Shown piece by piece: positions 1 to 64,000 of a DNA stretch of 64,000 nucleotides. Positions within the stretch are counted from its first letter, which is position 1; the number at the start of each line of letters is the position of its first letter. This stretch comes from a virus. Where the stretch lies: the IMG/VR virus record IMGVR_UViG_3300038415_000126, positions 1-64,000 of that record. One strand, given 5' to 3'. The translations under genes were made by a program, and so were the position numbers. A model generated the notes under the pieces. The model was given only the letters and a program-made list of their open reading frames with translations, made no database searches and was not told the DNA's origin.

Positions 1-223
1 GTGGTGTATGAGTCGGTCTCTCAGGCCTCTTGTTCAGCTTCGGGTGCTCGCACTCGGGGCAGGTGAAGTGGACTTCTGTCCCTTGAGTCTTTGGTACAAT
101 TTGAGGTACCCACCCGGTAGGAAGCAGAAAATCAAGGATGAGACTTGACTCATTTTCACGAGTACCAAGTATACAGTGATTCTCGCAGTATCGGCAAGAA
201 ATATGAATCGGAGGGTTAGCCAA
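1..223 (-). CDS. zinc-finger-like protein, 3' end outside window
   Basis: About 74 codons are visible from a TTG start at 223. The reading frame shows CRYCENHC near residue 10 and CPEC near residue 57, a split cysteine/histidine pattern typical of a zinc ribbon. The start has only a weak AGGT upstream. Function unknown; the gene runs off the left edge. Confidence 0.55.
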   Translation of the reverse strand, partial: MANPPIHISCRYCENHCILGTRENESSLILDFLLPTGWVPQIVPKTQGTEVHFTCPECEHPKLNKRPERPTHTP

Positions 224-256
224 GATGACCTAAATTAGTACAACTATTGAGGATTG

Positions 257-820
257 TCAAATCACCCAAGCGCGGTTGTACCGGGATACTCGATTGACCG
301 GCGCAGATTTAGGAGGATCATAGATAGGGGTCCAATTCTCCGCGTTGTCCTCCAACCGGGTTATCCCAACCGGATTCTGACCAAATAGATCCACGTAGCC
401 ATTGCGGCTGTAGACCAAACCCAGGGTGGCCCACCGAAACCAGGGGTTCCCTGAGTAACCCCTGGCTGAGATTGGTACCCGTTCGACATCCCTAATCAGG
501 CCGGTGAATCCTCCATTGGCTAGGTCGGTGTCAGGTATCACACTAGCCATAAAGTTCACAAGTTTAGTGGTAATCAACCCGATCTCATAAAGGGAGTCGT
601 TCGAAGACTGCACCTCTATGAGATTGACATTGATGTAACTATCCTCACTTTGAGTGAATCCTACCGAGCTAACCGGGGTATCCAGTTTGACTTGGTCCGT
701 ACCAATAGGTATTCCAAGTATGTACTTGAAACCACCCTCATAGGTCTCGAACCTGAGTGGGGTATGGTCGTCCTGATCAAGCAACCACCAGGTGATAGGG
801 CAAGGGCTGTAGAAGGGCAT
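257..820 (-). CDS. C-terminally tagged hypothetical protein
   Basis: 187 aa. The ATG at 820 overlaps the stop of the upstream gene in TGATG, with GGTGATC (complementary to the 16S rRNA 3' end) just before it. It ends RVSRYNRAWVI, the tag shared by many proteins in the window. Members of this loose family start with a Trp/Thr-rich segment, have a central stretch like DLFGQNP or DGTLYVV, and end in the tag. No known family recognised; first of three tagged genes in a row. Confidence 0.7.
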   Translation of the reverse strand: MPFYSPCPITWWLLDQDDHTPLRFETYEGGFKYILGIPIGTDQVKLDTPVSSVGFTQSEDSYINVNLIEVQSSNDSLYEIGLITTKLVNFMASVIPDTDLANGGFTGLIRDVERVPISARGYSGNPWFRWATLGLVYSRNGYVDLFGQNPVGITRLEDNAENWTPIYDPPKSAPVNRVSRYNRAWVI

Positions 821-1248
821 CAGATCACCCACTGCCTATTGTATCGGCTTAGAATAGGCTGCGTCTTCTCCGCATGGTACAACTTGGGTAGTTTGAAACC
901 AAGGCCTGCAGCTGCACGATTCTCGAACTGATACGAGATCAACTTGTTGTAGCTCAGGGCTATACCAATACCCCACTTGTCATCGAAGACTAAGACATGG
1001 AACCGATGGTTCTTGTGAGGCTCCACTCCTCGCACATTGAAGAAGACCGAGAAGCACTCCTCGATTAATTCGTAGGTTAGGGGGCGACCGAAAGAGATGA
1101 TGGGGATCTCTGCCTTCGTCAATCGCTCCGTTGTGGTTTTATCCATGAGCGCAAGCACATATCCCTCGGGTCCGTTAGCCCAACTTGTGAACATTGTTGG
1201 GCTCTGAGAGGTCATATTCCACGTGATGGGGATGTAGTGTACCGACAT
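820..1248 (-). CDS. C-terminally tagged hypothetical protein
   Basis: 142 aa, ending LSRYNRQWVI. The start ATG at 1248 overlaps the previous stop (TGATG) and uses GGTGATC as ribosome binding site. Shares general layout with its tagged neighbours, probably a diverged tandem paralogue. Function unknown. Confidence 0.7.
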   Translation of the reverse strand: MSVHYIPITWNMTSQSPTMFTSWANGPEGYVLALMDKTTTERLTKAEIPIISFGRPLTYELIEECFSVFFNVRGVEPHKNHRFHVLVFDDKWGIGIALSYNKLISYQFENRAAAGLGFKLPKLYHAEKTQPILSRYNRQWVI

Positions 1249-1763
1249 CAGATCACCCACTTGCGCTCGTACCTGGAAGTTCTAACGGGTGGGGCAACCG
1301 GTGGTAGATCCCCCACGAAGATGGTATCCAACTCTACACCCTCGAAGGCTGGGATCAACTCATTGGGCGTGAATCCAAAGGCCATTGTCATGCTGAGTGT
1401 AGTACCACTTCGCTCACTGTCCATGAGCACCACATAGAGTGTACCTTCATTAGCCCTGAGGACCTTCATTCGTTGGCCAAACTCCTCAAGGTCACGACAG
1501 TGTCTCTTCAAGGCATTCGAGATCAGCTCCTCATTCTGTGCAATAAACATGACCAAAGGGAACTGAATCACACCTTGGTTGTCATCAGTCCCCCTGAGTC
1601 TGTCTCCAGTATACCAACCAGTTAGCTTAGGGGAGATGACTCCGATGTCCCCTTCAACATTCTTCACCAGGATCGCGCGGGCATCGAGACCCCCCACGCG
1701 GGTGAACCTCACCATATTATCTTGTGAGGACTGGAAGAACCACCATCGGGTCTTGGCTGCCAT
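1248..1763 (-). CDS. C-terminally tagged hypothetical protein
   Basis: 171 aa, ending TSRYERKWVI. It carries an EGTLYVVLM stretch and LIPAFEG near the end; the protein at 15033-15512 has matching DGTLYVVDL and LIPTFEG in the same order, so the two are paralogues. First gene of a translationally coupled trio. No known domain. Confidence 0.75.
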   Translation of the reverse strand: MAAKTRWWFFQSSQDNMVRFTRVGGLDARAILVKNVEGDIGVISPKLTGWYTGDRLRGTDDNQGVIQFPLVMFIAQNEELISNALKRHCRDLEEFGQRMKVLRANEGTLYVVLMDSERSGTTLSMTMAFGFTPNELIPAFEGVELDTIFVGDLPPVAPPVRTSRYERKWVI

Positions 1764-1797
1764 CTACGCCGGATGATGCGTCAATCTCGAATGAATG

Positions 1798-2202
1798 TCA
1801 ATCGCGCGGCCCGTGGGTCCCTCGACAGAGGTTGTTGTCCCTCTCGTAATCACTTCTCGGTTTGGCCGGTTGGACCATCGCGTGGGCAAGACAATGGGTA
1901 CAGCACACAATCTCCCTCCCATCCTTGAGTAGAGTCAATGTTCTCTGGAACCCATGGATCTTGCACCACTTTCTGGCCTTGAACTCAGCTAGGGCTCGGG
2001 CCGCCTCGTCTCGAACAATCTCCTTGGAGACGTAGGCTATGATCGCCGCACGAGCAAGCTTCTCGCGAAGGGACCAGCTGAATGGCTTCCCGCACTTGGG
2101 GCAGTCGTTGACCTCCGGAGGGATGTGGGTCCCACAAGACTTGCAGAGAGGCTCTGGTAGAAGGAATATGGCTTCAGAATAGTGCATGTTCCTCATATCC
2201 AT
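1798..2202 (-). CDS. zinc-ribbon protein
   Basis: 134 aa. CKSCG and CPKCG near residues 20-38 form a zinc ribbon; a second pair, CKIHG and CCTHC, follows in the C-terminal half. The end reads RSDYERDNN, which looks like a decayed copy of the SRYERD-type tag of neighbours followed by extra residues. Start ATG overlaps the upstream stop. Probably a nucleic-acid or protein binding adaptor; function unknown. Confidence 0.7.
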   Translation of the reverse strand: MDMRNMHYSEAIFLLPEPLCKSCGTHIPPEVNDCPKCGKPFSWSLREKLARAAIIAYVSKEIVRDEAARALAEFKARKWCKIHGFQRTLTLLKDGREIVCCTHCLAHAMVQPAKPRSDYERDNNLCRGTHGPRD

Positions 2203-2471
2203 GACTCCACGGCTGGTAACCCTGGGGTGTTTGGCTCCGAGAAGCAGCAGCGCCCCTCTGGGATGAACTTGCGCGCCTCTTCCAGGGTGTCGGCGAGATC
2301 ACAGGACTTGCGCGCGAGAAGCTGTCCGTCAACGTCCAGGATGAACTCTCGAACCACGTACTTGTCCGGGTGATCCTTAGGGTGACGGTAGACGGTCAGG
2401 ATGCTGAGGGGCGTCGCTCGGGATTGACCAATGACGAAGATGGGTCTTTTAGGCTGATTCAGGTTCGGCAT
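2193..2471 (-). CDS. hypothetical protein
   Basis: 92 aa, mixed alpha/beta, no motif recognised. Overlaps both neighbours by a few codons, so it is part of the 1.8-3.0 kb operon. Confidence 0.6.
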   Translation of the reverse strand: MPNLNQPKRPIFVIGQSRATPLSILTVYRHPKDHPDKYVVREFILDVDGQLLARKSCDLADTLEEARKFIPEGRCCFSEPNTPGLPAVESWI

Positions 2472-2694
2472 TGGCTATCTCTGACTCTTCGACCAAGTGG
2501 TGGTGGTAGGCTTGGGCTGCGATGCTTTCCTCAAACATCTCCCTGATGAATGCTTCCGGGGTCTGCCCTTGTTCAAAGGAGCTTAGCGCCACCTCGAAGA
2601 GATCATACGGGTCACCCTCGGACCAGATTGGCTCTAGATCAAGGAGCTGGCGCGCTACCTTATCCGCTTCAGCCTTCCACTCGTCGTAGGTCAT
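2449..2694 (-). CDS. acidic helical hypothetical protein
   Basis: 81 aa from the ATG at 2694, which overlaps the preceding TAA as TAATG and is preceded by GGAAGGTG. Acidic and helix-prone (MTYDEWKAEADKVARQ). No family recognised. Confidence 0.65.
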   Translation of the reverse strand: MTYDEWKAEADKVARQLLDLEPIWSEGDPYDLFEVALSSFEQGQTPEAFIREMFEESIAAQAYHHHLVEESEIANAEPESA

Positions 2695-2954
2695 TACACC
2701 TTCCACTCGTCAGCCGGTCTGATTGTCCCCGTGACCACAATGTCGACCTCGAACCCCTCAAAGGTCTCCGGTACCTTGGGGCTACTAGGCTTGTGATGGA
2801 GCATGATGTGGATGGCGGGACGTTTCTGGTTCGAACTGGACCCTATTCCAACGCCGGTGAGTTGAAATCCCTGACTCTTGAGTTGGTTGTAAAGCCGTTT
2901 TCCGGCTTCTTTGCATGCGCGGAACTCTGGTGGATCGTCTGTGGGCATGGTCAT
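2694..2954 (-). CDS. small protein resembling N-terminal strands of trypsin-like proteins
   Basis: 86 aa. The order GVGIG, PAIHIML, then FEGFEVDIVVTG recalls the N-terminal beta segment of bacterial trypsin-like proteins (a GVGI...PAI.V...P...GV.V.....G pattern), but no catalytic triad is present. That similarity is from memory of family style only. ATG at 2954 follows a GGTGTAATAC promoter-like element by 8 bases, so this heads an operon. Confidence 0.6.
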   Translation of the reverse strand: MTMPTDDPPEFRACKEAGKRLYNQLKSQGFQLTGVGIGSSSNQKRPAIHIMLHHKPSSPKVPETFEGFEVDIVVTGTIRPADEWKV

Positions 2955-2962
2955 TGATTGAG

Positions 2963-2971
2963 TATTACACC
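2963..2971 (-). promoter_or_regulatory. GGTGTAATA promoter-like element
   Basis: Coding-strand sequence GGTGTAATACTC lies 8 bases before the ATG at 2954. It merges the two start-proximal motifs of this window (GGTGTA and TAATAC). Confidence 0.5.
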
Positions 2972-2990
2972 TCAAATGAACAAAAGGGAA

Positions 2991-3022
2991 CGGCCCCGGT
3001 ACCGAAGTACCAGGGCCGCTCT
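2991..3022 (-). terminator. intrinsic terminator with UUCG loop
   Basis: On the minus strand a 12-bp GC-rich stem (one G-U pair) closes on a UUCG tetraloop and is followed by TTCCCTTTT. It would end the transcript of the 3177-5187 genes and lies just upstream of the promoter for 2954. Confidence 0.7.
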
Positions 3023-3176
3023 ACCTATGCCTAATCACACATCGAACGCAACTATGTCCATTTGTTTCAACTCACGTGGTGATTGAACCGTCACCACGAC
3101 AACCAACCCGAACCTTCAAGTCCCATCGAACTCTGAAGAAACCTAACCTTACACCCGAGGTCGGAGCTGGTCAAGT

Positions 3177-3428
3177 TTATTCCCAGATCTCTTCTCGATG
3201 GGGCTTCTTGTCCTTCCGCATACTGTACTTTCGGTCAAACTTGGCCTCCTGACCTGAACAGATGGCGCATTTGATTCTGTAGGGAAGCCCTGGGTGGCGA
3301 GCCTTCCAAGCGTTCCATTTGGCCATCCAGAACCGATAGTGCTTGTGGGCCTTAGAGTATCCTCTCCCAATGACGTGGGATAGGAATTCGTCGAGGGTGC
3401 GAAAAGTGTGTGGGGGGTGATGAGGCAT
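3177..3428 (-). CDS. hypothetical protein with CxxC
   Basis: 83 aa, basic and aromatic (RFWMAKWNAWKARHPG), with CAIC near residue 57. Last gene before the UUCG-loop terminator. Function unknown. Confidence 0.6.
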   Translation of the reverse strand: MPHHPPHTFRTLDEFLSHVIGRGYSKAHKHYRFWMAKWNAWKARHPGLPYRIKCAICSGQEAKFDRKYSMRKDKKPHREEIWE

Positions 3429-3437
3429 GGGAGTACT

Positions 3438-3830
3438 CTATTTCTTGAACTTGGCCGTTGGGTACCTGTCACGAACATACTTCTTGGCTTGTCTTCTGTC
3501 TACCGCGCGGAAGGTCAATTCGATTGCCCGGTCCTCAGATGCACACCAGTAGAGGGGTAGGCCAAGGCCAAAGTAGGTTCCAAATCGATCATACCCCAAA
3601 CGGTCAAGGTGGATCTCATGCATCCTCAGAAGGTTCCCGTCGTACACCCCATGAAGGTTGGGTCGAGCAGTAAAGCCATTCTTGGGCTCGGGCTCCGTAT
3701 CCATACCCACTTCTGACTTCAGCCTCTGTTGCAGGACACTGAGGATCCGGTAGGCATCGTTCTTCGTTGTCATGGGTAACAACTCCCGCAATGCCAAGTC
3801 CAGCTGGTCAAGTATCTCAGTGATTCTCAT
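3438..3830 (-). CDS. hypothetical protein
   Basis: 130 aa: a helical N-terminal 40 residues, then a compact domain with GYDRFGTYFGLGLPLYWC. Overlaps the next upstream gene by 4 bases (ATGA). No family recognised. Confidence 0.65.
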   Translation of the reverse strand: MRITEILDQLDLALRELLPMTTKNDAYRILSVLQQRLKSEVGMDTEPEPKNGFTARPNLHGVYDGNLLRMHEIHLDRLGYDRFGTYFGLGLPLYWCASEDRAIELTFRAVDRRQAKKYVRDRYPTAKFKK

Positions 3831-4030
3831 AGCTTGGACTTTTGGGGGCGGCCCTTGCCGCGAGATCTCAGCGTCCGCGCAACAGAGCGCGCAAGCCGAG
3901 CCTCGTCATCGCCGGAAGTGTTGATCGCAGGGTTCTTCAAGTGCTCGGTCTCATTGAAGGAGAGGGGGCGCCTGGCTCTCCACCAGGCTAGAGCGGCTCT
4001 TTCAAGTGGGGATGCTAGGATGATCTTCAT
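3827..4030 (-). CDS. small basic hypothetical protein
   Basis: 67 aa from ATG 4030 (an in-frame ATG at 4042 is an alternative). Very Arg/Lys-rich C-terminal end. Overlaps the upstream gene out of frame, typical of this operon. Confidence 0.5.
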   Translation of the reverse strand: MKIILASPLERAALAWWRARRPLSFNETEHLKNPAINTSGDDEARLARSVARTLRSRGKGRPQKSKL

Positions 4031-4253
4031 TGGGTTCTTCATCTTGGTTCTGGTTGATGGTTCTTTGAGCCTGTGAGTACCAAGCCCACACGTAGGGTCC
4101 GTACAGAGCCTCAAGGACGTTGGTGACGATGTGCTTCTCAAAGTCTGGAACCGAGCGTCCTGCCGCAAGCTCATCACACACGTAGACTGCGTACTCCTTG
4201 ACCGTCGACCAGTCAGGGTTGTCATTCAACTTGGGTCGCTTGTTATCGCTCAT
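4002..4253 (-). CDS. hypothetical protein
   Basis: 83 aa, acidic tail (NQDEEPNEDHP). ATG overlaps the TGA of the HD hydrolase gene (ATGA). No known domain. Confidence 0.65.
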   Translation of the reverse strand: MSDNKRPKLNDNPDWSTVKEYAVYVCDELAAGRSVPDFEKHIVTNVLEALYGPYVWAWYSQAQRTINQNQDEEPNEDHPSIPT

Positions 4254-4762
4254 TGGTTCTTCTCGGCTAGTATCTTGTTGATCTCGGCGATGACCGCCTT
4301 ATGGCTCTTGGTGAGCTTGCGAGTGGCGCGTAAGTGCTTGATAATCAAGGGAGTATCTTCCACCTGCTTGAGGGAGGGGTTGTCCATGAGATTCGCTAAC
4401 CTATCGCAAAGCTTGAGGAAAAGAGCATAGCTGGACATCCCCTGCATGTGGGACTTCAAGTACTCCAACTTGCCAACCTTCTTGAGAGCTACCGGGTCTG
4501 AGCTCAGCTCGAACACGATAGAAGCGATGGGCATCCCAAAGCGTCGAAGGATCTGATTGTAGGTCGCATCGGTATCCTCAACGGTATCATGGAGGATAGC
4601 TGCACAGATCAGAATCTCCTTGGCCTTCGACTGCTTGTAACTTGCAGCCAGGTAGGACACGAGTATCGGGTGGGCGATATAGTCAACCCCGGATACCTTG
4701 CGTTTCTGACCCCGATGCTTAGAAGTGGCGTACTTGATGGCTCTTAGTATGAGTTCACTCAT
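4250..4762 (-). CDS. stand-alone HD-domain alarmone-type hydrolase
   Basis: 170 aa, the size of a single-domain (p)ppGpp hydrolase of the RelA/SpoT-MESH1 type. Residues H16, H31, H58-D59 and the HDTVEDT segment (58-64) match the HD metal site of that family. It lacks a synthetase domain. Family members remove the 3' pyrophosphate of (p)ppGpp; in a phage this could cancel a stringent response or a toxic synthetase. Transcribed from a TTGAGA/TAATAC promoter whose -10 ends 5 bases before the ATG, so its message may be leaderless. Hydrolysis of another nucleotide is possible. Confidence 0.85.
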   Translation of the reverse strand: MSELILRAIKYATSKHRGQKRKVSGVDYIAHPILVSYLAASYKQSKAKEILICAAILHDTVEDTDATYNQILRRFGMPIASIVFELSSDPVALKKVGKLEYLKSHMQGMSSYALFLKLCDRLANLMDNPSLKQVEDTPLIIKHLRATRKLTKSHKAVIAEINKILAEKNQ

Positions 4763-4767
4763 ACTCT

Positions 4768-4796
4768 GTATTACGCGCGAGGAGGAATAATCTCAA
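4768..4796 (-). promoter_or_regulatory. TTGAGA-17-TAATAC promoter, leaderless type
   Basis: -35 TTGAGA (4791-4796) and -10 TAATAC (4768-4773), 17 bp apart, with CGCGCG before the -10. The -10 ends 5 bases before the ATG at 4762. It lies inside the end of the upstream gene. Confidence 0.7.
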
Positions 4797-5187
4797 CCAC
4801 TTTATTCCAGTTGTCCCACTCCTCCTCGGTCACTACCAGAGCCCCAACCGGCAATGGGTTATTTCCTTCCCCATGGAGGTTCTCGCCATTGAGGCGGGTG
4901 ATGTGGCCTTCCGGATGGCGGATAAAGACCATGCATCCCGCGTGCGAAGACTTGCCCTGCCAACCATTCTTCTTTTCCGACCAAACGACCAAGTCGTTAT
5001 GTTCCAATGGTTTACCGCAAGTGGCGCAGCAGTAAGGGTGGATCTTGACCCGTCCGAGCTTGGGGTACTCGACATGGTCCTCCATATTCGACTTGGGCTT
5101 CTTTTTTATCTGGTGGCGACCGCAGACAATAGCTATGGTCAAGGCCACCAAAAATGAGATGATGAAACCAACTGCTGGGTGGTTCAT
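4771..5187 (-). CDS. membrane-anchored zinc-ribbon protein
   Basis: 138 aa. Residues 6-24 (VGFIISFLVALTIAIV) form one membrane span; then CCATCGKPL near 55 and a later Cys/His pair (SHAGC) suggest a treble-clef or ribbon. Overlaps the NAD kinase gene by 4 bases. Its stop codon lies in the promoter of the next gene. Confidence 0.7.
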   Translation of the reverse strand: MNHPAVGFIISFLVALTIAIVCGRHQIKKKPKSNMEDHVEYPKLGRVKIHPYCCATCGKPLEHNDLVVWSEKKNGWQGKSSHAGCMVFIRHPEGHITRLNGENLHGEGNNPLPVGALVVTEEEWDNWNKVVEIIPPRA

Positions 5188-6002
5188 GTCATAACCATGG
5201 TCAGGGGTTCTGGGGATACCCTGAAGTTGACTTGTTGTTCGTACTCGACGGGGAATGAGAGGAAGGGCCCGTCGAGGTACAGGATGCCGTCGCTGACCTT
5301 GGAGATGAGCTTGAAGCTCTTACCGCTTTGGAACCGGTTCAGAGTCTTCCCAGGGGCTCTGTAGGGTTCCCTGATGATGGCTTGAAGCTCCTTGGTCTCA
5401 GGTGGGTAGCTGGTCCCGCCTGCTGACCTCATGGCGCCGGTCGAGCCCGCTCCGGTCCCCACCCAGATCCCAGAGCACCCGTAGCGATCCTGTCCCAGGA
5501 TGAATTTGGTCATAGCGGCAGGGCAAACATGGGAGAATAGGGCCTCATTGAGGACTCGACTGCAGACTACCTCTCCGTCAATTGAGACCTGGAGTCGGGT
5601 GATCTTTTTGACTGAACTCTTGAAGTTCTTGGCAAGAAGAATTCCCCTGACGTCCTCTGCGCGAGCTGCGCAGAGGTAGCCAACCGAGGTCTTGGGATCT
5701 GAGTTGACTCCAAGGATGGGGATGCCCGCGGGGACCTTGTGGGAAGCCGCGAGGAGCGTCCCGTCACCGCCGACCGTGATGACAACCCTAGTATCCTCGG
5801 GAACCTTAAACTCCTTCTCTGGACCGTTGACCACTACGGCTCGGTACTTGAGTTTGCTCAGCTCGTGGAGGACCCTATCAACCGACTTCGAATGCCTTTG
5901 GTGTACCGCAAACGCGCGTTTTGCAGCCGAGGAGTCAGCCACATTGAACTTGAGCTGATCCCAAGTACTACGTTTTAGAATGACAATTGCCTGCTCTCTC
6001 AT
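5184..6002 (-). CDS. nadK: NAD kinase
   Basis: 272 aa, usual length for ATP-NAD kinase, which phosphorylates NAD to NADP. VVITVGGDGTLL (residues 73-84) contains the family-defining GGDGT; ILGVNSDP and a glycine-rich GTGAGSTGA segment later match the second conserved block. A phage-borne copy could raise NADPH for nucleotide reduction or change the NAD pool against NAD-depleting defences; that role is inference. Coupled to neighbours by ATGA overlaps. Confidence 0.92.
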   Translation of the reverse strand: MREQAIVILKRSTWDQLKFNVADSSAAKRAFAVHQRHSKSVDRVLHELSKLKYRAVVVNGPEKEFKVPEDTRVVITVGGDGTLLAASHKVPAGIPILGVNSDPKTSVGYLCAARAEDVRGILLAKNFKSSVKKITRLQVSIDGEVVCSRVLNEALFSHVCPAAMTKFILGQDRYGCSGIWVGTGAGSTGAMRSAGGTSYPPETKELQAIIREPYRAPGKTLNRFQSGKSFKLISKVSDGILYLDGPFLSFPVEYEQQVNFRVSPEPLTMVMT

Positions 6003-6196
6003 CGGGGAATCCTCAAATTAGCTCTAAGTACTGCTTGTACAACTTCCAGCGGAGCAATACCAGTGGAGATTCTCAAACTACCGCTTTCGAGGATCTCGAC
6101 AATGCAGTCGTACTCCCAGGTGAATAAGCAGGCAGCCCAGGTCCCACCAACCTGACGGACTTGCCACTCCCACCCAAGGGGAAGTGAGGGGAACTC
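5999..6196 (-). CDS. small phage-type protein, start unresolved
   Basis: About 65 aa: LPLGWEWQVRQVGGTWAACLF, then IVEI, then APLEVVQAVLRAN. This W-rich layout ending in APLEVV.AVL.AN recurs in small phage proteins of unknown function. No ATG, GTG or TTG is available in frame near the upstream stop, so the start is approximate and may be a rare codon. Confidence 0.55.
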   Translation of the reverse strand, partial: EFPSLPLGWEWQVRQVGGTWAACLFTWEYDCIVEILESGSLRISTGIAPLEVVQAVLRANLRIPR

Positions 6197-6422
6197 AGTG
6201 GGTGTGCTCTTCGACGTATCTTTGGATGCAGACGATTGAGCATGCGAAGCGGAGGCCGTCGTCTCCCGGCGGGTAGGTGTCCGTGACGAACCAGCCCGGT
6301 GGGACTTGGCTGCAGGACACCCATTCGTTCCAGACAAGGAGCGACGGGACTTCAGCTTTCTTCCTGCATTGACAGCATTCAATCGTGGTACGGTCAAGTT
6401 CGGTCTCCTTGGTATCGGCCAT
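6195..6422 (-). CDS. zinc-binding small protein
   Basis: 75 aa. CCQCRKK near residue 17 and two later Cys (FACSIVCIQ) suggest a zinc-bound fold. The ATG lies 11 bases after a GGTGTA element that sits in the loop of a 9-bp hairpin (6423-6431 with 6443-6451). Confidence 0.65.
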   Translation of the reverse strand: MADTKETELDRTTIECCQCRKKAEVPSLLVWNEWVSCSQVPPGWFVTDTYPPGDDGLRFACSIVCIQRYVEEHTH

Positions 6423-6437
6423 GCAAGGTAGCTACAC

Positions 6438-6653
6438 CTACGCTACCTTGCACCCTACACTGGACCCTGTTACTTGAACCGCTCTCCGGAAGAACATCTC
6501 ATCGACCACTCGTGTCGGATACGGGTACTTGCCCTTGATTAGTTCCAGATGAAAGTATGGCTCTTCAGCCTGGATGGTGATGTTCGCCAGCTTCCAAACC
6601 CGAGGGCCCTCCTTCCAGTGAGTACCTAGTTCCTTGTCAGTGAGTCCGAACAT
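6438..6653 (-). CDS. hypothetical protein
   Basis: 71 aa, no motif recognised. Read from a TTGAGA/AGATAC promoter directly in front of its ATG. Confidence 0.6.
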   Translation of the reverse strand: MFGLTDKELGTHWKEGPRVWKLANITIQAEEPYFHLELIKGKYPYPTRVVDEMFFRRAVQVTGSSVGCKVA

Positions 6654-6655
6654 GA

Positions 6656-6862
6656 TCAGTATCTCGCGCGAGAAACTGGTTTCTCAACCAGTTTCTTTAG
6701 CTTCTTCCTCAACGCGGCTCGCGCTCGATTGGCGACCCATCCAATCAATCCAATAGTGGTATTATCACTACTATTGAAACGGTCATAGGCTCTCAGGCAG
6801 GATAGACATAGACCACCAGGGACTCTAGCCGGACCTTCACAGATGATGCAGGGATAGGTCAC
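6656..6862 (-). CDS. small zinc-ribbon protein
   Basis: 68 aa from a GTG at 6862 that overlaps the upstream TGA (GTGA). CIIC and CLSC, 13 residues apart, form a zinc ribbon; the C-terminal 25 residues are Arg/Lys-rich. Nucleic-acid binding is likely but unproven. Confidence 0.65.
   Translation of the reverse strand: MTYPCIICEGPARVPGGLCLSCLRAYDRFNSSDNTTIGLIGWVANRARAALRKKLKKLVEKPVSRARY
6659..6687 (-). promoter_or_regulatory. TTGAGA-17-AGATAC promoter, leaderless type
   Basis: -35 TTGAGA (6682-6687), 17-bp spacer ending CGCGCG, -10 AGATAC (6659-6664), 5 bases before the ATG at 6653. It overlaps the end of the 6656-6862 gene. Confidence 0.6.
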
Positions 6863-7209
6863 CTTTGAGGTTCCTCGTACAGACAGAGGCGATGACGCGG
6901 AATGTAGACCGGGGGCTTGGCGCAGATGGTTGTTTGGGGCTTGTCCAAGCACTTGTCGGTCCAGTACTGACGGAGGATCTCGTAATTGTGGTCGTAGGCT
7001 TCTTGTCGAGCATCTGACTCAGCATCCTCTTGCCGGTAGTGAGCAATCTCTTGCCGGTAGCGAGCAATCCGTTGTTCATGGGTTTCAAACTTTACCGCGT
7101 GAGATCTGATCCAAATGTTGGATGCAGTAGGGCGAAGAGCGAGGATACAGAGGATCGAACCACCTATGATGATTACAGTAATCAGCCACACGAACCACGG
7201 AGTCTTCAC
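6859..7209 (-). CDS. single-pass membrane protein with coiled coil
   Basis: 116 aa. One N-terminal membrane helix (residues 5-24), then a charged helix with tandem RYRQEIAHYRQED repeats, then a Cys-containing tail. Overlaps the DUF262 gene by 4 bases. A spanin- or anchor-like role cannot be decided. Confidence 0.65.
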   Translation of the reverse strand: MKTPWFVWLITVIIIGGSILCILALRPTASNIWIRSHAVKFETHEQRIARYRQEIAHYRQEDAESDARQEAYDHNYEILRQYWTDKCLDKPQTTICAKPPVYIPRHRLCLYEEPQR

Positions 7210-7727
7210 AATTCACCTTTCTCATGCGCGAGCATGATCCGCACCCTGTCCAGCTCGGCTTGGGTGTGCGGAGTCCCGCCGGCATTGATGTTGAGGTACA
7301 ACTGAAGGACCTCGACTCTGGTTTCAAGGCTGCAGATGCGCCACTTGAAGCCCATGTGAAGCCGCATACGGTCCGTGAATTCAGACCGATAGTACCCATG
7401 AGCCTTGAACTCATCCCTGAGCCATGCTCGAACCGCTTCGAGCCGTTGCTTACCATCGACGATCTCGTAGGAACCAATCTCTATGTTGGTCCCCCAACCT
7501 ACCGCATTGAAGGTGATGTTCTTTCCAACTTCACCACCTTGCATGACATACTCGACGTAGTCCTGCTGTTGTTGTGGATTCCACACGTGGGCTCGTTGGA
7601 AGTCAGGTTCAAGGTTCAGGCCATCTTCAGTGATCGCTTGTTGGATGAACCCCTCCAAGAAATGCCAATCGACATCGACCTCATAGTGCGCGCGGGGAAG
7701 CAGGGGTATGTCTCGGAAAAAGGCCAT
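7206..7727 (-). CDS. DUF262-domain protein
   Basis: 173 aa. DFQRAHVWNPQQQQDYVEYV near residue 42 and YEIVDGKQRLEAVRAWL near residue 88 are the two signature blocks of DUF262 (the ParB-like fold also in GmrSD type IV restriction enzymes). The second, HNH-bearing half is absent, so only the nucleotide-binding half is present. In a phage it may act as regulator, decoy or anti-restriction factor. Confidence 0.85.
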   Translation of the reverse strand: MAFFRDIPLLPRAHYEVDVDWHFLEGFIQQAITEDGLNLEPDFQRAHVWNPQQQQDYVEYVMQGGEVGKNITFNAVGWGTNIEIGSYEIVDGKQRLEAVRAWLRDEFKAHGYYRSEFTDRMRLHMGFKWRICSLETRVEVLQLYLNINAGGTPHTQAELDRVRIMLAHEKGEL

Positions 7728-7730
7728 GAT

Positions 7731-7958
7731 TCAAGCACTCAGTTCGGGGTAGGTTCGCTTGAAGGCGGCTTGGACAGACTCACCGATTCGAAGCCTGGTT
7801 GCATTGTACAGATAACGTCGAGCTTGAGTGACATCTAGCTCAGCCTGCTGACGCTGTTCGAGGGTTGACTCTGGTGACTCAAACACCTTCTCGTGATGAG
7901 CACAGGCCCTCAGGTACTGATTGTAGGCGTTGGTTTGTGGTGCGTTACGCTTGGCCAT
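7731..7958 (-). CDS. helical hypothetical protein
   Basis: 75 aa from ATG 7958. Long amphipathic helix rich in Gln/Arg/Ala. Lies 4 bases upstream of the DUF262 start. Confidence 0.6.
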   Translation of the reverse strand: MAKRNAPQTNAYNQYLRACAHHEKVFESPESTLEQRQQAELDVTQARRYLYNATRLRIGESVQAAFKRTYPELSA

Positions 7959-7963
7959 TGGTT

Positions 7964-8140
7964 TCAATCTTTAACGAGGCTCATGGCCTCAGAGATACTG
8001 CCGAACTGGATTTGCAAGGTGATCTCGTAGGCAAGTTTCATCGAGACCGGCCGAACCACTTCTCGGAGTGCAGGAAGTGAGAATGACCTGGCTTCTTCAA
8101 CTGTCCAACCAAGGACTTTTGCGATTAGTTCGTGCAGCAT
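7964..8140 (-). CDS. hypothetical protein
   Basis: 58 aa. Real because its ATG lies 4 bases after a strong TTGAGA/TAATAC promoter and its stop sits 5 bases before the next gene. Helical; no family recognised. Confidence 0.65.
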   Translation of the reverse strand: MLHELIAKVLGWTVEEARSFSLPALREVVRPVSMKLAYEITLQIQFGSISEAMSLVKD

Positions 8141-8144
8141 GCTA

Positions 8145-8174
8145 GTATTACGCGCGAGGTGGGTGGGATCTCAA
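8145..8174 (-). promoter_or_regulatory. TTGAGA-18-TAATAC promoter, leaderless type
   Basis: -35 TTGAGA (8169-8174), 18-bp spacer ending CGCGCG, -10 TAATAC (8145-8150), 4 bases before the ATG at 8140. Confidence 0.7.
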
Positions 8175-8509
8175 CCAGTTTCTCTAATCGGCCTAGCGGC
8201 TATGAGAATCTCGGCTCTCTGAACATTGAAGGTCTCCAACCTTCTTTTTGCCCGCAGGAGATCTAGCTCAAGATCCTGCTTCATTTCGTTCAAGGCGGTC
8301 TCGATGACGGAAGGCAGATCTCCGACAGCTTCAACCCTATTACAATCCTTTGGGTACTGGACGATGGCAACGGCCTTACCTTTCATCCACCCGAGATTCA
8401 ATTGGACTTTGATTCCGGTGAGCCCGCCTGCTTCATACGTGTACTTATGCTCCTCTGTAGGGATACGGGTAAATACAAGGCTACCAACTCTCAGGGTGTC
8501 TTCAGGCAT
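8171..8509 (-). CDS. hypothetical protein
   Basis: 112 aa from ATG 8509, 8-base overlap with the upstream gene. Beta-rich first 50 residues, then a charged coiled-coil helix (ETALNEMKQDLELDLL). Function unknown. Confidence 0.65.
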   Translation of the reverse strand: MPEDTLRVGSLVFTRIPTEEHKYTYEAGGLTGIKVQLNLGWMKGKAVAIVQYPKDCNRVEAVGDLPSVIETALNEMKQDLELDLLRAKRRLETFNVQRAEILIAARPIRETG

Positions 8510-9053
8510 TGGACTTCTCTTCTGGTAAGGCTCCAACGAGTGTGATAATCGCCCGCACGCGAGCTTCGGAGAGCCCTTGAAGGCGTAGGCCAAAGTTACA
8601 CTCAGTGGTAGACGTTGGGTGGATCGAATCAGCGTACTCGGGGAAGTCTTTTCGGAGGCGGCCGAGGGCGGCTTGGACTGCTTGACGTTGAGCCTCATCG
8701 AGAGCCCGGCGCTCATGCATCCGTTTGACCCAGCTGTTCTGCTTGATGGCCTCATCATATACCTCTTGGTCGAAGTCTTCTAGGTTCTCTTGCAGGGCCA
8801 ACCCTCGGTAGAGGATCTCACCGTCGGGCTCCATTCGAATTGTGTCGAAGGATACTACGAGAACACCCTTGTCAACCCCTTCAGTGACGGTCATCGCCCG
8901 GTACACCTCAGGATCCTCAGTGACATTGAGGCTGAACCAGTACCAGTTTTGAGTCTTCTCAGACTTTATTCCGACTCCTTCGAGCTTTGCTTGGAGAGAC
9001 AGGATGATGTTTTGGGCTCTGGTTTCGGCTTCGGGGCTGCTGTAGTGAGTCAT
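8502..9053 (-). CDS. hypothetical protein
   Basis: 183 aa from ATG 9053, with AGGA 12 bases upstream. Contains a beta segment like small stress or ligand domains, then a Gln/Ala-rich helix. Starts inside the 3' end of the zinc-protein gene (95-base overlap). Confidence 0.65.
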   Translation of the reverse strand: MTHYSSPEAETRAQNIILSLQAKLEGVGIKSEKTQNWYWFSLNVTEDPEVYRAMTVTEGVDKGVLVVSFDTIRMEPDGEILYRGLALQENLEDFDQEVYDEAIKQNSWVKRMHERRALDEAQRQAVQAALGRLRKDFPEYADSIHPTSTTECNFGLRLQGLSEARVRAIITLVGALPEEKSNA

Positions 9054-9357
9054 CAGGGTGTTCTTCCTCGATTGGTACAATGGGTGCTGGCGGGTAGTCT
9101 CGGTCGAGGCCACGTGCGACCTCACCGTAGGTTGGTCGATGAGCTATCTTCTCGCGACGACACCAGACTTCTTTAGTCGGGACGTCGGAGGGCTCTCCAC
9201 GGGCCGCGCAGAGAGTACAGATCGCCACCTGTGCACCTGGCTTACGGTCAGGGAGCGACGTCCACCAAGGCGAAGCCGTACGACAGAAACAGCACTTCTC
9301 CTGCTCAGTATTCTGAGTCAGTTCGTCATCAGGCTCTCGGTGGATGGGGATTGGCAT
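8959..9357 (-). CDS. zinc-binding hypothetical protein
   Basis: 132 aa from ATG 9357. CCFCRTA and CTLCAARG, 24 residues apart, suggest a zinc ribbon. Basic C-terminal tail overlaps the next gene. Preceded by a TTGAGA/TAATAC promoter with an 18-base leader containing GAGGAT. Confidence 0.6.
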   Translation of the reverse strand: MPIPIHREPDDELTQNTEQEKCCFCRTASPWWTSLPDRKPGAQVAICTLCAARGEPSDVPTKEVWCRREKIAHRPTYGEVARGLDRDYPPAPIVPIEEEHPDDSLQQPRSRNQSPKHHPVSPSKARRSRNKV

Positions 9358-9375
9358 TTGGCGTATCCTCACAGA

Positions 9376-9404
9376 GTATTACGCCCCAGCTCCTCAGTTC
9401 TCAA
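9376..9404 (-). promoter_or_regulatory. TTGAGA-17-TAATAC promoter
   Basis: -35 TTGAGA (9399-9404), -10 TAATAC (9376-9381). Unlike most copies it leaves an 18-base gap to the ATG at 9357, with a Shine-Dalgarno-like GAGGAT. Confidence 0.65.
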
Positions 9405-9442
9405 CCAATTACTTGTGAAAAGTATATGGCCGGCTATAAAGT

Positions 9443-10090
9443 CTATATAACCCAGGGTCTTTTGTACCGGCTAGGTCTGAGTATAGTACCGAGTGGTACT
9501 AGTCCTGAGCACCCCTTAGCGTCGAACAGCACCCAACATGGTTTACCGGCGACGAGGGCAGTGAACTTGCGAAGAGCCGGAGAGTAGAATGGTGCTGGAT
9601 CCTTTGAATGCCATCGTTGGCAGGTGGAACACGTTGTGGGTCCGGGAAGACCAGTCCACCCAAAAAAGTCAGGTACCTGCTCGGCGTTCAAGAAGCCCAG
9701 GGCTTCTTTTGAGTAGGCCATCGCAATGTCGACTGTTGTTCTTGCACCCTTACGACACCACAGGTCAATCAGGTCAAGGGTCCCTTCGTAACTTGGACCC
9801 ATGAAGGACTTTGAGTAGCTGACCAAGTTCATCGCTAGTGAGTTGACCATATCGACGATATCCTTCTCAAATCCTGAGATACGGATACGAGGTAGTGTGA
9901 CCTCCAAACTATTCACCTCTCGTGTACACTCAGCTATTCCAGATTCAGACCAGTTAGTAACCCCCAGAAGGCTATGACCTATCTGCCCGTCAGCCCTGAC
10001 TAGGAACACGTCATCTTTGATCTCAACCCTCCTAAGTAACTTGAGTGGATCGTTCCCTTTCCTGGTGAGCGCCCATAACCGAGTGTTCAT
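9443..10090 (-). CDS. C-terminally tagged hypothetical protein
   Basis: 215 aa, ending RPSRYKRPWVI. The tag here is written with different synonymous codons (GTT ATA TAG instead of GTG ATC TGA), which argues that the peptide itself is selected. CSTC plus later Cys may bind metal. ATG overlaps the upstream stop (TGATG). Confidence 0.75.
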   Translation of the reverse strand: MNTRLWALTRKGNDPLKLLRRVEIKDDVFLVRADGQIGHSLLGVTNWSESGIAECTREVNSLEVTLPRIRISGFEKDIVDMVNSLAMNLVSYSKSFMGPSYEGTLDLIDLWCRKGARTTVDIAMAYSKEALGFLNAEQVPDFFGWTGLPGPTTCSTCQRWHSKDPAPFYSPALRKFTALVAGKPCWVLFDAKGCSGLVPLGTILRPSRYKRPWVI

Positions 10091-10248
10091 CAACGCTTGC
10101 CTTCGATGAGGTGAAGTTCCTTGAGTAGCTTGTCAGCCATGTCGCGCTTACCAGCTCGTCTTGCCCAATTGATCTTCAGGAGAAGGGCTAGACAAGCTTC
10201 CAACTTGGGGGATGGCTCACGCTCAGGTTGAACTTCAGTTTGGGGCAT
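10090..10248 (-). CDS. small helical protein
   Basis: 52 aa, coupled at both ends (start overlaps upstream stop at 10235, stop overlaps next start as TGATG). Predicted helical hairpin (KLEACLALLLKINWARRAGK). Function unknown. Confidence 0.65.
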   Translation of the reverse strand: MPQTEVQPEREPSPKLEACLALLLKINWARRAGKRDMADKLLKELHLIEGKR

Positions 10249-10588
10249 CAGCGCCCTCCCCACAGGGTATCACTTCGAGGGGGTACTTTGCTAAAGGCCA
10301 AGCCATTAATCGAGCCAGGTACACGAGCTTGCAGCCTAATTCCATGTAAGCTTGCTCGTACCTAGGACGACCTTTCGGGAAAACCCAGATGGAATAGTTT
10401 GGGGCTTCCTCCAAGGTCAATACAGGAGGGGGAGCTCCTTCATATGGTATGCCTCGAAGGATCGTGAAGTCGAGTGACCCTCCAAACAAGTCAGCGGCCA
10501 GGTAGATGAACTCCTGAGCCTTGGCGAAGTCCTCGACCGATACGAACAAACCACCGTGCTCTCGAACGTTAAACTCTACTTTTGGCAT
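10235..10588 (-). CDS. hypothetical protein
   Basis: 117 aa, mixed alpha/beta, no motif recognised. Confidence 0.6.
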   Translation of the reverse strand: MPKVEFNVREHGGLFVSVEDFAKAQEFIYLAADLFGGSLDFTILRGIPYEGAPPPVLTLEEAPNYSIWVFPKGRPRYEQAYMELGCKLVYLARLMAWPLAKYPLEVIPCGEGADAPN

Positions 10589-10591
10589 GGG

Positions 10592-10894
10592 TTACACCAA
10601 GAAGTTACTGAGTAGCTTCTTGGACTTTCGTAGGTTGGTGATCAGGTCAGCTCGTGCGGCATTTTCAGTCTTACCGGTACCCCCAAGGGTTGGACTTCCG
10701 AGGGGTAGTTGCACTGTGAAGCTCCAAGAATGGTCCCCGAACTTGTTCAAGGTGATGTGGACATCGAAGCGGTTGTACGTGTTGGTCCACATGTCAATCC
10801 TAGGGTCCTTCTCAAGCTTCCACCCTAGGACGTACTTGATGCTTAATTCTTCCGGTTTGGTCTTAGCTTTGGCTCTGGTCTTATCTTTAGGCAT
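10592..10894 (-). CDS. paralogue family W-F-R protein (copy 1)
   Basis: 100 aa. Shares order and spacing with the products at 22252-22539 and 36381-36656: a start-proximal LGW/LGF segment, N.W then an I...HSWSF.V strand, then a TE.AAR helix. Three scattered copies point to a phage-specific family; function unknown. Confidence 0.65.
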   Translation of the reverse strand: MPKDKTRAKAKTKPEELSIKYVLGWKLEKDPRIDMWTNTYNRFDVHITLNKFGDHSWSFTVQLPLGSPTLGGTGKTENAARADLITNLRKSKKLLSNFLV

Positions 10895-11189
10895 GACAGC
10901 ATGCCTCCGGTGGCTTCCCTGAGTCCCTACAGCTCACCGTAGTGCTGCAGAGCATTGGTGTTTGAGACCAACTCGGACCAAAGCTCCCGGGCTCTATCCA
11001 GCACTCAGCGTACTCAGGGTAGCACTGGGTCTCGTGGTGGCAGTAAGCCCTAGCCGTAAACGATGTCTCGACCAGGTAACCCGCATTGGAGACTGAGTTA
11101 GGGGACACTAGGATCTCGGAGGGGAGATCTCCGAGACCTAGAGCTATTACGACCGGCGGTATGTACCCGCACATAAACCACGGTAACAT
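10887..11189 (-). CDS. Cys-rich hypothetical protein
   Basis: 100 aa from ATG 11189. Hydrophobic first 25 residues (MLPWFMCGYIPPVVIALGL) and at least seven Cys afterwards, compatible with a secreted or periplasmic disulfide protein. Confidence 0.5.
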   Translation of the reverse strand: MLPWFMCGYIPPVVIALGLGDLPSEILVSPNSVSNAGYLVETSFTARAYCHHETQCYPEYAECWIEPGSFGPSWSQTPMLCSTTVSCRDSGKPPEACCHA

Positions 11190-11200
11190 GGCTGTCAACG

Positions 11201-11728
11201 CTACATCAGCACGGGACCATTGTCAATCGACTGTTCTACTTGGAACCCTCCGCACTCGGGGCAATGGCAAGAAGTTTCTCTGCTTGAGTACTTAGACCAT
11301 TCAGCCGGGTAAGGGACGAGGAATGCCCAGTAGATGACCTCAACGAGGCCAGCCCGGCTTGGATGAGGGTCCCAGAGTAGCTCTCCGTAGCGCGCGACCA
11401 CAACATGGTTTTCCCTAGACGCTGGGGTTCGGACTGTCTTGCCAGACATGAAGTGGATACCCGGATCCTTGACTTCGAGGATGCTCATGAAGTGCGGCTG
11501 CAAATTGACGTAAGCGAGCCCATGATGCTTCTTCAAGTAGGCTCCCAGCTCATTGCTGTAGAAGGGCTCGCGTCGAGTCCAAGTCCCACTCTCCTCCGGG
11601 TTTGGCTTGTACCAGAGGTCACAGACTGTTTGATCGGGCAGCTTCTCTGGGGCAAGATCTAACACACAAGCAACGGCAGTTTGCCAACAGTTACCAGGAG
11701 ATAGAACGGTTTGAGTACACTCAATCAT
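11201..11728 (-). CDS. papain-like cysteine protein
   Basis: 175 aa. GNCWQTAVACVL (Cys14), ENHVVVARYG (His108) and LLWDPHPS (Asp120) appear in the Cys-His-Asp order of papain-like/C39-like folds. A C-terminal CHCPECGG may bind zinc. Family members are peptidases or amidases; the target here is unknown (host protein cleavage or phage protein maturation are options). ATG follows a GGTGTA element by 13 bases. Confidence 0.75.
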   Translation of the reverse strand: MIECTQTVLSPGNCWQTAVACVLDLAPEKLPDQTVCDLWYKPNPEESGTWTRREPFYSNELGAYLKKHHGLAYVNLQPHFMSILEVKDPGIHFMSGKTVRTPASRENHVVVARYGELLWDPHPSRAGLVEVIYWAFLVPYPAEWSKYSSRETSCHCPECGGFQVEQSIDNGPVLM

Positions 11729-11801
11729 GCCTCCTAGCTACACCTAGGGAAACCCATGAGGTGGATCTTTGTTTGAGGCGAGTATTAGTGCTGGTGTACC
11801 T

Positions 11802-11807
11802 CCCCAG
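11802..11807 (+). promoter_or_regulatory. GGTGTA start-proximal element
   Basis: GGTGTACCT precedes the plus-strand gene at 11832 in the divergent intergenic region. Confidence 0.4.
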
Positions 11808-11831
11808 GTGACACTTACTCGACTGCGTCGT

Positions 11832-12032
11832 ATGTACTTGGTGGCGATCAAAGGCAGATGGCGCTCGCGCTTCATTCGCTGCTCAGTATGCAAGACTACT
11901 ACCCCATACTCACGGATCTGTGAAGGGTATCGGCCGTGGCTCGACTGTGGTCACTCACTGGATGACCATGCGCTTACACTTAACCTGAGAAAGATGGGCG
12001 TTGAGTTCAGACCGAGCACCCCAGGAGATTGA
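11832..12032 (+). CDS. small zinc-binding protein
   Basis: 66 aa from ATG 11832. CSVCKTT plus a later CGHSLDDH give a Cys/His set. Divergent from the minus operon. Followed by the next gene 2 bases later. Confidence 0.6.
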   Translation: MYLVAIKGRWRSRFIRCSVCKTTTPYSRICEGYRPWLDCGHSLDDHALTLNLRKMGVEFRPSTPGD

Positions 12033-12034
12033 TC

Positions 12035-12304
12035 ATGAAACTACTGGAATGGATTGCCCGTTGGTTGGAAAAGAGAGGGGCTCTACCAACCCACCACACG
12101 AAGGACCCACGACTATTGCCTTCTAAAGCCCTGCTCAGATCCGGTGACCCACCACCTCACAGAAGCGTTGAGGGCAGGTGCTACATCTGCCCTCAATGTG
12201 GGCATGCCATTGACACTCGGTATGCCTTGAAGATGATAAGCGAAGAAGAGATAGATGAGCTCCGGTCTAAGATCCTGAATATGAAGTACACACGGATGAA
12301 GTGA
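12035..12304 (+). CDS. zinc-ribbon protein
   Basis: 89 aa from ATG 12035 with AGGAG 9 bases upstream. CYICPQCGH near residue 55 and an amphipathic C-terminal helix. Function unknown. Confidence 0.65.
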   Translation: MKLLEWIARWLEKRGALPTHHTKDPRLLPSKALLRSGDPPPHRSVEGRCYICPQCGHAIDTRYALKMISEEEIDELRSKILNMKYTRMK

Positions 12305-12308
12305 CCCG

Positions 12309-12722
12309 CTACTTGACTGCAATCAACGATTGCGACGAGCGAGTCTTTAGGGTTGACTCCATACTGTTAACTGCTGAACGCATTGAGGCGACCGGGCTGA
12401 CCTTCAACTGGGTCTCAACGCCGATGGTGAGTTGTTTCGTGGCCGCTTCGATTTGTTCGATCAGGTCAGTGAGGCCAATGAGGTTTTCGCCGATTTCAGT
12501 AACCGCTTCGAGCAACACTCCAGAGAATTCATCAAACTGAGGAGTGAACCGTTGGACACCCTTGGACGGGGCCAAGGTGGACTTCAGGACACCATCTTGA
12601 GTGATCTCGAAGTGAGTCACAATTTCGGAAAACCGGGTCTGAGCATTAGTTGCTCTTTGGATCAACTCAGGAAGTATTTTTAGGATCTGCGCTTGCTTCA
12701 GGCTTGTCGTCTGTTTCATCAT
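12309..12722 (-). CDS. coiled-coil protein
   Basis: 137 aa, almost entirely helical with Leu/Ile heptads (EIGENLIGLTDLIEQIEAATKQL). No Cys, no family. Read from a promoter at 12774-12802 with a 51-base leader. Confidence 0.65.
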   Translation of the reverse strand: MMKQTTSLKQAQILKILPELIQRATNAQTRFSEIVTHFEITQDGVLKSTLAPSKGVQRFTPQFDEFSGVLLEAVTEIGENLIGLTDLIEQIEAATKQLTIGVETQLKVSPVASMRSAVNSMESTLKTRSSQSLIAVK

Positions 12723-12773
12723 TATCCCCTATTGGGTGCGTTGTAGTCTCGATACTTTCGAGGTACTCAGATG

Positions 12774-12802
12774 ATATTACGCGCCAGGTCGAGAGATCTC
12801 AA
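12774..12802 (-). promoter_or_regulatory. TTGAGA-17-TAATAT promoter
   Basis: -35 TTGAGA (12797-12802), -10 TAATAT (12774-12779), spacer ends GGCGCG. Leader to the ATG at 12722 is about 50 bases. Confidence 0.6.
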
Positions 12803-12811
12803 CAAGACAAG

Positions 12812-13165
12812 TCAGATTTGTAGTACAGGGTAGACAAGTGGCGTCCTAACCTCTGGATAATGTTTACTTCCATCATCTGGGCCGCCGGGCTTGCATACTA
12901 CTTGGACTTTGGCTCCTAGGCTCTCAAGTTCCCGGCGGACCATCTCCGCATCGGAGTCCTCGAACCAAGAGCACAGTAGCGGGAGGGGTAACTTGACCGC
13001 CATCACTTCGGCTAGTGAGTATACGAACCGTTGGCGCAGATACTGGCGGACGCGGTTCGGAGTGGGTCCAAAGGAGGTCAGCGTCGCATGGTACTCATCC
13101 CCGTAGTCGACACAGAAGGGCATCTGCGCGACAAATAGTATACTTGATAGTTCGTCAGGGTTCAT
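12812..13165 (-). CDS. protein with L7/L12-like C-terminal segment
   Basis: 117 aa. Residues about 45-90 (YSLAEVMAVKLPLPLL ... MVRRELESLGAKVQVV) resemble the bL12 C-terminal / ClpS-like fold: helix, KLPL.L turn, then ELE.LGAKV. The order is right but the match is by eye. If real it could bind translation factors or act as an adaptor. Start ATG overlaps the upstream stop. Confidence 0.6.
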   Translation of the reverse strand: MNPDELSSILFVAQMPFCVDYGDEYHATLTSFGPTPNRVRQYLRQRFVYSLAEVMAVKLPLPLLCSWFEDSDAEMVRRELESLGAKVQVVCKPGGPDDGSKHYPEVRTPLVYPVLQI

Positions 13166-13631
13166 AGTATCTGTCACGCCAGATCTCGCCGGTGAAGGAT
13201 TGGTTGACTAGGTCGTACTCCATACCAATCGCTATGGTCTTCTCAGGATCTATTTCCCAGGATGAAACTTTGAATGACACCCCTTGGTGTAGCCCCGAGG
13301 TTGCGTAGACCCACCTGACACTCATGTGGTCTCCGGTCTCAAGGTTGAATAATCCAACCCCAACCCGTTGGGCCACAAGTCTAGTCTGGCGTTGAAGCCT
13401 CAGGTCCTCCTCCCAAGCTATAATGTTTTCCCAGGTCACGTCTGAGAATTGAGGTAGATCTGAGGTGGGTCGATCTCTAGGTTCAAACTTGTGTGGGATA
13501 GCCTGAAGAGCCGCATTGATAGCAGCCTTACATTGTGGGCAGTGGTCTGTAGATGACTCTGAAGAACGGTCGTAGGAGTTCCAAAGGTAGATGACCTGAC
13601 AGTGTTTGCATCGGATGTAACGTTCGATCAT
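13155..13631 (-). CDS. zinc-ribbon protein
   Basis: 158 aa. CKHCQ and CPQCK (residues about 8 and 31) form an N-terminal ribbon; a beta-rich domain follows. The end RDRYYEP may be a remnant of the SRYxRxP tag. Confidence 0.65.
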   Translation of the reverse strand: MIERYIRCKHCQVIYLWNSYDRSSESSTDHCPQCKAAINAALQAIPHKFEPRDRPTSDLPQFSDVTWENIIAWEEDLRLQRQTRLVAQRVGVGLFNLETGDHMSVRWVYATSGLHQGVSFKVSSWEIDPEKTIAIGMEYDLVNQSFTGEIWRDRYYEP

Positions 13632-13879
13632 ATAATTGGATCCCTCTCGTATCGACTCTTGACCAGGCCTCTTTGCCTCAGCTCGTGGGTCAAGTTTCGA
13701 ATGAACTCCTTCTTGTTCCGGAACTTGGCCCTGACCTCAGCGTTGTTGTCCCAGATAGCTCCGACCACCCCAGCCGCGGTCTCGATGACGATCTCCTCGG
13801 CTGGTTTACCAGTGATCCCGTTGTCCGCGAGGACCCAAGTGATTGACTCAATCAGCCTCTGGTAGTGGCCAGGGTTCAT
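13628..13879 (-). CDS. C-terminally tagged helical protein
   Basis: 83 aa, ending KSRYERDPII. Unrelated in body to the larger tagged proteins, which shows that the tag is shared between families. Confidence 0.7.
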   Translation of the reverse strand: MNPGHYQRLIESITWVLADNGITGKPAEEIVIETAAGVVGAIWDNNAEVRAKFRNKKEFIRNLTHELRQRGLVKSRYERDPII

Positions 13880-14295
13880 ATCACCGGGTCCCTCTCGTAG
13901 CGGCTTGGACGTGGGCCTTGGTATGGTTCCGGTGGGTTACGATGTGGATATCCGTCAATTGTTCGAAAGGCATCGACAACATCCATTGCTAAGTCGCCTA
14001 CCCTACTCAGAAGAGATATATTGTTGAGAATACTTGGGTTATCACCTAGGTTTCCGAACCTGGGTGTCGGGATCTGGTGAACCCAACACCTCCACATTAA
14101 CCGGGGATGCATGAGGGGGTCTACATAGGAGATGGGTCTAACATCGAGTAGATCAACGAGAGCCAGTATGTTTTGAGATCCATGTATGTTCTCTATTGCA
14201 TGAAGGAATACCTCGTACCTGTCAGATGTCTCAGTGTCTGCGACGACAACGAAGTTGCAGTTACTGATGATATTGCGGTTGACTGCAAGAGGCAT
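13876..14295 (-). CDS. C-terminally tagged hypothetical protein
   Basis: 139 aa from ATG 14295 (TGATG overlap), ending RPSRYERDPVI. Alpha/beta body with no recognised motif. Confidence 0.7.
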   Translation of the reverse strand: MPLAVNRNIISNCNFVVVADTETSDRYEVFLHAIENIHGSQNILALVDLLDVRPISYVDPLMHPRLMWRCWVHQIPTPRFGNLGDNPSILNNISLLSRVGDLAMDVVDAFRTIDGYPHRNPPEPYQGPRPSRYERDPVI

Positions 14296-14558
14296 CAGCC
14301 GTGTCCAGTGTAGAACTCCCAAGCGCTCTGCTCTTCGCTCCAGCACCAACCAAGCTTCTTGAGTTGCTTGATCTCGTCGGTTGTGAAGGACAAGTCTTCC
14401 TCAGGACTCTGTGTGGGGCCGACGTAGACTCCCTTGTCGAGCGCAATCAGGGTGACCTTCTTGTTGTGCTTCTGGATGATGCTGACCCCATAGAGGATGG
14501 CGCGGGCGCTCTTCTCAGCAGGGGAGCCTGGCTTGTTGTCTTCAGGTAGAGTGTTCAT
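14295..14558 (-). CDS. hypothetical protein
   Basis: 87 aa; a beta-strand core (KKVTLIALDKGVYVG) and W-rich end. Coupled on both sides. Confidence 0.6.
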   Translation of the reverse strand: MNTLPEDNKPGSPAEKSARAILYGVSIIQKHNKKVTLIALDKGVYVGPTQSPEEDLSFTTDEIKQLKKLGWCWSEEQSAWEFYTGHG

Positions 14559-14989
14559 CGGGCTGGGGCCTCACAACCTGGTTGGATGTCCCTCTTGGGT
14601 ACACCAATATCTTCCAGGAACTCGTCACTCGAAACATAGGTTCGACCTGTCACGAAGCCAATCAACTCGGCAAGGACAACCGCGTCGGCCGCAGACACCT
14701 TGAGCTTCTCTCGAACGTACTCCCAATGGAGTAGGCCGCCCTGGTTGTCGGTCACTACCATCGACGGCATAGGTGAATAGCCAACGTGGGTCACTAGCCA
14801 ACCAGTGCTATCCGGACCCAACCCGAATCGGTCATTCACCTCAGGACTCAATCCAGAAAGGTTCGTGAACGTGACGGTGTAAATACTGCCATTTCCAGGA
14901 GCATAAACGACAACCTCTGTACCTTGGATGGTCTCTCGGTTGCGGATCCCCTCTTCGATTGTCTTCTTAGTACGTACTTCGAGGCGCAT
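14555..14989 (-). CDS. hypothetical protein
   Basis: 144 aa from ATG 14989 (a TTG at 15025 would add 12 residues). Beta-rich N-terminal half, helical C-terminal half. No family recognised. Confidence 0.6.
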   Translation of the reverse strand: MRLEVRTKKTIEEGIRNRETIQGTEVVVYAPGNGSIYTVTFTNLSGLSPEVNDRFGLGPDSTGWLVTHVGYSPMPSMVVTDNQGGLLHWEYVREKLKVSAADAVVLAELIGFVTGRTYVSSDEFLEDIGVPKRDIQPGCEAPAR

Positions 14990-15032
14990 TCGCGGGATGC
15001 TACTCTGAACTACCAAGAAAAGCAATACCAGA

Positions 15033-15512
15033 TCAAATGACCCATGGGCGCTCGTATCGACTCAATCGGATCACCGGGGCTTTGGTTTGGTTGGTCTGCA
15101 GCCATTGGTCAATGTTCGCTAGCCAGTCTCCGCCCCCGAAGACCGTTGGCCGCCCCTCGAAAGTTGGTATCAAGTCTGGCTCAGCGAAACAAATGGCCAT
15201 GGACCATTCAATGCCTTCATCGAGAGCACCGAGATCTACCACATAAAGAGTACCGTCGGTTATGCCAAACTCTTTACGTCCTTGGTGGACAAGATACCTG
15301 ACGTTGTTGAGTAACCTGTCACCGGTTTCGAACTTGTCTCGCCCACTGAAGGTGACCATGGGGATAGTCACACAATCATCACTGGTCCGGGCTGGGCTCT
15401 CGATGAGGCTATCAGCCCAAAGGGCTAGGACCTTTCCATAGGGAGGCATGACGAGGAATTCAACCTCGTTGGCCACCTTGGAGTGAACACGCTCCCAAGC
15501 CCGGGTCGGCAT
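15033..15512 (-). CDS. C-terminally tagged hypothetical protein
   Basis: 159 aa from ATG 15512, ending LSRYERPWVI with codons GTC ATT TGA, so without the GGTGATC ribosome-binding overlap seen elsewhere. Clear paralogue of the product at 1248-1763 (DGTLYVVDL, LIPTFEG). Confidence 0.75.
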   Translation of the reverse strand: MPTRAWERVHSKVANEVEFLVMPPYGKVLALWADSLIESPARTSDDCVTIPMVTFSGRDKFETGDRLLNNVRYLVHQGRKEFGITDGTLYVVDLGALDEGIEWSMAICFAEPDLIPTFEGRPTVFGGGDWLANIDQWLQTNQTKAPVIRLSRYERPWVI

Positions 15513-15955
15513 CAGATCACCCAACTTCGTTCGTAGCGGCTCAACCTTCGTACCTGGGGGGTCGGAGTCCCCCACTCAAACGGCTTCTCAGGCTCACGGA
15601 GCATAGATGGGAACTGTGGGACAACATCCTTGTTCGTGTAGAGCATCCCATATCGGACCAAGGACCCAGGGGTCTCGTACCACGTCACGATGTTCATGAT
15701 ACCATCAACGATGTTGAAACCAAACCAATTCTTGGTGAGCCGCGCACCACCCTCGTGCGCCTTCTCCTCAATGGTGTTGATGGTAGCGTAAAGGAGTGGG
15801 ACTCTGATGATTTGATCCCCCGAACCATCCGCTGAGTAAGGAAGTAGTAAATGATCTATGCCGTTGAAGGCATACCCCTTACTTCCGTTGATTAACCTGA
15901 AGCTAACTTCCTCCTCTTGATGCTGGATTACAGACCATATTGTGGTGATTGCCAT
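15512..15955 (-). CDS. C-terminally tagged hypothetical protein
   Basis: 147 aa, ending LSRYERSWVI. NWFGFNIVDG and VVPQFPS correspond to the central and distal blocks of its paralogues. TGATG coupling at both ends. Confidence 0.75.
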   Translation of the reverse strand: MAITTIWSVIQHQEEEVSFRLINGSKGYAFNGIDHLLLPYSADGSGDQIIRVPLLYATINTIEEKAHEGGARLTKNWFGFNIVDGIMNIVTWYETPGSLVRYGMLYTNKDVVPQFPSMLREPEKPFEWGTPTPQVRRLSRYERSWVI

Positions 15956-16200
15956 CAGATCACCGGCTTCCTCTCGTACCGAGTTGGGATCATTGACTTG
16001 TATGCCTTATTCACCGCTTTTTCGAACCTACTCCTGAGCTCTGGGCTACTAAGGAGTGCGTCCTCTAGTCTCATAGCTAGGTCCCAGTGCTTGTCACACA
16101 TTGGGATTGGGGGTCGAACTCCGTCTGGATCTTCAAGGTGGTGGGTCACCGGATCTGAGCAGGGCCCTAGCAGGCCAGTACATACTTCAGGTTCGCTCAT
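15955..16200 (-). CDS. C-terminally tagged small protein
   Basis: 81 aa, ending PTRYERKPVI. Contains MCDKHW and an early Cys pair, possibly metal-binding. Confidence 0.65.
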   Translation of the reverse strand: MSEPEVCTGLLGPCSDPVTHHLEDPDGVRPPIPMCDKHWDLAMRLEDALLSSPELRSRFEKAVNKAYKSMIPTRYERKPVI

Positions 16201-16472
16201 TGGCGTAGCCCTTGAATGATCCCTTTGAGGATAAGATTGTCTCCATCGAAGATCCCGAAGTATACCTTATGACCTCGGCTTTCATGGTCGGAGATGAATC
16301 CAGATATCTCCCACATATCACTCTCATTACAACTATCAAATCTAGCAATCAAAGCACAATTGAGGCAACAGATCCCGGGTTCACTAGGTCTCACATCCTC
16401 ACTAGGTCCCACACCCTGTGGATCAGCAGGGTTTATATCGCTCTCTGAAACCTTGAAAACCTTGAACGTCAT
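16197..16472 (-). CDS. hypothetical protein with CCxxC
   Basis: 91 aa; CCLNCALIARFDSC suggests a small zinc site. No tag. Function unknown. Confidence 0.6.
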   Translation of the reverse strand: MTFKVFKVSESDINPADPQGVGPSEDVRPSEPGICCLNCALIARFDSCNESDMWEISGFISDHESRGHKVYFGIFDGDNLILKGIIQGLRQ

Positions 16473-16750
16473 CAGATCACCGGTTCCCGCTCGTACCGAG
16501 TCGGTGGGTCAACTTCCACGATCTCAATTCTCTTGATGTCAACTTCGTAGTTAGTCACTATCAAAGCCAGACCCTCGTTACCAACAATCTTCTCCCAGGT
16601 ATCCCGAAACTCCTCGACCTCTTTATCAATTAACCCTTTGACGTAGACTAGACAGATTTGACTATCATCAACCTCGACGGTCTGGATCGTAGCCTCACCT
16701 ACTTCGAGGACATTGACCGGAAGTAACTTGACTGTAAACCGTTTAGGCAT
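16472..16750 (-). CDS. C-terminally tagged small protein
   Basis: 92 aa, ending PPTRYEREPVI. Beta-rich body with VEVDD, resembling the MPTIEV group at 21655 and 52159. Confidence 0.65.
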   Translation of the reverse strand: MPKRFTVKLLPVNVLEVGEATIQTVEVDDSQICLVYVKGLIDKEVEEFRDTWEKIVGNEGLALIVTNYEVDIKRIEIVEVDPPTRYEREPVI

Positions 16751-16758
16751 AATGGGAC

Positions 16759-17511
16759 TTACCCACCGTCGTCCATACCATCTGTCTCAACGACAGATGT
16801 GTAGTCCTCATCAAGTGCATGGGGTGGTCCATGCTTTGGGTCCATGAGCTTCATCCCATCCGGGAAGCGTCGTTTGATGGTTTTCAACCACCCATGGGTA
16901 TGAAGGTCTGAAACTAGTACAGTCAGATCACGCATCGAGTAGACATCCATCTGAAGAGGGCCCATCTTGACGACCCAGGAGTCCTTTCCTCCCTTGGGCT
17001 TCCAGGTGATGCCCTCTTCCCTGATACCCCCTTGGAAGGGCCACTCGACGGGTTCAACGAGGGGGCTACAGTCCAACGGTCCCCATTCCATTCCCAATGA
17101 GTCCGTGAAGGTGATGGTGTCCTTCGGAGTCACCCCAGTATCATGGTTGAAGTCACTAGTCGGATCAGTGACCCATTCATTAGAAGCCCACTCCCCAAAC
17201 CAAGACCCACTTCGAATCTTCTTGACACTCAGATCAAGTGACTCGATTTTGCTTATGTATTCGAGAGCTCTATGAAGATAGGCTTCCGCGAGACCTTCTG
17301 CATAAGGTACGAGGGTTGAAATCTGGATGTCATGGGGTCGCTTACGAAGAGGCGCCAGCATCGCCCAGTAGCCATCAATCTCATAGTTGTCGTGGATCTT
17401 CCACGGGAACCCTGTCTGGTCTAGTAGGATAGCTTCCGGTTGCCACATCGGAGGGGTCGGTAAGAAGACCAGTTCCAACGGTGTGTGCTTACTGACATTT
17501 GATCTCGCCAT
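16759..17511 (-). CDS. hypothetical protein
   Basis: 250 aa, Trp-rich, no recognised fold. ATG lies 14 bases after a GGTGTAA element, so it heads the 13.6-17.5 kb operon. Confidence 0.65.
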   Translation of the reverse strand: MARSNVSKHTPLELVFLPTPPMWQPEAILLDQTGFPWKIHDNYEIDGYWAMLAPLRKRPHDIQISTLVPYAEGLAEAYLHRALEYISKIESLDLSVKKIRSGSWFGEWASNEWVTDPTSDFNHDTGVTPKDTITFTDSLGMEWGPLDCSPLVEPVEWPFQGGIREEGITWKPKGGKDSWVVKMGPLQMDVYSMRDLTVLVSDLHTHGWLKTIKRRFPDGMKLMDPKHGPPHALDEDYTSVVETDGMDDGG

Positions 17512-17557
17512 GGCAATCTAGCCATTACACCTGATTGACCAATGAATCAATCTCTCT

Positions 17558-17746
17558 TTAGTCACTAGGGTCCTGAAAGTCAGCGGGTACTGTAAACCCG
17601 CAGTCATCGCAGTCAATAGTGCTGGTTTTCCTGTAGCCAGCTCGCTGCTTTGAACCACACCAAGGACACGGGGAGCACCCGTAGATGTTCACTAGCTCGA
17701 CGAGTGGATCCCGAGTCACCGTGTTGGATGATGCTTCGATGTTCAC
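17558..17746 (-). CDS. Lar-like zinc-ribbon protein
   Basis: 62 aa. CSPCPWCGSK followed 18 residues later by CDDCGF is the arrangement of small Lar-type (restriction alleviation) zinc ribbons common in phages. The similarity rests on the PCP.CGS block only; an anti-restriction role is inference. Confidence 0.65.
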   Translation of the reverse strand: MNIEASSNTVTRDPLVELVNIYGCSPCPWCGSKQRAGYRKTSTIDCDDCGFTVPADFQDPSD

Positions 17747-17750
17747 GACT

Positions 17751-18017
17751 TCAACCTCTTAGCCGACTGAGGACAACATCCCGCAACTCCGGACCATACG
17801 TGTCCGCAATGGCTGGGTCAAGCTTCGACAGGATTCGGTCGAGCTTCATCCCAGCATCCTCGGCCTCTTGTACGAAGTGTTTCCAATCAGGGATGCAATT
17901 GCGGGAGATCAATGAGTCGAAGATGACGTCCAAGGGGAGCCCCTCGGTCTCGTACAGCCGGAATATACCCCGGATAACGGTTCTCCCGTCGGTTGTCTGG
18001 CCACTTGAAGAGAGCAC
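17751..18017 (-). CDS. hypothetical protein
   Basis: 88 aa from a GTG at 18017 sharing its G with the upstream TAG. Helical, no motif. Confidence 0.6.
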   Translation of the reverse strand: MLSSSGQTTDGRTVIRGIFRLYETEGLPLDVIFDSLISRNCIPDWKHFVQEAEDAGMKLDRILSKLDPAIADTYGPELRDVVLSRLRG

Positions 18018-18253
18018 TAGTCCAACTCCCCTATGTGCACCTTCGGGATAACCTTGAGGAACTCGTCGAGTGTGTAAACCGTAGGGTTCTCGATGCCATT
18101 CTCTTTGCACTCGTCAATACAATGACTGATTGAGAACCAGTTTTGAGTAATCCGAAACTCCTCGTACAGAAGCCTTGCCACCCCTCCTGGGATCTCCGGG
18201 TCGATGTCGCCCATGAGTACATACCCGACCAGCTTTTTCTCTGTAAGAGGCAT
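18017..18253 (-). CDS. hypothetical protein
   Basis: 78 aa, helix-rich with an early hydrophobic strand (KKLVGYVLMGDIDPEIPGGVA). Coupled to both neighbours. Confidence 0.6.
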   Translation of the reverse strand: MPLTEKKLVGYVLMGDIDPEIPGGVARLLYEEFRITQNWFSISHCIDECKENGIENPTVYTLDEFLKVIPKVHIGELD

Positions 18254-18711
18254 CAGTTCGGCGCCCCCCTACCAGTAGGCGCGAATGGGGTATGCGCATG
18301 AGGCTTGCCCGTGTCGCCACAGACATGACACTCGCGGCAGATTGGGCAGACTATACGGTCACACTTCTCGCACTTAGGGATGCCACCTTGGGCGAGCATC
18401 TCTTCCATCAACTCCCGACCTGTTTGCGCCATACCATCTCGGATGGACTTATCATCCTCCTCAGAGTGGGCTTTCAAGTAAGCATCGACTGTATCGAGAT
18501 TGCCTATCCTTTTGGCTATCTCGGATGCTACCCAAAGTAAGGACCGGACTTCCAGCAGGACCGCTGGTGTCTGAAGCAGCTCGTAAGTCTTATCATCCCC
18601 GAGTTGCTTGGCTGCCGCTACGGTCTTTCCGAACTCTATGAGTATCCGGAGCATTGTCCGACCTGAAAGGGTCAGCCCCTTCTCATCTCTTCCTGATTGT
18701 TGGTCACCCAT
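18253..18711 (-). CDS. zinc-binding helical protein
   Basis: 152 aa: helical first 110 residues, then CEKCDRIVCPICRECHVCG, four CxxC-type pairs that could bind two zinc ions. Divergent from the plus operon at 18797. Confidence 0.65.
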   Translation of the reverse strand: MGDQQSGRDEKGLTLSGRTMLRILIEFGKTVAAAKQLGDDKTYELLQTPAVLLEVRSLLWVASEIAKRIGNLDTVDAYLKAHSEEDDKSIRDGMAQTGRELMEEMLAQGGIPKCEKCDRIVCPICRECHVCGDTGKPHAHTPFAPTGRGAPN

Positions 18712-18773
18712 AAATCACCAAAAAGTGCACCACTAAAGTCCAAAGCTGTCATGAAGTCAACAACCATTGAGTA

Positions 18774-18797
18774 TTTTGGTGTAGTGTTACACCAAAA
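18774..18797 (+). promoter_or_regulatory. palindromic operator overlapping GGTGTA element
   Basis: TTTTGGTGTA and TACACCAAAA form a perfect 10-bp inverted repeat around GTGT. It contains GGTGTA on both strands and abuts the ATG at 18797, so it may serve both divergent operons or bind a dimeric repressor. Confidence 0.55.
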
Positions 18798-19381
18798 TGC
18801 CGATGCCGACCAGAAGAGCCCCAAAGACACCGATCCCCAAAGATGACCCTCTCGCCCTCATCGACTTGGACGGTACTATAGCCGATTACAACACCAAGAT
18901 GGATAAGGAGTTGGCCAGGCTGGTTGCGCCGGGGGAGACCGGCGTAAAGGGTGAGTACTTGGAGAACCGGCGCAAGTTGATCTCAAGTAGACCAGGGTTC
19001 TATTTGAACCTGAAGCCTCTCAAGTTAGGGTTCGAGGTGCTGGACCTGGTTCGAACGATAGGGTTCGAACTCGTAGTACTCACGAAGGCTTCGGTGGACG
19101 TACCCAACTCGTGGTCTGAGAAGGTGCAATGGGCTCAGAAGTACCTACCTGATGCTTCAATCACGATTTCGCAAACCAAAGAGCTTGTCTATGGTCGAGT
19201 ACTTGTCGACGACTGGCCAGAGTACTATGAGGCTTGGCTTCAGAACCGACCCAAGGGGCTAGTGATTGCGGTGGCTCACCCTCACAATGACAGGCCTACC
19301 AAAGACCAGCGCATCATCCGCTATGATGGGACCAACCTTGCCCAAGTTGAAGAAGCCTTGATCAAAGCATACAACCGATAG
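18797..19381 (+). CDS. HAD-family 5'-nucleotidase-like phosphatase
   Basis: 194 aa. LALIDLDGTIADYN (D23, D25) is HAD motif I; VVLTKAS and VLVDDWPEYYEAW match motifs II and IV. Size and motif context fit the 5'(3')-deoxyribonucleotidase branch, which dephosphorylates nucleoside monophosphates. It heads a plus operon with a nucleoside hydrolase, consistent with nucleotide turnover. Confidence 0.8.
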   Translation: MPMPTRRAPKTPIPKDDPLALIDLDGTIADYNTKMDKELARLVAPGETGVKGEYLENRRKLISSRPGFYLNLKPLKLGFEVLDLVRTIGFELVVLTKASVDVPNSWSEKVQWAQKYLPDASITISQTKELVYGRVLVDDWPEYYEAWLQNRPKGLVIAVAHPHNDRPTKDQRIIRYDGTNLAQVEEALIKAYNR

Positions 19382-19389
19382 GACATCCC

Positions 19390-19554
19390 GTGGAAGTAAC
19401 TGTAAAGACAAGAGCTGAAGCTCACAAGATCGCCCGTGAGTACCTGCAAGAAGAACGGGTACTGAGTGACAACGCGATTGACCACTACATAGTGAACCAG
19501 TTGCTCGACAAGCTCGGCTTCCCGCACCGAGATCCACCCTCTGAAGAGTTTTGA
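19390..19554 (+). CDS. small helical protein
   Basis: 54 aa from a GTG, filling the gap between the phosphatase and the nucleoside hydrolase. Helical (AEAHKIAREYLQEERVLSDNA). Its TGA is 2 bases before the next ATG. Confidence 0.6.
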   Translation: MEVTVKTRAEAHKIAREYLQEERVLSDNAIDHYIVNQLLDKLGFPHRDPPSEEF

Positions 19555-19556
19555 CC

Positions 19557-20453
19557 ATGCAAGAGTTCGTATTCGACATGGAGACAAGTGACCCAGACGA
19601 CGTGTTCGCTCTGGCGCTACTCGCTACCCACCCGCGGTCAAAGCTGGTAGGGGTGACCATTCATCCGGGAGGGCTTGATCAGGTTGGGGTGGTTCGTCAC
19701 ATCCTTGGCCGCCTGGGTTGCTCTGGGGTACCTATTGGGACAGGGGCGCCTAAAAGCGCTAAGTCTCGTGTCTCCCAGTTCCACTATGAGTGGTTGGGTC
19801 AGGTTCCAGAGAGTAAGCCTGAAGGAACCGCCACGGAGGTTATCCGGGGCATACTTGACTCCTACCCTCATGCCCATCTAGTGACAGGCGCGGCTCTCAC
19901 CAACATTGCTGAGGCGCTCAAGGCCCTAAGCCCGCGGTTCTTCATTGAGTGGACCTGCCAAGGTGGCTTCGCCGGAGACAACATCGTCCCGCCGGAGCAT
20001 CGGCTTCCCAAGTTCGCTGGTAAGCTCACCTGCCCGACCTTCAACCTCAATGGTGACCCTAGGGCAGCCCAGGAGCTTCTCTGCAGAGACTTCTCTCCCT
20101 TTTGGGTCAGGAGGATGGTCTCGAAGAACGTCTGTCACGGTGTCTTCTGGACGCCCGAGGTCAACGACCGAGTACCCTCTGGGGTTCACGTGGGCCTCGA
20201 CCTCATCAAGGAAGGCATGGGTCACTACTTTCTGAAGCATCCGGATGGAAAGGCGCTTCACGACGTGATTGCGGCTGCAGCAGCCCTCAGCCCAACTATC
20301 GGAACTTGGTCGAAAGTTCACCCCTACCGAGAACGCGGGGAGTGGGGTTGTCGAGAGTTCACCGATCTGGAGATGGCCGCCGATGCACCCGCGCCACCGG
20401 AGGTCATGATCTCGTTCGACAACGATGCTTTTGAAAGGACCCTGGCGAGCTAG
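19557..20453 (+). CDS. inosine-uridine type nucleoside hydrolase
   Basis: 298 aa, normal family length. VFDMETSDPDDVFALALL near the start is the DxxxxDPDD metal-ribose motif of nucleoside hydrolases, which split nucleosides into base and ribose; HDVIAAAAAL near residue 235 carries the late His. ATG 19557 chosen over an overlapping TTG at 19551. Could salvage or remove nucleosides, or act on nicotinamide riboside-like molecules. Confidence 0.87.
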   Translation: MQEFVFDMETSDPDDVFALALLATHPRSKLVGVTIHPGGLDQVGVVRHILGRLGCSGVPIGTGAPKSAKSRVSQFHYEWLGQVPESKPEGTATEVIRGILDSYPHAHLVTGAALTNIAEALKALSPRFFIEWTCQGGFAGDNIVPPEHRLPKFAGKLTCPTFNLNGDPRAAQELLCRDFSPFWVRRMVSKNVCHGVFWTPEVNDRVPSGVHVGLDLIKEGMGHYFLKHPDGKALHDVIAAAAALSPTIGTWSKVHPYRERGEWGCREFTDLEMAADAPAPPEVMISFDNDAFERTLAS

Positions 20454-21175
20454 GGCTTAGCGTCGTCAGTGACCTTCTCACCGAGGACTGGTTCTGGGAC
20501 GTCACCCACGACCTTGTCAGACATCCATTGAAGTAACCCGCTGAACCTATTGTAGATCCACAGTGAGATGTGGCGGGCCAGGTCGTGGAATATGGTACCC
20601 ACTACAGAGAATACCCATAAGCAGACCCAACCTGCAACCTTAGCCTTGTAATCTCGTATCCTTGGTGCTTTGAGGAGTGAGGTGTTCTTGTAGAGCTTTC
20701 CGGCTAGGCATTCACGGTCAGTCTGCTTGATGACTTCCTCATCCCTTGAGTAACCCTCAAGGTACTCAATCAACTTCTTGACTTGAGCGTCAGTCTGCTT
20801 GATGACTTCCTCATCCCTTGAGTAAGGGCTCTTGGCTTCGATGCGAGCACGAGCCCGCTCCTGGTCATCGTGGAACTCGTCTAGGGCCTCTCTACGAGCA
20901 TCGTTGAACTTGTGCAGGAACAAGAGCCACTTAAAGACCATCCAGATAGAACCACAAGGGAAGTACCCAAGTATGCATGACAGTGTGACAACGAAGTGAT
21001 TCCGGAAAGCTTCTACTATCGAAAATACGTGGAAGTAGTGGGTAGCTATTAGCCCTACAATGAGCAGAACAACGGACCTTTTATAGAACTCCAACTCTAC
21101 TAGGATCACCATCACTAGGTAGAGAGCCACTTCGACAGTGAACAACCAGGGTGCAAGACCAAACCAGAGGAGCAT
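20450..21175 (-). CDS. multi-pass membrane protein with internal duplication
   Basis: 241 aa. Three hydrophobic segments in the first 90 residues and one or two near residues 185-210, separated by a charged cytoplasmic loop. The loop contains YSRDEEVIKQTD twice, 24 residues apart, encoded by an exact 37-base direct repeat (20717-20753 and 20789-20825). Function unknown. Confidence 0.7.
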   Translation of the reverse strand: MLLWFGLAPWLFTVEVALYLVMVILVELEFYKRSVVLLIVGLIATHYFHVFSIVEAFRNHFVVTLSCILGYFPCGSIWMVFKWLLFLHKFNDARREALDEFHDDQERARARIEAKSPYSRDEEVIKQTDAQVKKLIEYLEGYSRDEEVIKQTDRECLAGKLYKNTSLLKAPRIRDYKAKVAGWVCLWVFSVVGTIFHDLARHISLWIYNRFSGLLQWMSDKVVGDVPEPVLGEKVTDDAKP

Positions 21176-21362
21176 AGGCGCGGAGAATGCCAGTCAACTA
21201 TGGCGTTAGTCAACGGTTTTATGTGTCAGCCACTCCTATGTGTCCGGCCCGGGAAAATCCCCCACCCTCGGATGACGATTTTGAAAATAGTTCAGCGGGC
21301 CAAAAGTAGGCGCCCCGGTGGCCCCTTTCGATAGAGCCTCGGGCGGGACTAGTAATCCACCT

Positions 21363-21617
21363 TCACGACCGATTCGTCCCGGGACGTGGCTCAGCCTTAC
21401 TACCAGGCTCGATGGAGAGCAAGCCCTTCTCGTGCTTGTCGAGGAACTCGCGCAACTTATCTAGGGGGATCTCAGCAGGGTTGTCCGGGTCGGTCCCGCT
21501 CCTGACGATCAGCTTGCCATCTCGGATGTCAACCAGGTTCTTGAAGCAGAACCCAGGGCCTTGGAGGAGGTTGCCCATAGCTTCACAGATCCACCACTCG
21601 TTTGGGTCAATGGTCAT
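21363..21617 (-). CDS. hypothetical protein
   Basis: 84 aa from ATG 21617, with AGGTGATCTG directly upstream, a near-perfect anti-16S match. Contains EIPLDKLREFLDKHEKG. No family recognised. Confidence 0.6.
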   Translation of the reverse strand: MTIDPNEWWICEAMGNLLQGPGFCFKNLVDIRDGKLIVRSGTDPDNPAEIPLDKLREFLDKHEKGLLSIEPGSKAEPRPGTNRS

Positions 21618-21654
21618 CAGATCACCTATGCTTATCCGGTTTTCTCCCAAGAGG

Positions 21655-22116
21655 CTAGGGTTGCGTAGGTGGTTCTTCTTTTTTTGGCAAATCTTGTCCG
21701 AGGGTTCGGATCACTACCCCGCCTACCCCTGTCTCATGAATAGTAGCGAACGGAAGCAACCTTTTCAGCTTACCCAGATGACCCATGAGGCTCTCTTTGA
21801 AACCATCATGGGTCTCTACCCCTTCAGCGTCTGGGCTAAGGACGGAGAACTCCATTACAAGGCTACCATTACTATCAGCCTCGACTCGAACCTTACCCAA
21901 GCAAGCAACCTGACCCCCATCAATCATCACCTTGGTTATTGGTCTACCCCTAATCTCTCTACCATCTTCGGTGGTGATTGTGCGACCCTCTTGTACCCAA
22001 AGAAGTAGGTCATTCTCACCCACATCAACAACCTGACGAAAGCTCTCAGGTAACTCCATTGCTTGGCGCCGAACCACGAACACCTTGTCAAACTCACCGA
22101 CTTCTATTGTTGGCAT
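21655..22116 (-). CDS. MPTIEV-family hypothetical protein
   Basis: 153 aa from ATG 22116 with GGAGG upstream. The first 20 residues (MPTIEVGEFDKVFVVR) match the product at 52159-52578, so they are paralogues; here the C-terminal tag is absent. Confidence 0.65.
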   Translation of the reverse strand: MPTIEVGEFDKVFVVRRQAMELPESFRQVVDVGENDLLLWVQEGRTITTEDGREIRGRPITKVMIDGGQVACLGKVRVEADSNGSLVMEFSVLSPDAEGVETHDGFKESLMGHLGKLKRLLPFATIHETGVGGVVIRTLGQDLPKKEEPPTQP

Positions 22117-22251
22117 AAAACCTCCAAGTGATGGGTACAATTGGCTTGATGGCGATCTCGGGTGGTAAGCGGGGGTAATGCTTTGAGGATGCTTCGGCGA
22201 TTCATGGGTTACACTTATCTCCATCTTCGCGCATGAGACAGAGTACACCGA

Positions 22252-22539
22252 CTACGGCCCGCGGTCGAGTAGGTACTTCAGCATTTGCCATAGGTCCCGG
22301 AGCTGCTTGTGCATCCGGTTCCTAGCAATCCGTTCGGTTGCCCCACGCGACTCGAACCTCTGACCAGAGATCTCGATAGCGATGCTCCACGTAGTCGGGG
22401 TCAGTACTTGGGGCAAGAACTGGGTGATGTTCAAGCGCAGGTTGCTGTGCTCGACTTCAAGCTCCCACAAGTTGTACCCAGGATGAGTGGATACTTTGGG
22501 CATCGAGAACCCGAGGAGTGTCTTTCGGTCAGGGGTCAC
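22252..22539 (-). CDS. paralogue family W-F-R protein (copy 2)
   Basis: 95 aa from a GTG at 22539. LLGFSM..., NLWELE, TTWSIAIEI and ATERIARNR align with the products at 10592 and 36381. Function unknown. Confidence 0.6.
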   Translation of the reverse strand: MTPDRKTLLGFSMPKVSTHPGYNLWELEVEHSNLRLNITQFLPQVLTPTTWSIAIEISGQRFESRGATERIARNRMHKQLRDLWQMLKYLLDRGP

Positions 22540-22573
22540 TTGGCCAGCCTCTGCAGTTGATCTCGAACGCCCT

Positions 22574-22786
22574 TCATGTTCGCGGGTTCCGGTTGTTGTA
22601 GTCCTCGCAACGAGCAGTCTCGAACTCACGAAGAGCCTGGGTCACCTCAGCATCGCTCGGTTCATGGCCAAGCTCGATTCGAAGGTTCTTGAGCAGCAGC
22701 TCGATACTGACTGAGCCCTGTGGCCCAATAGATCCGACAGGGATGCCGTGTACGATGACCTCTTCAGAAGATTGCGAGCGGCCCAA
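22574..22786 (-). CDS. hypothetical protein
   Basis: 70 aa from a TTG at 22786 supported by GGAGGA 9 bases upstream. Contains VSIELLLKNLRIELGHEPSD. Upstream 145 bases to the next gene are non-coding. Confidence 0.5.
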   Translation of the reverse strand: MGRSQSSEEVIVHGIPVGSIGPQGSVSIELLLKNLRIELGHEPSDAEVTQALREFETARCEDYNNRNPRT

Positions 22787-22931
22787 GGCGTTGTTCCTCC
22801 AGATAGGCCAGGCCGAAGCCTGCTTTCAACCGGGTGAACCAATTCCCGGGTGACGATCGATTATACGAAAGGTTCAAGTCCTTATCGATCCTGGGGTTTT
22901 TGCGGATGACTGACCGCTGTCATTTTACCCG

Positions 22932-23297
22932 TTAGGAGGCCGCCTTGGACCCTCTGCCCACAAGTACACCGGACTTGAGCTCCTCAAGTGTCAAAATCAA
23001 GATCCCAATCTCTTTTGCGCGCCGGATCTCGCTTGCGACCCCAGAGGACAACTCCCACCCGGGTACCAAGACCAGGATATCGCACGTCTCCATGAGCGAG
23101 ATGGCCGCTTCGAGCCAGAACCTGTAGTCCTGAAACTCCGCGAAAGGATGCCAGAATACGTTCGGGCAGATGGGTACCCATCCAGCTCGGAGCACATCCT
23201 CAACAGCCACACGGGCCTTCGAGACGTTGAGTTCGATCTCAGAGATGGTCCCACCACTGTAGGCGCTCGATATGAACGCGCGACCTTTTGGCTTCAT
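22932..23297 (-). CDS. nucleoside 2-deoxyribosyltransferase-like (DUF4406) protein
   Basis: 121 aa. FISSAYSGG at the start, VLRAGWVPICPNVFW in the middle and ETCDILVLVPGWELSSGVASEI near residue 87 follow the DUF4406 / deoxyribosyltransferase fold (YxSxPY..., D..., SxGxxxE). Family relatives cleave or exchange the base of deoxynucleosides or NAD-like substrates. Substrate cannot be read from sequence. Confidence 0.8.
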   Translation of the reverse strand: MKPKGRAFISSAYSGGTISEIELNVSKARVAVEDVLRAGWVPICPNVFWHPFAEFQDYRFWLEAAISLMETCDILVLVPGWELSSGVASEIRRAKEIGILILTLEELKSGVLVGRGSKAAS

Positions 23298-23638
23298 GCT
23301 TCACCAACCTCGGCCCTATGGCCAAAGATCCTGTCCCAACCGGAGCGATACTCATCGCTTGCGACCATGGCAGGTCCACTAAGCTGGGGGGCAGTAGATA
23401 TAGCATTGGGCCGATCAGGCTCATAGATGGGCGTGACCTCGAAGTCACCGATACTCGGGTCATACTGAAGGGATACCAGTGAGGCCCCATTCAGTGGTGC
23501 ACCCTGTTTCATCGGTCTAGCCCACCCTGAACTAATCTCGTGGTCTGGAGTATGTCGGACGAAAGGATGCATTCCATCTCCACGATCTGGACCTATTTGC
23601 ATCCGGTCACCTTGTAGCTTGCACTCATCCTTGGGCAT
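23294..23638 (-). CDS. hypothetical protein
   Basis: 114 aa from ATG 23638. No motif; His/Asp-rich first half. ATGA coupling to the deoxyribosyltransferase-like gene. A GGGTAATACC box lies 14 bases upstream. Confidence 0.55.
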   Translation of the reverse strand: MPKDECKLQGDRMQIGPDRGDGMHPFVRHTPDHEISSGWARPMKQGAPLNGASLVSLQYDPSIGDFEVTPIYEPDRPNAISTAPQLSGPAMVASDEYRSGWDRIFGHRAEVGEA

Positions 23639-23766
23639 CAAGCATCTACAGTGTCAGGTATTACCCAAAAAATCAACAGGGGAAGTGACTTCGAATCAGG
23701 TTCGGCCTTACAATCAAAGGTGGGTCACCATTATCCGGTGGACTACCACAAATCTTTGGTTTCTTG

Positions 23767-23795
23767 TTGAGATCTGCTAACCAAAAACGTAATAC
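23767..23795 (+). promoter_or_regulatory. TTGAGA-17-TAATAC promoter, leaderless type
   Basis: -35 TTGAGA (23767-23772), -10 TAATAC (23790-23795), 5 bases before the ATG at 23801. Shares TTGAGATCTGC with the promoter at 25186. Confidence 0.7.
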
Positions 23796-23800
23796 TGATC

Positions 23801-24184
23801 ATGGAAACAAGGAAGTTCAAGATCCATCTACTCTGTCTGGTTATGTCCTTGGTTGGTTGCAGTGGAGGTAGTGCGCCCGTCAAACAAGCGACAGAAGCTC
23901 CACTTGTGCAAGAGCCGGTCAGCGTGTCAGCTGACTATGACTGTGAAACTCGAACTCAACCATCTGTAATAGCCTACATGCCGGATGGGTCTTTCAAGAC
24001 ACTCAAGCTCTACCCACCGACAGGTGACGGATCAACTGTCCCCTGTGATGCTGGATCTGTAGTCAACAGCCTTGTTGACTGCAACGGTAGCAAGTTAGGG
24101 TACTTCTGTACCCCATCGACCTTCGTGTGCACGTACTTCACCTCCGACGGGACCAGTACTCAAGAACTCTGCCAACCCCAGTAA
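23801..24184 (+). CDS. predicted lipoprotein
   Basis: 127 aa. METRKFKIHLLCLVMSLVGC is a bacterial lipoprotein signal with lipobox LVGC (Cys20). The mature part has six Cys, spaced as pairs, suggesting disulfides. Phage lipoproteins commonly alter the host surface, for example in superinfection exclusion; that is inference here. Confidence 0.75.
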   Translation: METRKFKIHLLCLVMSLVGCSGGSAPVKQATEAPLVQEPVSVSADYDCETRTQPSVIAYMPDGSFKTLKLYPPTGDGSTVPCDAGSVVNSLVDCNGSKLGYFCTPSTFVCTYFTSDGTSTQELCQPQ

Positions 24185-24216
24185 TAGCTGGTTTTGGTTG
24201 ATACTCATGCGAATTT

Positions 24217-24222
24217 GGTGTA
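24217..24222 (+). promoter_or_regulatory. GGTGTA start-proximal element
   Basis: TTGGTGTAGG, 15 bases before the RNA ligase ATG. Confidence 0.45.
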
Positions 24223-24237
24223 GGTTGTTCCAGAATA

Positions 24238-25176
24238 ATGGAAAAGTACCCATCAATCGTTGAGTTGTCAAAGTGTCCTGACATCTTTTCAGTCAAACAG
24301 GTGGTCGCAACCGAGAAGTTGCACGGATCGAACTTCAGGCTGTTCTTTCCACTCGGAATGAAGAGTATCGAGGAGATTGGGTTTGGCTCGCGTGACATTG
24401 AGTATGGTGTCGGGGATCAGAAGTTTCCCCTCGGGTCGATGCTAAATAAGTTCAAGGCCCAAACCGATCTGTTGACTCGCATGGTGGAGGTCATCCAGTC
24501 CTACGGGTTCTCCGAGACCACCGTCTTTGGTGAGGCCTACGGTCCTGGTATCAAGGCCAAGGGGGTTAGATACAGCACCGGACAGGAGCCGCTCTTCAGA
24601 GCCTTCGATATTATGGTGGCCCAGAACTTCGTCACCTACGACCTGTTCTGCGAGATTTGTGACAAGATGGGGGTACCCAGGGTTCACGAGGTTTGGCGCG
24701 GGGAGCCAACCCAGGCCAACTTCGATGCTCTCCTAGAGAAGCCCAGTACCGAGGGCCTACTCAATGGGTTCGGGGACGACAACATCGCCGAGGGGGTAGT
24801 CCTCCGGTCTAACCCTCTCCTCAGGGATGTATTCGGGGAGTGGCTTATCTGCAAGCACAAGTGCGCAAAGTTTGCCGAGGTGGCCACGGCCGCTGTGGAA
24901 AAGATCCCTCGGGGGCCATCGGCGGCCGATGACTTTGCAGCCAGGTATGTCACCGAAGGTCGAGTCACTAACGCCATCGGTCGACTCAATGACTCCGCAG
25001 TTGAGTTGACCAGTACCATGAGGGACATGCCAATCCTTCTGGGGGCGGTCTGCGCCGACCTCGCTAAGGACTTCCCTGAGGATATGGTCGAACTAGGAAT
25101 CACTGAGCAGTCCCTCAAAGGTAACGTATCTCGGATACTTGGCCCGATGTACAGGGGTATGTTGAGCAAAGAGTAG
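24238..25176 (+). CDS. RNA ligase, Rnl2-like
   Basis: 312 aa. EKLHGSNFRLF holds the nucleotidyl-transferase motif I with Lys27 as the adenylated residue; VFGEAYGPG (motif III/IIIa region), EGVVLRS (motif IV) and ICKHKCAKF (motif V) follow in order. This is the Rnl2 group of ATP-dependent RNA ligases, which seal nicked RNA. Together with the kinase at 43892 and Thg1-like enzyme at 44362 it would make a tRNA repair set. DNA ligase is unlikely because no OB-fold domain signature follows. Confidence 0.9.
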   Translation: MEKYPSIVELSKCPDIFSVKQVVATEKLHGSNFRLFFPLGMKSIEEIGFGSRDIEYGVGDQKFPLGSMLNKFKAQTDLLTRMVEVIQSYGFSETTVFGEAYGPGIKAKGVRYSTGQEPLFRAFDIMVAQNFVTYDLFCEICDKMGVPRVHEVWRGEPTQANFDALLEKPSTEGLLNGFGDDNIAEGVVLRSNPLLRDVFGEWLICKHKCAKFAEVATAAVEKIPRGPSAADDFAARYVTEGRVTNAIGRLNDSAVELTSTMRDMPILLGAVCADLAKDFPEDMVELGITEQSLKGNVSRILGPMYRGMLSKE

Positions 25177-25185
25177 AAGTTTTGG

Positions 25186-25215
25186 TTGAGATCTGCCCTA
25201 CCTAGCGCGTAATAG
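25186..25215 (+). promoter_or_regulatory. TTGAGA-18-TAATAG promoter, leaderless type
   Basis: -35 TTGAGA (25186-25191), spacer ending AGCGCG, -10 TAATAG (25210-25215), 5 bases before the ATG at 25221. Confidence 0.65.
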
Positions 25216-25220
25216 AATGC

Positions 25221-25286
25221 ATGTCTACTGTATCTCTTCATGCATCAGCTGATTATGGGAAAACCGGTCAGTATGGAGTGGAGTAA
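25221..25286 (+). CDS. 21-codon leader ORF
   Basis: ATG 25221 to TAA 25286 encodes 21 residues (MSTVSLHASADYGKTGQYGVE). It starts where the leaderless promoter predicts and ends 3 bases before the next gene, so it may be a coupling or leader peptide. Confidence 0.45.
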   Translation: MSTVSLHASADYGKTGQYGVE

Positions 25287-25289
25287 ACC

Positions 25290-25625
25290 ATGTTCAAGTG
25301 GCTACTTCACCTGCTTGAACCCGTGATCCCCGATGGGGTTCTTCTACAGCAGAGATACCTGAGTCTTCAGGCAGATCTGAATGAGCTACGAACTGCTGAT
25401 ATCTGGATGGTTGCTTGGTTGGATACCAACAAGGAATCACCACGCTTTCAAGAGGTGGCAGCCCTCAAAGGTGCTATCGATGAGCGCGTTGTCGAGATCG
25501 GTGAGATCAGTGACCAACTAGGGGATGCACTTCAAAAGTTGGAGTTCAGGAGTGCGCGAGAGCGATTGCTGCGCAAAGGACTCCGAGAGTCAATCCAAGA
25601 AGAAAGAGTGGAGTATGAAAACTGA
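25290..25625 (+). CDS. helical hypothetical protein
   Basis: 111 aa, strongly helical with Leu/Glu heptads (LQADLNELRTADIWMVAWL). No family recognised. Overlaps the next gene by 11 bases. Confidence 0.65.
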   Translation: MFKWLLHLLEPVIPDGVLLQQRYLSLQADLNELRTADIWMVAWLDTNKESPRFQEVAALKGAIDERVVEIGEISDQLGDALQKLEFRSARERLLRKGLRESIQEERVEYEN

Positions 25626-25983
25626 TTGGACAGAAGCCCCCGATAAGGGAGCAAACACCTCAGATTTGTATCACAGGATCAGTACTTCGGTTGCTGAGAT
25701 CCTTATTGAATGTACGCGCGATCTTGAAGCTGGTGAGGTGAAACGGGTAGCTCGTAGGATAGTGGCCGACCTGGCGCACGAGCACCGGTTGACCCCTCAG
25801 GACTCTGAACCATCCAAGGAGCCTATCGTCCTTGAGATATGTAAGCGATCCAAGCACCTCCGAAGCACTCTGGAAGCCATTGGCAACGGGATGCCGGGGG
25901 CGAGTGAGAATGACCTTCGAGTAGCAGCCCAACAGGCCCTCTTGTGGGTCGCTGACCGTGAAACAAATTGGAGACTACCATGA
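25615..25983 (+). CDS. helical hypothetical protein
   Basis: 122 aa from ATG 25615. Helical, no motif. Coupled by ATGA to the following small gene. Confidence 0.65.
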   Translation: MKTDWTEAPDKGANTSDLYHRISTSVAEILIECTRDLEAGEVKRVARRIVADLAHEHRLTPQDSEPSKEPIVLEICKRSKHLRSTLEAIGNGMPGASENDLRVAAQQALLWVADRETNWRLP

Positions 25984-26096
25984 AGCACGTGTATGCTGAC
26001 CCAGAACTCACAATCAGGATCGCCAATCAAAAGGGGGCAGCTCACCGGGTTCTAGGTAGTGGAAGTGAAGATGAATGGCTCACCTACGCGAAGTGA
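25980..26096 (+). CDS. small protein
   Basis: 38 aa (MKHVYADPELTIRIANQKGA...). The ATGA overlap with 25615-25983 supports it. 3' end overlaps the convergent gene at 26084. Confidence 0.5.
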   Translation: MKHVYADPELTIRIANQKGAAHRVLGSGSEDEWLTYAK

Positions 26097-26395
26097 GGAC
26101 ACTCTCGCTCGGGTTCAACCTTTGGTTGTTTCTTGACCACGGGCTCCTCAGTGCAACCCTCAGGTCGAGCATCAGCGTTCTGGGGAATGTAAGGAGTCCC
26201 TTGGCAGCCGATGGATCCACAACCACAGAACCCGTGGTGAAGCGTACCAATTAGATTCTCGCGCTTGGCGATTGAGTTTAGCATCGCCTCTTCCCATCGG
26301 ATCTGGCGCATGCGCCACTGGGGGAGGAACACTCGCCCACCATCTTGGATGTGGAAGTACCTGCGGTTATTGGTGGTTCTGAACCTGATTTTCAT
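26084..26395 (-). CDS. Cys-containing hypothetical protein
   Basis: 103 aa from ATG 26395 with GAGGG upstream. HHGFCGCGSIGC near residue 55 may bind metal. Confidence 0.6.
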   Translation of the reverse strand: MKIRFRTTNNRRYFHIQDGGRVFLPQWRMRQIRWEEAMLNSIAKRENLIGTLHHGFCGCGSIGCQGTPYIPQNADARPEGCTEEPVVKKQPKVEPERECPHFA

Positions 26396-26403
26396 TGGGT
26401 CCC

Positions 26404-26781
26404 TCACACGGGTTTCAATAAGTTTAACGTCGCTTTGGAACCCAGATCCCCATTCCAATGTCGAAGTAGAATATCCTGATTCTTCTCAATGAACCGGATG
26501 ACCTGCTTTTGAATCTTGCCAGGGAGTTTGCCTAAGACCACGGGCGGTTTCGTGATCCGTACTAATACGGCCTCTTTCAACCCTTCCGTGGTAACCTTGT
26601 TTCCAAGTACAACCTTGACTCTTGGGCCATGCTGGGCATCCACTCCAGAGAACTCTCCCGCTGAGATCCAGATGACAATCCATTTGATCCCTGTATCGTC
26701 GGGCAAAAGGTTAGACATCGCCTCCAGATGAAACTCCGAAGTCTTGAACCTAGTTGCCACTCTTTTCTCAATATCGCCCAT
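26404..26781 (-). CDS. hypothetical protein
   Basis: 125 aa from ATG 26781. Beta-strand first half, then KIQKQVIRFIEKNQDILLRHW, a helix followed by LLRHW as in DUF4160-like phage proteins (weak). Confidence 0.55.
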   Translation of the reverse strand: MGDIEKRVATRFKTSEFHLEAMSNLLPDDTGIKWIVIWISAGEFSGVDAQHGPRVKVVLGNKVTTEGLKEAVLVRITKPPVVLGKLPGKIQKQVIRFIEKNQDILLRHWNGDLGSKATLNLLKPV

Positions 26782-26824
26782 TGAGTTATTCAACTTACCC
26801 TATACAACTCGGAAGTCAATAGCA

Positions 26825-27223
26825 TCAACCACCGTTCATCTGTGGGGTCATGACGTAGTTTGCTTGAGGCTCGAACTCAGTAGCCAGTTCGGGGGCCGTG
26901 TAGATGTACTTTCCGGCTTTGGATTCAAAAGTATCCGTCGGCTTCTTCTGCTTGCAACCCATCCGATTGACCTTGAACGCGAGGAACCCCTTCTTCCGCA
27001 AAGAGTCAAAGTGCTCCTTGGCCGCATCACACTCGGCCTTGTTCTTTCGGTCCCACGAGTACGTCGTATCACCCTCATGGTTCAGCTGAGCCATGGTACC
27101 CGCGATGTCGTCAAGGATCTCCATCAGGTGTTCATCGGCCGCTTGGTTTACAAGCGCTTCACCGAAAGTAGCTACGCAAATCTCAAGGGTATCAGCGAAT
27201 GTCAGATTGGCTTCAGGTTCCAT
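26825..27223 (-). CDS. hypothetical protein
   Basis: 132 aa, helical first 90 residues. ATG is 10 bases after a GGTGTAA element (27233-27239). Last minus gene before the CRISPR locus. Confidence 0.6.
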   Translation of the reverse strand: MEPEANLTFADTLEICVATFGEALVNQAADEHLMEILDDIAGTMAQLNHEGDTTYSWDRKNKAECDAAKEHFDSLRKKGFLAFKVNRMGCKQKKPTDTFESKAGKYIYTAPELATEFEPQANYVMTPQMNGG

Positions 27224-27306
27224 TCGTGGACTTTACACCGAAAGATAAAGCAAAACAAGTTGGAGCTACGGGCCTTTTGGATTATGAGCGGCTTCCTGCT
27301 GATTCT

Positions 27307-27351
27307 GACACACGCCTGCTAATGATAAATTAGCAGGCGTGTGTCGTTTTT
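27307..27351 (+). terminator. perfect 17-bp hairpin with T-tract
   Basis: Arms 27307-27323 and 27329-27345 pair perfectly around a 5-base loop and are followed by GTTTTT. Oriented for plus-strand transcription although no plus gene ends nearby; it would insulate the CRISPR locus from upstream read-through. Confidence 0.75.
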
Positions 27352-27398
27352 ATGTTGCAAGCCCAAGTAACTCGTGAGATAGTTCATGAATCACGGAA

Positions 27399-27600
27399 CA
27401 AAGTAGAAAACTGGATCAGATAGTGTATTATTAGGGCTCCTCCATAGCCCTTAAGGCGAGGCTATCATGCACTCAGCTAAGTCTGACCCAGAGTGGTTGG
27501 ACCCCATACATTCTCACAATCTGGTCCAGTTTTCTGCTTTGATCCACTGAATATATGGGTTGTGGAGGTGGAGTTGGAGTGAGTAAGTGGCATGTCGTCA
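27399..27600 (+). ncRNA. candidate tracrRNA / natural guide RNA of the CRISPR locus
   Basis: Non-coding segment upstream of the effector. Arms 27399-27421 and 27519-27541 are complementary over 23 bases (two G-U pairs). Inside the loop, CCCCATACA (27502-27510) then TT and CTCA (27513-27516) is the reverse complement of the repeat's 3' half (TGAGTGTATGGGG) with a 2-base bulge: an anti-repeat. Directly after the right arm, 27545-27567 is a degenerate direct repeat (17 of 23 matches to the array repeat) followed by unique sequence, like repeat plus guide in one RNA. Orientation, ends and transcription are inferred. Confidence 0.6.
27545..27567 (+). repeat. solo degenerate CRISPR repeat upstream of effector
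   Basis: CACTGAATATATGGG then TTGTGGAG; matches the 3' 23 bases of the array repeat at 17 positions, and its last part is closest to the second repeat type (ATGGGTGTTGGAGG). About 100 bases before the effector start. Confidence 0.55.
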
Positions 27601-27665
27601 ACAAGTCAATTGCCATCGGACTACGGCTCGAAGACTCCCGACGGCCTCTGACACCAGCCTGAGAG

Positions 27666-29639
27666 ATGCGTATGCCTAGTACAAAGCCAAAAGCTGAAGT
27701 AGACCCCGTTGTAGCCGCCACTTCACTATGGTTAGTTGAGGAACTCAGGAATCGAGGGGTTGAAAAGCCTTATGTCAACAAGACCTCTAAGGGGTGGCAG
27801 GTCAAGGATGGGAACAAGCTCATTGGTCGCCCTCGCTCTGAATGGATGGATGAGCGATCACAAGACGCTATTGAGTGTTGTTTCCGTATCCCAGGATCAG
27901 TGACAATCGAACTCGAACCTTGGAGCTGGCATGCTAAAACAGAGGGCGAAGCCGCTGAAGGTCAGCAAGTAGCCCACCAGAAATGGGTGAAGAAGCACAA
28001 GAAAAAGAAGCCTAAGAAGGGCGCAGAGGCGACAGCTACTCAAGATGAAGCCAAGCTCAAGGAGGAGCCGGTAGATCACTACCCAGAACTATTCGAGGTG
28101 ATCCAGCTGGTCACTAAAGGGCAACGAGCTGTAGTCAGATCACTCCTCAAAGAGGAAGGTAGAGAGCCATACCCAGTTTTGGCTGAGGCTATTGGCGCTA
28201 CGGTAGAGCGCGTCCAACTCAAGACCTCGAAGGGCAAGAAGGCGAAAGAGGGTGCTACTCGTAACAAGTTAAGTGACAACCCTCTTTCGGGGAGCTTGAC
28301 CGCTTTTGCTTCTAAACAAGCCTCAGATAAGATGAGGACCTGGCTTAAGAAAGAGGCGGAACAATCTCCACCTTGGTTCAAGGCTAAGAGCCTCCCATTA
28401 CCTAGAGAGTGCTTTGACTTAGTGCTATGCGGACGCGATCTCGATGTAATCCTTACTCTACGAGCAGCTGTCAATGGTCGGTCACCCCACTTGACAGGAA
28501 AAGCTGTTGCAAGAGGCAACTCTCAATGGTCAACCCTTCACAAGATCCTGAAGCCGGGAAGTGAGTACACGATAGGGGGTGCTCGCCTGGTATGGGATGA
28601 TGACCGTTATCGGTTCCAACTTAAGGTGTCCTACTCCTACCCAAGACCAAGCACAAAAGAAGGCGTGGACACTCTTGTAGTCTGCCCTGGTCTGGATTCA
28701 ATCCTACGCCTGTGGGCTAGTAGTGGTCGCGGTGTTGGTAGGGTAGACGACAGCAAGTCTTACTTTGCTCATCGGCTTCAATTCGAAGGTCGGCGGACAC
28801 CTCATAAGCCCACAGCCAAGTCATTGAAACAGCTCAAGGCGTTAGGGAAAGATCCCAACGAGGTATTTATCTACAATGTGAACCAAGATACCCTTCTTCA
28901 GAAGAAGTTGGCTTTCGACGCCAGACGGGGTAGTATGGCTCAACACCTGAACCATCAAGGACGTGGGGCTCGTGGCCACGGTCGAAATCGATTTTTGAGG
29001 ATTAAAACGGAGGTCTCAGAAAAGGAGGCCTTGTTCACCAAGAGCTATTGTGAGCAACAAGCGTCGAGAGTTGCCAAGGTGGCGAGCGGGATGATCTTGA
29101 CTCACGAAGGTTGGGTTCAGAATCGAGAGCCCTATGCTGAGGTGTTACTTCACGATTGGAGCACCCACCTCGCGCATCACCCGGACAAGCGCATTGAGAA
29201 GATCCTAAGACAGTTCCCAAGTGCACTACTCCGTGAGAAGATTATCTGGGCCTTGACCAAGGCTGGAATCAACTACCGAGTACTCAAGGTTGGAACTTCC
29301 CTATGCCCATCTTGCTTGAAAGGGAAGATGGAATTTGACAAGATCTCCGGTAACCACGTTTGCAGCCACGATGACTGTAAACAAGAAGCTCCAAAGGAAT
29401 TCTTGACCGCTTGGGCCACCTTCAGAGCTGGAACGCCGAGCAAGGTGTATGACTACGATGCGGTGAGTGAAAGCTTCCGGAAGGTGATCCGAGACAGCAG
29501 AGCCCGTAAGAATCAAACAACTAACCTGGAAACTTCCGAATCGGAAGCACCTTCAATTGAAGTCCAAGCACCTACCAGAAAGACCACTAGAGATGCAAAC
29601 GCAACTAGAAGAGGTACGTCTCAAGAATCTCATCCGTGA
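27666..29639 (+). CDS. compact type V (Cas12/TnpB-fold) effector, RuvC probably inactive
   Basis: 657 aa. A Lys-rich linker (107-118) follows a small N-terminal domain. The C-terminal half follows TnpB/Cas12 order: strand TLVVCPGLDSILRLWASS (336-352) at RuvC-I, Arg-rich bridge helix GHGRNRFLRIKTEVSEKEAL (437-456), AEVLLHDWSTH (491-501) at RuvC-II, then LLREKIIWALTKAGINYRVL leading to a zinc ribbon (C547, C550, C566, C571) and KEFLTAWATF at RuvC-III. Positional reading gives Gly342 for the first Asp (Asp344 is two residues off), His496 for the Glu, and no Asp in 572-585. I infer guided DNA binding without cutting. Starts at ATG 27666 or 27672. It sits between a tracrRNA-like segment and the arrays. 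Subtype not assigned. Confidence 0.85.
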   Translation: MRMPSTKPKAEVDPVVAATSLWLVEELRNRGVEKPYVNKTSKGWQVKDGNKLIGRPRSEWMDERSQDAIECCFRIPGSVTIELEPWSWHAKTEGEAAEGQQVAHQKWVKKHKKKKPKKGAEATATQDEAKLKEEPVDHYPELFEVIQLVTKGQRAVVRSLLKEEGREPYPVLAEAIGATVERVQLKTSKGKKAKEGATRNKLSDNPLSGSLTAFASKQASDKMRTWLKKEAEQSPPWFKAKSLPLPRECFDLVLCGRDLDVILTLRAAVNGRSPHLTGKAVARGNSQWSTLHKILKPGSEYTIGGARLVWDDDRYRFQLKVSYSYPRPSTKEGVDTLVVCPGLDSILRLWASSGRGVGRVDDSKSYFAHRLQFEGRRTPHKPTAKSLKQLKALGKDPNEVFIYNVNQDTLLQKKLAFDARRGSMAQHLNHQGRGARGHGRNRFLRIKTEVSEKEALFTKSYCEQQASRVAKVASGMILTHEGWVQNREPYAEVLLHDWSTHLAHHPDKRIEKILRQFPSALLREKIIWALTKAGINYRVLKVGTSLCPSCLKGKMEFDKISGNHVCSHDDCKQEAPKEFLTAWATFRAGTPSKVYDYDAVSESFRKVIRDSRARKNQTTNLETSESEAPSIEVQAPTRKTTRDANATRRGTSQESHP

Positions 29640-30294
29640 CAGCAAAGCTCCAGAGCTGGTGGAGGGAGAGAGTTGGGCTATAGTCCTAAAGGAGCTAACT
29701 CGCCTAAAGGTAGCTGCTGAGGTCAATGAGGAGTGTATTGTACTCTACCTCTACCAATTGGAGATCGAGGATTCCATTTGGCGGAATGAGTCGGATAGCA
29801 CCAAGTGGAGTTTTGCAACCTTCCTCCGGAAACGTGACATCTACGACCCAACACGATATGGGGACTGCAAGGTAGCTCTCGCACGAACCCCATTGAACGT
29901 GCTGAAGAAGATCGGTCTGAGCGCGGCGGTTCTTGTCACAAAGAAGCTTCAGACGAAGTTCCACACAAAAGGTTTCGACAAGGTAGTTGAGTACATGACT
30001 ACCAACAAGAAGTCCTTCTTGTTGAGGTTGGAGGTTACCCGTCTGATAACCGAAGTTGGGGAAGCCAACCCGGGCTCAATGACGAAGAGGGTAAGGGTAG
30101 ATTCCAGAACTACGGCCAAGGAAGAACTAGTCCAAGCGAACGAGACCATCAAGAAGCTCAAGAAGAGGATTGCGTCCTTGGAGAGTAAGCTCGAAATCTC
30201 TGGGGATAAGAACCGGAAGCTCCAAATTCTGGTTGATGGGTTTAGGTCGGCTAGACGAAGTGGTCCTAAGAAGAGTGGTTCGAGAGCTGCCTAG
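29593..30294 (+). CDS. CRISPR-linked coiled-coil companion protein
   Basis: 233 aa from ATG 29593 (an upstream TTG at 29557 is possible), overlapping the effector's 3' end by 47 bases in another frame, so translation is coupled. Helical domain of about 165 residues (ESWAIVLKELTRLKVAAEV ... WSFATFLRKRDIYDPTRYG), then a heptad coiled coil (about 178-215) and a Lys/Arg-rich tail. Not Cas1, Cas2, Cas4, TniQ or a transposase. Likely partner, DNA-binding or recruitment factor; function unknown. Confidence 0.8.
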   Translation: MQTQLEEVRLKNLIRDSKAPELVEGESWAIVLKELTRLKVAAEVNEECIVLYLYQLEIEDSIWRNESDSTKWSFATFLRKRDIYDPTRYGDCKVALARTPLNVLKKIGLSAAVLVTKKLQTKFHTKGFDKVVEYMTTNKKSFLLRLEVTRLITEVGEANPGSMTKRVRVDSRTTAKEELVQANETIKKLKKRIASLESKLEISGDKNRKLQILVDGFRSARRSGPKKSGSRAA

Positions 30295-30304
30295 TAACAT
30301 ATCT

Positions 30305-30347
30305 TGCGAGCGGTTCGGTGATAGACTAGACCCTGTACCCGCTCGCA
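30305..30347 (+). terminator. hairpin after companion gene
   Basis: TGCGAGCGG (30305-30313) pairs perfectly with CCGCTCGCA (30339-30347), followed by TTTC. Weak terminator or processing hairpin separating the protein genes from the array leader. Confidence 0.45.
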
Positions 30348-30552
30348 TTTCACTCTCTTCCACTAGAGAGCCTGTTCTCTGAAAATCTAGCATCTGATTC
30401 CCACGTAGTCAGAAGTAACCAGGTGGTTTGTATCACCTATATGGTTCACTGATCTACCGGGAGTCAGGTAGGACTCGTGCTGAGACGGTTATGCAGACCC
30501 TCTCGCATGTAGTATTGTAAGTGTATAGAACCACTGGGGATCTCATACTGAG
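30348..30552 (+). promoter_or_regulatory. CRISPR leader with short anti-repeat
   Basis: About 200 non-coding bases before the first repeat. GAACCACTGGGG (30528-30539) is complementary, with one mismatch, to the repeat's 5' half (CCTCAGTGGTTC) and can fold back on the first repeat. No TTGAGA/TAATAC promoter is visible here. Confidence 0.45.
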
Positions 30553-31447
30553 GCCTCAGTGGTTCATTGAGTGTATGGGGATTGGAGCTACCCGAGCACG
30601 CCGTCCCACTTGGCCTCAGTGGTTCATTGAGTGTATGGGGATTGGAGCTAGTTAGGACACGATTCGACGGGGTCGGGGCAGACACGCCTCAGTGGTTCAT
30701 TGAGTGTATGGGGATTGGAGCCGCAACAGCACTTGGCAATGGCGGCTTGAACTGTGCCTCAGTGGTTCATTGAGTGTATGGGGATTGGAGCCGGCTGATC
30801 CACCTTACAGGTAGCCTCGGGGCTCCTGAGCCTCAGTGGTTCATTGAGTGTATGGGGATTGGAGCGGGGTTCGAGAGCGCGAGGAACTCGGGAACTCGTA
30901 TCGCCTCAGTGGTTCATTGAGTGTATGGGGATTGGAGCTGGTTGTTCCGCATTATCGGTGCGACCGGGTCAGGCAAGCCTCAGTGGTTCATTGAGTGTAT
31001 GGGGATTGGAGCTGATTGAACAGGACCACCATGATATTAGAGCCAACGCCTCAGTGGTTCATTGAGTGTATGGGGATTGGAGCCAGATGAAATAGGCGAA
31101 TGGCCCCACCGAGGTGAAGCCAGCCTCAGTGGTTCATTGAGTGTATGGGGATTGGAGCGCAACTGGCTAGTGATTTCCTCGTCGCATTCGGGATGCCTCA
31201 GTGGTTCATTGAGTGTATGGGGATTGGAGCTCAACGATGACGATGAGTTTCGCATACGAGTGATCGTGCCTCAGTGGTTCATTGAGTGTATGGGGATTGG
31301 AGCTCCTCCGAAAGTCACCTCGATTGAGAAGGCAATCGTGGCCTCAGTGGTTCATTGAGTGTATGGGGATTGGAGCTCGTACTGTACCCTGCAGACAGCG
31401 ACATCCGTTGGGCCTCAGTGGTTCATTGAGTGTATGGGGATTGGAGC
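30553..31447 (+). CRISPR. CRISPR array 1: 13 identical 36-bp repeats
   Basis: Repeats start at 30553, 30613, 30686, 30756, 30830, 30903, 30977, 31048, 31123, 31195, 31268, 31341 and 31412. Each is 36 bp, beginning GCCTCAGTGG and ending GGGGATTGGAGC, with no variation seen. Twelve enclosed spacers: first 24 bp, the others 34-39 bp; a 13th spacer (31448-31482) leads into array 2. All spacers differ. Several read as open protein-coding frames; spacer 6 (30939-30976) reads WLFRIIGATGSG, a Walker A-like stretch. Confidence 0.98.
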
Positions 31448-31482
31448 GATACCGTGGGCATCACAATGGAAGTGCTTCGGAC

Positions 31483-32015
31483 GTGAGAACCTAGGATCAA
31501 GTGTATGGGTGTTGGAGGTCAGGGTGGATGGCCGTCGACGCCACTGCCATGTTTCAACCGATGATTGAATGTATGGGTGTTGGAGGGAGGTTGAGCTACG
31601 CGCGTTAGTTCCGTCGCTAGAATCACGCGGGAACCTAGAATCAAATGTATGGGTGTTGGGGAAATGTCGTTGGTCAGCAATGCCCGGAGGTCTGAGACGT
31701 GGAAACCTGTAATAAAGTGTATGGGTGTTGGAGGAATCCACTGTTTGAACCTATTAAAGGCGCAGCGGATGTTACTAAATGGTCGAGTGTATGGGTGTTG
31801 GAGCACGTACAAGAAAGCTTGGACGACGCGGCGTAGAATGTGGGAACCTGGGATCAATTGTGAGCGTTGGAGGGTGATCATGCCTCTGGTCCAACCTCGA
31901 CCTATCAGGGTGGGAACCTAGAATCAAGTGTATGGGTATTGGAGCACCTCCGTCTCAGGAATAGCTGATGAAACTGCGACGTGGGAACCTAGAATCAAAT
32001 GTATGGGTATTGGAG
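31483..32015 (+). CRISPR. CRISPR array 2: 8 variable repeats of a second type
   Basis: Copies at 31483, 31551, 31627, 31699, 31769, 31840, 31910 and 31981, 33-35 bp each, spacers 33-41 bp, in continuous phase with array 1. Consensus starts GTGGGAACCTAGAATCA and ends TGTATGGGTGTTGGAG. The last 16 bases resemble array 1 (TGTATGGGGATTGGAG) but the first half is unrelated. Copies 31551 and 31769 are most diverged; 31840 lacks 2 bases. A last spacer may follow 32015. Confidence 0.9.
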
Positions 32016-32071
32016 ACGGTCGGCTCCCGGAAGATGTCCGGTGGTAACTCTCTTATACTTGAGGTGCAATA

Positions 32072-32308
32072 GTGTCGAATCTCTTGGTCATCCAGCGTGT
32101 AGCCGCCAGGGCCATCCAGGCAGGTCTTGGACGGGACAAGTGCTTCTACTGTCACGCGCCTCTCTACACGAAGGGTGGCAAGTGCAAGAACTGTGGTGCT
32201 CCTGCAACTCCCATCCAGGACCCGCCGTCACCGGCGGAAGAAAAGAAGGTCCGGGACGATATCAAGCACAAGCCCCGACGGGACTCACCCGCCCAGTTCT
32301 TCAAGTAG
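32072..32308 (+). CDS. RVAAR-motif zinc-ribbon protein
   Basis: 78 aa from a GTG at 32072 with GAGGTG upstream. IQRVAARAIQAG near the N-terminus recalls the LRVAARY start of the two metallopeptidases nearby; CFYC and CKNC form a zinc ribbon. It begins only 57 bases after the last CRISPR repeat. Confidence 0.7.
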   Translation: MSNLLVIQRVAARAIQAGLGRDKCFYCHAPLYTKGGKCKNCGAPATPIQDPPSPAEEKKVRDDIKHKPRRDSPAQFFK

Positions 32309-32540
32309 GGTCTTTACCCTTACGCGCCATGTTCTGAAGCTCATGGCGGACGTCTAGGATGTCCAAGGGCTTCTCGGAACGCTCACCTACAGGTTCGGCT
32401 CCGAGAGCTTTGGCGAGGTCAGCAGGGTCAATCATACGCTCCCTGGTGAGCTTCTTTCGAGTGAGTTGATCGACCTCTTCCTTCTCACCAAGCTCTTGAA
32501 AGAGGTCACTGAGAGTTTCATCACTTACATGCTTGGTCAT
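32301..32540 (-). CDS. acidic/basic helical small protein
   Basis: 79 aa, charged helices, no motif. Convergent with the plus gene (8-base overlap). Confidence 0.6.
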   Translation of the reverse strand: MTKHVSDETLSDLFQELGEKEEVDQLTRKKLTRERMIDPADLAKALGAEPVGERSEKPLDILDVRHELQNMARKGKDPT

Positions 32541-32544
32541 GTGG

Positions 32545-32796
32545 TTACCATACCTTGACTACGCCACCCTTGATCTCGACGAGCTTGACGATGAGTCCAG
32601 CCCCTTCTAGTGGGGCTGCCTGGTCGAGTACCTCGGTCACGTACGGAGCCAGGTTCTCGTAGCTCAGCTCGAAGTCAGCATTGATTGGTGCTCCTTGGTA
32701 GGTGAGCTCAGGGGAGGTTGACCCGCCACCGAAGGCGAACCTGGCCCCCGTGACATCATTTTTTACCCACCGAAGTGGGGGCATTTCAACTTTCAA
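32545..32796 (-). CDS. hypothetical protein next to E1-like gene
   Basis: 83 aa, beta-rich. It could be a small beta-grasp-like partner by position and size, but it ends GGVVKVW rather than a terminal Gly-Gly, so a ubiquitin/ThiS role is not supported directly (GG is five residues from the end). Confidence 0.6.
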   Translation of the reverse strand: MKVEMPPLRWVKNDVTGARFAFGGGSTSPELTYQGAPINADFELSYENLAPYVTEVLDQAAPLEGAGLIVKLVEIKGGVVKVW

Positions 32797-32821
32797 CTTC
32801 GCTTCCTTTCACCCCATGGCG

Positions 32822-33607
32822 CTATCTTGTCAATGGTGCTTGGCATACTAACTCTCTCGAACAGACTGGGCAGTTGAGTGTCTGAGGGCGAAGCTTCAGC
32901 TCTTGGAACGACATGTACCTGGCATCGAAGAGTATCATCCGACCCTCCAGGGACGTCCCGATCCTCAGAAGGTGCTTGAGCACCTCGGTCGCTTGGATCA
33001 TACCGATCATCCCAGGAACAACGCCCAGTACCCCACCAACACCTGGCGGCCTTCCGCTCCCGTGAGTGATGTCCAGGTCTGGGTACAGGCATCGGTAGCA
33101 GGCGCCACCGGGGACAAACTTCGTCACCTGGCCCTCATACCTCGCGACGGCCCCATGGATCCAAGGGATCTTGTACTTCACACAGGCTTCGTTGATGAGG
33201 TATCGGGTAGCCAGGTTGTCACAGGCATCGACGACGATGTCCCACCCAGTCCCAAAGACCCAATCGACTCTTCCATCCGTCAACCGATCTGGATATTCTA
33301 CGACGAGTATCTCTGAATTATGATGACTGACTGCTGCTTCTGCCATCCCAACTTTGAGATGCCCAAGTTGTGTTTCAGAGTAGAGGACTTGCCTGGGGAG
33401 GTTCGAGAGGCTCACCCTGTCATCATCGACGATACCCAGCACCCCAACCCCAGCTCCCGCCAGGTAGAGCGCCACTGGTGACCCGAGTCCGCCAGCGCCC
33501 ACGATGAGGACCTCGCTCTTGAGGAGGCGCTCTTGTCCCGCCTCTCCCACCTCGGGTAACTGAATCTGTCGCTCGTATCGTATTAATTGGTCAGAGGTTA
33601 GGGCCAT
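32822..33607 (-). CDS. E1-like ThiF/MoeB adenylyltransferase
   Basis: 261 aa. YERQIQLPEVGEAGQERL start and VLIVGAGGLGSPVALYLAGAGVG (residues 33-55, ATP site) are classic MoeB/ThiF/HesA. Structural zinc Cys pairs are present (C168/C171, C244/C247). The Cys usually found before GVLG is absent (RPPGVGGVLG), so it can adenylate a C-terminus but may not form the usual thioester. Overlaps the metallopeptidase gene. Could activate a sulfur carrier or a ubiquitin-like protein. Confidence 0.92.
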   Translation of the reverse strand: MALTSDQLIRYERQIQLPEVGEAGQERLLKSEVLIVGAGGLGSPVALYLAGAGVGVLGIVDDDRVSLSNLPRQVLYSETQLGHLKVGMAEAAVSHHNSEILVVEYPDRLTDGRVDWVFGTGWDIVVDACDNLATRYLINEACVKYKIPWIHGAVARYEGQVTKFVPGGACYRCLYPDLDITHGSGRPPGVGGVLGVVPGMIGMIQATEVLKHLLRIGTSLEGRMILFDARYMSFQELKLRPQTLNCPVCSRELVCQAPLTR

Positions 33608-34956
33608 TCCCGGCGAGCATAGCGGGAAACCACGGCTTCTACAATAAGATCATCAGCTAGACGCATAACCGGCTTGTTGTACAGACCGGAAAGTGACAAG
33701 GCTCGTTGCATCCTGAACTTAGCGGTCGGGGTCAGCTTCTCAGGGGCTGCCATGAAGGCAACGAAGGTCTCGGCGAAGTCCTCCTTCTCGTTAGTCTTCC
33801 CATAATCCGAGACTATTTCTAGGTTTTGGAGCTCAGCCTTGTCTTTGGAGACCTTGAGGAGCACGGGATTGTCCAGGCCCATGCGCCTCATGGAAGCGTC
33901 AATCTTCTTCTGCTCAAACTCCCGATCAGAGTCTTTCATGCCAGCCGGACCGTAATCAGGGAAGCGGTCTGGGTGCTTGACCATGAAGAGCACATCTTTC
34001 CCCAAGCGGGTCGGTTTCACTGACTTCCCACTGGGCTCTATGACGGCAGCGCCCAGGCTACACTGACCCAACCAAGTCAGGTATCTAGCCTTGTCGTCAG
34101 GTTCAAGCTCTCCATAGGTAGCCTGCACGTTGTAGCTGTTCGACTTTAGGATCTCGAACAGTCGATGTCGATCCGCTTGATTGACCGTGAGAACACCACC
34201 CTCATCGGACTGAGCTTTCCAACCATTGTCCCATTCTTCTCTGGCTTCAGAAGCAAGATAGCTCAGGTGAATGTAGTGACCAAACTCATGAAGGAAAACC
34301 TCGTTCACCCACGCGATGAATCGTCCCGTACCCTTCCTGATAGTACTACCAGAGAGTGAGATCTGTCTTGTGTTAGATGAGTAGGTCCCAGCAGTATTGT
34401 GGGACATCTCAAGGTCATCATTCGTCGGTACTACCTGAATTGAACTCACACCTTCAGTGAGTAGCTTTTCGCACCCACGCTTCTTGAAGAGCGCATTCAA
34501 GTAGTCGACACCTTCAAGTGTTTCCCGACAGAAGTGGTCTGACATTCGATGTTCGTTGACTACGGAAAATCCACCATAGGTGAACGATGCGGGGGCAACA
34601 CCATTCAAGATGTCCTGAATGCAGGCTCGGTACTTGTCTAGATTCTGCAAGAAATCTTCAAGAGGGGTCTTCCTAGCGAGAACCTCCTCGACCATGTGAT
34701 CCGTCACATAATCATCAGCAAGCCGATCAAGGCGCTCTGGGCAACACACTTTGACCCATTCGACAAAAGGTCTCTTCTTGCTGGGTTTTAGGCCACCCAG
34801 TACCTTGATCCCCTTTTCGTCAAGGGGAGACTTGAGCTTCTTGGCATTCTGATACTTCTTGTTGAAGGCCTCAACTTCTTTGACGGCCGCGTCCCAAAGC
34901 GACACTTCAGCGGTCTTGTATCGGGCTGCTACCCGTAGCGTGATAGGGTCAGTCAT
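33598..34956 (-). CDS. zinc metallopeptidase with RVAARY N-terminus
   Basis: 452 aa. HEFGH (223-227) is a zinc-peptidase HExxH; EDFAETFVAF near residue 395 supplies the third ligand. Starts MTDPITLRVAARYKTAE, nearly the same as the next gene's start, suggesting a shared targeting or cleaved pro-segment. Probably a virion or early-injected protease; substrate unknown. Confidence 0.85.
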   Translation of the reverse strand: MTDPITLRVAARYKTAEVSLWDAAVKEVEAFNKKYQNAKKLKSPLDEKGIKVLGGLKPSKKRPFVEWVKVCCPERLDRLADDYVTDHMVEEVLARKTPLEDFLQNLDKYRACIQDILNGVAPASFTYGGFSVVNEHRMSDHFCRETLEGVDYLNALFKKRGCEKLLTEGVSSIQVVPTNDDLEMSHNTAGTYSSNTRQISLSGSTIRKGTGRFIAWVNEVFLHEFGHYIHLSYLASEAREEWDNGWKAQSDEGGVLTVNQADRHRLFEILKSNSYNVQATYGELEPDDKARYLTWLGQCSLGAAVIEPSGKSVKPTRLGKDVLFMVKHPDRFPDYGPAGMKDSDREFEQKKIDASMRRMGLDNPVLLKVSKDKAELQNLEIVSDYGKTNEKEDFAETFVAFMAAPEKLTPTAKFRMQRALSLSGLYNKPVMRLADDLIVEAVVSRYARREWP

Positions 34957-36197
34957 TTTCCCACCAAAGTCTCAAATGGCTCGACCAATGCTCTCGGGAG
35001 CCTGTCAAGACAGTAGAATGCGAACATCTCAGCGAAGTTCTCACTAGGTCCACCCTTCTTGGCATAGTTCGTCACAAAGCCTTTGAAGTCGGGTTGAGTG
35101 AGGTCACGAGTCTTCTCACCTTTCATAGACAACCAACCATCAAGATCGATCTTGTAGTTGGTCCCTGGCTTGGATTCGGTGACCATGTGCACTACCCATG
35201 AACCTCGCCCATTGGGTATGGTCTGAGTCACCTGGAACGTCTTGCCCTTGTTGACCACAGTATCACCGATAGCGGGAAGTAAGGCCTTAGTTTCGGATAG
35301 ACCCTTACCATCCTCTTGGTTTTCGATCACACGGTACAATTGTTTAATGTCCCAATCACGACCCTTCATGAACTGGTGTTGATAGCGATGTCCTAACTCA
35401 TGGATAGTGGTTTTCAGGATGTCCGGGGAGGCTTTTGCGTCAGCTCGAACGAACATCTCATCAGAGTTAAAAAGGTAGAAAGCATAGGCGTTACGCATCA
35501 GCTTGTTGGTGACCTGGATGTCTCCGTAGCAGACCTTGCCGAAGCCCTTCGACTTCAGATGTGCTTGAGCCTTCTGGGCCAAGTCAGTAATTGTATCCAT
35601 GACCTTACCAGGGAAGCCCCCAGTATTGACCAGTGTGAAGTCACCCACCTTGATTCGAGTTGCCCCCTCACCCCCTTCTGAGTGAGCCTTACCAGTCCCA
35701 ACGGCCAGTATCGCAACCGCAAGATGGCCCTTGAGTTGAGCCATCCGCTTCTCGTAGATGTCAAACTTTTCGAGGTCTCTTTCAATCCCACGTTGCTTAA
35801 TCCTCGGAAGGCCAACACTGGCATAAACGAGCGCCGCCTTCTCGACTTTCTTCCTCAGGGGTTCTGGTAGGACCTTTTCCTGCAAGATTGAGAGGAACAA
35901 CGGATCAAGAACCCCATTGGCAAGACCTTCAAACCCTTTCGTTGCCTTGAACCAAGCCTTGTAAGCTAGATCCTCAGCTTCAATGTATCCAGGCCACTTT
36001 CGTTCCCATGTATGGGGGCCAACCTTTTCAGCTTCGAGGTACTCGTTGATGACTTTCCGGGCTTTAGCAATATCCTGCTCGGGGATCTCCAATAACGCGA
36101 CCCCAGCTATGAACTTGTGCAGTAAGGCATTAGGGTCACCTACTGCCTTAGCCCGCAGGTACCTAGCTGCTACTCGGAGGCTGATCGGGTCTATCAC
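34953..36197 (-). CDS. zinc metallopeptidase with RVAARY N-terminus
   Basis: 414 aa from GTG 36197, chosen because it gives MIDPISLRVAARYLRAK, matching its neighbour; an ATG at 36284 would add 29 residues overlapping the upstream gene. HELGH (266-270) and ENFAEMFAFY near the C-terminus form the zinc site. Diverged tandem paralogue of 33598-34956 (ATGA overlap). Confidence 0.85.
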   Translation of the reverse strand: MIDPISLRVAARYLRAKAVGDPNALLHKFIAGVALLEIPEQDIAKARKVINEYLEAEKVGPHTWERKWPGYIEAEDLAYKAWFKATKGFEGLANGVLDPLFLSILQEKVLPEPLRKKVEKAALVYASVGLPRIKQRGIERDLEKFDIYEKRMAQLKGHLAVAILAVGTGKAHSEGGEGATRIKVGDFTLVNTGGFPGKVMDTITDLAQKAQAHLKSKGFGKVCYGDIQVTNKLMRNAYAFYLFNSDEMFVRADAKASPDILKTTIHELGHRYQHQFMKGRDWDIKQLYRVIENQEDGKGLSETKALLPAIGDTVVNKGKTFQVTQTIPNGRGSWVVHMVTESKPGTNYKIDLDGWLSMKGEKTRDLTQPDFKGFVTNYAKKGGPSENFAEMFAFYCLDRLPRALVEPFETLVGK

Positions 36198-36399
36198 CCT
36201 TGAGGTCGGACATAGATAGAATCTCGACACACTGCTCGATGATCCTGCGTACTTGACCAGCAAGGGCGGCCTCAAGAGCGGCATCGACCATCTCTACTGC
36301 TTGATCTAAGGTCACCTTGTCGCTACGGATCACTTCGACCAGATCAACGATAGCTTGCCTCTTTCGAGCCGCGTCCACATTCACTTCCTCTTTGCCCAT
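36163..36399 (-). CDS. helical small protein
   Basis: 78 aa, Ala/Val/Glu-rich helices. Overlaps the peptidase start by 35 bases. Confidence 0.6.
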   Translation of the reverse strand: MGKEEVNVDAARKRQAIVDLVEVIRSDKVTLDQAVEMVDAALEAALAGQVRRIIEQCVEILSMSDLKGDRPDQPPSSS

Positions 36400-36656
36400 C
36401 CGTCGATTAGGCCAACGGCTTCTTTAGTCGAACTGATCTTGCGAGCGAAGTTGAGGCGAGCCTTCCGCTCTGTTGAGCCTTCCGCTTCGAACCTGTTCTT
36501 GTAAACTGAAACCGTGATAGTCCAAACACCCCGATGCGAGATGCAGATGAACGGATCACCCGGCTTGTCCTCGTTCATCCAGACATTGTGGAGGTTTTCG
36601 CTAGGCTTAAGCGTGAACCCCAAGAATCTCTTGACACCGGCGGTTAACTTCGGCAT
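36381..36656 (-). CDS. paralogue family W-F-R protein (copy 3)
   Basis: 91 aa from ATG 36656. RFLGFTL, NLHNVW, VWTITVSV and STERKARLN align with products at 10592 and 22252. A TTGTAATATG box sits just upstream. Confidence 0.65.
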   Translation of the reverse strand: MPKLTAGVKRFLGFTLKPSENLHNVWMNEDKPGDPFICISHRGVWTITVSVYKNRFEAEGSTERKARLNFARKISSTKEAVGLIDGWAKRK

Positions 36657-36686
36657 ACCGCTGCATATTACAAGGGAATCGAAGGA

Positions 36687-36947
36687 ATGACAAGAGCACA
36701 ACTGAAGGTATTGGCGAAGGTTCTGGATCAGTCGGCCGATGAGTTCAGCAACCATGGATGCAACGACTTGAACCTGAACAAGCTTGGGCTGACCCCCGAC
36801 GAGCTTGAGAGCTTCAAAGCGGAGTTCACCATGTGCATGAAGAGCGATGACCCCTATTACGAGAGGACCGGAAATTGTGTCGAGGACTGGCTCGTTATGC
36901 GATACCTGAGCAACTTGGCCTTGAGCGAAGCAACTACTTCGAAGTGA
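36687..36947 (+). CDS. small acidic protein
   Basis: 86 aa. LGLTPDELESFKAEF resembles LTPEETEAFRTKM in the product at 46854-47165, so the two may be distant paralogues. Divergent from 36656. Confidence 0.65.
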   Translation: MTRAQLKVLAKVLDQSADEFSNHGCNDLNLNKLGLTPDELESFKAEFTMCMKSDDPYYERTGNCVEDWLVMRYLSNLALSEATTSK

Positions 36948-37117
36948 CCCTCTCTTGCTTGCTGGCAGTCCTTCTCCCCGACCTTGGGATCCACCGGACA
37001 TCCATCTTTAGCTCTGGCCAAGCACCAGGTACATGGAGCCAATGAAATGGCTGAACCGTCGGCATCGGTTACTTCGAGCATCCGCCCGCAAGCAGAACAA
37101 CTGTAATCGGTTGACAT
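36857..37117 (-). CDS. zinc-binding protein
   Basis: 86 aa. CSACGRM and CTWCLA, then a further Cys pair. The 3' 90 bases overlap the plus gene tail to tail, so the end may be shorter in reality. Confidence 0.5.
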   Translation of the reverse strand: MSTDYSCSACGRMLEVTDADGSAISLAPCTWCLARAKDGCPVDPKVGEKDCQQAREGHFEVVASLKAKLLRYRITSQSSTQFPVLS

Positions 37118-37126
37118 GAGGGAGAT

Positions 37127-37402
37127 CTACACCAGGATTTGGAACTCCAAGGACACAAGAATCCCCTCAAGTCGCTTGTGGTCGTCCATCTCGTACCAGT
37201 ACTCAAAGAAGAATCGGTCAAATAGCTCTTCGGCCTCGGACTGTGACTTGTTGGTTTGGATGGCGAAAGCCCACATATGCGGTCTTTCATCGTCGGGCTT
37301 CACGATGACTGGCTCGTGGAAGTACTCGTCGAGCTTGATGAGCACCTCGCGCCCAACCTCGCGCAGGTTCTCTGGTAACTTCTGGACCTCATCTTCGATC
37401 AT
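37127..37402 (-). CDS. hypothetical protein
   Basis: 91 aa from ATG 37402 (TGATG). Acidic, aromatic; no motif. Confidence 0.6.
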   Translation of the reverse strand: MIEDEVQKLPENLREVGREVLIKLDEYFHEPVIVKPDDERPHMWAFAIQTNKSQSEAEELFDRFFFEYWYEMDDHKRLEGILVSLEFQILV

Positions 37403-37476
37403 CAGCTGACCTTTTCCCCTTTGAGGACCCGCTCGAAGGTCCTGGTAGCCCAATCGAGAGCTTCACGAGCTGTCAT
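37402..37476 (-). CDS. 24-residue coupled ORF
   Basis: ATG 37476 lies in the end of the upstream gene and its TGA overlaps the next ATG. Helical (MTAREALDWATRTFERVLKG). Supported by coupling only. Confidence 0.45.
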   Translation of the reverse strand: MTAREALDWATRTFERVLKGEKVS

Positions 37477-37687
37477 CACGTAGAACTCTTGCCCACAGGT
37501 GGCGCACTTCTTGGAGTACATCTTGGTCCTGAGCGACAAGGTGTCGACCAAGGTACCCTTCACACTCTAGGCAAACGTAGCCCAAGTAATGGCGAAGTGG
37601 CTCATCACCTGGAACTACTTGATGCCCAGTGTCAAGCACATGCTGATGGCAGTCTCGAACGAACTTGACTGGGTCATCATAGTCCAT
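37463..37687 (-). CDS. hypothetical protein with CxxC
   Basis: 74 aa, His/Asp-rich, one CLEC. Function unknown. Confidence 0.6.
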   Translation of the reverse strand: MDYDDPVKFVRDCHQHVLDTGHQVVPGDEPLRHYLGYVCLECEGYLGRHLVAQDQDVLQEVRHLWARVLRDDSS

Positions 37688-37710
37688 GCGATGACCAGTA
37701 CACCAGTACT

Positions 37711-38178
37711 CTAGCTTAGTTCGACCATCAGGATGTACCTGGCCTCATCTGGGTTGAAGCCCAGCATGAGGAACACATTGGTTAGTTCGAACAGGTCGAT
37801 ACCGATCTTCTTCGGACCGATAGGGTCAAACGAGGTCATCTTGTTGGTCCCCTCCTCGGCCACAATGGCTCCAAAGACCCATTTGCGCCGATCCGTGTTC
37901 CACTCCCGAGGTCCTTTCCACTGGTACTTGGATAGCTTGGCGTAGGCTGCATCCCCAGACATCCCGTGTTTTAGAGCAAAGGCGACCAGCAGAGGGGAGT
38001 GGACCATCCGTGCGACCTCTTCCACGTGAGAGCCGCAGCAAGGACAGAAGGATCTATCTGGGACTATCTGGTGCTGAGAGTTCGACCGACATTCGAACTT
38101 CGTCCCATCCGCGACCCGGAGTAGCTCCTCAGTCAGCTCGAACCCGTAGAGAACCTTAGCGTAAGCCGATGCGCTCAT
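37711..38178 (-). CDS. zinc-ribbon protein
   Basis: 155 aa. An N-terminal C29 and a CPCCGSH pair near 45 suggest a zinc finger; the C-terminal half is helical. ATGA overlap with the small membrane protein. Confidence 0.65.
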   Translation of the reverse strand: MSASAYAKVLYGFELTEELLRVADGTKFECRSNSQHQIVPDRSFCPCCGSHVEEVARMVHSPLLVAFALKHGMSGDAAYAKLSKYQWKGPREWNTDRRKWVFGAIVAEEGTNKMTSFDPIGPKKIGIDLFELTNVFLMLGFNPDEARYILMVELS

Positions 38179-38330
38179 GGTTTTGATTCCCCAGTCATTT
38201 TTTTGATGTCACCCAGCGCCTTGTTCGTCCTCTTCAATGACCGCCGCGAGATGAACATCGCTATTAGTGACAGGATCATCGCCAGGACGTTCACACAGGC
38301 CAGGATCAGCTGCAGTCTTTCGTGGGTCAT
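38175..38330 (-). CDS. small single-pass membrane protein
   Basis: 51 aa from ATG 38330. One membrane helix (LILACVNVLAMILSLIAMFI), then a basic tail. Embedded in the 3' end of the upstream gene in another frame. Confidence 0.6.
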   Translation of the reverse strand: MTHERLQLILACVNVLAMILSLIAMFISRRSLKRTNKALGDIKKMTGESKP

Positions 38331-38802
38331 TGGCTTCAGGTACACCAGGGGGCCTCGCTCTGTCAACCATCTCGTACAGGTCGTACAGGTCCCGCGCGAT
38401 AGCCCGTAGTGCGCAGACAGCCGGACTGAACCTCTCCGGTTCAGTCAAGATGCTGAAGAAGTTGTCATATTCGATGATTGACCGCTTGATTCGAACTAGC
38501 TCATGCCAGGGATCGGTCTTCGTCCCAATCAAGCTCCTCAGGCTGTTGCACTGATCAACCCCCGGCCTAGCCAGGGAGCGAGCCCAAGTGTTCCGGCCCT
38601 CGACCGTGAAAAAGTACCTAGTCAGTAGTTCCCGTCTCTCTTCTATGGGGATGGCTTCCCCGTCCCTTGACATCTCCTGCAGCCGGGTTACCGTCAGGTC
38701 GAGGTACCATTGGACGCGAGCCCGGTGACCAGCATCCTCGACATCCTCCTCCTGAGTGACATCTTGGAGCTTATCCAGGTACCATTCCAGATCGACGGCC
38801 AT
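38209..38802 (-). CDS. YLxxL / GRxxWA paralogue family (copy 1)
   Basis: 197 aa from ATG 38802. Helical; begins MAVDLEWYLDKLQ and contains GRNTWARSLARPG, IIEYDNFFSI and RFSPAVCALRA. The same blocks occur in order at 49062-49595 and 49604-50137. Function unknown. Its 3' 120 bases overlap the small membrane-protein gene. Confidence 0.7.
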   Translation of the reverse strand: MAVDLEWYLDKLQDVTQEEDVEDAGHRARVQWYLDLTVTRLQEMSRDGEAIPIEERRELLTRYFFTVEGRNTWARSLARPGVDQCNSLRSLIGTKTDPWHELVRIKRSIIEYDNFFSILTEPERFSPAVCALRAIARDLYDLYEMVDRARPPGVPEANDPRKTAADPGLCERPGDDPVTNSDVHLAAVIEEDEQGAG

Positions 38803-38804
38803 CG

Positions 38805-39413
38805 CTAGATCACCCACGGACGTTCGTACCGTGATACCCGAGGGGGCCTAGGCTCACTTATCACACCCAAGCTCTTAGGTACCCATAGATCAGGGATGTC
38901 AGAGTAATGCATCGGAGTGCAGTGGAACTCAGGCTCGGGCTCGACCGTTGAATAGCCAAGGACCAGACTATACGACTTGCTATCGGCCAATGAAGCCTTG
39001 ACTCCCGGCCTAGTAACAATGAACAAGGTCCCGCCAGGTATCAAAATCCCCTTGTCACCGAGGAATCTGGTGAGTTGATTTACCCGATTCCCCATAGTCC
39101 TCATTGGATCAAACACACGCCCATTGTTCTTGAACCATCTGTCAGTGATCTTCAGAACAGGTAGAGTCAGCTTCAATGGCTCACTCAATGTCACGTGGTC
39201 CTGGCGCTCAAAGTGGAACTCAAACCGACCATTCTCAGTTTTATCCCACTTAGTATGCCACTTCTCACAAGTATCTTCCCAATTGACCAGTAGCCCACCC
39301 ACTCCAACTGAAACAACAGTATAGCTAGCAGCGGCCCGAGAGTACGGGACGACGCGCAAACCATCCAAGTTCTCCGAGGTCTCGTACCACTTGAGGTGGG
39401 TGGGTAAGGGCAT
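38805..39413 (-). CDS. C-terminally tagged hypothetical protein
   Basis: 202 aa from ATG 39413, ending RVSRYERPWVI and closed by TAG. Body partly like the other large tagged proteins (GGTLFIVTRPG). Head of a minus operon with GACAATTGTTGTC upstream. Confidence 0.75.
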   Translation of the reverse strand: MPLPTHLKWYETSENLDGLRVVPYSRAAASYTVVSVGVGGLLVNWEDTCEKWHTKWDKTENGRFEFHFERQDHVTLSEPLKLTLPVLKITDRWFKNNGRVFDPMRTMGNRVNQLTRFLGDKGILIPGGTLFIVTRPGVKASLADSKSYSLVLGYSTVEPEPEFHCTPMHYSDIPDLWVPKSLGVISEPRPPRVSRYERPWVI

Positions 39414-39435
39414 CGCGTGGTCGTACCATGGTGCG

Positions 39436-39448
39436 ACAATTGTTGTCA
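39436..39448. promoter_or_regulatory. palindromic operator-like site
   Basis: GACAATTGTTGTC (arms GACAA/TTGTC around TTG... ) lies in the 67-base divergent region between starts 39413 and 39481, a natural repressor site. Confidence 0.4.
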
Positions 39449-39462
39449 ATTGACGTGACTTG

Positions 39463-39468
39463 GGTGTA
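39463..39468 (+). promoter_or_regulatory. GGTGTA start-proximal element
   Basis: GGGTGTAAACT, 12 bases before ATG 39481. Confidence 0.45.
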
Positions 39469-39480
39469 AACTACCGCCCC

Positions 39481-39765
39481 ATGGATGACGATACTGACGA
39501 AGGCTTTCTGCTCTATGTGGACCTGCACTCGGAGACCGATCTAGCCTTGTTCAGCCGAGAAGACGTTGTACGACTTTTGAGGCTAGCCTGTGTCCCTCCA
39601 GGCTCCTGGTTCATACCGAACAGGACCTTCCTCAGCGTTCACTCCGATGTTGCTCGTCCCCTCATCAAGCGAGCCAGAAGACATCTCAAGCGACTGAAGA
39701 CTCCACAGTTGGAACTCCCATTCGACTCATGCCGGGGCGCCGAGGACTACCTGCTATCCGAATGA
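39481..39765 (+). CDS. hypothetical protein
   Basis: 94 aa from ATG 39481. Acidic N-terminus, Arg/Lys-rich helix (LIKRARRHLKRLKTP). No family. Confidence 0.65.
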   Translation: MDDDTDEGFLLYVDLHSETDLALFSREDVVRLLRLACVPPGSWFIPNRTFLSVHSDVARPLIKRARRHLKRLKTPQLELPFDSCRGAEDYLLSE

Positions 39766-39776
39766 GCCATTAAAGG

Positions 39777-39806
39777 CGAACGGCCCACGTGTCAGATGGG
39801 CCGCTC
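39777..39806. terminator. bidirectional terminator hairpin
   Basis: CGGCCCA and TGGGCCG pair around a 9-10 base loop; on the minus strand it is followed by TTCGCCTTT, very like the terminator at 2991. Lies between convergent operons. Confidence 0.55.
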
Positions 39807-39971
39807 AAGCCTTGGTTACTCGCAAGGTTCCAATCCCTAGCGACTGATGATGGCTGGTCTGATCCTCAGTTCCCCCGTTTGCCCTGATCTTGAATTACTT
39901 CAGGAGGTAGCGTATAGGGGAACTGGAAACCAAACGAGTGATAGGAGCATAATCAAATGCCCTGACACTGT

Positions 39972-40451
39972 CTAGTTCCTTTTGAAAAATCCAGTTGCTT
40001 TTGGGGCCGGATCAGCTGTCAAAGGGACAACAACGCCAACCACTGGCATCCCATCAATCTCTGATGGGATGCCCGGAGGAACCTGGCCCACACTCACGAA
40101 GTTAGCAATTAGGGTAAACCCATCATGGGAAACACCCACGTAGTCAAAGCCCGGTAGACCCATTTGTCGGAGCACATTGGTCAGCTGCTCCCTTCGAGTA
40201 CCGATCTCACCTGGGTTGAAGAACCGTCGAAGCTCCTCACCAGGCTCAATCCGATACGCCGGATGATCCGACCCCATCTCAACGTACCATGCCGGCGGAG
40301 AGGGCTCGCGCATGACTACTCCGGGCTCTGGGTAGACTCGACGAACATACCAATGGTTCCCACGCGGGTCGACGTAGTCACCACATTCTGGCCGATCCTC
40401 TTGAAACACGAGGAAGGTCCAGGTTACTAGTTCAGGGTTCGAGACGATCAT
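39972..40451 (-). CDS. hypothetical protein
   Basis: 159 aa; WYVRRVYPEPG and IEPGEELRRFF. ATGA overlap with the 393-aa gene. No family. Confidence 0.6.
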   Translation of the reverse strand: MIVSNPELVTWTFLVFQEDRPECGDYVDPRGNHWYVRRVYPEPGVVMREPSPPAWYVEMGSDHPAYRIEPGEELRRFFNPGEIGTRREQLTNVLRQMGLPGFDYVGVSHDGFTLIANFVSVGQVPPGIPSEIDGMPVVGVVVPLTADPAPKATGFFKRN

Positions 40452-41629
40452 GTAGAAAACCGTTCAAGCAACAGTTGCTCAACAACGGCAGGGGTAGACC
40501 CCAGTAAGTCAGAGAGAGCCCCAATACTGAGAATCTCACGAGGTATCAGACGAAGCAAGCCCGATAACATCTGGGCTAATACCCCCATTGACAACCCAAC
40601 TTTAGGATGGATCTTGAGGTACTCCTGACGGATCTCTCCCATGTCGCTCTCACTGAGGGCCCCTTTCGCGAATAATCGTTCGTACTCACGAAGCTTCCTC
40701 ACATCAGCGATGTTGTTCAAAGAGGTGTCTGCAAGCTCCATGAGTGACTTTTCGATGATCCCACTGTTCAGCTTGAGGGAGAGAACCTTTAAGCAGAGAT
40801 CGTCGTTGTTCCCATGAAGAATGACGAGACGTATCCGGCCCTCATCGTCCAGGTACTGCGCCTTCAACTGCGCCTTGACCTCTTCAATCCGGACCCGAGC
40901 TTTGGCTCTCTCCTCTTCGTTCACCTCAACAGGGGGGCGGGTGCTCAAGGGGGCCAGTTGGTAGTACTGCGCCCAGGTACTATTCTCGATTGATAGTCTG
41001 TTGAGCGTTACATCAGGCATGTAAACCACTGTATTACGTGCTTCAACAAGAGCCTCTTGCTCAACCCGGGCTTGCTCTTCAGGGCTGCGATGGGTAACCA
41101 GATTCTGGATTCCTCGTAGATCTGGACCAGAAACCCTCGGAACCGAGTTCCAAATGTGGGGTAACAAGTCCTCGTAGGGCATGTGAACCCCTGAATCGAG
41201 GTTATAGGGGTCGAGCCCAATCCCAAATATGGACTCATCCGACAGATCGCTGATACTACCAAGGGACGAGGATACCTGAGTGACCGTATCAATGGGGATC
41301 TCTTCTTGCCCCTCTATGACGGGCTTGCCACCACGAGGATTGAACACGAACCTGACGTCTGGTGAAAGTAAAGTACCCTTGCTTGAGTTGATTTGCCTCA
41401 GAAACTCCATCGCACTCAAGTACTTAGATCGAACGTCTGAAGGTAACCGGCTCACGAACTCATCATGCGTAATCCCATCCTCGGCCTCTAATTGGGTGGA
41501 TTCAGCCTTCTCAATCAACTCCTCAAAGCTATGCTCACGAAGACTCGCCAGTTGCTTCGCTTGGGTATGAAACTTCTTGCTGCTTACCGCAACTTCAAAG
41601 GACCACTTGCTTCTATTTGCAGGCTCCAT
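40448..41629 (-). CDS. 393-aa hypothetical protein
   Basis: ATG 41629 with GGAGGAAAT upstream. Helical N-terminus (HTQAKQLASLREHSFEELI), central region of unknown fold, charged coiled coil (EEERAKARVRIEEVKAQLK) and a C-terminal helical bundle. Among the largest unknowns here. Two CRISPR-repeat-like sequences lie in its 5' untranslated region. Confidence 0.7.
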   Translation of the reverse strand: MEPANRSKWSFEVAVSSKKFHTQAKQLASLREHSFEELIEKAESTQLEAEDGITHDEFVSRLPSDVRSKYLSAMEFLRQINSSKGTLLSPDVRFVFNPRGGKPVIEGQEEIPIDTVTQVSSSLGSISDLSDESIFGIGLDPYNLDSGVHMPYEDLLPHIWNSVPRVSGPDLRGIQNLVTHRSPEEQARVEQEALVEARNTVVYMPDVTLNRLSIENSTWAQYYQLAPLSTRPPVEVNEEERAKARVRIEEVKAQLKAQYLDDEGRIRLVILHGNNDDLCLKVLSLKLNSGIIEKSLMELADTSLNNIADVRKLREYERLFAKGALSESDMGEIRQEYLKIHPKVGLSMGVLAQMLSGLLRLIPREILSIGALSDLLGSTPAVVEQLLLERFST

Positions 41630-41642
41630 ATTTCCTCCACTT

Positions 41643-41726
41643 CCTTCAACTCCCACATACGCTCGATGTGTCAGCCACCAATAGGACCCAACCAGGGTTC
41701 GCCAACGTCCTTCAATTCCCACATAC
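41643..41726 (-). repeat. pair of CRISPR-like direct repeats in a 5' UTR
   Basis: On the minus strand GTATGTGGGARTTGAAGG occurs twice, 66 bases apart (41709-41726 and 41643-41660), the CRISPR period in this genome being about 72. With two small gaps it resembles the array repeat 3' half (GTATGGGGATTGGAG), and both copies carry TGG-T/C-T upstream. Possible one-spacer mini-array. Confidence 0.4.
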
Positions 41727-41744
41727 TCTGTCACTAACCATGGT

Positions 41745-41975
41745 TCAGCTCCACTCTGATTCGAGCGTGAGGACCTTTTGAGCCAGCAAGGTGATCGCCC
41801 GCTTCGTCTCCTCAGGGAGACCATCCGGAGGCGCCTCAGGTAGACTTGGGTCCAAGTCACGAGCCTCCAGCCACGCCCGAGGGAACTCGATAGCCCGGAT
41901 CTTGTCCAGCTCGGTACCGTGAGAGCTTACCGGTTGTCCTGAGACGTCTCTAACCCTTCGATTGCCTTTTGACAT
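41745..41975 (-). CDS. hypothetical protein
   Basis: 76 aa, charged, C-terminal helix (ETKRAITLLAQKVLTLESEW). Overlaps the upstream gene by 49 bases. Confidence 0.55.
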   Translation of the reverse strand: MSKGNRRVRDVSGQPVSSHGTELDKIRAIEFPRAWLEARDLDPSLPEAPPDGLPEETKRAITLLAQKVLTLESEWS

Positions 41976-42235
41976 CGCTCTTGGACCTCTTCAGTGTTAC
42001 AGATATTGACTATGATGTCCTCATCTACTGGGATTCGAAAGATCTGACCACTCGATGTCCTAACATCAATATAGGCTCGTGTAGTACCGCTCACTGGGGC
42101 AGTGTAGATCACCCGATCAGACCCAGATTCCTTCACGGATGCAATTTCACGATCAATGTGGTAGCCAACCACATCAAGTACAGCAAGGGCTCCTGGTAGC
42201 AATGGGGTTTCACTCGGTACTGTCTCTTCTGGCAT
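41927..42235 (-). CDS. hypothetical protein
   Basis: 102 aa, beta-rich with acidic ends. ATG 12 bases after a GGTGTAA element (42247-42253). Confidence 0.6.
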   Translation of the reverse strand: MPEETVPSETPLLPGALAVLDVVGYHIDREIASVKESGSDRVIYTAPVSGTTRAYIDVRTSSGQIFRIPVDEDIIVNICNTEEVQERCQKAIEGLETSQDNR

Positions 42236-42265
42236 GGTACCTCCGGTTACACCGCCCGAAGCGGA

Positions 42266-42478
42266 TTATCGGTCCCTGTTCTGCTTAGCCATCTCAGCCA
42301 TAGTGTTCACAGTACACTCAAGCGTGTCTGTCAGCTGCTTTATCTCGCGTTCTTGTACATCGAGTCGTCGTTCAACTGCGTCAAACTCGCGTCGATACCC
42401 ACGTGCTAACAGGACACTACTGGCCATGAATAGCAAGTAGATTGACGTCCATAGTGTATCTCTTCGCGTAAAGCTCAC
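42266..42478 (-). CDS. small membrane-anchored coiled-coil protein
   Basis: 70 aa: one membrane helix (TSIYLLFMASSVLLA), then a heptad helix (VERRLDVQEREIKQLTDTL). Spanin- or lysis-like size but no genetic partner seen. Confidence 0.6.
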   Translation of the reverse strand: MSFTRRDTLWTSIYLLFMASSVLLARGYRREFDAVERRLDVQEREIKQLTDTLECTVNTMAEMAKQNRDR

Positions 42479-42497
42479 GATTCCACCTTATCCAGGG

Positions 42498-42743
42498 TTA
42501 GAAGTTCTTCACATTGGTGACTGTCTCTTGGGCCTTGCAAGCAGAGCATCCAACGGAAACAATATCACCACACCCAGTAGGAGTGAACTTCACGTAGAAG
42601 TTGGTATCGAAGAGCATTCCAACCACATTCGATGGCTTGCAAGCCTTCCGGTGCTCATCAATCCAATCCTTGATCTTCTCAGCTTCCTCTGGGGTCGCCT
42701 CGAACTTGAAGGCATGGTTCTCGAACCAACGCTTGTCCATCAT
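42498..42743 (-). CDS. small Cys-containing protein
   Basis: 81 aa; TPTGCGDIVSVGCSACK. Coupled to the secreted protein gene upstream. Confidence 0.6.
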   Translation of the reverse strand: MMDKRWFENHAFKFEATPEEAEKIKDWIDEHRKACKPSNVVGMLFDTNFYVKFTPTGCGDIVSVGCSACKAQETVTNVKNF

Positions 42744-43000
42744 CACCACCGAACCGTGCAGGCCTTCATGACAAGCCCGCAACATACGACACCGGGGACC
42801 CGCTTCAAACCAATTGGATTGGTCGCCTCGAACTCAGTGGCCGACCAATCACCCATGCACGCAAAGAAGCCATGCCCGCGGGTCTGCACCTCTGTGAAAC
42901 CACTGTACCTGAGGGCTCTCTGAGTATCAGCCTCGTTCGTCCAGGGGAGACACCAGGCAATCATAAAGAGTAGAGAAATCACGTTGATGATGAGTTTCAT
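42743..43000 (-). CDS. predicted secreted protein
   Basis: 85 aa with an N-terminal signal-like helix (MKLIINVISLLFMIAWCLPW). GGTGTAA element (43010-43016) 10 bases upstream of the ATG. Confidence 0.6.
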   Translation of the reverse strand: MKLIINVISLLFMIAWCLPWTNEADTQRALRYSGFTEVQTRGHGFFACMGDWSATEFEATNPIGLKRVPGVVCCGLVMKACTVRW

Positions 43001-43022
43001 GCCAACTTGTTACACCAAGAGG

Positions 43023-43052
43023 TTGAGTTTTGACCCCTCTCGCGCGTAATAT
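43023..43052 (+). promoter_or_regulatory. TTGAGT-18-TAATAT promoter, leaderless type
   Basis: -35 TTGAGT (43023-43028), spacer ending CGCGCG, -10 TAATAT (43047-43052), 5 bases before ATG 43058. Back to back with the minus GGTGTAA element. Confidence 0.65.
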
Positions 43053-43057
43053 TAGTC

Positions 43058-43360
43058 ATGAACACTGAACGACGCTCCCTCTTTGCTTGCGGGGTTGAAC
43101 TGGTACTCGAAAACGGCAAGGTCACTATCCCCGGCAAGAGCAACGACGGCCCTCCCCGCCAAGAGTACGCCGACAAGCTCGCCACTATGACCGAAGACGA
43201 GTTCTTCGAGGCCTGCAAGAAGTACATCTGGCTCTCGGCCTATGCCAGCAACAACCCAAGGTCTGACTATCACTGGCAGAATGATGCTTGTACCCTTGAG
43301 GGCTGGCGCCGGAACCGTGATGACATCTACCAGAAGGCCTGGAACGAGGTTGCAAGGTAA
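43058..43360 (+). CDS. hypothetical protein
   Basis: 100 aa; Trp/Tyr-rich C-terminal half (KKYIWLSAYASNNPRSDYHW). No family. Single-gene transcript from the leaderless promoter. Confidence 0.65.
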   Translation: MNTERRSLFACGVELVLENGKVTIPGKSNDGPPRQEYADKLATMTEDEFFEACKKYIWLSAYASNNPRSDYHWQNDACTLEGWRRNRDDIYQKAWNEVAR

Positions 43361-43379
43361 TCCCTGGTTGGATCACCAT

Positions 43380-43895
43380 TTAGATCACCCAAGCCCGATT
43401 GTACCGCGATACTCGACGAACCTGTGGCTCATCAGGGAGCCTAACCTCGACCTGAAGAGGGACAGCAAACTGTGGGGTCAACCACAAGTGACTCGCGAGG
43501 CTTGCAGGGAGCTCCTTCATCCCCTGAATAGGGGTTAGCTCGTTGGTCAGACTCGCATATGCGAGGCCCAAATACACAACAGCATAGCCCCTATCCTCAC
43601 GATGAATCCAGTAGGCCCCGTAGAAGTTCCCGTCTCTGAACCCGTACTCATTATCAGAGGCCGCATAGTCAACCATGTCCTGAGCACCCCTTGTGAGTTG
43701 TTCAAACAGAGGGTCAGCCCACTCACTGATGAGGGTGACAATCGCTATGTCATGCGTTAGGAACCATGCCTCAACGCCTGCATTCCGGTTGTCATAGTCC
43801 TTGTAGTTCAGGCAGACAATCGGAGTCGAAGTGGTGTGGAACCCAGCCGGTGCATCTGTTGGGACTTCGAACCAGCGAATCGCCTTTGAGATCAT
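43380..43895 (-). CDS. C-terminally tagged hypothetical protein
   Basis: 171 aa, ending RVSRYNRAWVI. No gene follows it on this strand, so its tag cannot be explained as a ribosome-binding site for a downstream gene. Overlaps the kinase gene start. Confidence 0.75.
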   Translation of the reverse strand: MISKAIRWFEVPTDAPAGFHTTSTPIVCLNYKDYDNRNAGVEAWFLTHDIAIVTLISEWADPLFEQLTRGAQDMVDYAASDNEYGFRDGNFYGAYWIHREDRGYAVVYLGLAYASLTNELTPIQGMKELPASLASHLWLTPQFAVPLQVEVRLPDEPQVRRVSRYNRAWVI

Positions 43896-44356
43896 ACCAA
43901 GACACTAGCCTTGAGGAAGGTCTTCTCCGGACCCCACACGACCTCGTACAGCTCGTCAAAGCCTTCCGCCAGGGTTGGGGCAACGAACAACTTTGCCTTC
44001 GCTAGAATGCCCACACGAGGTATCAAAGCCTTCCCGACCCTCCGTGAGTTGCGATCTAGTGACTGCTGGGTAGAGCACCTAAAGTGATACCCCACAACCC
44101 AGGCAGAGTACTCCCGGCCGATTTGTATCAGCTCAGACCGCTCTTCCAACGTCACATTCGTGTTGTCCACAACCACTGAGCGCCCAGCACTCAGATCTTC
44201 TCGGATGAGTTGCGCCTGCCGAGCCGACTTGGACACCCCGCTCTTCCGGTCTCGACCCATCATGTCCTTGCTCACGACACTATGCTTCGGGTACTCCGCC
44301 ATCCGGAATGTACTCTTCCCCGATGCTTGTAGGCCCACAAGTATGACTAGGTCCAT
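43892..44356 (-). CDS. polynucleotide-kinase-like P-loop protein
   Basis: 154 aa from ATG 44356. VGLQASGKST (residues 7-16) is Walker A; SKDMMGRDRKSG, SAGRSVVVDNTNVTLEER and YHFRCSTQQSLDRNSRR follow the kinase domain of T4 Pnk and its AAA-like relatives, which phosphorylate 5'-OH RNA or DNA ends. The phosphatase domain is absent. Directly upstream is the Thg1-like gene, pointing to RNA repair. Confidence 0.85.
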   Translation of the reverse strand: MDLVILVGLQASGKSTFRMAEYPKHSVVSKDMMGRDRKSGVSKSARQAQLIREDLSAGRSVVVDNTNVTLEERSELIQIGREYSAWVVGYHFRCSTQQSLDRNSRRVGKALIPRVGILAKAKLFVAPTLAEGFDELYEVVWGPEKTFLKASVLV

Positions 44357-44361
44357 TGAAT

Positions 44362-45132
44362 TCACTCATCCGATCTAAGCACACCCAGACCGAGACACAA
44401 CTTAGTCACGAGACTAGCATATTCTGGCCCACGAGGGAGGTCTCGGTTTACATAGACCCTTCTCCTCAAAGCCATACTCGTCTCGTTCTTCTTGGGGTTG
44501 AACCCGTTCTTCTCGAAGTTCTCCCAGTAAATCCCGCAACCCCGCTTTTGCCATGCAGGAACGTTATTGAAGTTGATCCCGTGCTTGTGCAAGAGCTCGT
44601 TCTTCTCACTGAAGGTCTTGCCCTCAAGAGCTTTCGTCGCTTCCAAGGCGCTCTTGCCCTTGCCTCGAAGCGTCCAGTAGCACCACCCATTGAGGCAGCA
44701 CCGGGAAGCATCCGACTGCCTCCATCTGAAGTAGTCGACCACGTCATCATTCGAAACCCCAACCCACACGCGACTATCAAAGTGAGCCGGATAACTCAGT
44801 TTGACTGAGAAAATAGAACTTGCCACGCCCGCGGACACCGAAACCAGCTTCTCGATCTCTCGACCGAATAAGTCGGTATCACGGGGTAAGAGAACGCTGA
44901 TCTCATCCGACTCCGTGAAGGCGTAGAGCCCACCCAGCTCGACTAGTAGGGCAAGAGCCGTCGCCACCATGTAGTCGTGGAACTTGTGGTCAAAGGGGTG
45001 CTCAAACACCTTGGTCAATCGAGTGAAGCTCCGTCCATCAACGCGAATAACCATCCAAGCACCGGGAAGGGCCGCCATCGAGTGGTAACACTCAAGTCGT
45101 CGCATCCTGTCTTCAAGGCTATCGGACTTCAT
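44362..45132 (-). CDS. Thg1-like 3'-5' RNA polymerase
   Basis: 256 aa. VIRVDGRSFTRLTK (Asp32) and FTESDEISVLL (Asp76, Glu77) are the metal-binding signatures of tRNA-His guanylyltransferase and its bacterial Thg1-like relatives; CCLNGWCYW and FSEKNELLHKHGINFNNVP match later conserved blocks. Relatives add nucleotides to RNA 5' ends in the 3'-5' direction, including repair of 5'-truncated tRNAs. Next to a kinase, so a tRNA repair pair is likely. Confidence 0.92.
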   Translation of the reverse strand: MKSDSLEDRMRRLECYHSMAALPGAWMVIRVDGRSFTRLTKVFEHPFDHKFHDYMVATALALLVELGGLYAFTESDEISVLLPRDTDLFGREIEKLVSVSAGVASSIFSVKLSYPAHFDSRVWVGVSNDDVVDYFRWRQSDASRCCLNGWCYWTLRGKGKSALEATKALEGKTFSEKNELLHKHGINFNNVPAWQKRGCGIYWENFEKNGFNPKKNETSMALRRRVYVNRDLPRGPEYASLVTKLCLGLGVLRSDE

Positions 45133-45569
45133 GCTGTCGCAGCTTTCTTCAATCGGTTCAGAGCCTGAACTTCATTCCTATCATAAAGGGCTGTTCTCCG
45201 GATACCAATCAACTCACGCTCCGGGGTCACCAAGACGAGGTTCAGGCAGGTCATGTGGTAGTAGATCGCAATGATCCCATGAGGGACCTTCTGCAGAGCT
45301 TCCAAGACCGTGTTGTTTGGGTCAGTGGGCCAGTTCTCATGGGTCCAAACTTCATCGGTCAGCTGCTCGTGATCCATGGTGGGGAACTCATCCGTTTCGA
45401 GTATCTCACCTGTAGGTGAGCGGAAGCGACGAGTTGGGAAGAGCCCCTGCTTGATAGCTTCTTCCTGCGGAACCTCCTTCAGTCGATGCCCTAGAAGCCT
45501 CTCATGGTCGCGCTCCGCGAGGTAGGGAACACCAATGCGCTTTGCTAAGTCTGCAACGAACTTGGACAT
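45129..45569 (-). CDS. hypothetical protein of the RNA-repair operon
   Basis: 146 aa, ATGA overlap with the Thg1-like gene. Beta-rich second half (GIIAIYYHMTCLNLVLVTPERELIGI). Family not recognised. Confidence 0.65.
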   Translation of the reverse strand: MSKFVADLAKRIGVPYLAERDHERLLGHRLKEVPQEEAIKQGLFPTRRFRSPTGEILETDEFPTMDHEQLTDEVWTHENWPTDPNNTVLEALQKVPHGIIAIYYHMTCLNLVLVTPERELIGIRRTALYDRNEVQALNRLKKAATA

Positions 45570-45577
45570 GAGTTATC

Positions 45578-45829
45578 TCAACTTTGGAGAACCTCAGTCG
45601 GCTCTACCCTCAAGGAGACCAACTGGGGAGCACCATCTTCCAGGTGGCGTGTGAACTCATACTCCCGAGACGACCTAGGGTTCCTGAAATCAGCGGTATG
45701 CATAAATCCAGTGACCTCTAAACCTAACTTAGTACCACCAGCGATGGCGGCATCGTCCGCTGTTTGCGCTTCAACTACTAGTGTCTGACAATCGCTACGC
45801 CCTTTAGGCCCCGTAACCAAGAACATCAT
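45578..45829 (-). CDS. VTGP family small protein (copy 1)
   Basis: 83 aa; MFLVTGPKG, LVVEAQTADDAAIAGG and ADFRN match the product at 46544-46777. Paralogous pair, function unknown. Confidence 0.6.
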   Translation of the reverse strand: MMFLVTGPKGRSDCQTLVVEAQTADDAAIAGGTKLGLEVTGFMHTADFRNPRSSREYEFTRHLEDGAPQLVSLRVEPTEVLQS

Positions 45830-46035
45830 GACTTCTTCTCCTCAACGGGCCAGATAATGTACGGACCTTGACCCGAGGTCTGAATTACGAACCATCCTGT
45901 CTCCGGATGATGAACTATCGCTGTTGGAACCCCATCACCAGACTCACTCTCAAAGAGTTGAACAGCTTCTGGTGGCGCCCCGGCATAGTCAGTTACAATG
46001 AAGGTCTCAAGCTCCCCAGCACTTGGTCGCCTCAC
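45826..46035 (-). CDS. hypothetical protein
   Basis: 69 aa, beta-rich (FIVTDYAGAPPEAVQLF). Coupled on both sides. Confidence 0.6.
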   Translation of the reverse strand: MRRPSAGELETFIVTDYAGAPPEAVQLFESESGDGVPTAIVHHPETGWFVIQTSGQGPYIIWPVEEKKS

Positions 46036-46244
46036 GACTTCTGGTCATCGCCCACCGTGATCAGGTGAGTGACCTTCCCCGAGGAGTCATAGGGCCCGTC
46101 CGCAATCCGGACTGCTTCAGCCTTGCACTCATGATCATGAGACAAAGCCCGCGCCCAGCCCTCGGCCCCAGCATCATTGCCACGATACGTGTGAACCTCT
46201 TGTTTACCTGTATACTTGTCCCTGTATCGAATCTCGTAGCTCAT
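46032..46244 (-). CDS. hypothetical protein
   Basis: 70 aa, beta-rich (MSYEIRYRDKYTGKQEVHTY). Coupled on both sides. Confidence 0.6.
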   Translation of the reverse strand: MSYEIRYRDKYTGKQEVHTYRGNDAGAEGWARALSHDHECKAEAVRIADGPYDSSGKVTHLITVGDDQKS

Positions 46245-46495
46245 GACTTCTTCTCCAACTTCTTGATCTTCTTCACTACCCGGTCATACCGCCTCTGAAG
46301 CTCCAACATGTCGTCCCAGGCCGCTTGATTTGCTGCCTCGCTCCCGAGGTCGTCCGTTGACTGAAGGGCCGCTACCCCATCGTGAAGCTGATCCCGTAAC
46401 GTCTGAAGCTCACCCAAGTCAGTGGGGAGATCCGTCCCCAGCTCAAGTGCTTCTTGCCCATCCTTCAACCGCCGCTTGTCTACTGCTGATGGCAT
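46241..46495 (-). CDS. coiled-coil hypothetical protein
   Basis: 84 aa, helical with Leu heptads and a basic tail (DRVVKKIKKLEKKS). Confidence 0.6.
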   Translation of the reverse strand: MPSAVDKRRLKDGQEALELGTDLPTDLGELQTLRDQLHDGVAALQSTDDLGSEAANQAAWDDMLELQRRYDRVVKKIKKLEKKS

Positions 46496-46543
46496 ACTTC
46501 ATTTGTGTCCGGTATGGCTACCAAATTCCCATTATTGTCAACC

Positions 46544-46777
46544 TTAATCAACCTTGCCGGCGTGATCTTGTAGTACTCGTAGCATTGGGTAACGTCTGTC
46601 GAGCGGATGTATTGGTAATCCCTCGTGGTCTCTGAAGTCATCTATCTGGGCGTGACCCCCTACCTCAACCCCGAGTGCAACTCCCGCACCAAGAGCGGCA
46701 GCATCACTGGTCGGCGCTTCGACGAGTATCGTCCGTTGTTCCTTCGAGTTAGTGGGCCCGGTCACTACGAATATCAT
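46544..46777 (-). CDS. VTGP family small protein (copy 2)
   Basis: 77 aa from ATG 46777; MIFVVTGP, ILVEAPTSDAAALGAG, DDFRD. Paralogue of 45578-45829. Confidence 0.6.
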   Translation of the reverse strand: MIFVVTGPTNSKEQRTILVEAPTSDAAALGAGVALGVEVGGHAQIDDFRDHEGLPIHPLDRRYPMLRVLQDHAGKVD

Positions 46778-46853
46778 GGCGACAGCCATACCAGAAAGAG
46801 TTGCAATAAGTCAAGCTGGACAAGGGCCCGAATTGCGTGCTACTCTGATACTC

Positions 46854-47165
46854 ATGCCCAATGTAACACTAGAATTGACCGAAAGTGAGGCTCGAATCGT
46901 CGTGAGGGCCCTGGATATTGCGGTATCTTACATCAACAGTGGAGAGCCGTTCGATGGCATACTTGAGGAGTTTGATCTCACGCCTGAGGAGACCGAAGCC
47001 TTTCGAACCAAGATGCAAGCCCGAAAGGACGCCTTCGATCGACGACTCAGTGCTATGCCAGGTTATGGTGAGGTTACCAATGAGCCCATCGATTGGCCCC
47101 CAACCGACGAGGCCATCATCGAGTTCGTGTCCGGAGTCATTGAACAGCAACTACCCCAAGGTTGA
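46854..47165 (+). CDS. hypothetical protein
   Basis: 103 aa from ATG 46854. LTESEARIVVRALDIAV then LTPEETEAFRTKM; similar layout to 36687-36947. Confidence 0.65.
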   Translation: MPNVTLELTESEARIVVRALDIAVSYINSGEPFDGILEEFDLTPEETEAFRTKMQARKDAFDRRLSAMPGYGEVTNEPIDWPPTDEAIIEFVSGVIEQQLPQG

Positions 47166-47334
47166 GTATGCGCGAGGTCAAGGTCTAGTCGGAGGCGAAC
47201 CTTGACCCCATTATCGGGCCAGAGCTCTTCCGGTGTTCCTACTGGGTTGTTCGGTCTTGGAATCTCCAAAGCTCGGGTCCGAACCGCTCACCCAGTTACA
47301 CCAGAGATAATCCACAAACCCATGAAAGGGCCAC

Positions 47335-47751
47335 ATGCCCCTGAATCAAGAATCCCTGACCATTGAAGAGATCAACCTGATGCCCATGGAAGCTCTGACA
47401 CTCAGAGACTTGGTGAGCATGCAATCCACCAGACTCCCTTACTCGAACTACACATACCTGCAAGCCTCGTCAGGGTTCCCCAAAGAGGAACGTGAACGTG
47501 TCTTGACCAAGTTCGGTAACGAGAACGATGCCCGGTGGTACTGGATCTGGATCCGTCGAGGTCTCGACCCAGATAAAGCCATGCGCAAAGTATGCGCGGA
47601 CGACATCAATAACAAGCAACAGATTCTACGGACCAAGATCCTCATGAAGCGGAACAAGCGCAAGCAACCTAAATTCAAGCCCATCGAGGTATTGCCGGCC
47701 CACCCATCCTGTCACCAAAGACATCCAATCCACTCCTGTGGCCAAGAATAG
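47335..47751 (+). CDS. hypothetical protein
   Basis: 138 aa, helical with a Lys/Arg-rich tail and terminal His/Cys. No family. Confidence 0.6.
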   Translation: MPLNQESLTIEEINLMPMEALTLRDLVSMQSTRLPYSNYTYLQASSGFPKEERERVLTKFGNENDARWYWIWIRRGLDPDKAMRKVCADDINNKQQILRTKILMKRNKRKQPKFKPIEVLPAHPSCHQRHPIHSCGQE

Positions 47752-47757
47752 GTCCCC

Positions 47758-48042
47758 ATGCCCCCTAAGACCAAACCACCCTGCGAGAGACGGAACCGCA
47801 CTGTAGCCATCCTCTTGACCGAGGGAGAGATGAACGATCTCGACCAGTTGGTCGCTGAACAGAATAGGGCCATCAGATCCCTCGGCATATCCAACGTCAT
47901 CACCAGGGCGAACTTCATTCGAAACCTGGTCCACAAGGAGATAGCCACGCTCCACGAACGTCCTCTACCAGAGCCAGAACCTGATCCGGCGCCCTCGGCC
48001 CCGAAACTGAGAAAAGAAGAAGTGATTCAGTTCGAGACCTAG
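47758..48042 (+). CDS. ribbon-helix-helix-like protein
   Basis: 94 aa. RNRTVAILLTEGEMNDLDQLV is a beta strand followed by a helix, and ANFIRNLVHKEIA a second helix, as in CopG/Arc folds. Possible small transcription regulator. Confidence 0.55.
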   Translation: MPPKTKPPCERRNRTVAILLTEGEMNDLDQLVAEQNRAIRSLGISNVITRANFIRNLVHKEIATLHERPLPEPEPDPAPSAPKLRKEEVIQFET

Positions 48043-48075
48043 GCCACATACTTCATCTATGCTGTCCTAACTACT

Positions 48076-48762
48076 ATGAGCACTGATCCGATCATCAAGG
48101 AGCTGGTCGAACGCGCCGAGCACATGCCCTCCCAAGGGGAGAACTGGCCAGCCTTCATTGATGCCCTCCGAGAGTCTGACTACGATGTCACGGGCCCTAT
48201 CTATCAAGGGGGTCCTGGAAGCCTCACCAGAAGCATCTCAATCGCCCTCGGCCCTAAAAAGGACGAGAAGGTCAGTCTGACTCGGTTATTCCAAGAGTGG
48301 GATGATTACTACAAGCGCGACCAAGCCAAAAGGGTAAGGCAGCGCTACCTCGACTCGACCGTGGAAGTCATCTACCTCGACAAGAATGGTCGACTCAAGA
48401 AGCCTGAGCATATCCCCAAAGAGGATGCCCACACTCCGTGGAAGCCCGGTTGCCACATCCAAGAGGAGGGGGCCCATGTCGAAGGCCGAGGATGGGACAA
48501 CGACCAAGGAGCCACCTTCGTCCTGAAGACCACCCCGATTGGGACCGAGACGCCTACGGGAACCATTGTGGGTAAGCGCAAGCTGAGTGGGACCGTCCAG
48601 TACCTCATCAAGCCCCGTAGTGGCCCAGCTGAGAAGAAGTACCTCGCGCGCCTCGAACTCGAATCACTCCAAACTCAGCTCAGAATCAACCTGGACTACA
48701 TGAGCCCTGAGGACATCCAGAAGACCCACGAGAGAATCGAAGTGCTCAAGCACAAGGTGTGA
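48076..48762 (+). CDS. hypothetical protein
   Basis: 228 aa; helical N-terminus, Arg-rich centre, beta-rich part with GTIVGKRKLSGTVQYLI, C-terminal helices. Family not recognised. Last plus gene of the 46.9-48.8 kb operon. Confidence 0.65.
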   Translation: MSTDPIIKELVERAEHMPSQGENWPAFIDALRESDYDVTGPIYQGGPGSLTRSISIALGPKKDEKVSLTRLFQEWDDYYKRDQAKRVRQRYLDSTVEVIYLDKNGRLKKPEHIPKEDAHTPWKPGCHIQEEGAHVEGRGWDNDQGATFVLKTTPIGTETPTGTIVGKRKLSGTVQYLIKPRSGPAEKKYLARLELESLQTQLRINLDYMSPEDIQKTHERIEVLKHKV

Positions 48763-48767
48763 GGTAG

Positions 48768-49052
48768 CTAGTATGAACAGCGAGAGGCCCGCTTCGCTTG
48801 CTTCTCGCCTCTTTCCTTGAGCAGTTTTGCTAGATAGGACGTGCAATCTTTGCCGTAACTCGGTTTGCTCTTGCTCTTTTGGAACCCCTGGACGCTCTGA
48901 AACTCCCTCATGAACTCATCAGGTTGAGCAATATAGCGACGCATCCACTCATTGAAGGCCCATTGCAGGTCACGAACGGTAAATATTGCGTCGGATACTG
49001 GGGTTGTTTTGATCCTGGGTACCTTCGGCGCAGCTGTCCTTTTCACGGTCAT
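48768..49052 (-). CDS. basic hypothetical protein
   Basis: 94 aa from ATG 49052, 10 bases after GGTGTAGG. Rich in Lys/Arg, ends ASRCSY. Confidence 0.55.
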   Translation of the reverse strand: MTVKRTAAPKVPRIKTTPVSDAIFTVRDLQWAFNEWMRRYIAQPDEFMREFQSVQGFQKSKSKPSYGKDCTSYLAKLLKERGEKQAKRASRCSY

Positions 49053-49061
49053 GGCTACCAC

Positions 49062-49595
49062 CTACACCGATGGAGAGGACGTGTCGAGGGGTAATCGATC
49101 AGCCTCCGTCAGCGCCGTCCCCTGAATCACTTCGGATAGATCAAGCCCGTCACTCGCCTTCAAGGCATCCTTGTACAACGTGAACATATCCTGAATTATT
49201 GACCTGATCTCGAAGAAAGGCCCGGAAAACTGCTCTTCTTCAGGCATAACACTGATGAGGTTTTCATGATCAATGATAAGATCCTTGATCCCCTCAAGTA
49301 CCCCACCCCACGACCAATCAAGGCTCTCAGTGTGGGTATCGACTAGCTTCCGATAGTAGTTGTACCGAGCCAAACTCGGCCGAACCATACTCTGAATTAG
49401 CTTCTCCCGCCCCTGCTTAGTGAACAAGTAGTCAGAGTAAATCTTCCTCTTGACTTTATCCCAATGATCAGATGACCCAGGTTGCTTTTGCTTAGCTATA
49501 GTCAGCTCGATGTACCACCAAATTCTATCCTCATTGGATATATTGCGAGGTTCGACAGGGCTCTCTACGGCTGATAGGGCGCTCTCAGTTGACAT
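49062..49595 (-). CDS. YLxxL / GRxxWA paralogue family (copy 2)
   Basis: 177 aa. LFTKQGREKLIQSMVRP, LIIDHENLISVMPEEEQF align with copies 1 and 3. Its N-terminus differs. A GGTGTAG element lies 9 bases upstream, inside the end of copy 3. Confidence 0.65.
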   Translation of the reverse strand: MSTESALSAVESPVEPRNISNEDRIWWYIELTIAKQKQPGSSDHWDKVKRKIYSDYLFTKQGREKLIQSMVRPSLARYNYYRKLVDTHTESLDWSWGGVLEGIKDLIIDHENLISVMPEEEQFSGPFFEIRSIIQDMFTLYKDALKASDGLDLSEVIQGTALTEADRLPLDTSSPSV

Positions 49596-49603
49596 AAAGC
49601 AAG

Positions 49604-50137
49604 CTACACCGGAGGTCCATCTTCGTCACTTGTCTGGGTCACCAGAAGCGGGGTCCCAACCCCAGGGATCTCCTCGTAAGGATCAAGCCCAGAAACCACT
49701 TCAATCACTTCCTCCAACAACGCGATTAGCCGTACCAAACCCGCCCGTACCTCGCATACAGCTGGAATGAACCGCTCACCGTCAGGGTAGATGCTGATGA
49801 AGTTCTCGTACTCGACAATCGCTTCTTGAAGGCCCTTCAACACCCGGTTCCAAGTCCAGTCTATCGGCTGAGCCCGGGTATCTAGGATCTCCCGGTAGTA
49901 CTTGTACCGTACCTGTACCGGCTGAATCATCGACTGCGCGAACTTGTTCCGCCCATCTCGATTGAACAAGTACGCTGAGTAGATCTCGCGCTTCTGATCC
50001 GCTGTGATGTGCGACGGCCCACCCTGCGAGATGACCCAGTTGATATACCACTTGATCCGAGCCCGTATGCCCGAGTCGTTGCAGTCGTCTTCTAGGGCCT
50101 CTATCTGCTTAAGATATCACTCGACAATGAGAGGCAT
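49604..50137 (-). pseudogene. YLxxL / GRxxWA paralogue (copy 3) with TGA at codon 7
   Basis: From ATG 50137 the frame reads MPLIVE-stop-YLKQIEALEDD and then continues open for 170 codons to 49604. Copy 1 at the same place reads MAVDLEWYLDKLQD, so TGA replaces a Trp codon. The rest (LFNRDGRNKFAQSMIQP, IVEYENFISI, RFIPAVCEVRA) is intact. No alternative start with a ribosome site lies directly after the stop. Recent nonsense mutation, readthrough, or assembly error. Confidence 0.65.
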
Positions 50138-50145
50138 GGTCAACC

Positions 50146-50481
50146 TTATTCGAGTACAGTGGCGATGTCCCTGAGCAGCTCCTCACCCTTGGCCGTCAGC
50201 CACGAGCACCGGATAGTCGCCCCATGCTCGATGTAGTCTTGGTTGGTCGCCCACGACAGGAAGAACATCACCGGCAGGTCGTCATGGTTGGTAGTAGCCC
50301 ACGTGGACTGCCCAACATGGAGCCGAAACATCTCGACGATGTACCGAAGGATTGCATCCGAGTCCCCGCAGTCACATAGAGGTAAGACACCTTGCTTGAG
50401 GTAGGCAGCTCGGGTCGCCCAAGCTACTCCATTTTCATCGTAGAACCCGTCATCACGGTCATAGACCAGCTTCTCAAGCAT
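50146..50481 (-). CDS. hypothetical protein
   Basis: 111 aa from ATG 50481 with AGAGGG upstream, overlapping the previous stop. Has CDCGDSD near residue 37. Confidence 0.6.
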   Translation of the reverse strand: MLEKLVYDRDDGFYDENGVAWATRAAYLKQGVLPLCDCGDSDAILRYIVEMFRLHVGQSTWATTNHDDLPVMFFLSWATNQDYIEHGATIRCSWLTAKGEELLRDIATVLE

Positions 50482-50914
50482 GACTGCCCTCTTCATCCCA
50501 TGGCGCATAGTCAGACATCAGGACCGTCACCCCATGGGCGCCACACTCAATCGACACAGACCAAGCCCCCTCCACGTCCCCAAGCGTTATCTCCGTGGCC
50601 CTTGGATACGCCACGTAGACCCGCCCTTCCCACCCAATAGCCACATAGTGATACCTCAGGCATTGATGCTCACAGGAACGATTAGGCGCCCGGATCTCGA
50701 ACCGATGAGTCCCACACTCCTCTTCAATAGGGAGTTCAGGCATCCGTTGGTTCATCTCCTCAAGATCTCTGAACCCATCAAACCGGCCCGAGAATACCCC
50801 ACACTCAGGATGCCCCTCGCCCGTGAAACTATCCCCACAATCCAGCTCCACGACAAGCCGACGAGGGTACTGAACCGGGTCAATGACGAACCTGCCCGCA
50901 AGTTGAATCAGCAT
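50474..50914 (-). CDS. hypothetical protein
   Basis: 146 aa; contains several Cys/His, beta-rich. ATG follows the upstream TAA directly. Family not recognised. Confidence 0.6.
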   Translation of the reverse strand: MLIQLAGRFVIDPVQYPRRLVVELDCGDSFTGEGHPECGVFSGRFDGFRDLEEMNQRMPELPIEEECGTHRFEIRAPNRSCEHQCLRYHYVAIGWEGRVYVAYPRATEITLGDVEGAWSVSIECGAHGVTVLMSDYAPWDEEGSHA

Positions 50915-51091
50915 TTACTTGATCCGTCCTATTACACCCCGACCACCAACCGTCGTGTGAGTCACCGTCTGGTCCCGGGCTATCTCCGGCGGCTGTGGCT
51001 CATCACAGAAAGGTGACGTCGCAAACGGATACTCCGGGACCGGGTCGTGAGTCGGCTGGGAGAGCTCCTCGGTGTCTTTCTCGTTGTCCAT
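50915..51091 (-). CDS. small acidic protein
   Basis: 58 aa from ATG 51091, 7 bases after GGTGTAAG. Acidic, disordered N-terminus; no motif. Confidence 0.5.
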   Translation of the reverse strand: MDNEKDTEELSQPTHDPVPEYPFATSPFCDEPQPPEIARDQTVTHTTVGGRGVIGRIK

Positions 51092-51099
51092 GGTCCAAC

Positions 51100-51294
51100 T
51101 TACACCGAGGACCAGCCGTCTATCGGCTCCGTCACATACCGAACTACCTGATACACCCTCATCCGATACCCGCACTTGAGACACACCCAGGAACCCTTGA
51201 GGATAACCTCCTCCTCAGGTCTATTGGTCGGGTTCTTCCCACATTGTGGACACTTCGGATGCAAAGTGTTTGAGCAGCTCTGACGTGTATGCAC
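51100..51294 (-). CDS. zinc-ribbon protein
   Basis: 64 aa from GTG 51294. CPQCGKN and CLKCGYR, 22 residues apart, form a classic ribbon. Confidence 0.6.
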   Translation of the reverse strand: MHTRQSCSNTLHPKCPQCGKNPTNRPEEEVILKGSWVCLKCGYRMRVYQVVRYVTEPIDGWSSV

Positions 51295-51301
51295 TTGGAA
51301 C

Positions 51302-51808
51302 CTAGAACCGTGTCAATTGGAACTCACTCGGCGCCTGGTCCCGAGTCAGGTTCTCCTCACCCTCCGCCACGATGACAAACGTTTGCTGAGGTATCAAACG
51401 AGACGTGTGAACCGTCGCCCCCCAAATCTTGCCCTGTATCCCTTGTACCAAGGCTGAACTATCAGCTTCATGCTCGAAGATGTCATGACACAACTTGCGG
51501 AGATCCGCGCAATTGTAGGCGTTCACCCAAATGTCGGTTACCTTCTTGTCCATCCTGTTCTTATTGACGAACGCAATCGAGAGGATATCCCGTGTTAAAC
51601 AGGACGGTCGTTGAACCGCAAGCTCCACCTGTTCAACTGCCTCCAGCAATAGGTCGAAAGCCTTGTCACGAGCCGGATTGGCATGAACTTCTTGAGCTAC
51701 TTCATTGGCCAAAGCCAGAAACTTACCCCTGATCCTATTGATGACTACAACCTGCTCATCCGTCAGAGCATTCTTCGGACCCAAGTAATGCGACATCTCT
51801 AAGTACGG
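51302..51808 (-). CDS. helical hypothetical protein
   Basis: 168 aa from ATG 51808. Helical with a beta C-terminus (QTFVIVAEGEENL). Family not recognised. GGTGTAGG element about 25 bases upstream. Confidence 0.6.
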   Translation of the reverse strand, partial: PYLEMSHYLGPKNALTDEQVVVINRIRGKFLALANEVAQEVHANPARDKAFDLLLEAVEQVELAVQRPSCLTRDILSIAFVNKNRMDKKVTDIWVNAYNCADLRKLCHDIFEHEADSSALVQGIQGKIWGATVHTSRLIPQQTFVIVAEGEENLTRDQAPSEFQLTRF

Positions 51809-51843
51809 CATACAAACCCTTTCCAAACCACCTACACCGGGGA

Positions 51844-52137
51844 TCAGAACCGTGTGGATACCCATGACCCACGATCCTCATCCGGGATCTCGATGTCACT
51901 CAAAAAAGTGCTTTCAGCGTCGGTGAAGAGGTTCTGTCCAGGAACCCCATACAACTGGTTGTATATCTCGGTGGCATGATCAAAGATCTTCCGCTCCTCA
52001 AGTGTCACCCCTTCTGAAGGTGTCTTTTTCTCCTTGGGCATCATCGCGAATAGCTGGTCAAAACAGGAGTACCACTCCAGAATCAACTTCGCTCGCTCTC
52101 GACCTAGTATTCTCGACCCCTGAGCTTGATTGTCCAT
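51844..52137 (-). CDS. hypothetical protein
   Basis: 97 aa, helical then acidic. GGTGTA element 8 bases before the ATG. Ends SWVSTRF. Confidence 0.6.
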   Translation of the reverse strand: MDNQAQGSRILGRERAKLILEWYSCFDQLFAMMPKEKKTPSEGVTLEERKIFDHATEIYNQLYGVPGQNLFTDAESTFLSDIEIPDEDRGSWVSTRF

Positions 52138-52158
52138 ACCACAAGTACACCGATGGGG

Positions 52159-52578
52159 TTAGATCACCGGATCCCGGTTGTATCTCGAAATCCGTACCCC
52201 AATATATCGTTCAGGCTCCGTAACTTGAACCGGCTCAACAGTATCCCCTGAATACCGAATAGTCACAACTGGCTCAAGCCGACTGGTTAGGTTTTCATAC
52301 CAACCCGTAGCCTCTGGAAATGTGACTTCAACAGAACAAGGCCCAAACCCACTCTCCATCGTGAACCCAAATCGATTGAACCCCGTGAGTCGAGTCCCAC
52401 CTATCCAAACTCGACCCACAGATCTTGGACTCCCGTCACTATAGCCATACTCACCCTCAAGTACCTGCATCACAACAACTAAGTCGTTCGGCCCCAACTC
52501 GTGATAACCCCCACGTAAGCCCCCACGCCCCTTGACCACAAACACTACGTCACTGTCATCCACTTCAATGGTAGGCAT
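52159..52578 (-). CDS. MPTIEV-family protein with C-terminal tag
   Basis: 139 aa, starting MPTIEVDDSDVVFVV (paralogue of 21655-22116) and ending RISRYNRDPVI. Beta-rich. Shows that one family can occur with or without the tag. Confidence 0.7.
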   Translation of the reverse strand: MPTIEVDDSDVVFVVKGRGGLRGGYHELGPNDLVVVMQVLEGEYGYSDGSPRSVGRVWIGGTRLTGFNRFGFTMESGFGPCSVEVTFPEATGWYENLTSRLEPVVTIRYSGDTVEPVQVTEPERYIGVRISRYNRDPVI

Positions 52579-52579
52579 G

Positions 52580-52903
52580 TCAGATCACCGGCGACCTATC
52601 GTATCGACTCACTCAATGGATTGATGGGACTACCTCAGGGCTTGAACCCGTAACCGAGTACCCGAGCTGACTCACTAACCCACTAGGCCATTGAAGGGTA
52701 ACTGTCCAAAGCTCAAGGTTACCGCGACCATAAACAACCTGAGTCGCTGCCACCATCATAGCTTGAAGATCTGACATACCAGGGTCAAGAGCAGAAAGTA
52801 TCGAGTTCCACAGGTCCTCTGTCTCTTGGACATCGAGACCAGTAATTCTAGTCACCCGTACAGGGTTACCACCTTCACTAGCTTTTAGTGTTACTTCAAT
52901 CAT
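52580..52903 (-). pseudogene. tagged-type protein with TGA just before the tag
   Basis: From ATG 52903 the frame runs 96 codons to TGA at 52613-52615 (EVVPSIH-stop) and then continues in frame as VSRYDRSPVI-stop, a complete tag ending at 52580. The functional product is either the untagged 96-aa form or a readthrough form. Body is beta-rich and resembles the MPTIEV group. Confidence 0.65.
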
Positions 52904-53172
52904 ATTACCGGCTCCCGGTTGTACCGTGATACACGAATCATCGGCGTCCAGTCCAAACAATCGTCATGCGTGTTCGCCCGATACAACCGAATTACCGGGA
53001 CCTTATTGGGATCCCCTGGCTTCTTCCACTCCCAGAGGATACCAACCGAATGCCCACGAAGGCAAGTCCCCTCCCACCCAAAGTCAGGGGACCGCTCTAC
53101 CTCATCTCCAGTAGCCCCTCGACTCGGATACGTGGTCGGACACCACCGACAACCATCACAGGGGCGTGGCAT
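52900..53172 (-). CDS. PCDGCR zinc-type protein with C-terminal tag (copy 1)
   Basis: 90 aa. PCDGCRWCPTTYPSRG, then C.RGHSV.....W, VIRLYRA, ending RVSRYNREPVI. Same order at 54961 and 55273, so a three-member family probably binding zinc through the CDxC and later Cys/His. Confidence 0.7.
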   Translation of the reverse strand: MPRPCDGCRWCPTTYPSRGATGDEVERSPDFGWEGTCLRGHSVGILWEWKKPGDPNKVPVIRLYRANTHDDCLDWTPMIRVSRYNREPVI

Positions 53173-53629
53173 CCGGGTCCGGCTCCCGTGTCCCCAACGA
53201 CCAAAGCGACACTATTCCCTCCAAGTACCACTCAACTTGATCCGCTGAGGCATCAATGATACCCAACCCACCCCTTCGAAACGGGCTTATAGTGATGTGA
53301 GCACAATACGAGGACACCTTCCCGCAGATCTCACGAAAACTCTCCTCAAACTGACTATCGACCGAGTCAATAGTCAGTACCGTCACATGAGTCGAGCGCT
53401 CACCAATGAACAACACATTGTGCAGTAGAAGACGCACATAGAGCTGCTCAGCTACCCAAAGGATCCGCTGATCATGGTCTTCATCCCAGATAACAGCGAA
53501 GTCGTGAAACTTCATCCGCGGAACCCAAACCAACGCCCGTAGAACAGAGTAATGCGCCCCCTTGCCAAAATGGTCCGCCGGAGAGGGTTCATCGTACACG
53601 GTACTAAAAAACTCAGAGTATCTGTTCAT
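53156..53629 (-). CDS. hypothetical protein
   Basis: 157 aa; central beta sheet (LFIGERSTHVTVLTIDSVD). No family recognised. Confidence 0.6.
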   Translation of the reverse strand: MNRYSEFFSTVYDEPSPADHFGKGAHYSVLRALVWVPRMKFHDFAVIWDEDHDQRILWVAEQLYVRLLLHNVLFIGERSTHVTVLTIDSVDSQFEESFREICGKVSSYCAHITISPFRRGGLGIIDASADQVEWYLEGIVSLWSLGTREPDPDATPL

Positions 53630-53660
53630 GTAGGTGAGGATCCGATATAACTAGGCGAAA

Positions 53661-54080
53661 TCAGGCCTGTATCAGAGCCTCATACGCTACTTGCTCGAAT
53701 AATGCAACACGGGCTCCCCGAGAGTCGATTAGGGATACCCCTGCCTTGAAACCCAGACGGTCTAGCTCCTGAACCAAGGACCAGGATGGGCCCACCACCT
53801 TGGAGAGCGCTTCCACTACCGACTCCGCTCGAACCCCATCAACCGTGTCCCCAGGCTCCCCTACGCCCGCCCCAGGTAGACTAGGAGCCAAGTCCCACCA
53901 CCATAGAGGGTCCCAGTCGTCGATGTGAGCATGGTCCTCAAACGAGGTCGTGATCATCCACGCATTCTTCGTCTCAACCTGCCCCTGCCCAACCCGATAG
54001 TTCACCCCTCCAGTAGGCCTGAGAATCAGTATGTTCGCTCGCTTGTTGATGTGATACCGAGGATCTTCGTTATGCCACAT
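53661..54080 (-). CDS. hypothetical protein
   Basis: 139 aa; WDPLWWWDLAPSLPG in the middle. ATG 10 bases after GGTGTAG. Function unknown. Confidence 0.6.
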   Translation of the reverse strand: MWHNEDPRYHINKRANILILRPTGGVNYRVGQGQVETKNAWMITTSFEDHAHIDDWDPLWWWDLAPSLPGAGVGEPGDTVDGVRAESVVEALSKVVGPSWSLVQELDRLGFKAGVSLIDSRGARVALFEQVAYEALIQA

Positions 54081-54187
54081 GAGGAGGGACTACACCGTGG
54101 ATCGATTCTATGACCCAATCCCCCCATGGTGGAATAGATACAATCGGCCAGAACGTTAGTGTCAGTTTAGTGTATACTTTTGAAGCC

Positions 54188-54958
54188 ATGCCAGAGGGTA
54201 CCTTAGAGCAAGTCATTAGAAGAGTCAGAAGTCTCTACGACTTGGCTGATAACACGACCGAGCATGAGGCTTCCACTGCTATCGGGGCTGCCGAACGACT
54301 CATGCAGAAGTATAGATTGACCCAGGTCGATCTCCTCCAGACCTACACTGTGGCGACCGAGATACCCTCTGAATGTGAATACCCAATTGAGTTTGCAGGT
54401 AGAATCCACCGCTGGAAGGGTCTGCTCATCCTGGACCTCGCCAAACAATACGGGTGCTCAATCTACTACCATACCCGCCGCCCGAAGGTAGGACCTAAAC
54501 GAATTGAGGTTAGAGTAGTTGGCCTACCCTCTGATGTAGCCATGCTCAGGATACAGTACGACAGCATCAAACAACAGGTCAACAATCTCACTCGAATTAA
54601 CACTAGAGGCCAGGGGATAAGAAACGCAGACAGTTACCGAAAAGGCCTCACAGACTCGATTCGCAGGGAACTGAAGGAACTAACTAATCAACTCAAACAA
54701 GAGTCATCGACTACCGCCATAGTGTTGCTTGATAGCAGGCTTCCTAAAGCCAAGAAAGCCAGGGATGAGTTACACCCAGATCTGACCGATAGATGTACCT
54801 CGTTTTCAGAACCAGCTTCAAATGCCTACATCCAGGGTTGGACTGACGGTGACAAGATCCACCTCGGTCGTGAACTTCCAGATCAATCTAAACCTGGTGA
54901 ACCAGTAGGGTACCTTAGCTCCGATAGCCACTCTATGACTGAACCGCCTTCGGAGTAA
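54188..54958 (+). CDS. DUF2786-domain protein
   Basis: 256 aa from ATG 54188 (AGTGTATAC just upstream). NTTEHEASTAIGAAERLMQKYRLTQVDL (about residues 20-47) is the DUF2786 signature, a helical domain common in phage and plasmid proteins, followed by a C-terminal domain ending in a Tyr-rich NAYIQGWTDGDKI. Biochemical role unknown. Confidence 0.8.
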   Translation: MPEGTLEQVIRRVRSLYDLADNTTEHEASTAIGAAERLMQKYRLTQVDLLQTYTVATEIPSECEYPIEFAGRIHRWKGLLILDLAKQYGCSIYYHTRRPKVGPKRIEVRVVGLPSDVAMLRIQYDSIKQQVNNLTRINTRGQGIRNADSYRKGLTDSIRRELKELTNQLKQESSTTAIVLLDSRLPKAKKARDELHPDLTDRCTSFSEPASNAYIQGWTDGDKIHLGRELPDQSKPGEPVGYLSSDSHSMTEPPSE

Positions 54959-54960
54959 CG

Positions 54961-55269
54961 TCAGATCACCGGCTTGCGAGCATACCTTGAAACCCGTGGC
55001 CCAAGGTATGGCTCCTCCCAGTCAGAACATATCATGGCTGGAGATCGATACAAGTGAATGGCCCTTTGATGGTCTATACCCCCAGTCTCATCAAGGTCAA
55101 AGCTCCAGGACACCAACACCTCGTACCCACGAGCACAAGTCCCCCTCCAAGTATAAATCGAATCCGGCTCCCGACCTATCGCATCCACCCCAACAACACC
55201 CCTCCCAGGATACATCGAAGGACTGAATCGACACTTGTCACACGGTGCTGGCATCGGATCAGTTGGCAT
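54961..55269 (-). CDS. PCDGCR zinc-type protein with C-terminal tag (copy 2)
   Basis: 102 aa. PCDKCRFSPSMYPGRG, CARGYEV, AIHLYRSP, ending RVSRYARKPVI. Tandem with copy 3. Confidence 0.7.
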   Translation of the reverse strand: MPTDPMPAPCDKCRFSPSMYPGRGVVGVDAIGREPDSIYTWRGTCARGYEVLVSWSFDLDETGGIDHQRAIHLYRSPAMICSDWEEPYLGPRVSRYARKPVI

Positions 55270-55272
55270 AGA

Positions 55273-55563
55273 TCAAATCACAGGCTCCCTTGAGTAACGA
55301 CTAACCCTCGGCCCGTCATATGGCTCTTCCCGGTCACCACACTCAGTCCAAAACGGTAACCGAAACATGTAAATGACCCGCTCATGATCCTCATTCCAAA
55401 CCCATGTTATCGACACCGAATGACCCCTACTACATGAATTTTCCCAGTCAAAGCCCCCATCTGACACCTGATCAACTCGCTCACCAAGATAGCCCTTCCC
55501 AGGATAGGTAGCAGGACTGTACCGACACCCGTCACAAGGTTGCAGCATGGATGAGTTGCTCAT
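55273..55563 (-). CDS. PCDGCR zinc-type protein with C-terminal tag (copy 3)
   Basis: 96 aa from ATG 55563 (GTG 55578 and ATG 55548 are alternatives). PCDGCRYSPATYPGKG, CSRGHSV, VIYMFRLP, ending RVSRYSREPVI. Confidence 0.7.
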   Translation of the reverse strand: MSNSSMLQPCDGCRYSPATYPGKGYLGERVDQVSDGGFDWENSCSRGHSVSITWVWNEDHERVIYMFRLPFWTECGDREEPYDGPRVSRYSREPVI

Positions 55564-55581
55564 GAAAAACTTTGACACCGG

Positions 55582-56154
55582 TCAATCCTCGGCCTCAAAC
55601 TCCATCCCGTCCAGCCATGACATATCGTCAGAGCCCGTAGACGAAGTATCAACCTCAGCTGAAGACTCAACCAGCCTGCTCAAAGCCTCCGTCACCAAAG
55701 AATCCCAGGTGAGATTCGTTCCCTCCATCACAGATAGAATCACTGACCTGTTGCACTTCAACCACAGGTCACTTGGTATGGAAGCGCATACCTTCCTTGG
55801 TGGCTCAGTTGGTGTGGCTCGCTCCCGTACTGTAACCCGAATGACCTCAGGGACAAGTTGACCAATCTCACTTGGAACACCAAGCCCATTGACCGGTAAC
55901 TCGTCAGGGACAACACATCCAGCTGCTATCCAATACCGTACAGGTTCAGCGCTGAACCACTCGCCTCGGAACCGGTGTTCGTGGAAGAGCATGTGGAGGG
56001 TTCTTTCAAGGTTGGGTCCACCAGGGATGAAGGTCAACAGCTTGAGCTGATAGGGAAAGCACCCTTGTAGGTCAGACACCCTCCGGGCTACGTCTGTCGT
56101 CACCCCTATCTTGATGATGCCTGCCCCAATAGCTTACACGAAGTACACATACAT
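55582..56154 (-). pseudogene. T5orf172/MUG113-type GIY-YIG protein with TAA at codon 7
   Basis: From ATG 56154: MYVYFV-stop-AIGAGIIKIGVTTDVARRVSDLQ, then open to 55582. YVYF....IKIG..TDV..R...LQ and later HEHRFRGEWF are hallmarks of the T5orf172/MUG113 GIY-YIG-like domain, so the TAA (56134-56136) interrupts the conserved N-terminus. A GTG at 56103 could start a truncated form lacking the first Tyr motif. C-terminal part resembles a ribbon-helix-helix segment plus acidic tail. Confidence 0.65.
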
Positions 56155-56165
56155 GGGCCTGTCAG

Positions 56166-56516
56166 TCATCGCCCGTCCTCCTCAAAACTGTCTGCCCTAG
56201 CCAATAGGTCTGCCCACTCGTCGCTACCAACCTCCAAAGGCTTGGGTGAAGATCCACCCTCAACTGCCCCTACCAGGATGAGACCTGCCTCGTCGTCACT
56301 ACTCTCAGAGTGTTGATCTGGCTCCTGAGAACCAGTCAGTGAGGGTGATACCTCTTGGCCCTTGAGCTTGGCAGCTACTAGAAGCCGTATCCACTCCGAT
56401 ATAGTTCTTTCTTCTGCACGGGCGCGGAGCGCCATTGCTTGATAAAGGCTCTCCGTGAACCTGACTTTTGCTACCCTAGAGCGTATTTCAGCCACTTCAT
56501 CGGTAGTATACACCAA
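56166..56516 (-). CDS. ribbon-helix-helix DNA-binding protein
   Basis: 116 aa if started at GTG 56516 (a GTG six codons later is also possible). AKVRFTESLYQAMALRARAEERTISEWIRLLVAAKL is strand-helix-turn-helix as in Arc/MetJ/CopG proteins; the C-terminal half is acidic and disordered. It abuts the 25-bp iteron array, the arrangement of plasmid copy-control or centromere-binding proteins. Confidence 0.7.
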   Translation of the reverse strand: MVYTTDEVAEIRSRVAKVRFTESLYQAMALRARAEERTISEWIRLLVAAKLKGQEVSPSLTGSQEPDQHSESSDDEAGLILVGAVEGGSSPKPLEVGSDEWADLLARADSFEEDGR

Positions 56517-56537
56517 GAGGCCCTCTAGGGTGACAAT

Positions 56538-56680
56538 GTAGTTTTTCGTGGTCCCCCTACATGTAGTTTTTCGTGGTCCCCCTACATGTAGTTTTTCGTG
56601 GTCCCCCTACATGTAGTTTTTCGTGGTCCCCCTACATGTAGTTTTTCGTGGTCCCCCTACATGTAGTTTTTCGTGGTCCA
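56538..56680. repeat. six 25-bp iterons
   Basis: Copies begin at 56538, 56563, 56588, 56613, 56638 and 56663. Unit: GTAGTTTTTCGTGG then TCCCCCTACAT; the last is partial. Junctions form CTACATGTAG palindromes. CGTGGTCC is repeated inverted at 56688-56695 and 56698-56706. No spacers. Likely binding array for a replication, partition or repressor protein. Confidence 0.9.
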
Positions 56681-56706
56681 CTCAAACGGACCACGCTGGA
56701 CCACGG

Positions 56707-57239
56707 TTGCCTACCCCGCAAATACCAAACCCACCCGGTCCGAAATTCTAAAATAACCAATCATTCACAATTAACCCACAATTCAATGCGCTTCCGCGCG
56801 CTGATATGTTGTGTGTTTCCATACTCCAATCGAACCAGCACACACTTTCACTGCAGTTCACCGTGTGTTTCGTGTGGCCTGCTTAGATTCACAGTAAAAC
56901 ACACAACGAATGACATCGCGCCTCCGGCGCCCTGTGTTTCACTGTGAAAAGTATCATGGTAGGATACACGCACCTGAACGAGGCGCGAAGCGACAGGTTG
57001 GGGTGGGTGGGTTCATGGATAACCCTGAATGGCTCCCTCGACGTTCTAGTATGTAGGCAGAGGAGCGGTTCAGAGCTATAGGTCTGAGAGGGGTAGATGC
57101 GCACATGATGGTTAGAGGATGCGTTCGTAGCTATAGCTACGAAGCTAGTGCTTGCACACATGGTGAGCTAAAGTATCGTTGAAACCTGTATACAAGTATG
57201 AACCGATACTATGCTTACACGTAGAAAGTATAAAGTTGG
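56707..57239. other. non-coding region, candidate origin or centromere flank
   Basis: About 530 bases with no convincing gene. TTCACAGTAAAACACA (56888-56903) and TGTGTTTCACTGTGAA (56933-56948) form a 16-bp inverted repeat with one mismatch, and TGTGTGTTTC/CACACA motifs recur. Followed by the promoter of 57276. Confidence 0.5.
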
Positions 57240-57269
57240 TTGAGTTCTTGGGTGGCCTACGCGTAATAG
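57240..57269 (+). promoter_or_regulatory. TTGAGT-18-TAATAG promoter, leaderless type
   Basis: -35 TTGAGT (57240-57245), spacer ending ACGCG, -10 TAATAG (57264-57269), 6 bases before ATG 57276. Confidence 0.65.
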
Positions 57270-57275
57270 TAGGGT

Positions 57276-57602
57276 ATGGCAACCCCAAAGATAAACTTAG
57301 TCTCCGAAGTAGTAGTTCGACGCAGGGATGGGAAGCTCTACCTGATGAATACTCGGGCTACTGGGTGGCAGTTTAGCTCTATCCCCATAAACAGTGAGAA
57401 GATCCTGCTGAGGGTCTTTAACGTTCAACTGGGGGAGTGGACTCGTGACGAATACTCGGAGTACTGTCCGGTGCACAGTCTACCACGCTCGGAGTTACCG
57501 ACACTCCATGACGATGAGAAGCCAGCCTCAGAGATGAAAGTGCTTTGGGAGATCGCGGATGTTGGGGCTGAGTACAGTCATGGGTTCCGAAGGAAGCCAT
57601 GA
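57276..57602 (+). CDS. WTRDEYSEYCPV family protein (copy 1)
   Basis: 108 aa. VVVRRRDGKLYLMN, SSIPINSEKILLRVFNVQLGEWTRDEYSEYCPV align with residues 10-70 of the next gene, so this is a tandem paralogue lacking the C-terminal extension. Confidence 0.7.
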   Translation: MATPKINLVSEVVVRRRDGKLYLMNTRATGWQFSSIPINSEKILLRVFNVQLGEWTRDEYSEYCPVHSLPRSELPTLHDDEKPASEMKVLWEIADVGAEYSHGFRRKP

Positions 57603-57625
57603 GGGTCAGTACCGTACTCAAGTAA

Positions 57626-57754
57626 AACTTGTTCAGTAGAGGGTTAATCCACTAGGGGTGAAACTCAAAACTTGTTCAGCAGTACGATAATCCAATGAGG
57701 GTGAAGACATGGCAAAGCAAAACTTGTTCAGCAATACAGTAATCCGTCGGGACG
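57626..57754 (+). repeat. three direct repeats of a gene start
   Basis: AAAACTTGTTCAG followed by TAATCC-like bases occurs near 57627, 57669 and 57719. The third copy is codons 4 onward of the gene at 57709; the first two are non-coding remnants just upstream. Confidence 0.6.
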
Positions 57755-58392
57755 GTACCGGTGGGGACCTATACCTGATGAACCGGTTGGAGGGTGGTTG
57801 GCGCTCTCTAGCTGTCCCGGTGGCGAGTGAGGAGGCGCTCTTGGCCAAGTACAATGTACGGCTGGGGGCATGGACCCGAGACGAGTACTCGGAGTACTGT
57901 CCTGTGCTCTGCCTGGGGAGAGAAGAGCTGAGCACCATTCCCCCGCCAGCCCCTGACATGAAGCCGGTGGTCATTGTTGACGGGCTCAACGTGCTCAAGG
58001 GTTACAGCCTCATGGGTGATGGGGTGATCTCAGAGAATGAGGCGTTCGAAGCCATCGTGCGGACCAATGCCGGCCCAACTCTCATGGACGACAGCTACAA
58101 GTCTGGCCCGGTCCTAGTCGATGACGGGACCACCAAGAAGGTACATGACCTGTTGGACGCGCATCCGGAGCTGGTTGAGATAGGATCTGGAGGGCAGCCG
58201 TTCATGGTCGGTGACGGTATCACCCATGAGACCGTACGTGAGCTGGCCCGTGGTAGGGCTGGGTACAGCTCTGCTCTTGGCCCTAGCACGCTACCGGTTG
58301 ACCCCTATGAAGTGCTTCTTGAGGAGGGTCTGCGAAAGGTTATCCAGCTCCATGAGCTCGTTGACACAGCTGAACGTGAGAAGAAGCCGTGA
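57709..58392 (+). CDS. WTRDEYSEYCPV family protein (copy 2)
   Basis: 227 aa. N-terminal domain as in copy 1 (VIRRDG...DLYLMN...LGAWTRDEYSEYCPV), then an unrelated 140-residue part (KPVVIVDGLNVLKGYSL). Function unknown. Confidence 0.7.
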   Translation: MAKQNLFSNTVIRRDGTGGDLYLMNRLEGGWRSLAVPVASEEALLAKYNVRLGAWTRDEYSEYCPVLCLGREELSTIPPPAPDMKPVVIVDGLNVLKGYSLMGDGVISENEAFEAIVRTNAGPTLMDDSYKSGPVLVDDGTTKKVHDLLDAHPELVEIGSGGQPFMVGDGITHETVRELARGRAGYSSALGPSTLPVDPYEVLLEEGLRKVIQLHELVDTAEREKKP

Positions 58393-58742
58393 CGTTCAAG
58401 GACGAATCAGACCTCATCGACCCTCGTGGGCAGGTACCGGTGGACGACCAAAGCGAGGTCGAAGAAGAGGCGGAAGAAGACCAATCACTCATTCCAACAC
58501 TCCCATGCCCTGCTGGGGACCCAACACGACCCACACTACCTAGCATTGAAGTCAGCACAACACGGCAGAACAAGACTGCGCTAACCAATGAGATTGTAAG
58601 ACTTCAACAGGTGTTAGTACACGGCTATCAGAACAAGGCGGCTTCAAAAGAACGTATGAATATATGGGTAAACCTAGGGATCTGTAAGTCCCTACTCAAG
58701 AACCTGAAACAAATGGAAAGCCGAAGAAAACCACGTCAGTGA
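58389..58742 (+). CDS. acidic then helical protein
   Basis: 117 aa from GTG 58389 (GTGA overlap). Acidic N-terminal 40 residues, helical basic C-terminus. No family. Confidence 0.6.
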   Translation: MTFKDESDLIDPRGQVPVDDQSEVEEEAEEDQSLIPTLPCPAGDPTRPTLPSIEVSTTRQNKTALTNEIVRLQQVLVHGYQNKAASKERMNIWVNLGICKSLLKNLKQMESRRKPRQ

Positions 58743-58749
58743 GGATGTC

Positions 58750-58989
58750 ATGAAGTTCGTCATCGCTCATCGGGAGGTGTCAGGTGTCTACCTCTGCTAC
58801 CAAGAGGGTCTCAACCCGTACTGGGGACCGCGCGAGCTGGCGCGGGAGTACTCAGCTGAGGCGATTGCCGAGCTCACCAAGGTCTTCCCTCAGTGGAAGT
58901 ACCTTCTTGGGGTCAGCCATGAGGAGGCTTCGATTCAGGTGGACCAGAGCCCCGATACGGTCCCTCCCAAGGGTGGCTGCAGGCTTTGA
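58750..58989 (+). CDS. hypothetical protein
   Basis: 79 aa; FVIAHREVSGVYLCYQEGLNPYW. Last of the 57.3-59.0 kb plus operon. Confidence 0.6.
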   Translation: MKFVIAHREVSGVYLCYQEGLNPYWGPRELAREYSAEAIAELTKVFPQWKYLLGVSHEEASIQVDQSPDTVPPKGGCRL

Positions 58990-59059
58990 AGGGTTTGAAG
59001 AACACAGAGCCCTATGGTAAGTGAGCGTAATCACTAACTTCAGCAGGCTTTAGCTTGCA

Positions 59060-59185
59060 ATGGGTGCAGGCTTTGGCTATGCTGGTTCTTGCGGGCTGGC
59101 CCTCTTGTTTCTTCTGCCGATTCTGCTATCCCCACTTTCATCGTCGCGGAGGGTCAGCCCGTACTACAATAGAGAGTGGGACTGA
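59060..59185 (+). CDS. possible tiny membrane peptide
   Basis: 41 aa with one hydrophobic segment (GLALLFLLPILLSPLS) after a Gly-rich start. No ribosome site and a 48-base convergent overlap; may be chance. Confidence 0.25.
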   Translation: MGAGFGYAGSCGLALLFLLPILLSPLSSSRRVSPYYNREWD

Positions 59186-59293
59186 GATGGCAATGGATGC
59201 CACCATTGCGATGAGGGCTGCCTTCCGGTTACCGCCCATGAGGTAGCTGATGACCATGGATGTGAGTCCGAAGAGGAGGGCTTTGGTGACCAT
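59138..59293 (-). CDS. small two-helix membrane protein
   Basis: 51 aa from ATG 59293, 1 base after the upstream stop. Two hydrophobic helices (LLFGLTSMVISYLM, ALIAMVASIAISVPL). Confidence 0.6.
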   Translation of the reverse strand: MVTKALLFGLTSMVISYLMGGNRKAALIAMVASIAISVPLSIVVRADPPRR

Positions 59294-59294
59294 G

Positions 59295-59504
59295 CTAGAG
59301 CTTGATTCCAAGTAGGGGGTCAAACTTGTACCCTTGGGCTTCTTCCGGGTTGGGACTGGGTGTCACTGGCGCCCCAAGATTGCCCAAACACCCCTGCTCA
59401 ACGAGCTTTGAGACCGAAACAAAGGGGTGCTTACTCTTTTGGTCAATGATCCAAGCTTTGAGTTGCGGGGTCAATGTAACGCAAATAGTAGGAACTTTTG
59501 CCAT
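59295..59504 (-). CDS. ribbon-helix-helix-like repressor
   Basis: 69 aa. TICVTLTPQLKAWIIDQKSKHPFVSVSKLVEQG is strand-helix-helix. An inverted repeat (59506-59513 with 59531-59538) directly before its ATG suggests autoregulation. Confidence 0.6.
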   Translation of the reverse strand: MAKVPTICVTLTPQLKAWIIDQKSKHPFVSVSKLVEQGCLGNLGAPVTPSPNPEEAQGYKFDPLLGIKL

Positions 59505-59505
59505 T

Positions 59506-59538
59506 GTACGGTATCAACGTACTACTTTAGTACCGTAC
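59506..59538. promoter_or_regulatory. operator-like inverted repeat
   Basis: GTACGGTA (59506-59513) and TACCGTAC (59531-59538), perfect 8-bp arms, between the RHH gene start and upstream DNA. Confidence 0.5.
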
Positions 59539-59570
59539 TAAGGTAAAGTCAAGTTCATGGGGTGACCACG

Positions 59571-59894
59571 TTACCCGCCCATGGACGTCACATCATAGGT
59601 GCGCCATCGCCGGAGGATGTCCTGGTGGTCAGGTCCGTCTATCTCGTCGCTTGGTTGGTCTGCCACGGTAGCCTGGCTGCTCAAGAGGAGCTGGACCACG
59701 GAGGTCAGCTCGATGGGTAGCAGGGGCTTATTGGCGGCGGCCATGGGCGCCCCAACCCTCACGGTCGTATGGGCGCTCTTCGCTAGGCCCATCACCTCTA
59801 CGACGTAAGTGTAGCAGCCCATGGTAGGGTCTTCCTCGAACTCGGTTATGACCCGGGCGCGCAAGTAGCCTGTGACATCAAGTCGAGTGATCAT
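59571..59894 (-). CDS. hypothetical protein
   Basis: 107 aa; strand-rich first 50 residues. ATGA overlap upstream. Confidence 0.6.
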   Translation of the reverse strand: MITRLDVTGYLRARVITEFEEDPTMGCYTYVVEVMGLAKSAHTTVRVGAPMAAANKPLLPIELTSVVQLLLSSQATVADQPSDEIDGPDHQDILRRWRTYDVTSMGG

Positions 59895-60082
59895 CCTGTG
59901 TGCTTTCTGTGAGTGAGGAAGGCAAGGAACACTAGGGCTGCCAATAACCCAATACTACCGCTCCCGATGATGTACCACGGGTATGGGACATCGGTCACGA
60001 TGACCTGGGTCACATGCTGAATCGAACCATCGGATCGTACCCGATAGATGCCCGGCTCAAGCTTGCACGTGCAGTCGTTCAT
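59891..60082 (-). CDS. single-pass membrane protein
   Basis: 63 aa: short outer part with CTCKLEPG, then helix WYIIGSGSIGLLAALVFLAFL. Confidence 0.6.
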   Translation of the reverse strand: MNDCTCKLEPGIYRVRSDGSIQHVTQVIVTDVPYPWYIIGSGSIGLLAALVFLAFLTHRKHTG

Positions 60083-60294
60083 CTCGTGTTGTTATCCCCC
60101 GAGTAGACTCGGTAGCCTAGGGCCTTGAGGGCTCCCGTCACGGTAGCGATGTCATGCGCGTGTTGGCGCGGCCCTCGGGGGATCAGTGTCGGGACGTAGT
60201 CGTACTCCTTGCAAGCATTGACCAACTGTTCGAACGTGGTGAAGGCGGTCACGCGCGAGGTAGCCGCATCGAGGGTGACGGTATCAGTGGCCAT
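60079..60294 (-). CDS. hypothetical protein
   Basis: 71 aa; TFEQLVNACKEYDYVPTLI. Coupled to the HicB-like gene. Confidence 0.6.
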   Translation of the reverse strand: MATDTVTLDAATSRVTAFTTFEQLVNACKEYDYVPTLIPRGPRQHAHDIATVTGALKALGYRVYSGDNNTR

Positions 60295-60463
60295 GACCGT
60301 CCATGTCCTGGAGGGTGTCGAGGACCAGCTCTTGGATGCCCTTCAGAGCGCCCTCCTCGGTCTTGTCGAGCCAGCTCAGGCTGGGGAACTTGAGGTAGGT
60401 CCCAACGAACGCCTGGTCCTCCTCAGACCATTCAACGCGGTAGTATCGAGTGTCAGCTTCCAT
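60284..60463 (-). CDS. HicB-like protein
   Basis: 59 aa from ATG 60463. YYRVEWSEEDQAFVGTYLKFPSLSWL...TEEGALKGIQELV has the strand-helix plan and E-D-x-A/G-FV pattern of the HicB antitoxin partial RNase H fold. No HicA toxin is adjacent, so it may be a stand-alone antitoxin or fold relative. Confidence 0.65.
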   Translation of the reverse strand: MEADTRYYRVEWSEEDQAFVGTYLKFPSLSWLDKTEEGALKGIQELVLDTLQDMDGHGH

Positions 60464-60689
60464 CGAACTTCTTTCCCTCAAGGAGGGTGATCTGCTTCTT
60501 CAAGGATCTGATCTTGGCCGCTCTCATGACTTCAGCTCTCCCTAGGGCCTCTTCCTTGGTGTCCCACCAGTCTCCCTTGTGGAAGTAGGCGCGGTTGTCA
60601 TTGTCCACGGCTGAACCAGCACTGAACCCATCCAACACCCTGACCTCGGTCTCGTACACCCCTTGGTGAGAGCGTACTTGGTGATCCAT
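60453..60689 (-). CDS. hypothetical protein
   Basis: 78 aa; AYFHKGDWWDTKEEALGRAEV then a basic coiled-coil end. Confidence 0.6.
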   Translation of the reverse strand: MDHQVRSHQGVYETEVRVLDGFSAGSAVDNDNRAYFHKGDWWDTKEEALGRAEVMRAAKIRSLKKQITLLEGKKFDGS

Positions 60690-60711
60690 ACTCGACGAAT
60701 CTCAGTTGCCA

Positions 60712-60888
60712 CTATTCGACTCCGTATTCGGTAGGATCCTCGCCCCGGTACCACTCATCGAAGGTCATACCCTCACGGTTCAAGGCCGGTTGAGCCCGAC
60801 GCTTCTCAGAGAGGTTGAAATTGAACAGCTCCGAGAGAGTCATCGTGCTCAAGTCGGGGTCACCATGAGTGGTACTGCTGGGGGTCAT
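60712..60888 (-). CDS. small protein from leaderless promoter
   Basis: 58 aa; LSELFNFNLSEKRRRA-type helix and MTFDEWYRGEDPTEYG. The ATG lies 5 bases after a TAATAC box. Confidence 0.6.
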   Translation of the reverse strand: MTPSSTTHGDPDLSTMTLSELFNFNLSEKRRAQPALNREGMTFDEWYRGEDPTEYGVE

Positions 60889-60893
60889 GTCTA

Positions 60894-60922
60894 GTATTAC
60901 GCTTCAGCCTTGGGTTTCTCAA
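60894..60922 (-). promoter_or_regulatory. TTGAGA-17-TAATAC promoter, leaderless type
   Basis: -35 TTGAGA (60917-60922), -10 TAATAC (60894-60899), 5 bases before ATG 60888; inside the end of the upstream gene. Confidence 0.65.
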
Positions 60923-61490
60923 CCTCAGGCTTCTTCTTTTTAGCCTCCTCCCAGGGCATGACTGGGTAGCTGGCATCGCCCGTATCAACCCCTGCAATCC
61001 TCAAAGCATCAAGCATGCCTGCGAGAATTTCCTTGGCCTCCTGAGTGTATGCCGAATGGATGACTAGAGCATTCCGCACTGACTGTAGCTCTTGCTGGGA
61101 GAGGTTCAAGAACGTCACCTCGAAACCCTCTTGTGACGTGTGAGAGACTCTGCAGGTGAGGTTGGTAGGCTCAGGCGTCTTCTTGGCAGCTACGGCCGTA
61201 GGCGTAGGGTTCTTCTTCTCAGAGACCGATGGGGGCTCGGGAACGAGCTTGCACCAACTCTCCAGGTTGGCCACGAAGGTGCACCACTCGTGGCTCATCT
61301 TCGGCCCCCAGGTTTCAGAGCTCTGGTCAAGGGTTCTGGCAATCTTGATCAGGGCAATGACCACTTCTAGTACGCCCTTCCGATCTACATCGCGCAAGTT
61401 CACATACTCAGGCGGGTCGCCCTGCTTTGGTGGCGACAGCTTCTCGGCCAGGTACTTGAGCTCGTTCTTCAGTTTCTTGAGGTATTTCAC
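60897..61490 (-). CDS. hypothetical protein
   Basis: 197 aa from GTG 61490 (GTGA). Helical first 90 residues, Pro/Lys linker, then a second domain; ends in Lys/Glu repeats. Confidence 0.6.
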   Translation of the reverse strand: MKYLKKLKNELKYLAEKLSPPKQGDPPEYVNLRDVDRKGVLEVVIALIKIARTLDQSSETWGPKMSHEWCTFVANLESWCKLVPEPPSVSEKKNPTPTAVAAKKTPEPTNLTCRVSHTSQEGFEVTFLNLSQQELQSVRNALVIHSAYTQEAKEILAGMLDALRIAGVDTGDASYPVMPWEEAKKKKPEVEKPKAEA

Positions 61491-61828
61491 TTTGCGCCTT
61501 TCAAGCGGGTTATGCGTTCTCCGGTTTTTACTAGTTGGTCTACTGGCAGGTACATCAAGTCGAAAGCTTGGTTCTCCAGGTCCTCGGGCGTCCCTAAAGC
61601 CCCAAAAATCAGGTGACTGATCTGAACGCAAACTGTGGCTTTAGCCTTGAGGTAAACCTCGGTCTCGGTAAGTGGTGGCTCAGCCATCTTCTGTGCTTGA
61701 GGAGCTGATTGTACCCTGAAAACAAGTTTGGGGATACTCGGGTCGTTTGACTCATCAGCCACTTCTTTCAGCCTTGGTATAAGCAGGCTTGGATGCGCCC
61801 CCTCCCAGGCTAAGTCAGTTGTGTGCAT
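61487..61828 (-). CDS. helical hypothetical protein
   Basis: 113 aa from ATG 61828 (TGATG). No family. Confidence 0.6.
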   Translation of the reverse strand: MHTTDLAWEGAHPSLLIPRLKEVADESNDPSIPKLVFRVQSAPQAQKMAEPPLTETEVYLKAKATVCVQISHLIFGALGTPEDLENQAFDLMYLPVDQLVKTGERITRLKGAK

Positions 61829-62058
61829 CAATGCTTCCTTAGGATTAGGGCCCAAAAGATCGCAGTGGCCGAGAGAATGTACCACACGACATGGCTTGGA
61901 AAGACCTTCTCGGCCCGATAGGTCACCCCCGCCCCCATCTTGGTCGTGAGCCAGGAGAAGAACCCATCCGCATGTTGCCCCCACGTGTTCGCCCCATGGA
62001 CGAGGAGCCCAATGATGAGGAGTAGGCCCGCTAGGATGATGCAAAGTACTGTAATCAT
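61828..62058 (-). CDS. two-span membrane protein
   Basis: 76 aa; helices at residues 3-23 (VLCIILAGLLLIIGLLV) and 57-73 (VVWYILSATAIFWALIL). Confidence 0.65.
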   Translation of the reverse strand: MITVLCIILAGLLLIIGLLVHGANTWGQHADGFFSWLTTKMGAGVTYRAEKVFPSHVVWYILSATAIFWALILRKH

Positions 62059-62342
62059 GGTTCTTTCACGTCCCGGATCTCGTAGTAGCTCCCACTCTCA
62101 TGGTCGAACGAGGATACTTCTTGCTTGATTGGGGTTTTCCATACATGAACGTCCGGCCCTAGGAGAACTCGGATGAAGGCTTCGACGGTACTGAGGGAGA
62201 TTTTGTCTTGTTGTGGTCCGATGGGCTCAACCACTCGGACATGGGCGCGGCCCTCTGAGAGCTGACCATCGAAGGACATTCGGATGGTCTTGGGTAGCAC
62301 GCCCTTGTGGTAGGTCACTCGCACATCAATCTGATTGAGCAT
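62055..62342 (-). CDS. hypothetical protein
   Basis: 95 aa, beta-rich; no motif. Confidence 0.6.
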   Translation of the reverse strand: MLNQIDVRVTYHKGVLPKTIRMSFDGQLSEGRAHVRVVEPIGPQQDKISLSTVEAFIRVLLGPDVHVWKTPIKQEVSSFDHESGSYYEIRDVKEP

Positions 62343-62345
62343 AGG

Positions 62346-62597
62346 TCACCTCAGGAGCTCTGGTGGAACGTCTTCGCACGGTACTCGGAAGGCTGATCGC
62401 ATCCAATAGCACAGGCAGATCTTTGGCGCGCGGGGGTCGCGCCGGTACATGGGCGTGTCCCATGACTCTTGGGACCGTTGACTAATGCTCACTAGGAGGA
62501 TGAAGAGCCCTACAGCGACTGTAAGGCCAATCAGCAAGAACAGGATGATCTTGCTTGCCTTGCTGTGCTCTGGCTTAAGGTTTGGGTCTATTGTCAT
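62346..62597 (-). CDS. single-pass membrane protein
   Basis: 83 aa from ATG 62597; helix KIILFLLIGLTVAVGLFILLV, then a Cys-containing tail. Confidence 0.6.
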   Translation of the reverse strand: MTIDPNLKPEHSKASKIILFLLIGLTVAVGLFILLVSISQRSQESWDTPMYRRDPRAPKICLCYWMRSAFRVPCEDVPPELLR

Positions 62598-62694
62598 CGT
62601 CGACCACACCACTCGGTCACTGAGCACCATAAGGTGCAACCAACAAGGACCGTGACCCATACCGAGGCGCAGCCCCAATCATATATCGCACGCA

Positions 62695-63348
62695 CTAGAG
62701 CCATTCCCCTAATTCCTTGTCGAAGTACTTGCGGGTGACCGGGCATACCTTTGACACTAGCTGGCGCACCTTCCCCGGGTCAATCTTATTCAGCGATTCC
62801 AGCCCAATAACCAACGCTGCCTTCGTCACCCGCCGGTGAGACACCTCCCCGCCTATCGCCTGCCACACCCGATCAACCCCCTCTAACAACCCCTGGGTCG
62901 AAGAACACTCAAGGACCAGCTCCGCCTTGATCCGCCTCTTGTGCGACCGTACCCCCACAGGTGGCTTCTCCCGATAAGGAGCCGCTCCCTCAACCATACT
63001 CAAAGCAACCCCCCGAGGCTTCCCCAAGAGGAGTTTAATCCCCAGTAGTATCGCAGTCTTCGCCACCCTGTGTTTCGTGATGGTACACTTGATCCGACCG
63101 TCAGCAACGCCCTTGGAGGCTTCATAAAGTGAGGTCAGGATCTCAACACTCTCGATGGAATTGCTCAAATCTAGCACGGTGTTCCGGTGAGTTGACAAGA
63201 TAACATGTTCTCTTGGGTAGCAGTTACTTAACAAATACAACCACTTAGCATAGGTTTGACCCCACCTCAAGAGGCCTGTTTGCCGATATAACTGAACGCA
63301 CGTGATGCTACATGGCTTGCCCACCCGTGGCAAGCCATGTAGCATCAA
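62695..63348 (-). CDS. two-repeat helical protein, start uncertain
   Basis: Up to 217 aa. Two similar halves: ITKHRVAKTAILLGIKLL and VSHRRVTKAALVIGLESL, each after a strand, as in ribbon-helix-helix repeats, giving a tandem RHH DNA-binding candidate. The first codons lie inside an 18-bp hairpin (63304-63346); a later start is possible. Confidence 0.55.
   Translation of the reverse strand: MMLHGLPRVGKPCSITCVQLYRQTGLLRWGQTYAKWLYLLSNCYPREHVILSTHRNTVLDLSNSIESVEILTSLYEASKGVADGRIKCTITKHRVAKTAILLGIKLLLGKPRGVALSMVEGAAPYREKPPVGVRSHKRRIKAELVLECSSTQGLLEGVDRVWQAIGGEVSHRRVTKAALVIGLESLNKIDPGKVRQLVSKVCPVTRKYFDKELGEWL
63304..63346. other. perfect 18-bp inverted repeat
   Basis: Arms 63304-63321 and 63329-63346, 7-base loop. 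No T-tract on either side that fits a terminator. It covers the start region of the minus ORF, so it may hide a start codon or be a protein site. Confidence 0.6.
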
Positions 63349-63490
63349 AAAGAACGTCGATTAACATAGGGTTATCTAGTTTAGCACCAGACACGCGTCC
63401 CTAATGTCCCACAAGTCCAGTTCAGTCTTATGGCCTATACTGACGCACGGGAGCAGTTACACAGGTTCAAATAGTATCGAGGTCCCTCTT

Positions 63491-63496
63491 GGTGTA
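63491..63496 (+). promoter_or_regulatory. GGTGTA start-proximal element
   Basis: TTGGTGTACC, 11 bases before ATG 63508. Confidence 0.4.
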
Positions 63497-63507
63497 CCCT
63501 GGATAGT

Positions 63508-64000
63508 ATGACTATGAGTCGCAAGATGTTCATCTATCGGGCCAACCGGATACATGGCTCAAGGTATGATTACACCCAGGTCCCAGAGAGGGTCGGCTCG
63601 CGAGTAGTCATTATATGCAGGGAGCATGGTGGGTTCGAGCGAGGGGTCAAGGAGCACTTCCAGAGGAGAGGATGCCCCGTCTGTGACGCCCGAGATAAGC
63701 ACAAGTGGGTATTGTATAAATTTGTGCATGAGGCCCGCAAGGTGCACAAGGATCTCTATAGCTACCCGAGGGTAGGTGAGGCTCAGTTTCCAATGGTGGT
63801 GGTCACCTGCAGGGAGCATGGGGACTTCGAGCAGAGCAAGTACAGCCACCTGAGGGGTAGTGGATGCCCCATCTGTCACCCGCCCTTCTATCGCCAGTCG
63901 AGAGTTGCTAACCGCTGGCTCGACTCCATTGGTCTGCCCAATGACACGAAGCACAGAGAGGTCAAGGGGCTCATTCCTGGTAAGCAGTTCATAGTCGATG
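63508..64000 (+). CDS. DUF723-type zinc protein, probable VSR/HNH-like endonuclease, 3' end outside window
   Basis: 164 residues visible. Two repeats of the DUF723 pattern: RANRIHGSRYDYTQV...VIICREHGGFE...GCPVC and KVHKDLYSYPRV...VVVTCREHGDFE...GCPIC, each a zinc knuckle with HG.F and CPxC. In phages this module precedes a nuclease domain of homing-type enzymes, expected beyond the window edge. Confidence 0.8.
   Translation, partial: MTMSRKMFIYRANRIHGSRYDYTQVPERVGSRVVIICREHGGFERGVKEHFQRRGCPVCDARDKHKWVLYKFVHEARKVHKDLYSYPRVGEAQFPMVVVTCREHGDFEQSKYSHLRGSGCPICHPPFYRQSRVANRWLDSIGLPNDTKHREVKGLIPGKQFIVD

Follow-up and report, generated by a model that had tools for sequence, protein, structure and literature searches.

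A viral genome fragment encodes a predicted NAD kinase and a predicted alarmone hydrolase in one tight gene run, within a 19-kb span that also carries a putative HAD 5'-nucleotidase, a nucleoside hydrolase and a deoxyribosyltransferase-like protein. In our preferred interpretation, which as a whole we consider reasonably probable, the 98.5-kb record is part of a large phage, and the window (the entire 64,000-nucleotide stretch analysed) is an accessory region holding collected bacterial metabolic enzymes. The recruited genes would then serve separate auxiliary functions, with the NAD kinase and the HD-domain enzyme sharing a gene run, and would not form one pathway. In infected cells they would most likely increase NADP(H) and remove alarmones; a counter-defence role is possible.

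Layout and association of the five enzyme genes

The sequence-only reading had named five enzymes in this span, and Pfam matched all five at their positions, each with a score above the curated cut-off. PHROGs returned matches for four of them, counting a weak unnamed one for the NAD kinase (E 0.023), and none for the nucleoside hydrolase. Three genes form a tight minus-strand run (4250-6002). The NADK2-like NAD kinase (5184..6002, 272 aa; PF01513, E 1.2e-8) is followed by a 138-aa ORF without a Pfam family (4771..5187) and then by the MESH1-like small alarmone hydrolase (4250..4762, 170 aa; HD_4, E 4.2e-11; phrog_990, E 1.1e-27). The 138-aa ORF shares its first 4 bases with the end of the NAD kinase gene, and 8 bases separate it from the HD gene; inspected by eye, its product has a hydrophobic N-terminus and several cysteines.

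The HAD 5'-nucleotidase of the NT5C family (18797..19381, 194 aa; PF06941, E 2.1e-10) and a divergent IU nucleoside hydrolase of the METxDPDD type (19551..20453, first ATG at 19557; PF01156, E 4.5e-18) are neighbours on the plus strand. The nucleoside 2-deoxyribosyltransferase-like protein (DUF7768/DUF4406, 121 aa) is encoded on the minus strand (22932..23297; PF24963 (DUF7768), E 8.2e-11; phrog_355, E 2.3e-16). A possible promoter-like sequence, TTGGTGTAG, was observed upstream of the HAD and RNA ligase genes, with 3 matches against 0.34 expected; its longer form gave 1 match against 0.77 expected. Rfam had no match within the window.

Terminase (PF03237) had no match anywhere in the 98.5-kb record, itself a fragment, and a PHROGs scan of 68 ORFs recovered no named virion family (37 ORFs of the larger Pfam scan were not among them). 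The record is therefore assigned to a phage on the strength of IMG/VR and of its phage-type genes. Pfam analysis of 37 further ORFs of our own selection (34 inside or touching the span and 3 outside, with some short or overlapping span ORFs left out) detected only zinc-ribbon families, four in all and each in a single ORF; three more span ORFs comprised one GmrSD_N protein and two without a family above cut-off.

The five identities thus stand, whereas the proposal that they constitute a single toolkit does not, as the genes lie on both strands and do not stay together across the viral records searched. Whole-record family searches led us to reject a five-gene system. HD_4 was found in none of the three records carrying the closest NAD kinases, NAD kinase in none of 16 records picked for an HD relative, and PF01156 in 1 of 23 records, namely the window's own; since the records searched are mostly fragments, these absences are soft. 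Among 12 NAD kinase records examined, four contain HD_4, the window's own included, and in the other three the two genes lie more than 100 kb apart. The HD_4 and NAD kinase searches covered 11/16 viral NAD kinase loci in one case and 6/16 in the other. Among the records searched, only this one places a small alarmone hydrolase next to an NAD kinase.

Active site and origin of the NAD kinase

Profile searches (hmmsearch) with the phage NAD kinase gave human NADK2 as the best match (E 3.9e-12). The AlphaFold2 model (mean pLDDT 90.6) has the NAD kinase fold, with human mitochondrial NAD kinase 7r4l as its closest solved structure (E 2.6e-21). The phage protein has the segment N-(S/T)-D-P-x-x-S-x-G-x-(L/F)-C in common with human NADK2 (7r4l, 7r4j, 7n29), but it is shorter (272 aa versus 326-398 in the listed chains) and 18-19% identical in structural alignments. 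Its scores fall far below the NCBIfam equivalog cut-offs.

BLASTP matched 98 loci, of which 87 remained after filtering by length and coverage (L018 was among those dropped); we aligned these with the window protein. The alignment revealed all of the NAD kinase motifs GGDGT, NE, GxGST and DG. The GGDG(T) NAD-binding loop corresponds to G78 G79 D80 G81 T82, with Asp80 in 88/88 rows; Asn152, Glu/Asp153 and Gly186 are likewise present in 88/88, Ser187 in 86/88 and Thr188 in 80/88, and the window protein is canonical at each. Two positions depart from the canonical form, defined here by the alignment's Asp rows (DG Asp, GSTAY/GSTGY Tyr). Position 177, Asp in canonical enzymes, is Ser in 68 of the 88 rows including the window, Asp in 19 and Phe in 1, and position 190, the Tyr of GSTAY/GSTGY, is Ala in the window and in 54/88 rows.

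Because Ser177 and Ala190 are widespread among the aligned rows, they mark a subfamily rather than a loss of function. The Ser-Gly type was the best PF01513 match in all eight bacterial genomes searched, and in four of them the sole match at E<=0.001. A dead or moonlighting kinase, which the two residues might have suggested, was rejected, as both are common in the bacterial branch, including genomes with a single match. Since its unusual Ser-Gly site is common to the best bacterial (Myxococcota-type) matches, the window protein is probably active as the predicted NAD kinase.

Phylogenetic analysis grouped the window protein with its closest viral relatives, encoded on contigs of 459 kb (L009), 116 kb (L010) and 208 kb (L011) and 43-45% identical to it, in one clade (support 100/99). 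This clade is nested in a group of 14 rows (97/88), the remaining ten being Myxococcota or unclassified delta-proteobacterial. Polyangiales and other Myxococcota enzymes (e.g. Sorangium cellulosum, L111) form the sister group (94/68 for that group). They show 35-40% identity and share the Ser-Gly site and the GxGST and DG motifs, whereas CPAAMT and CSG(I/L)WVGTGAGSTGA are invariant in 4/4 viral rows and were not seen in the other 84 as displayed in the alignment. The window NAD kinase belongs to a small virus-only branch that was apparently acquired from myxobacteria. The main tree omits 12 of the 88 rows: four near-copies of viral rows, six myxobacterial rows taken as near-copies, and L169 and L172, seemingly partial or divergent. 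Its label-shuffle control is uninformative, as 68 of 500 shuffles were as low; a smaller 22-row tree does not resolve the placing of the viral clade among the Myxococcota rows.

A separate, canonical-type phage NAD kinase (L017) is flanked by T4-type portal and tail sheath genes. Another of canonical type, L018 on a 545-kb contig, lies one ORF from an NAD synthetase and, when added to the 22-row tree, stood apart from L013/L017 (94/95). Because L018 is flagged as a long branch, from the tree topology we claim two captures of NAD kinase by large phages and regard a third, L018, as likely only. Five records from a phage collection also matched; the four examined were all rejected as independent phage NAD kinases because they appear mislabelled. 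One is annotated with the bacterial chromosome genes mrcB, mutT and dctA, the other three are unannotated, with neighbours read by eye as TlyA-, ArgR-, FabI- and RecN-like bacterial proteins, and the fifth (H5) has an organism name and annotation identical to those of H4.

These relationships bear on whether the genes are ordinary salvage and redox housekeeping, acquired without any role in conflict, the case that the sequence-only reading had named against itself. All families are standard metabolic ones and the NAD kinase was captured from bacteria, but its motifs are invariant across the four viral contigs at 43-46% identity and other phages carry a separate type. This argues for use in infection, not for a conflict role. 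We consider housekeeping alone unlikely.

We also surveyed possible consumers of NADPH. RNR (PF02867) and ThyX had no match in the window's record, a fragment. Strong RNR matches occurred in 1/7 NAD kinase records versus 4/4 others, with weak matches in three more NAD kinase records (two below cut-off, one above it only with its pieces summed). The rarity of strong RNR in NAD kinase records argues against a simple supply of NADPH for the phage's own RNR, and the counts do not support that link. ThyX, a family that uses NADPH, was present in 5/7 NAD kinase records versus 1/4 others, a weak hint of co-occurrence given few counts and the related pairs G002/G003 and G004/G005.

The alarmone hydrolase and the putative salvage enzymes

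Its residues and predicted fold identify the HD protein as a small alarmone hydrolase of the MESH1 type, with a complete catalytic site. It matched human MESH1 (HD domain-containing protein 3) at E 4.5e-15, and its AlphaFold2 model (mean pLDDT 96.2) found MESH1 and bacterial small alarmone hydrolases as best folds. The catalytic set H31, H58-D59, E62-D63, D120 and N124 is invariant in 18/18 aligned rows, window included, and in another alignment the H...HD...ED...D...N set is kept in 28 to 30 of 30 rows. MESH1, the Pseudomonas enzyme SAH 6yvc and phage HD-alarmone enzymes share every one of these HD/ED/D/N positions with it. Pfam recognised HD families only, consistent with a hydrolase domain alone and no synthetase domain in its 170 residues. 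The protein is 49% identical to a Burkholderia phage BcepSaruman protein, and HD-alarmone hydrolases of this type have already been reported from jumbo phages (PMC7824862).

The HAD protein matched the putative 5'(3')-deoxyribonucleotidase 3bwv (E 2.3e-4) and, by eye, retains DxDGT. IU nucleoside hydrolases carry a DxDPGxDD calcium site close to the N-terminus and a catalytic His-Asp at the C-terminus. In place of the calcium-site motif the phage enzyme has (D/E)METxDPDD, as do 5/5 aligned bacterial relatives, and both it and the same five keep the C-terminal His-Asp (GKxxHD in the bacterial relatives). A peptide-pattern scan, which detects close relatives only, found no viral-contig relatives of the HAD protein or the nucleoside hydrolase, and tblastn found no phage relatives of the latter.

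The earlier suggestion that these proteins could alter nucleotide and NAD pools or break down signals agrees with their family functions, although not as one toolkit. Alternatively, the HD, HAD and deoxyribosyltransferase-like proteins and the nucleoside hydrolase could act as a counter-defence set that chiefly breaks down host defence nucleotides, namely alarmones, ADP-ribose derivatives and cyclic oligonucleotides. For alarmone hydrolases of jumbo phages this idea is already published: PMC7824862 proposes that HD-alarmone enzymes target the alarmone of the stringent response and of related immune systems. A role in antiphage immunity has been suggested for toxSAS enzymes. Against such a set, no member other than the HD protein corresponds to a known signal, the genes form no conserved unit, and PADLOC, which covers mainly defence rather than counter-defence, had no match for any of the five enzymes. 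We consider it unlikely.

The gene run itself invites an NADP(H) valve, in which the NAD kinase makes NADP+, the HD enzyme strips the NADPH 2'-phosphate, and together they determine the NAD(H)/NADP(H) ratio, possibly shielding the pool from NAD+-cutting defence effectors. The human MESH1-NADPH complex 5vxa is among the closest folds of the HD model, and MESH1 and the bacterial Mesh1-L enzyme XccSAH turn NADPH into NADH, but the efficiency of XccSAH towards NADPH is ~40-fold lower than that of Mesh1 (PMC9765508). The HD substrate is not readable from sequence, the HD-NAD kinase neighbourhood has no parallel among the records searched, where HD_4 co-occurs with NAD kinase sparsely and at a distance, and an adjoining opposed kinase and phosphatase would run a futile cycle unless regulated. 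The valve therefore seems improbable. So does its broader form, in which large phages acquired NAD kinase on at least two and perhaps three occasions to protect the nicotinamide pool from NAD+-cutting effectors or to feed replication, with a MESH1-like enzyme here returning NADPH to NADH for two-way NAD/NADP control.

Predicted roles during infection

With separate auxiliary functions as the preferred reading, the NAD kinase would phosphorylate NAD+ to NADP+ during infection, and more NADP+ would enlarge the NADP(H) supply on which nucleotide synthesis and redox protection draw. The HD enzyme is probably co-transcribed with the NAD kinase and would remove (p)ppGpp or (p)ppApp, so that neither the growth control of the host nor toxic alarmone synthetases could shut infection down. 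The HAD protein and the nucleoside hydrolase would convert nucleotides to nucleosides and bases for salvage.

Phage NAD+ reconstitution, reportedly described by Osterman in 2024, relies in NARP-like systems on enzymes that make NAD+, for example NAMPT/NMNAT or Prs. Our scans, which covered a subset of the ORFs in the 98.5-kb fragment, recognised no gene for NAD+ synthesis. Like NAD+ reconstitution and the jumbo-phage NAD+ synthesis systems (PMC7824862), the window points to phage-borne control of the host nicotinamide-nucleotide pool. Those systems rebuild NAD+, whereas the window phage is predicted to phosphorylate it.

We found no earlier report of a phage NAD kinase in the literature searched, which leaves out most subscription papers. 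Borg elements of archaea carry an NAD kinase within a metabolic cluster (PMC11208441), and the NAD kinase of PMC9224243 is a host enzyme found not to bind the compound under study. The published work that we found on phage NAD control concerns NAD+ breakdown and resynthesis, to which a phage NAD kinase would add an NADP branch. The NAD kinase tree further suggests that a group of very large phages obtained the gene from Myxococcota, which may thus also be their hosts.

The NAD kinase and its relatives

In both a profile search and a fold search, the human mitochondrial NAD kinase ranked first for the phage NAD kinase (5184-6002, minus strand), whose AlphaFold2 model reached a mean pLDDT of 90.6. 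In its active site, Ser-Gly (Ser177) replaces the canonical Asp-Gly and Ala190 replaces the canonical Tyr. Of 88 aligned rows, 68 have Ser at the canonical Asp position, 19 have Asp and one has Phe. This NADK2-like Ser-Gly type was the best match to the NAD kinase family (PF01513) in all eight bacterial genomes searched and the sole match at E <= 0.001 in four of them; further matches in the other four were weak, two of them above the cut-off. Since most bacteria cannot live without NAD kinase, this distribution makes it very likely that the Ser-Gly type is functional.

Scanning viral contigs with the alignment identified 16 NAD kinase loci, three of which (on contigs of 459, 116 and 208 kb) are full-length matches with 43-45% identity and long invariant stretches in common. 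Bacterial and archaeal genomes yielded 186 relatives, of which 80 were kept, the best coming from Polyangiaceae and other Myxococcota. In a 76-row tree, the window's NAD kinase and these three viral proteins, four in all, formed a single clade (support 100/99) nested within a 14-row group (97/88) whose other ten rows are Myxococcota or unclassified delta-proteobacterial. Weaker support applied to the sister group of bacteria (94/68) and to the fork within the viral clade (98/56). Long branches occurred elsewhere in the tree (rows L023 and L166), and a label-shuffle control was uninformative (68 of 500 shuffles as low). A smaller tree did not settle the position of the viral proteins among the Myxococcota rows. 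The apparent origin of the gene suggests Myxococcota as possible hosts of the phage.

Canonical NAD kinases were found on other viral contigs. In the T4-like contig L017 (7890-8729), the gene has a T4-type portal gene on one side and a tail sheath gene on the other, and runs on the opposite strand; a nearly identical protein is encoded in the T4-like contig L013 (7974-8813), with a terminase match about 6 kb away. On a 545-kb contig (4776-8687), a canonical NAD kinase is one ORF from a glutamine-dependent NAD synthetase. The split between canonical and Ser-Gly enzymes (100/99 in the 76-row tree, 100/100 in the smaller tree) indicates at least two acquisitions of NAD kinase by phages; one more, resting on a long branch, is likely. 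Five matches in the annotated phage collection were not counted as phage NAD kinases. The four examined resemble pieces of bacterial chromosome: although filed as phage, they have around the match what look like ordinary chromosomal genes, as judged by annotation in CAKLQH020000004.1 and by eye in MT835504.1, MT836343.1 and MT835781.1.

Companion enzymes and gene layout

The HD protein (4250-4762, minus strand) matched human MESH1 at E 4.5e-15, retained all catalytic positions, and had a predicted fold (mean pLDDT 96.2) like that of MESH1 and small alarmone hydrolases; relatives occurred in 232 phage records at E <= 1e-3. HD-alarmone enzymes have already been described in jumbo phages, with a proposed role against alarmone-based responses (PMC7824862), and some members of the MESH1/small alarmone hydrolase family also hydrolyze NADPH (PMC9765508).

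The HAD protein (18797-19381, plus strand) is an NT5C-type nucleotidase. Its neighbour, a nucleoside hydrolase (19551-20453, plus strand), had no match in the phage collection, and its family (PF01156) appeared in one of 23 records searched, the window's own. A search of 282 genomes from the phylum that includes Sorangium gave relatives at E <= 1e-5 in seven, five of them strong (40-49% identity) and all five with a METxDPDD site and a C-terminal His-Asp. The deoxyribosyltransferase-like protein (22932-23297, minus strand) belongs to a phage family, DUF7768/DUF4406, with a single weak tblastn match in annotated phages.

The sequence-only reading had proposed that these five enzymes constitute an NAD and nucleotide signalling toolkit within 19 kb (4250-23297). 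All five are present; their unity as one system was not borne out. The HD and NAD kinase genes share the minus strand, separated by a 138-aa ORF. The start of this ORF and the NAD kinase stop overlap by 4 bases, an 8-base gap comes after the ORF, and the HD stop overlaps its own following ORF by 4 bases. The HAD and nucleoside hydrolase genes lie about 13 kb from this pair, and the deoxyribosyltransferase-like gene 2.5 kb beyond them. No Pfam nucleotide enzyme was detected among 37 other ORFs scanned, 34 of which fall within or touch the span.

The HD hydrolase family (HD_4) was matched in nine of 17 records searched. Twelve of the 17, including the window's own, carry NAD kinase; four of these have HD_4, which sits beside NAD kinase solely in the window's record. 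NAD kinase occurred in none of 16 records chosen for an HD relative. Absences are soft, most of the viral records being fragments, but within the set searched the neighbourhood is not a conserved module.

Further features of the record

The parent IMG/VR record comprises 98,513 bases, the window being positions 1-64000. No near match to the 20 kb at 4000-24000 was present among 50,697 phage records, and the terminase family PF03237 had no match anywhere in the 98,513-base record. PHROGs searches of 68 ORFs (window 27000-64000 plus the rest of the record) named HNH endonucleases, polynucleotide kinase, tRNA-His guanylyltransferase, methyltransferase and others, and no virion protein. We infer that the window belongs to a large phage and represents one of its accessory regions.

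Small proteins, only some of which look alike by eye, end in a shared peptide, (S/T)RYxRx(W/P)(V/I)I-stop; it occurs at 21 sites in 98.5 kb, where residue frequencies predict about 0.0001. Seventeen lie on the window's minus strand (283, 846, 1274, 9469, 13654, 13902, 15059, 15538, 15981, 16498, 38831, 43406, 52185, 52606, 52926, 54987 and 55299) and four further sites in the sequences L002 and L003. The copy at 52606 comes after an in-frame TGA, the stop of ORF 52613-52960. Among the copies, codons for Ser, Arg and Glu differ, pointing to selection at the protein level; GTG (17/21) and ATC (13/21) are favoured end codons, perhaps providing the following gene with a ribosome site. The Trp form occurs once in each of six other viral contigs (raw count). 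The peptide may serve as a tag for sorting, packaging or adaptor binding.

A 657-aa protein (27666-29639, plus strand) matches Cas12 weakly in PADLOC (best E 2e-4) and has no hit of any kind in Pfam, PHROG or NCBIfam. It lies next to a CRISPR-like array (30550 to about 32022) of thirteen 36-base repeats, identical by eye and spaced 60-75 bases, followed by more degenerate copies; together they may form a compact type V system carried by the phage. An Rnl2-type RNA ligase (24238-25176, plus strand), a polynucleotide-kinase-like protein (43892-44365, minus strand) and a Thg1-type tRNA-His guanylyltransferase (44362-45132, minus strand), the latter two genes overlapping by 4 bases, are likely an RNA-repair set. 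A ThiF/MoeB-type E1-like adenylyltransferase (32822-33607, minus strand; PF00899, E 4.3e-72) lies beside two large proteins (33598-36284) with HExxH stretches by eye and no Pfam family above cut-off. Upstream of the NAD kinase run, a stand-alone 173-aa GmrSD_N/ParB-like domain (7206-7727, minus strand) has weak PADLOC matches, such as NsnA.

Functional interpretation and novelty

Separate recruited functions, rather than one system, are the best-supported account of the five enzymes. The NAD kinase would supply NADP(H), the HD protein would remove alarmones, and the HAD, nucleoside hydrolase and deoxyribosyltransferase-like proteins would serve nucleotide salvage. Small, non-independent counts of ThyX (5/7 NAD kinase records versus 1/4 others) and of strong RNR matches (1/7 versus 4/4) together point both ways.

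A survey that examined 21,191 viral proteomes for NAD-ADP-ribose systems (PMC9503650) contains neither "NAD kinase" nor "NADK" in its main text, and a study of 224 jumbo phages (PMC7824862) contains neither "NAD kinase" nor "NADP". Literature searches returned no phage NAD kinase among the matches listed. The NAD kinase gene is a metabolic gene carried by a phage; its enzyme family is known, but it had apparently gone undescribed in phages.

What the first reader, a model, noticed from the sequence alone, without database searches (positions are those of the whole stretch)
30553..32015. Two repeat types fused in one array, sharing only the 3' handle half
Thirteen invariant 36-bp repeats run straight into eight repeats of a different consensus with CRISPR spacing. 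Only the 3' part (TGTATGGG..TTGGAG) is common. Simple decay of old repeats would not give a new shared 5' half (GTGGGAACCTAGAATCA). In type V systems the 3' half forms the crRNA handle, so both could load the same effector, or the second array may be an older or borrowed system.
Basis: seen in the sequence. Interest (0 to 1): 0.85.

Follow-up and report, generated by a model that had tools for sequence, protein, structure and literature searches.

The report
Phage CRISPR array with changed repeats
A large-phage genome fragment carries one CRISPR array whose older repeats differ in their first half but keep the 17-letter end expected to be the guide-RNA handle, beside a Cas12f-like protein whose DNA-cutting residues are all replaced, so the phage probably uses it to block genes rather than cut DNA.

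Summary
Thirteen identical 36-nt repeats (30553-31447) run, in unbroken ~71-nt phase, into eight variable repeats (31483-32016). The two types agree at 15/17 positions in the 3' part and at chance level (5/18) in the 5' half. The shared 3' part matches the 17-nt repeat-derived tag of Cas12f crRNA. Six of the eight units share the second 5' half, and two (31551, 31769) do not.

I read it as one array in time layers: an older, mutated block and a younger, uniform one, with the handle kept by selection. The gene beside it (27666-29639) is a very divergent relative of Cas12f/V-U3. Aligned to relatives, its RuvC triad D-E-D reads C-H-E, so it is predicted nuclease-dead.

Two other phages, Rctr197k and an IMG/VR contig, have the same set: an effector lacking the first RuvC aspartate, a helical partner protein, an array, and a 9-mer (CCGCTCGCA) between gene and array (0 of 5000 shuffles). 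The gene-array gap in the window and Rctr197k folds unusually well, suggesting a tracrRNA.

The likely function is RNA-guided DNA binding that silences target genes. No spacer target was found and nothing was tested experimentally. Nuclease-dead phage Cas14/Cas12f has precedent; this lineage and the layered repeat switch look new.

The parts
27666..29639 (+). Effector P0001, 657 aa, divergent Cas12f/V-U3-like protein; RuvC positions C340, H496, E578 where Cas12f has D, E, D; zinc-finger CPSC (547) ... CSHDDC; extra N-terminal ~140 aa
29557..30294 (+). Partner protein P0002, up to 245 aa (start may be the ATG at 29593), predicted all-helical with a C-terminal coiled coil; homologue of Rctr197k_118
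   Evidence: model pLDDT 44, low
30295..30552 (+). Non-coding gap between genes and array: structured RNA (z about -3; -5 with the first repeat), putative tracrRNA/leader; holds CCGCTCGCA at 30339-30347
30528..30539 (+). GAACCACTGGGG, 11/12 complementary to the 5' half of the block-1 repeat (candidate anti-repeat; suggestive only, 4 of 150 background stretches do as well)
30553..31447 (+). Array block 1: 13 identical 36-nt repeats GCCTCAGTGGTTCATTGAGTGTATGGGGATTGGAGC with 12 spacers
31448..31482 (+). Spacer at the junction of the two repeat types, 35 nt, in phase
31483..32016 (+). Array block 2: 8 variable units, consensus GTGGGAACCTAGRATCAAGTGTATGGGTRTTGGAG, 7 spacers; layered 3' variants GGGTG (31483-31804), GAGCG (31840), GGGTA (31910-32016)
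31551..31586 (+). Unit b2, intermediate between the two 5' halves (11/18 identical to each)
30939..30976 (+). Spacer 6; reads WLFRIIGATGSGK in frame 1 (last codon completed by me with the commonest ending), a Walker A motif, so its target is probably a P-loop ATPase gene

Best explanation
This is a phage-encoded type V CRISPR system of the Cas12f/V-U3 kind whose effector can probably bind but not cut DNA. One array serves it. New spacers were added at the leader end, each copying the leader-proximal repeat. At some point that repeat's 5' half changed, so later units are of one uniform new type while older units keep the old type and have gathered mutations. The 3' part, about 17 nt, stayed the same because it is the part of the crRNA the effector holds; the 5' half is trimmed away or only meets the leader/tracr RNA. 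Both blocks would therefore load the same effector, which with its partner protein would sit on target DNA and block transcription of rival phage, plasmid or host genes. Shown by sequence: array anatomy, differing conservation of the two halves, loss of the catalytic residues, recurrence of the gene set in three phages, the conserved non-coding motif. Inferred: growth order, handle use, tracrRNA, silencing.
For: Continuous phase and a spacer at the junction. 3' part 15/17 alike, 5' half at chance. More variation in the 5' half than the 3' part within block 2; block 1 invariant, 0/468 against 33/245. 3' variants in block 2 lie in ordered layers rather than scattered (p = 0.036). Cas12f crRNA keeps 17 repeat-derived nt (PMC8053092). 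Effector family: P0003 and P0004 hit PADLOC Cas12u3 at 3e-34 and 3e-40; a profile of all three effectors hits solved IS605 OrfB-type/Cas12f chains at about 3e-32. Catalytic columns: D/E/D in P0006 (Cas12f-like, canonical), N/E/D in P0004, H/E/D in P0003, C/H/E in P0001. Same gene set in L052 and Rctr197k. Shared 9-mer CCGCTCGCA, 0 of 5000 shuffles. Structured gap, z -3.0 here and -3.1 in Rctr197k against background -0.2 +/- 1.1, minimum -2.5. Nuclease-dead Cas12m and phage 'dCas14' are precedents (PMC10442227, PMC7162821).
Against: No transcript data. No spacer target found in the phage or plasmid collections or in its own genome. Six of eight old units share a 5' half unrelated to the new one, so the switch was either sudden or its intermediates are lost; only one unit looks intermediate (6 of 8 departures towards the new type, p = 0.02). 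P0001 alone matches Cas12 models weakly (2e-4) and its structure prediction failed (pLDDT 32). No clear anti-repeat to the handle was found. The L052 gap is short and not unusually structured. No Cas1 in the 98.5-kb record, so spacer uptake would need host help.
Confidence: 0.62

Rival explanations
1. Recombination joined two arrays from related phages. Each had its own repeat, both fitted to the same effector family, so only the handle is shared. The old block is borrowed rather than the ancestor of the new one.
For: The 5' halves are unrelated (5/18). The leader holds complements of the new 5' half (GAACCACTGGGG at 30528, ACTGAG at the array edge) but none as good for the old one (8/12), as if leader and repeat came together. 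An active-looking Cas12f phage, MMB025, also has two repeat types in one locus, more alike at the end I take as 3' (12/17) than elsewhere (8/21).
Against: Period is unbroken across the junction; one unit (31551) looks intermediate; no donor array was found. The leader complement is only marginally above background (4/150).
Confidence: 0.25
2. Block 2 is a dead, decaying trailer: degenerate repeats at the leader-distal end that are no longer used.
For: Block 2 is variable, at the far end, and one unit (31840) has a broken handle.
Against: Decay should hit both halves alike; the 3' part is conserved significantly better. Units 31551 and 31769 have changed 5' halves but near-perfect handles. Decay cannot create a 5' half shared by six units.
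Confidence: 0.1
3. The two repeat types serve different effectors, the second one encoded by the host or by a missing part of the phage.
For: The record is a fragment (98.5 kb), so another effector could be missing.
Against: The handle is shared; no second homologue of P0001 in the record; no host genome with a relative found.
Confidence: 0.03

Closest known systems
Type V-F / V-U3 (Cas12f, Cas14; IS605 OrfB-type)
   Same: P0003 and P0004 match Cas12u3/Cas12f models over most of their length; RuvC and zinc-finger order; 17-nt repeat-derived handle; non-coding structured RNA beside the gene
   Different: First RuvC aspartate lost in all three, whole triad changed in P0001; partner protein; P0001 has about 140 extra N-terminal residues; anti-repeat not demonstrated
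Phage 'dCas14' of huge phages (Al-Shayeb 2020, PMC7162821)
   Same: Phage-borne Cas14/Cas12f lacking a catalytic residue, proposed to repress host genes
   Different: Whether it is the same lineage could not be checked; one residue missing there, three changed here; partner protein and mixed-repeat array not mentioned in the passages read
Type V-M (Cas12m)
   Same: Non-canonical RuvC triad (H-D-D in Cas12m2); works by binding and silencing
   Different: Not the best sequence match; Cas12m2 uses a single crRNA
Alicyclobacillus phage MMB025 locus (L068)
   Same: Phage Cas12f-like gene with two repeat types nearby
   Different: Effector keeps the D-E-D motifs; repeats in two small separate arrays; likeness of the two repeats is weak

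Membership tests
CRISPR array | Regular direct repeats with unique spacers of similar length | tested here: met
   21 units, spacers mostly 32-40 nt, one of 24
Type V effector (Cas12) | RuvC-like domain with zinc-finger insertion, gene next to array | tested here: met
   for P0001 alone only weak, secured through Rctr197k protein P0003 (E 8e-22)
Type V-F (Cas12f) | Sequence match to Cas12f models | tested here: inconclusive
   P0003 and P0004 clearly, P0001 only 2e-3 to 2e-4
Type V-F (Cas12f) | Intact D-E-D RuvC triad and DNA cleavage | tested here: not met
   C340/H496/E578 in P0001; cleavage itself not tested
Type V-F (Cas12f) | tracrRNA with anti-repeat pairing to the crRNA handle | tested here: inconclusive
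   Structured gap and shared 9-mer, but no anti-repeat to the handle above background
Type V-M (Cas12m) | Best sequence match to Cas12m (V-U1) | tested here: not met
   Cas12u3/Cas12f models score far better than Cas12u1 for P0003 and P0004
Nuclease-dead silencing effector | Binds target DNA and blocks transcription without cutting | not testable with these tools
   Inferred from the lost catalytic residues

The most novel reading that the evidence does not exclude
A distinct phage-borne, nuclease-dead branch of Cas12f with an obligatory helical partner and its own guide-side RNA, in which the repeat's 5' half co-evolves with the leader RNA and can be swapped as a unit while the 17-nt handle stays fixed. 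One array then holds two generations of guides usable by one silencing effector, a fossil record of repeat switching.
Probability: 0.3. Interest if true: 0.78.

Novelty: new variant of a known kind. Interest (0 to 1): 0.62.

Why it matters
CRISPR repeats are normally uniform within an array. A natural array that keeps only the 3' handle across two repeat types maps by itself which half of the repeat the effector needs, and shows in what order repeats can change. The effector branch, lacking the first catalytic residue in all three phages found and paired with a small protein, points to phages using CRISPR for gene silencing rather than cutting. It would also be a small natural programmable DNA binder.

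Tried and rejected
Direct scans with P0001, P0003 and the ThiF gene next to the array found no relatives in viral contigs; two profile scans of genome contigs found none. A degenerate DNA pattern for the GA[RKH]GHGR[NT]R motif found L052; its AGR-codon version found nothing more. The handle pattern in viral contigs gave 37 stretches with one match each, as chance would. Spacers: no self-match clearly above shuffles, no convincing outside match. Anti-repeat by duplex energy: not above random stretches. Hairpins in single repeats: not better than shuffles, so the hairpin in the block-1 5' half was not used as evidence. Rfam: no match at gathering score, one chance hit at E 2.8. Structure predictions of P0001 (pLDDT 32) and P0002 (44) were too poor for a fold search. 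The L072, L069 and L047 relatives are TnpB/Cas12f-like with the canonical first RuvC aspartate and are not members; no array was found next to L069. A weak sigma-factor hit in P0001 (E 0.07) was set aside as chance.

Full report
What is there. The window is part of a 98,513-base virus record, apparently a fragment of a large phage. At 30553-32016 lies one CRISPR array of 21 units. The first thirteen repeats are identical, GCCTCAGTGGTTCATTGAGTGTATGGGGATTGGAGC. The last eight vary around GTGGGAACCTAGRATCAAGTGTATGGGTRTTGGAG. The spacing of about 71 nt runs on across the junction, with a unique 35-nt spacer between the two kinds. The longest exact stretch common to both repeats is about 10 nt, too short for an assembler to have joined two arrays by mistake (inference).

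How alike the two types are. In the 5' 18 positions they agree at 5, which shuffling reaches in 45% of cases; in positions 19-35 they agree at 15 of 17. Inside block 2 the 5' half is more variable than the 3' part (27/126 against 6/119 differences, p = 1.5e-4, leaving out the indel-bearing unit; p = 0.016 with it), and block 1 has none in 468. Units are not independent, so these p-values are guides only. The 3' variants in block 2 lie in order along the array: GGGTA in the last two units, GGGTG in the first five, with a damaged unit between (p = 0.036). This is what repeated copying of a slowly changing leader-end repeat would leave. One unit, at 31551, has a 5' half equally close to both types (11/18 each; 6 of its 8 departures from the old type are towards the new, p = 0.02).

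Why the 3' part. In Cas12f the crRNA in the solved complex carries 17 repeat-derived nucleotides (PMC8053092). The shared stretch TGTATGGGnnTTGGAG(C) has that length and sits at that end. So the part conserved across both repeat types is the part a Cas12f-like effector is expected to hold.

The effector. P0001 (27666-29639) gives no Pfam or PHROG match and only weak PADLOC Cas12u3/Cas12f hits. It is related to P0003 of virus Rctr197k (8e-22), which with P0004 of L052 clearly belongs to the Cas12u3/Cas12f group; a profile of all three reaches solved IS605 OrfB-type/Cas12f chains at about 3e-32. At the three RuvC catalytic columns the canonical Cas12f-like P0006 has D, E, D. P0004 has N, E, D; P0003 has H, E, D; P0001 has C, H, E. 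The RuvC-III column depends on a divergent alignment and is the least certain. Loss of the first aspartate in all three suggests a lineage that binds without cutting. Cas12m does so with an H-D-D site (PMC10442227), and a phage Cas14 lacking a catalytic residue was proposed to repress host genes (PMC7162821).

The same set elsewhere. In L052 the effector is followed by a 207-aa protein and twelve repeats with 71-nt period. In Rctr197k a 205-aa protein precedes the effector, and an array follows. The window's P0002 matches the Rctr197k protein (7e-7 over 189 aa); the L052 protein resembles them weakly (hhalign E 0.0019, probability 14%) and sits in the same place as P0002. All three gene-array gaps contain CCGCTCGCA; no triple of shuffled gaps out of 5000 shared any 9-mer. 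The gap folds better than expected in the window (z about -3, and -5 when the first repeat is included) and in Rctr197k (z -3.1); 84 other stretches averaged -0.2 with a minimum of -2.5. L052 has a gap of only 70 nt that is not unusually structured. A tracrRNA is therefore likely but not shown: no anti-repeat to the handle stands out. A 12-nt complement of the new 5' half lies 13 nt before the array (30528-30539; 4 of 150 background stretches do as well).

How it probably works. Guides from both blocks are cut out of one transcript, each with the common handle, and loaded on P0001, perhaps with the gap RNA. The complex finds matching DNA and, being unable to cut, blocks transcription. Spacer 6 reads as a Walker A motif, which suggests a P-loop ATPase gene as one target. 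No other hint of a target was found. With no Cas1 in the record, new spacers would come through host machinery or recombination; almost all phage CRISPR systems in one survey lacked spacer acquisition genes (PMC7162821).

Verdict. I favour one layered array with a change of the leader-end repeat (0.62), with recombination between two related arrays next (0.25). The larger finding is the predicted dead effector with its partner and RNA motif in three phages.

Noticed in passing
L009:5485-6888 and 4817-5434 (KX853510.1): The Rctr197k 'transposase-like protein' is a Cas12f-like CRISPR effector lacking the first RuvC aspartate, and its neighbour Rctr197k_118 is a likely partner protein.
   Followed up: yes
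L068:2469-2581 and 2773-2959 (PV686781.1): Alicyclobacillus phage MMB025 has a Cas12f-like gene annotated 'transposase' with two repeat types near it; one CRISPR overlaps an annotated CDS that may not be a gene.
   Followed up: partly
window 30373-30390 and L052:8755-8772: A second stretch after CCGCTCGCA looks shared between window and L052 (GTTCTCTGAAAATCTAGC / GTTCTTTGAAAATTCAGC, 15/18 by eye).
   Followed up: no
window 44362-45132: Gene for a tRNA-His guanylyltransferase-like protein (PHROG 2.5e-39) although no tRNA genes were found in the record.
   Followed up: no
window 24238-25176 and 32822-33607: RNA ligase and a ThiF-family protein lie on either side of the CRISPR region.
   Followed up: no
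window 30589-30612: The first spacer is only 24 nt, shorter than all others.
   Followed up: no
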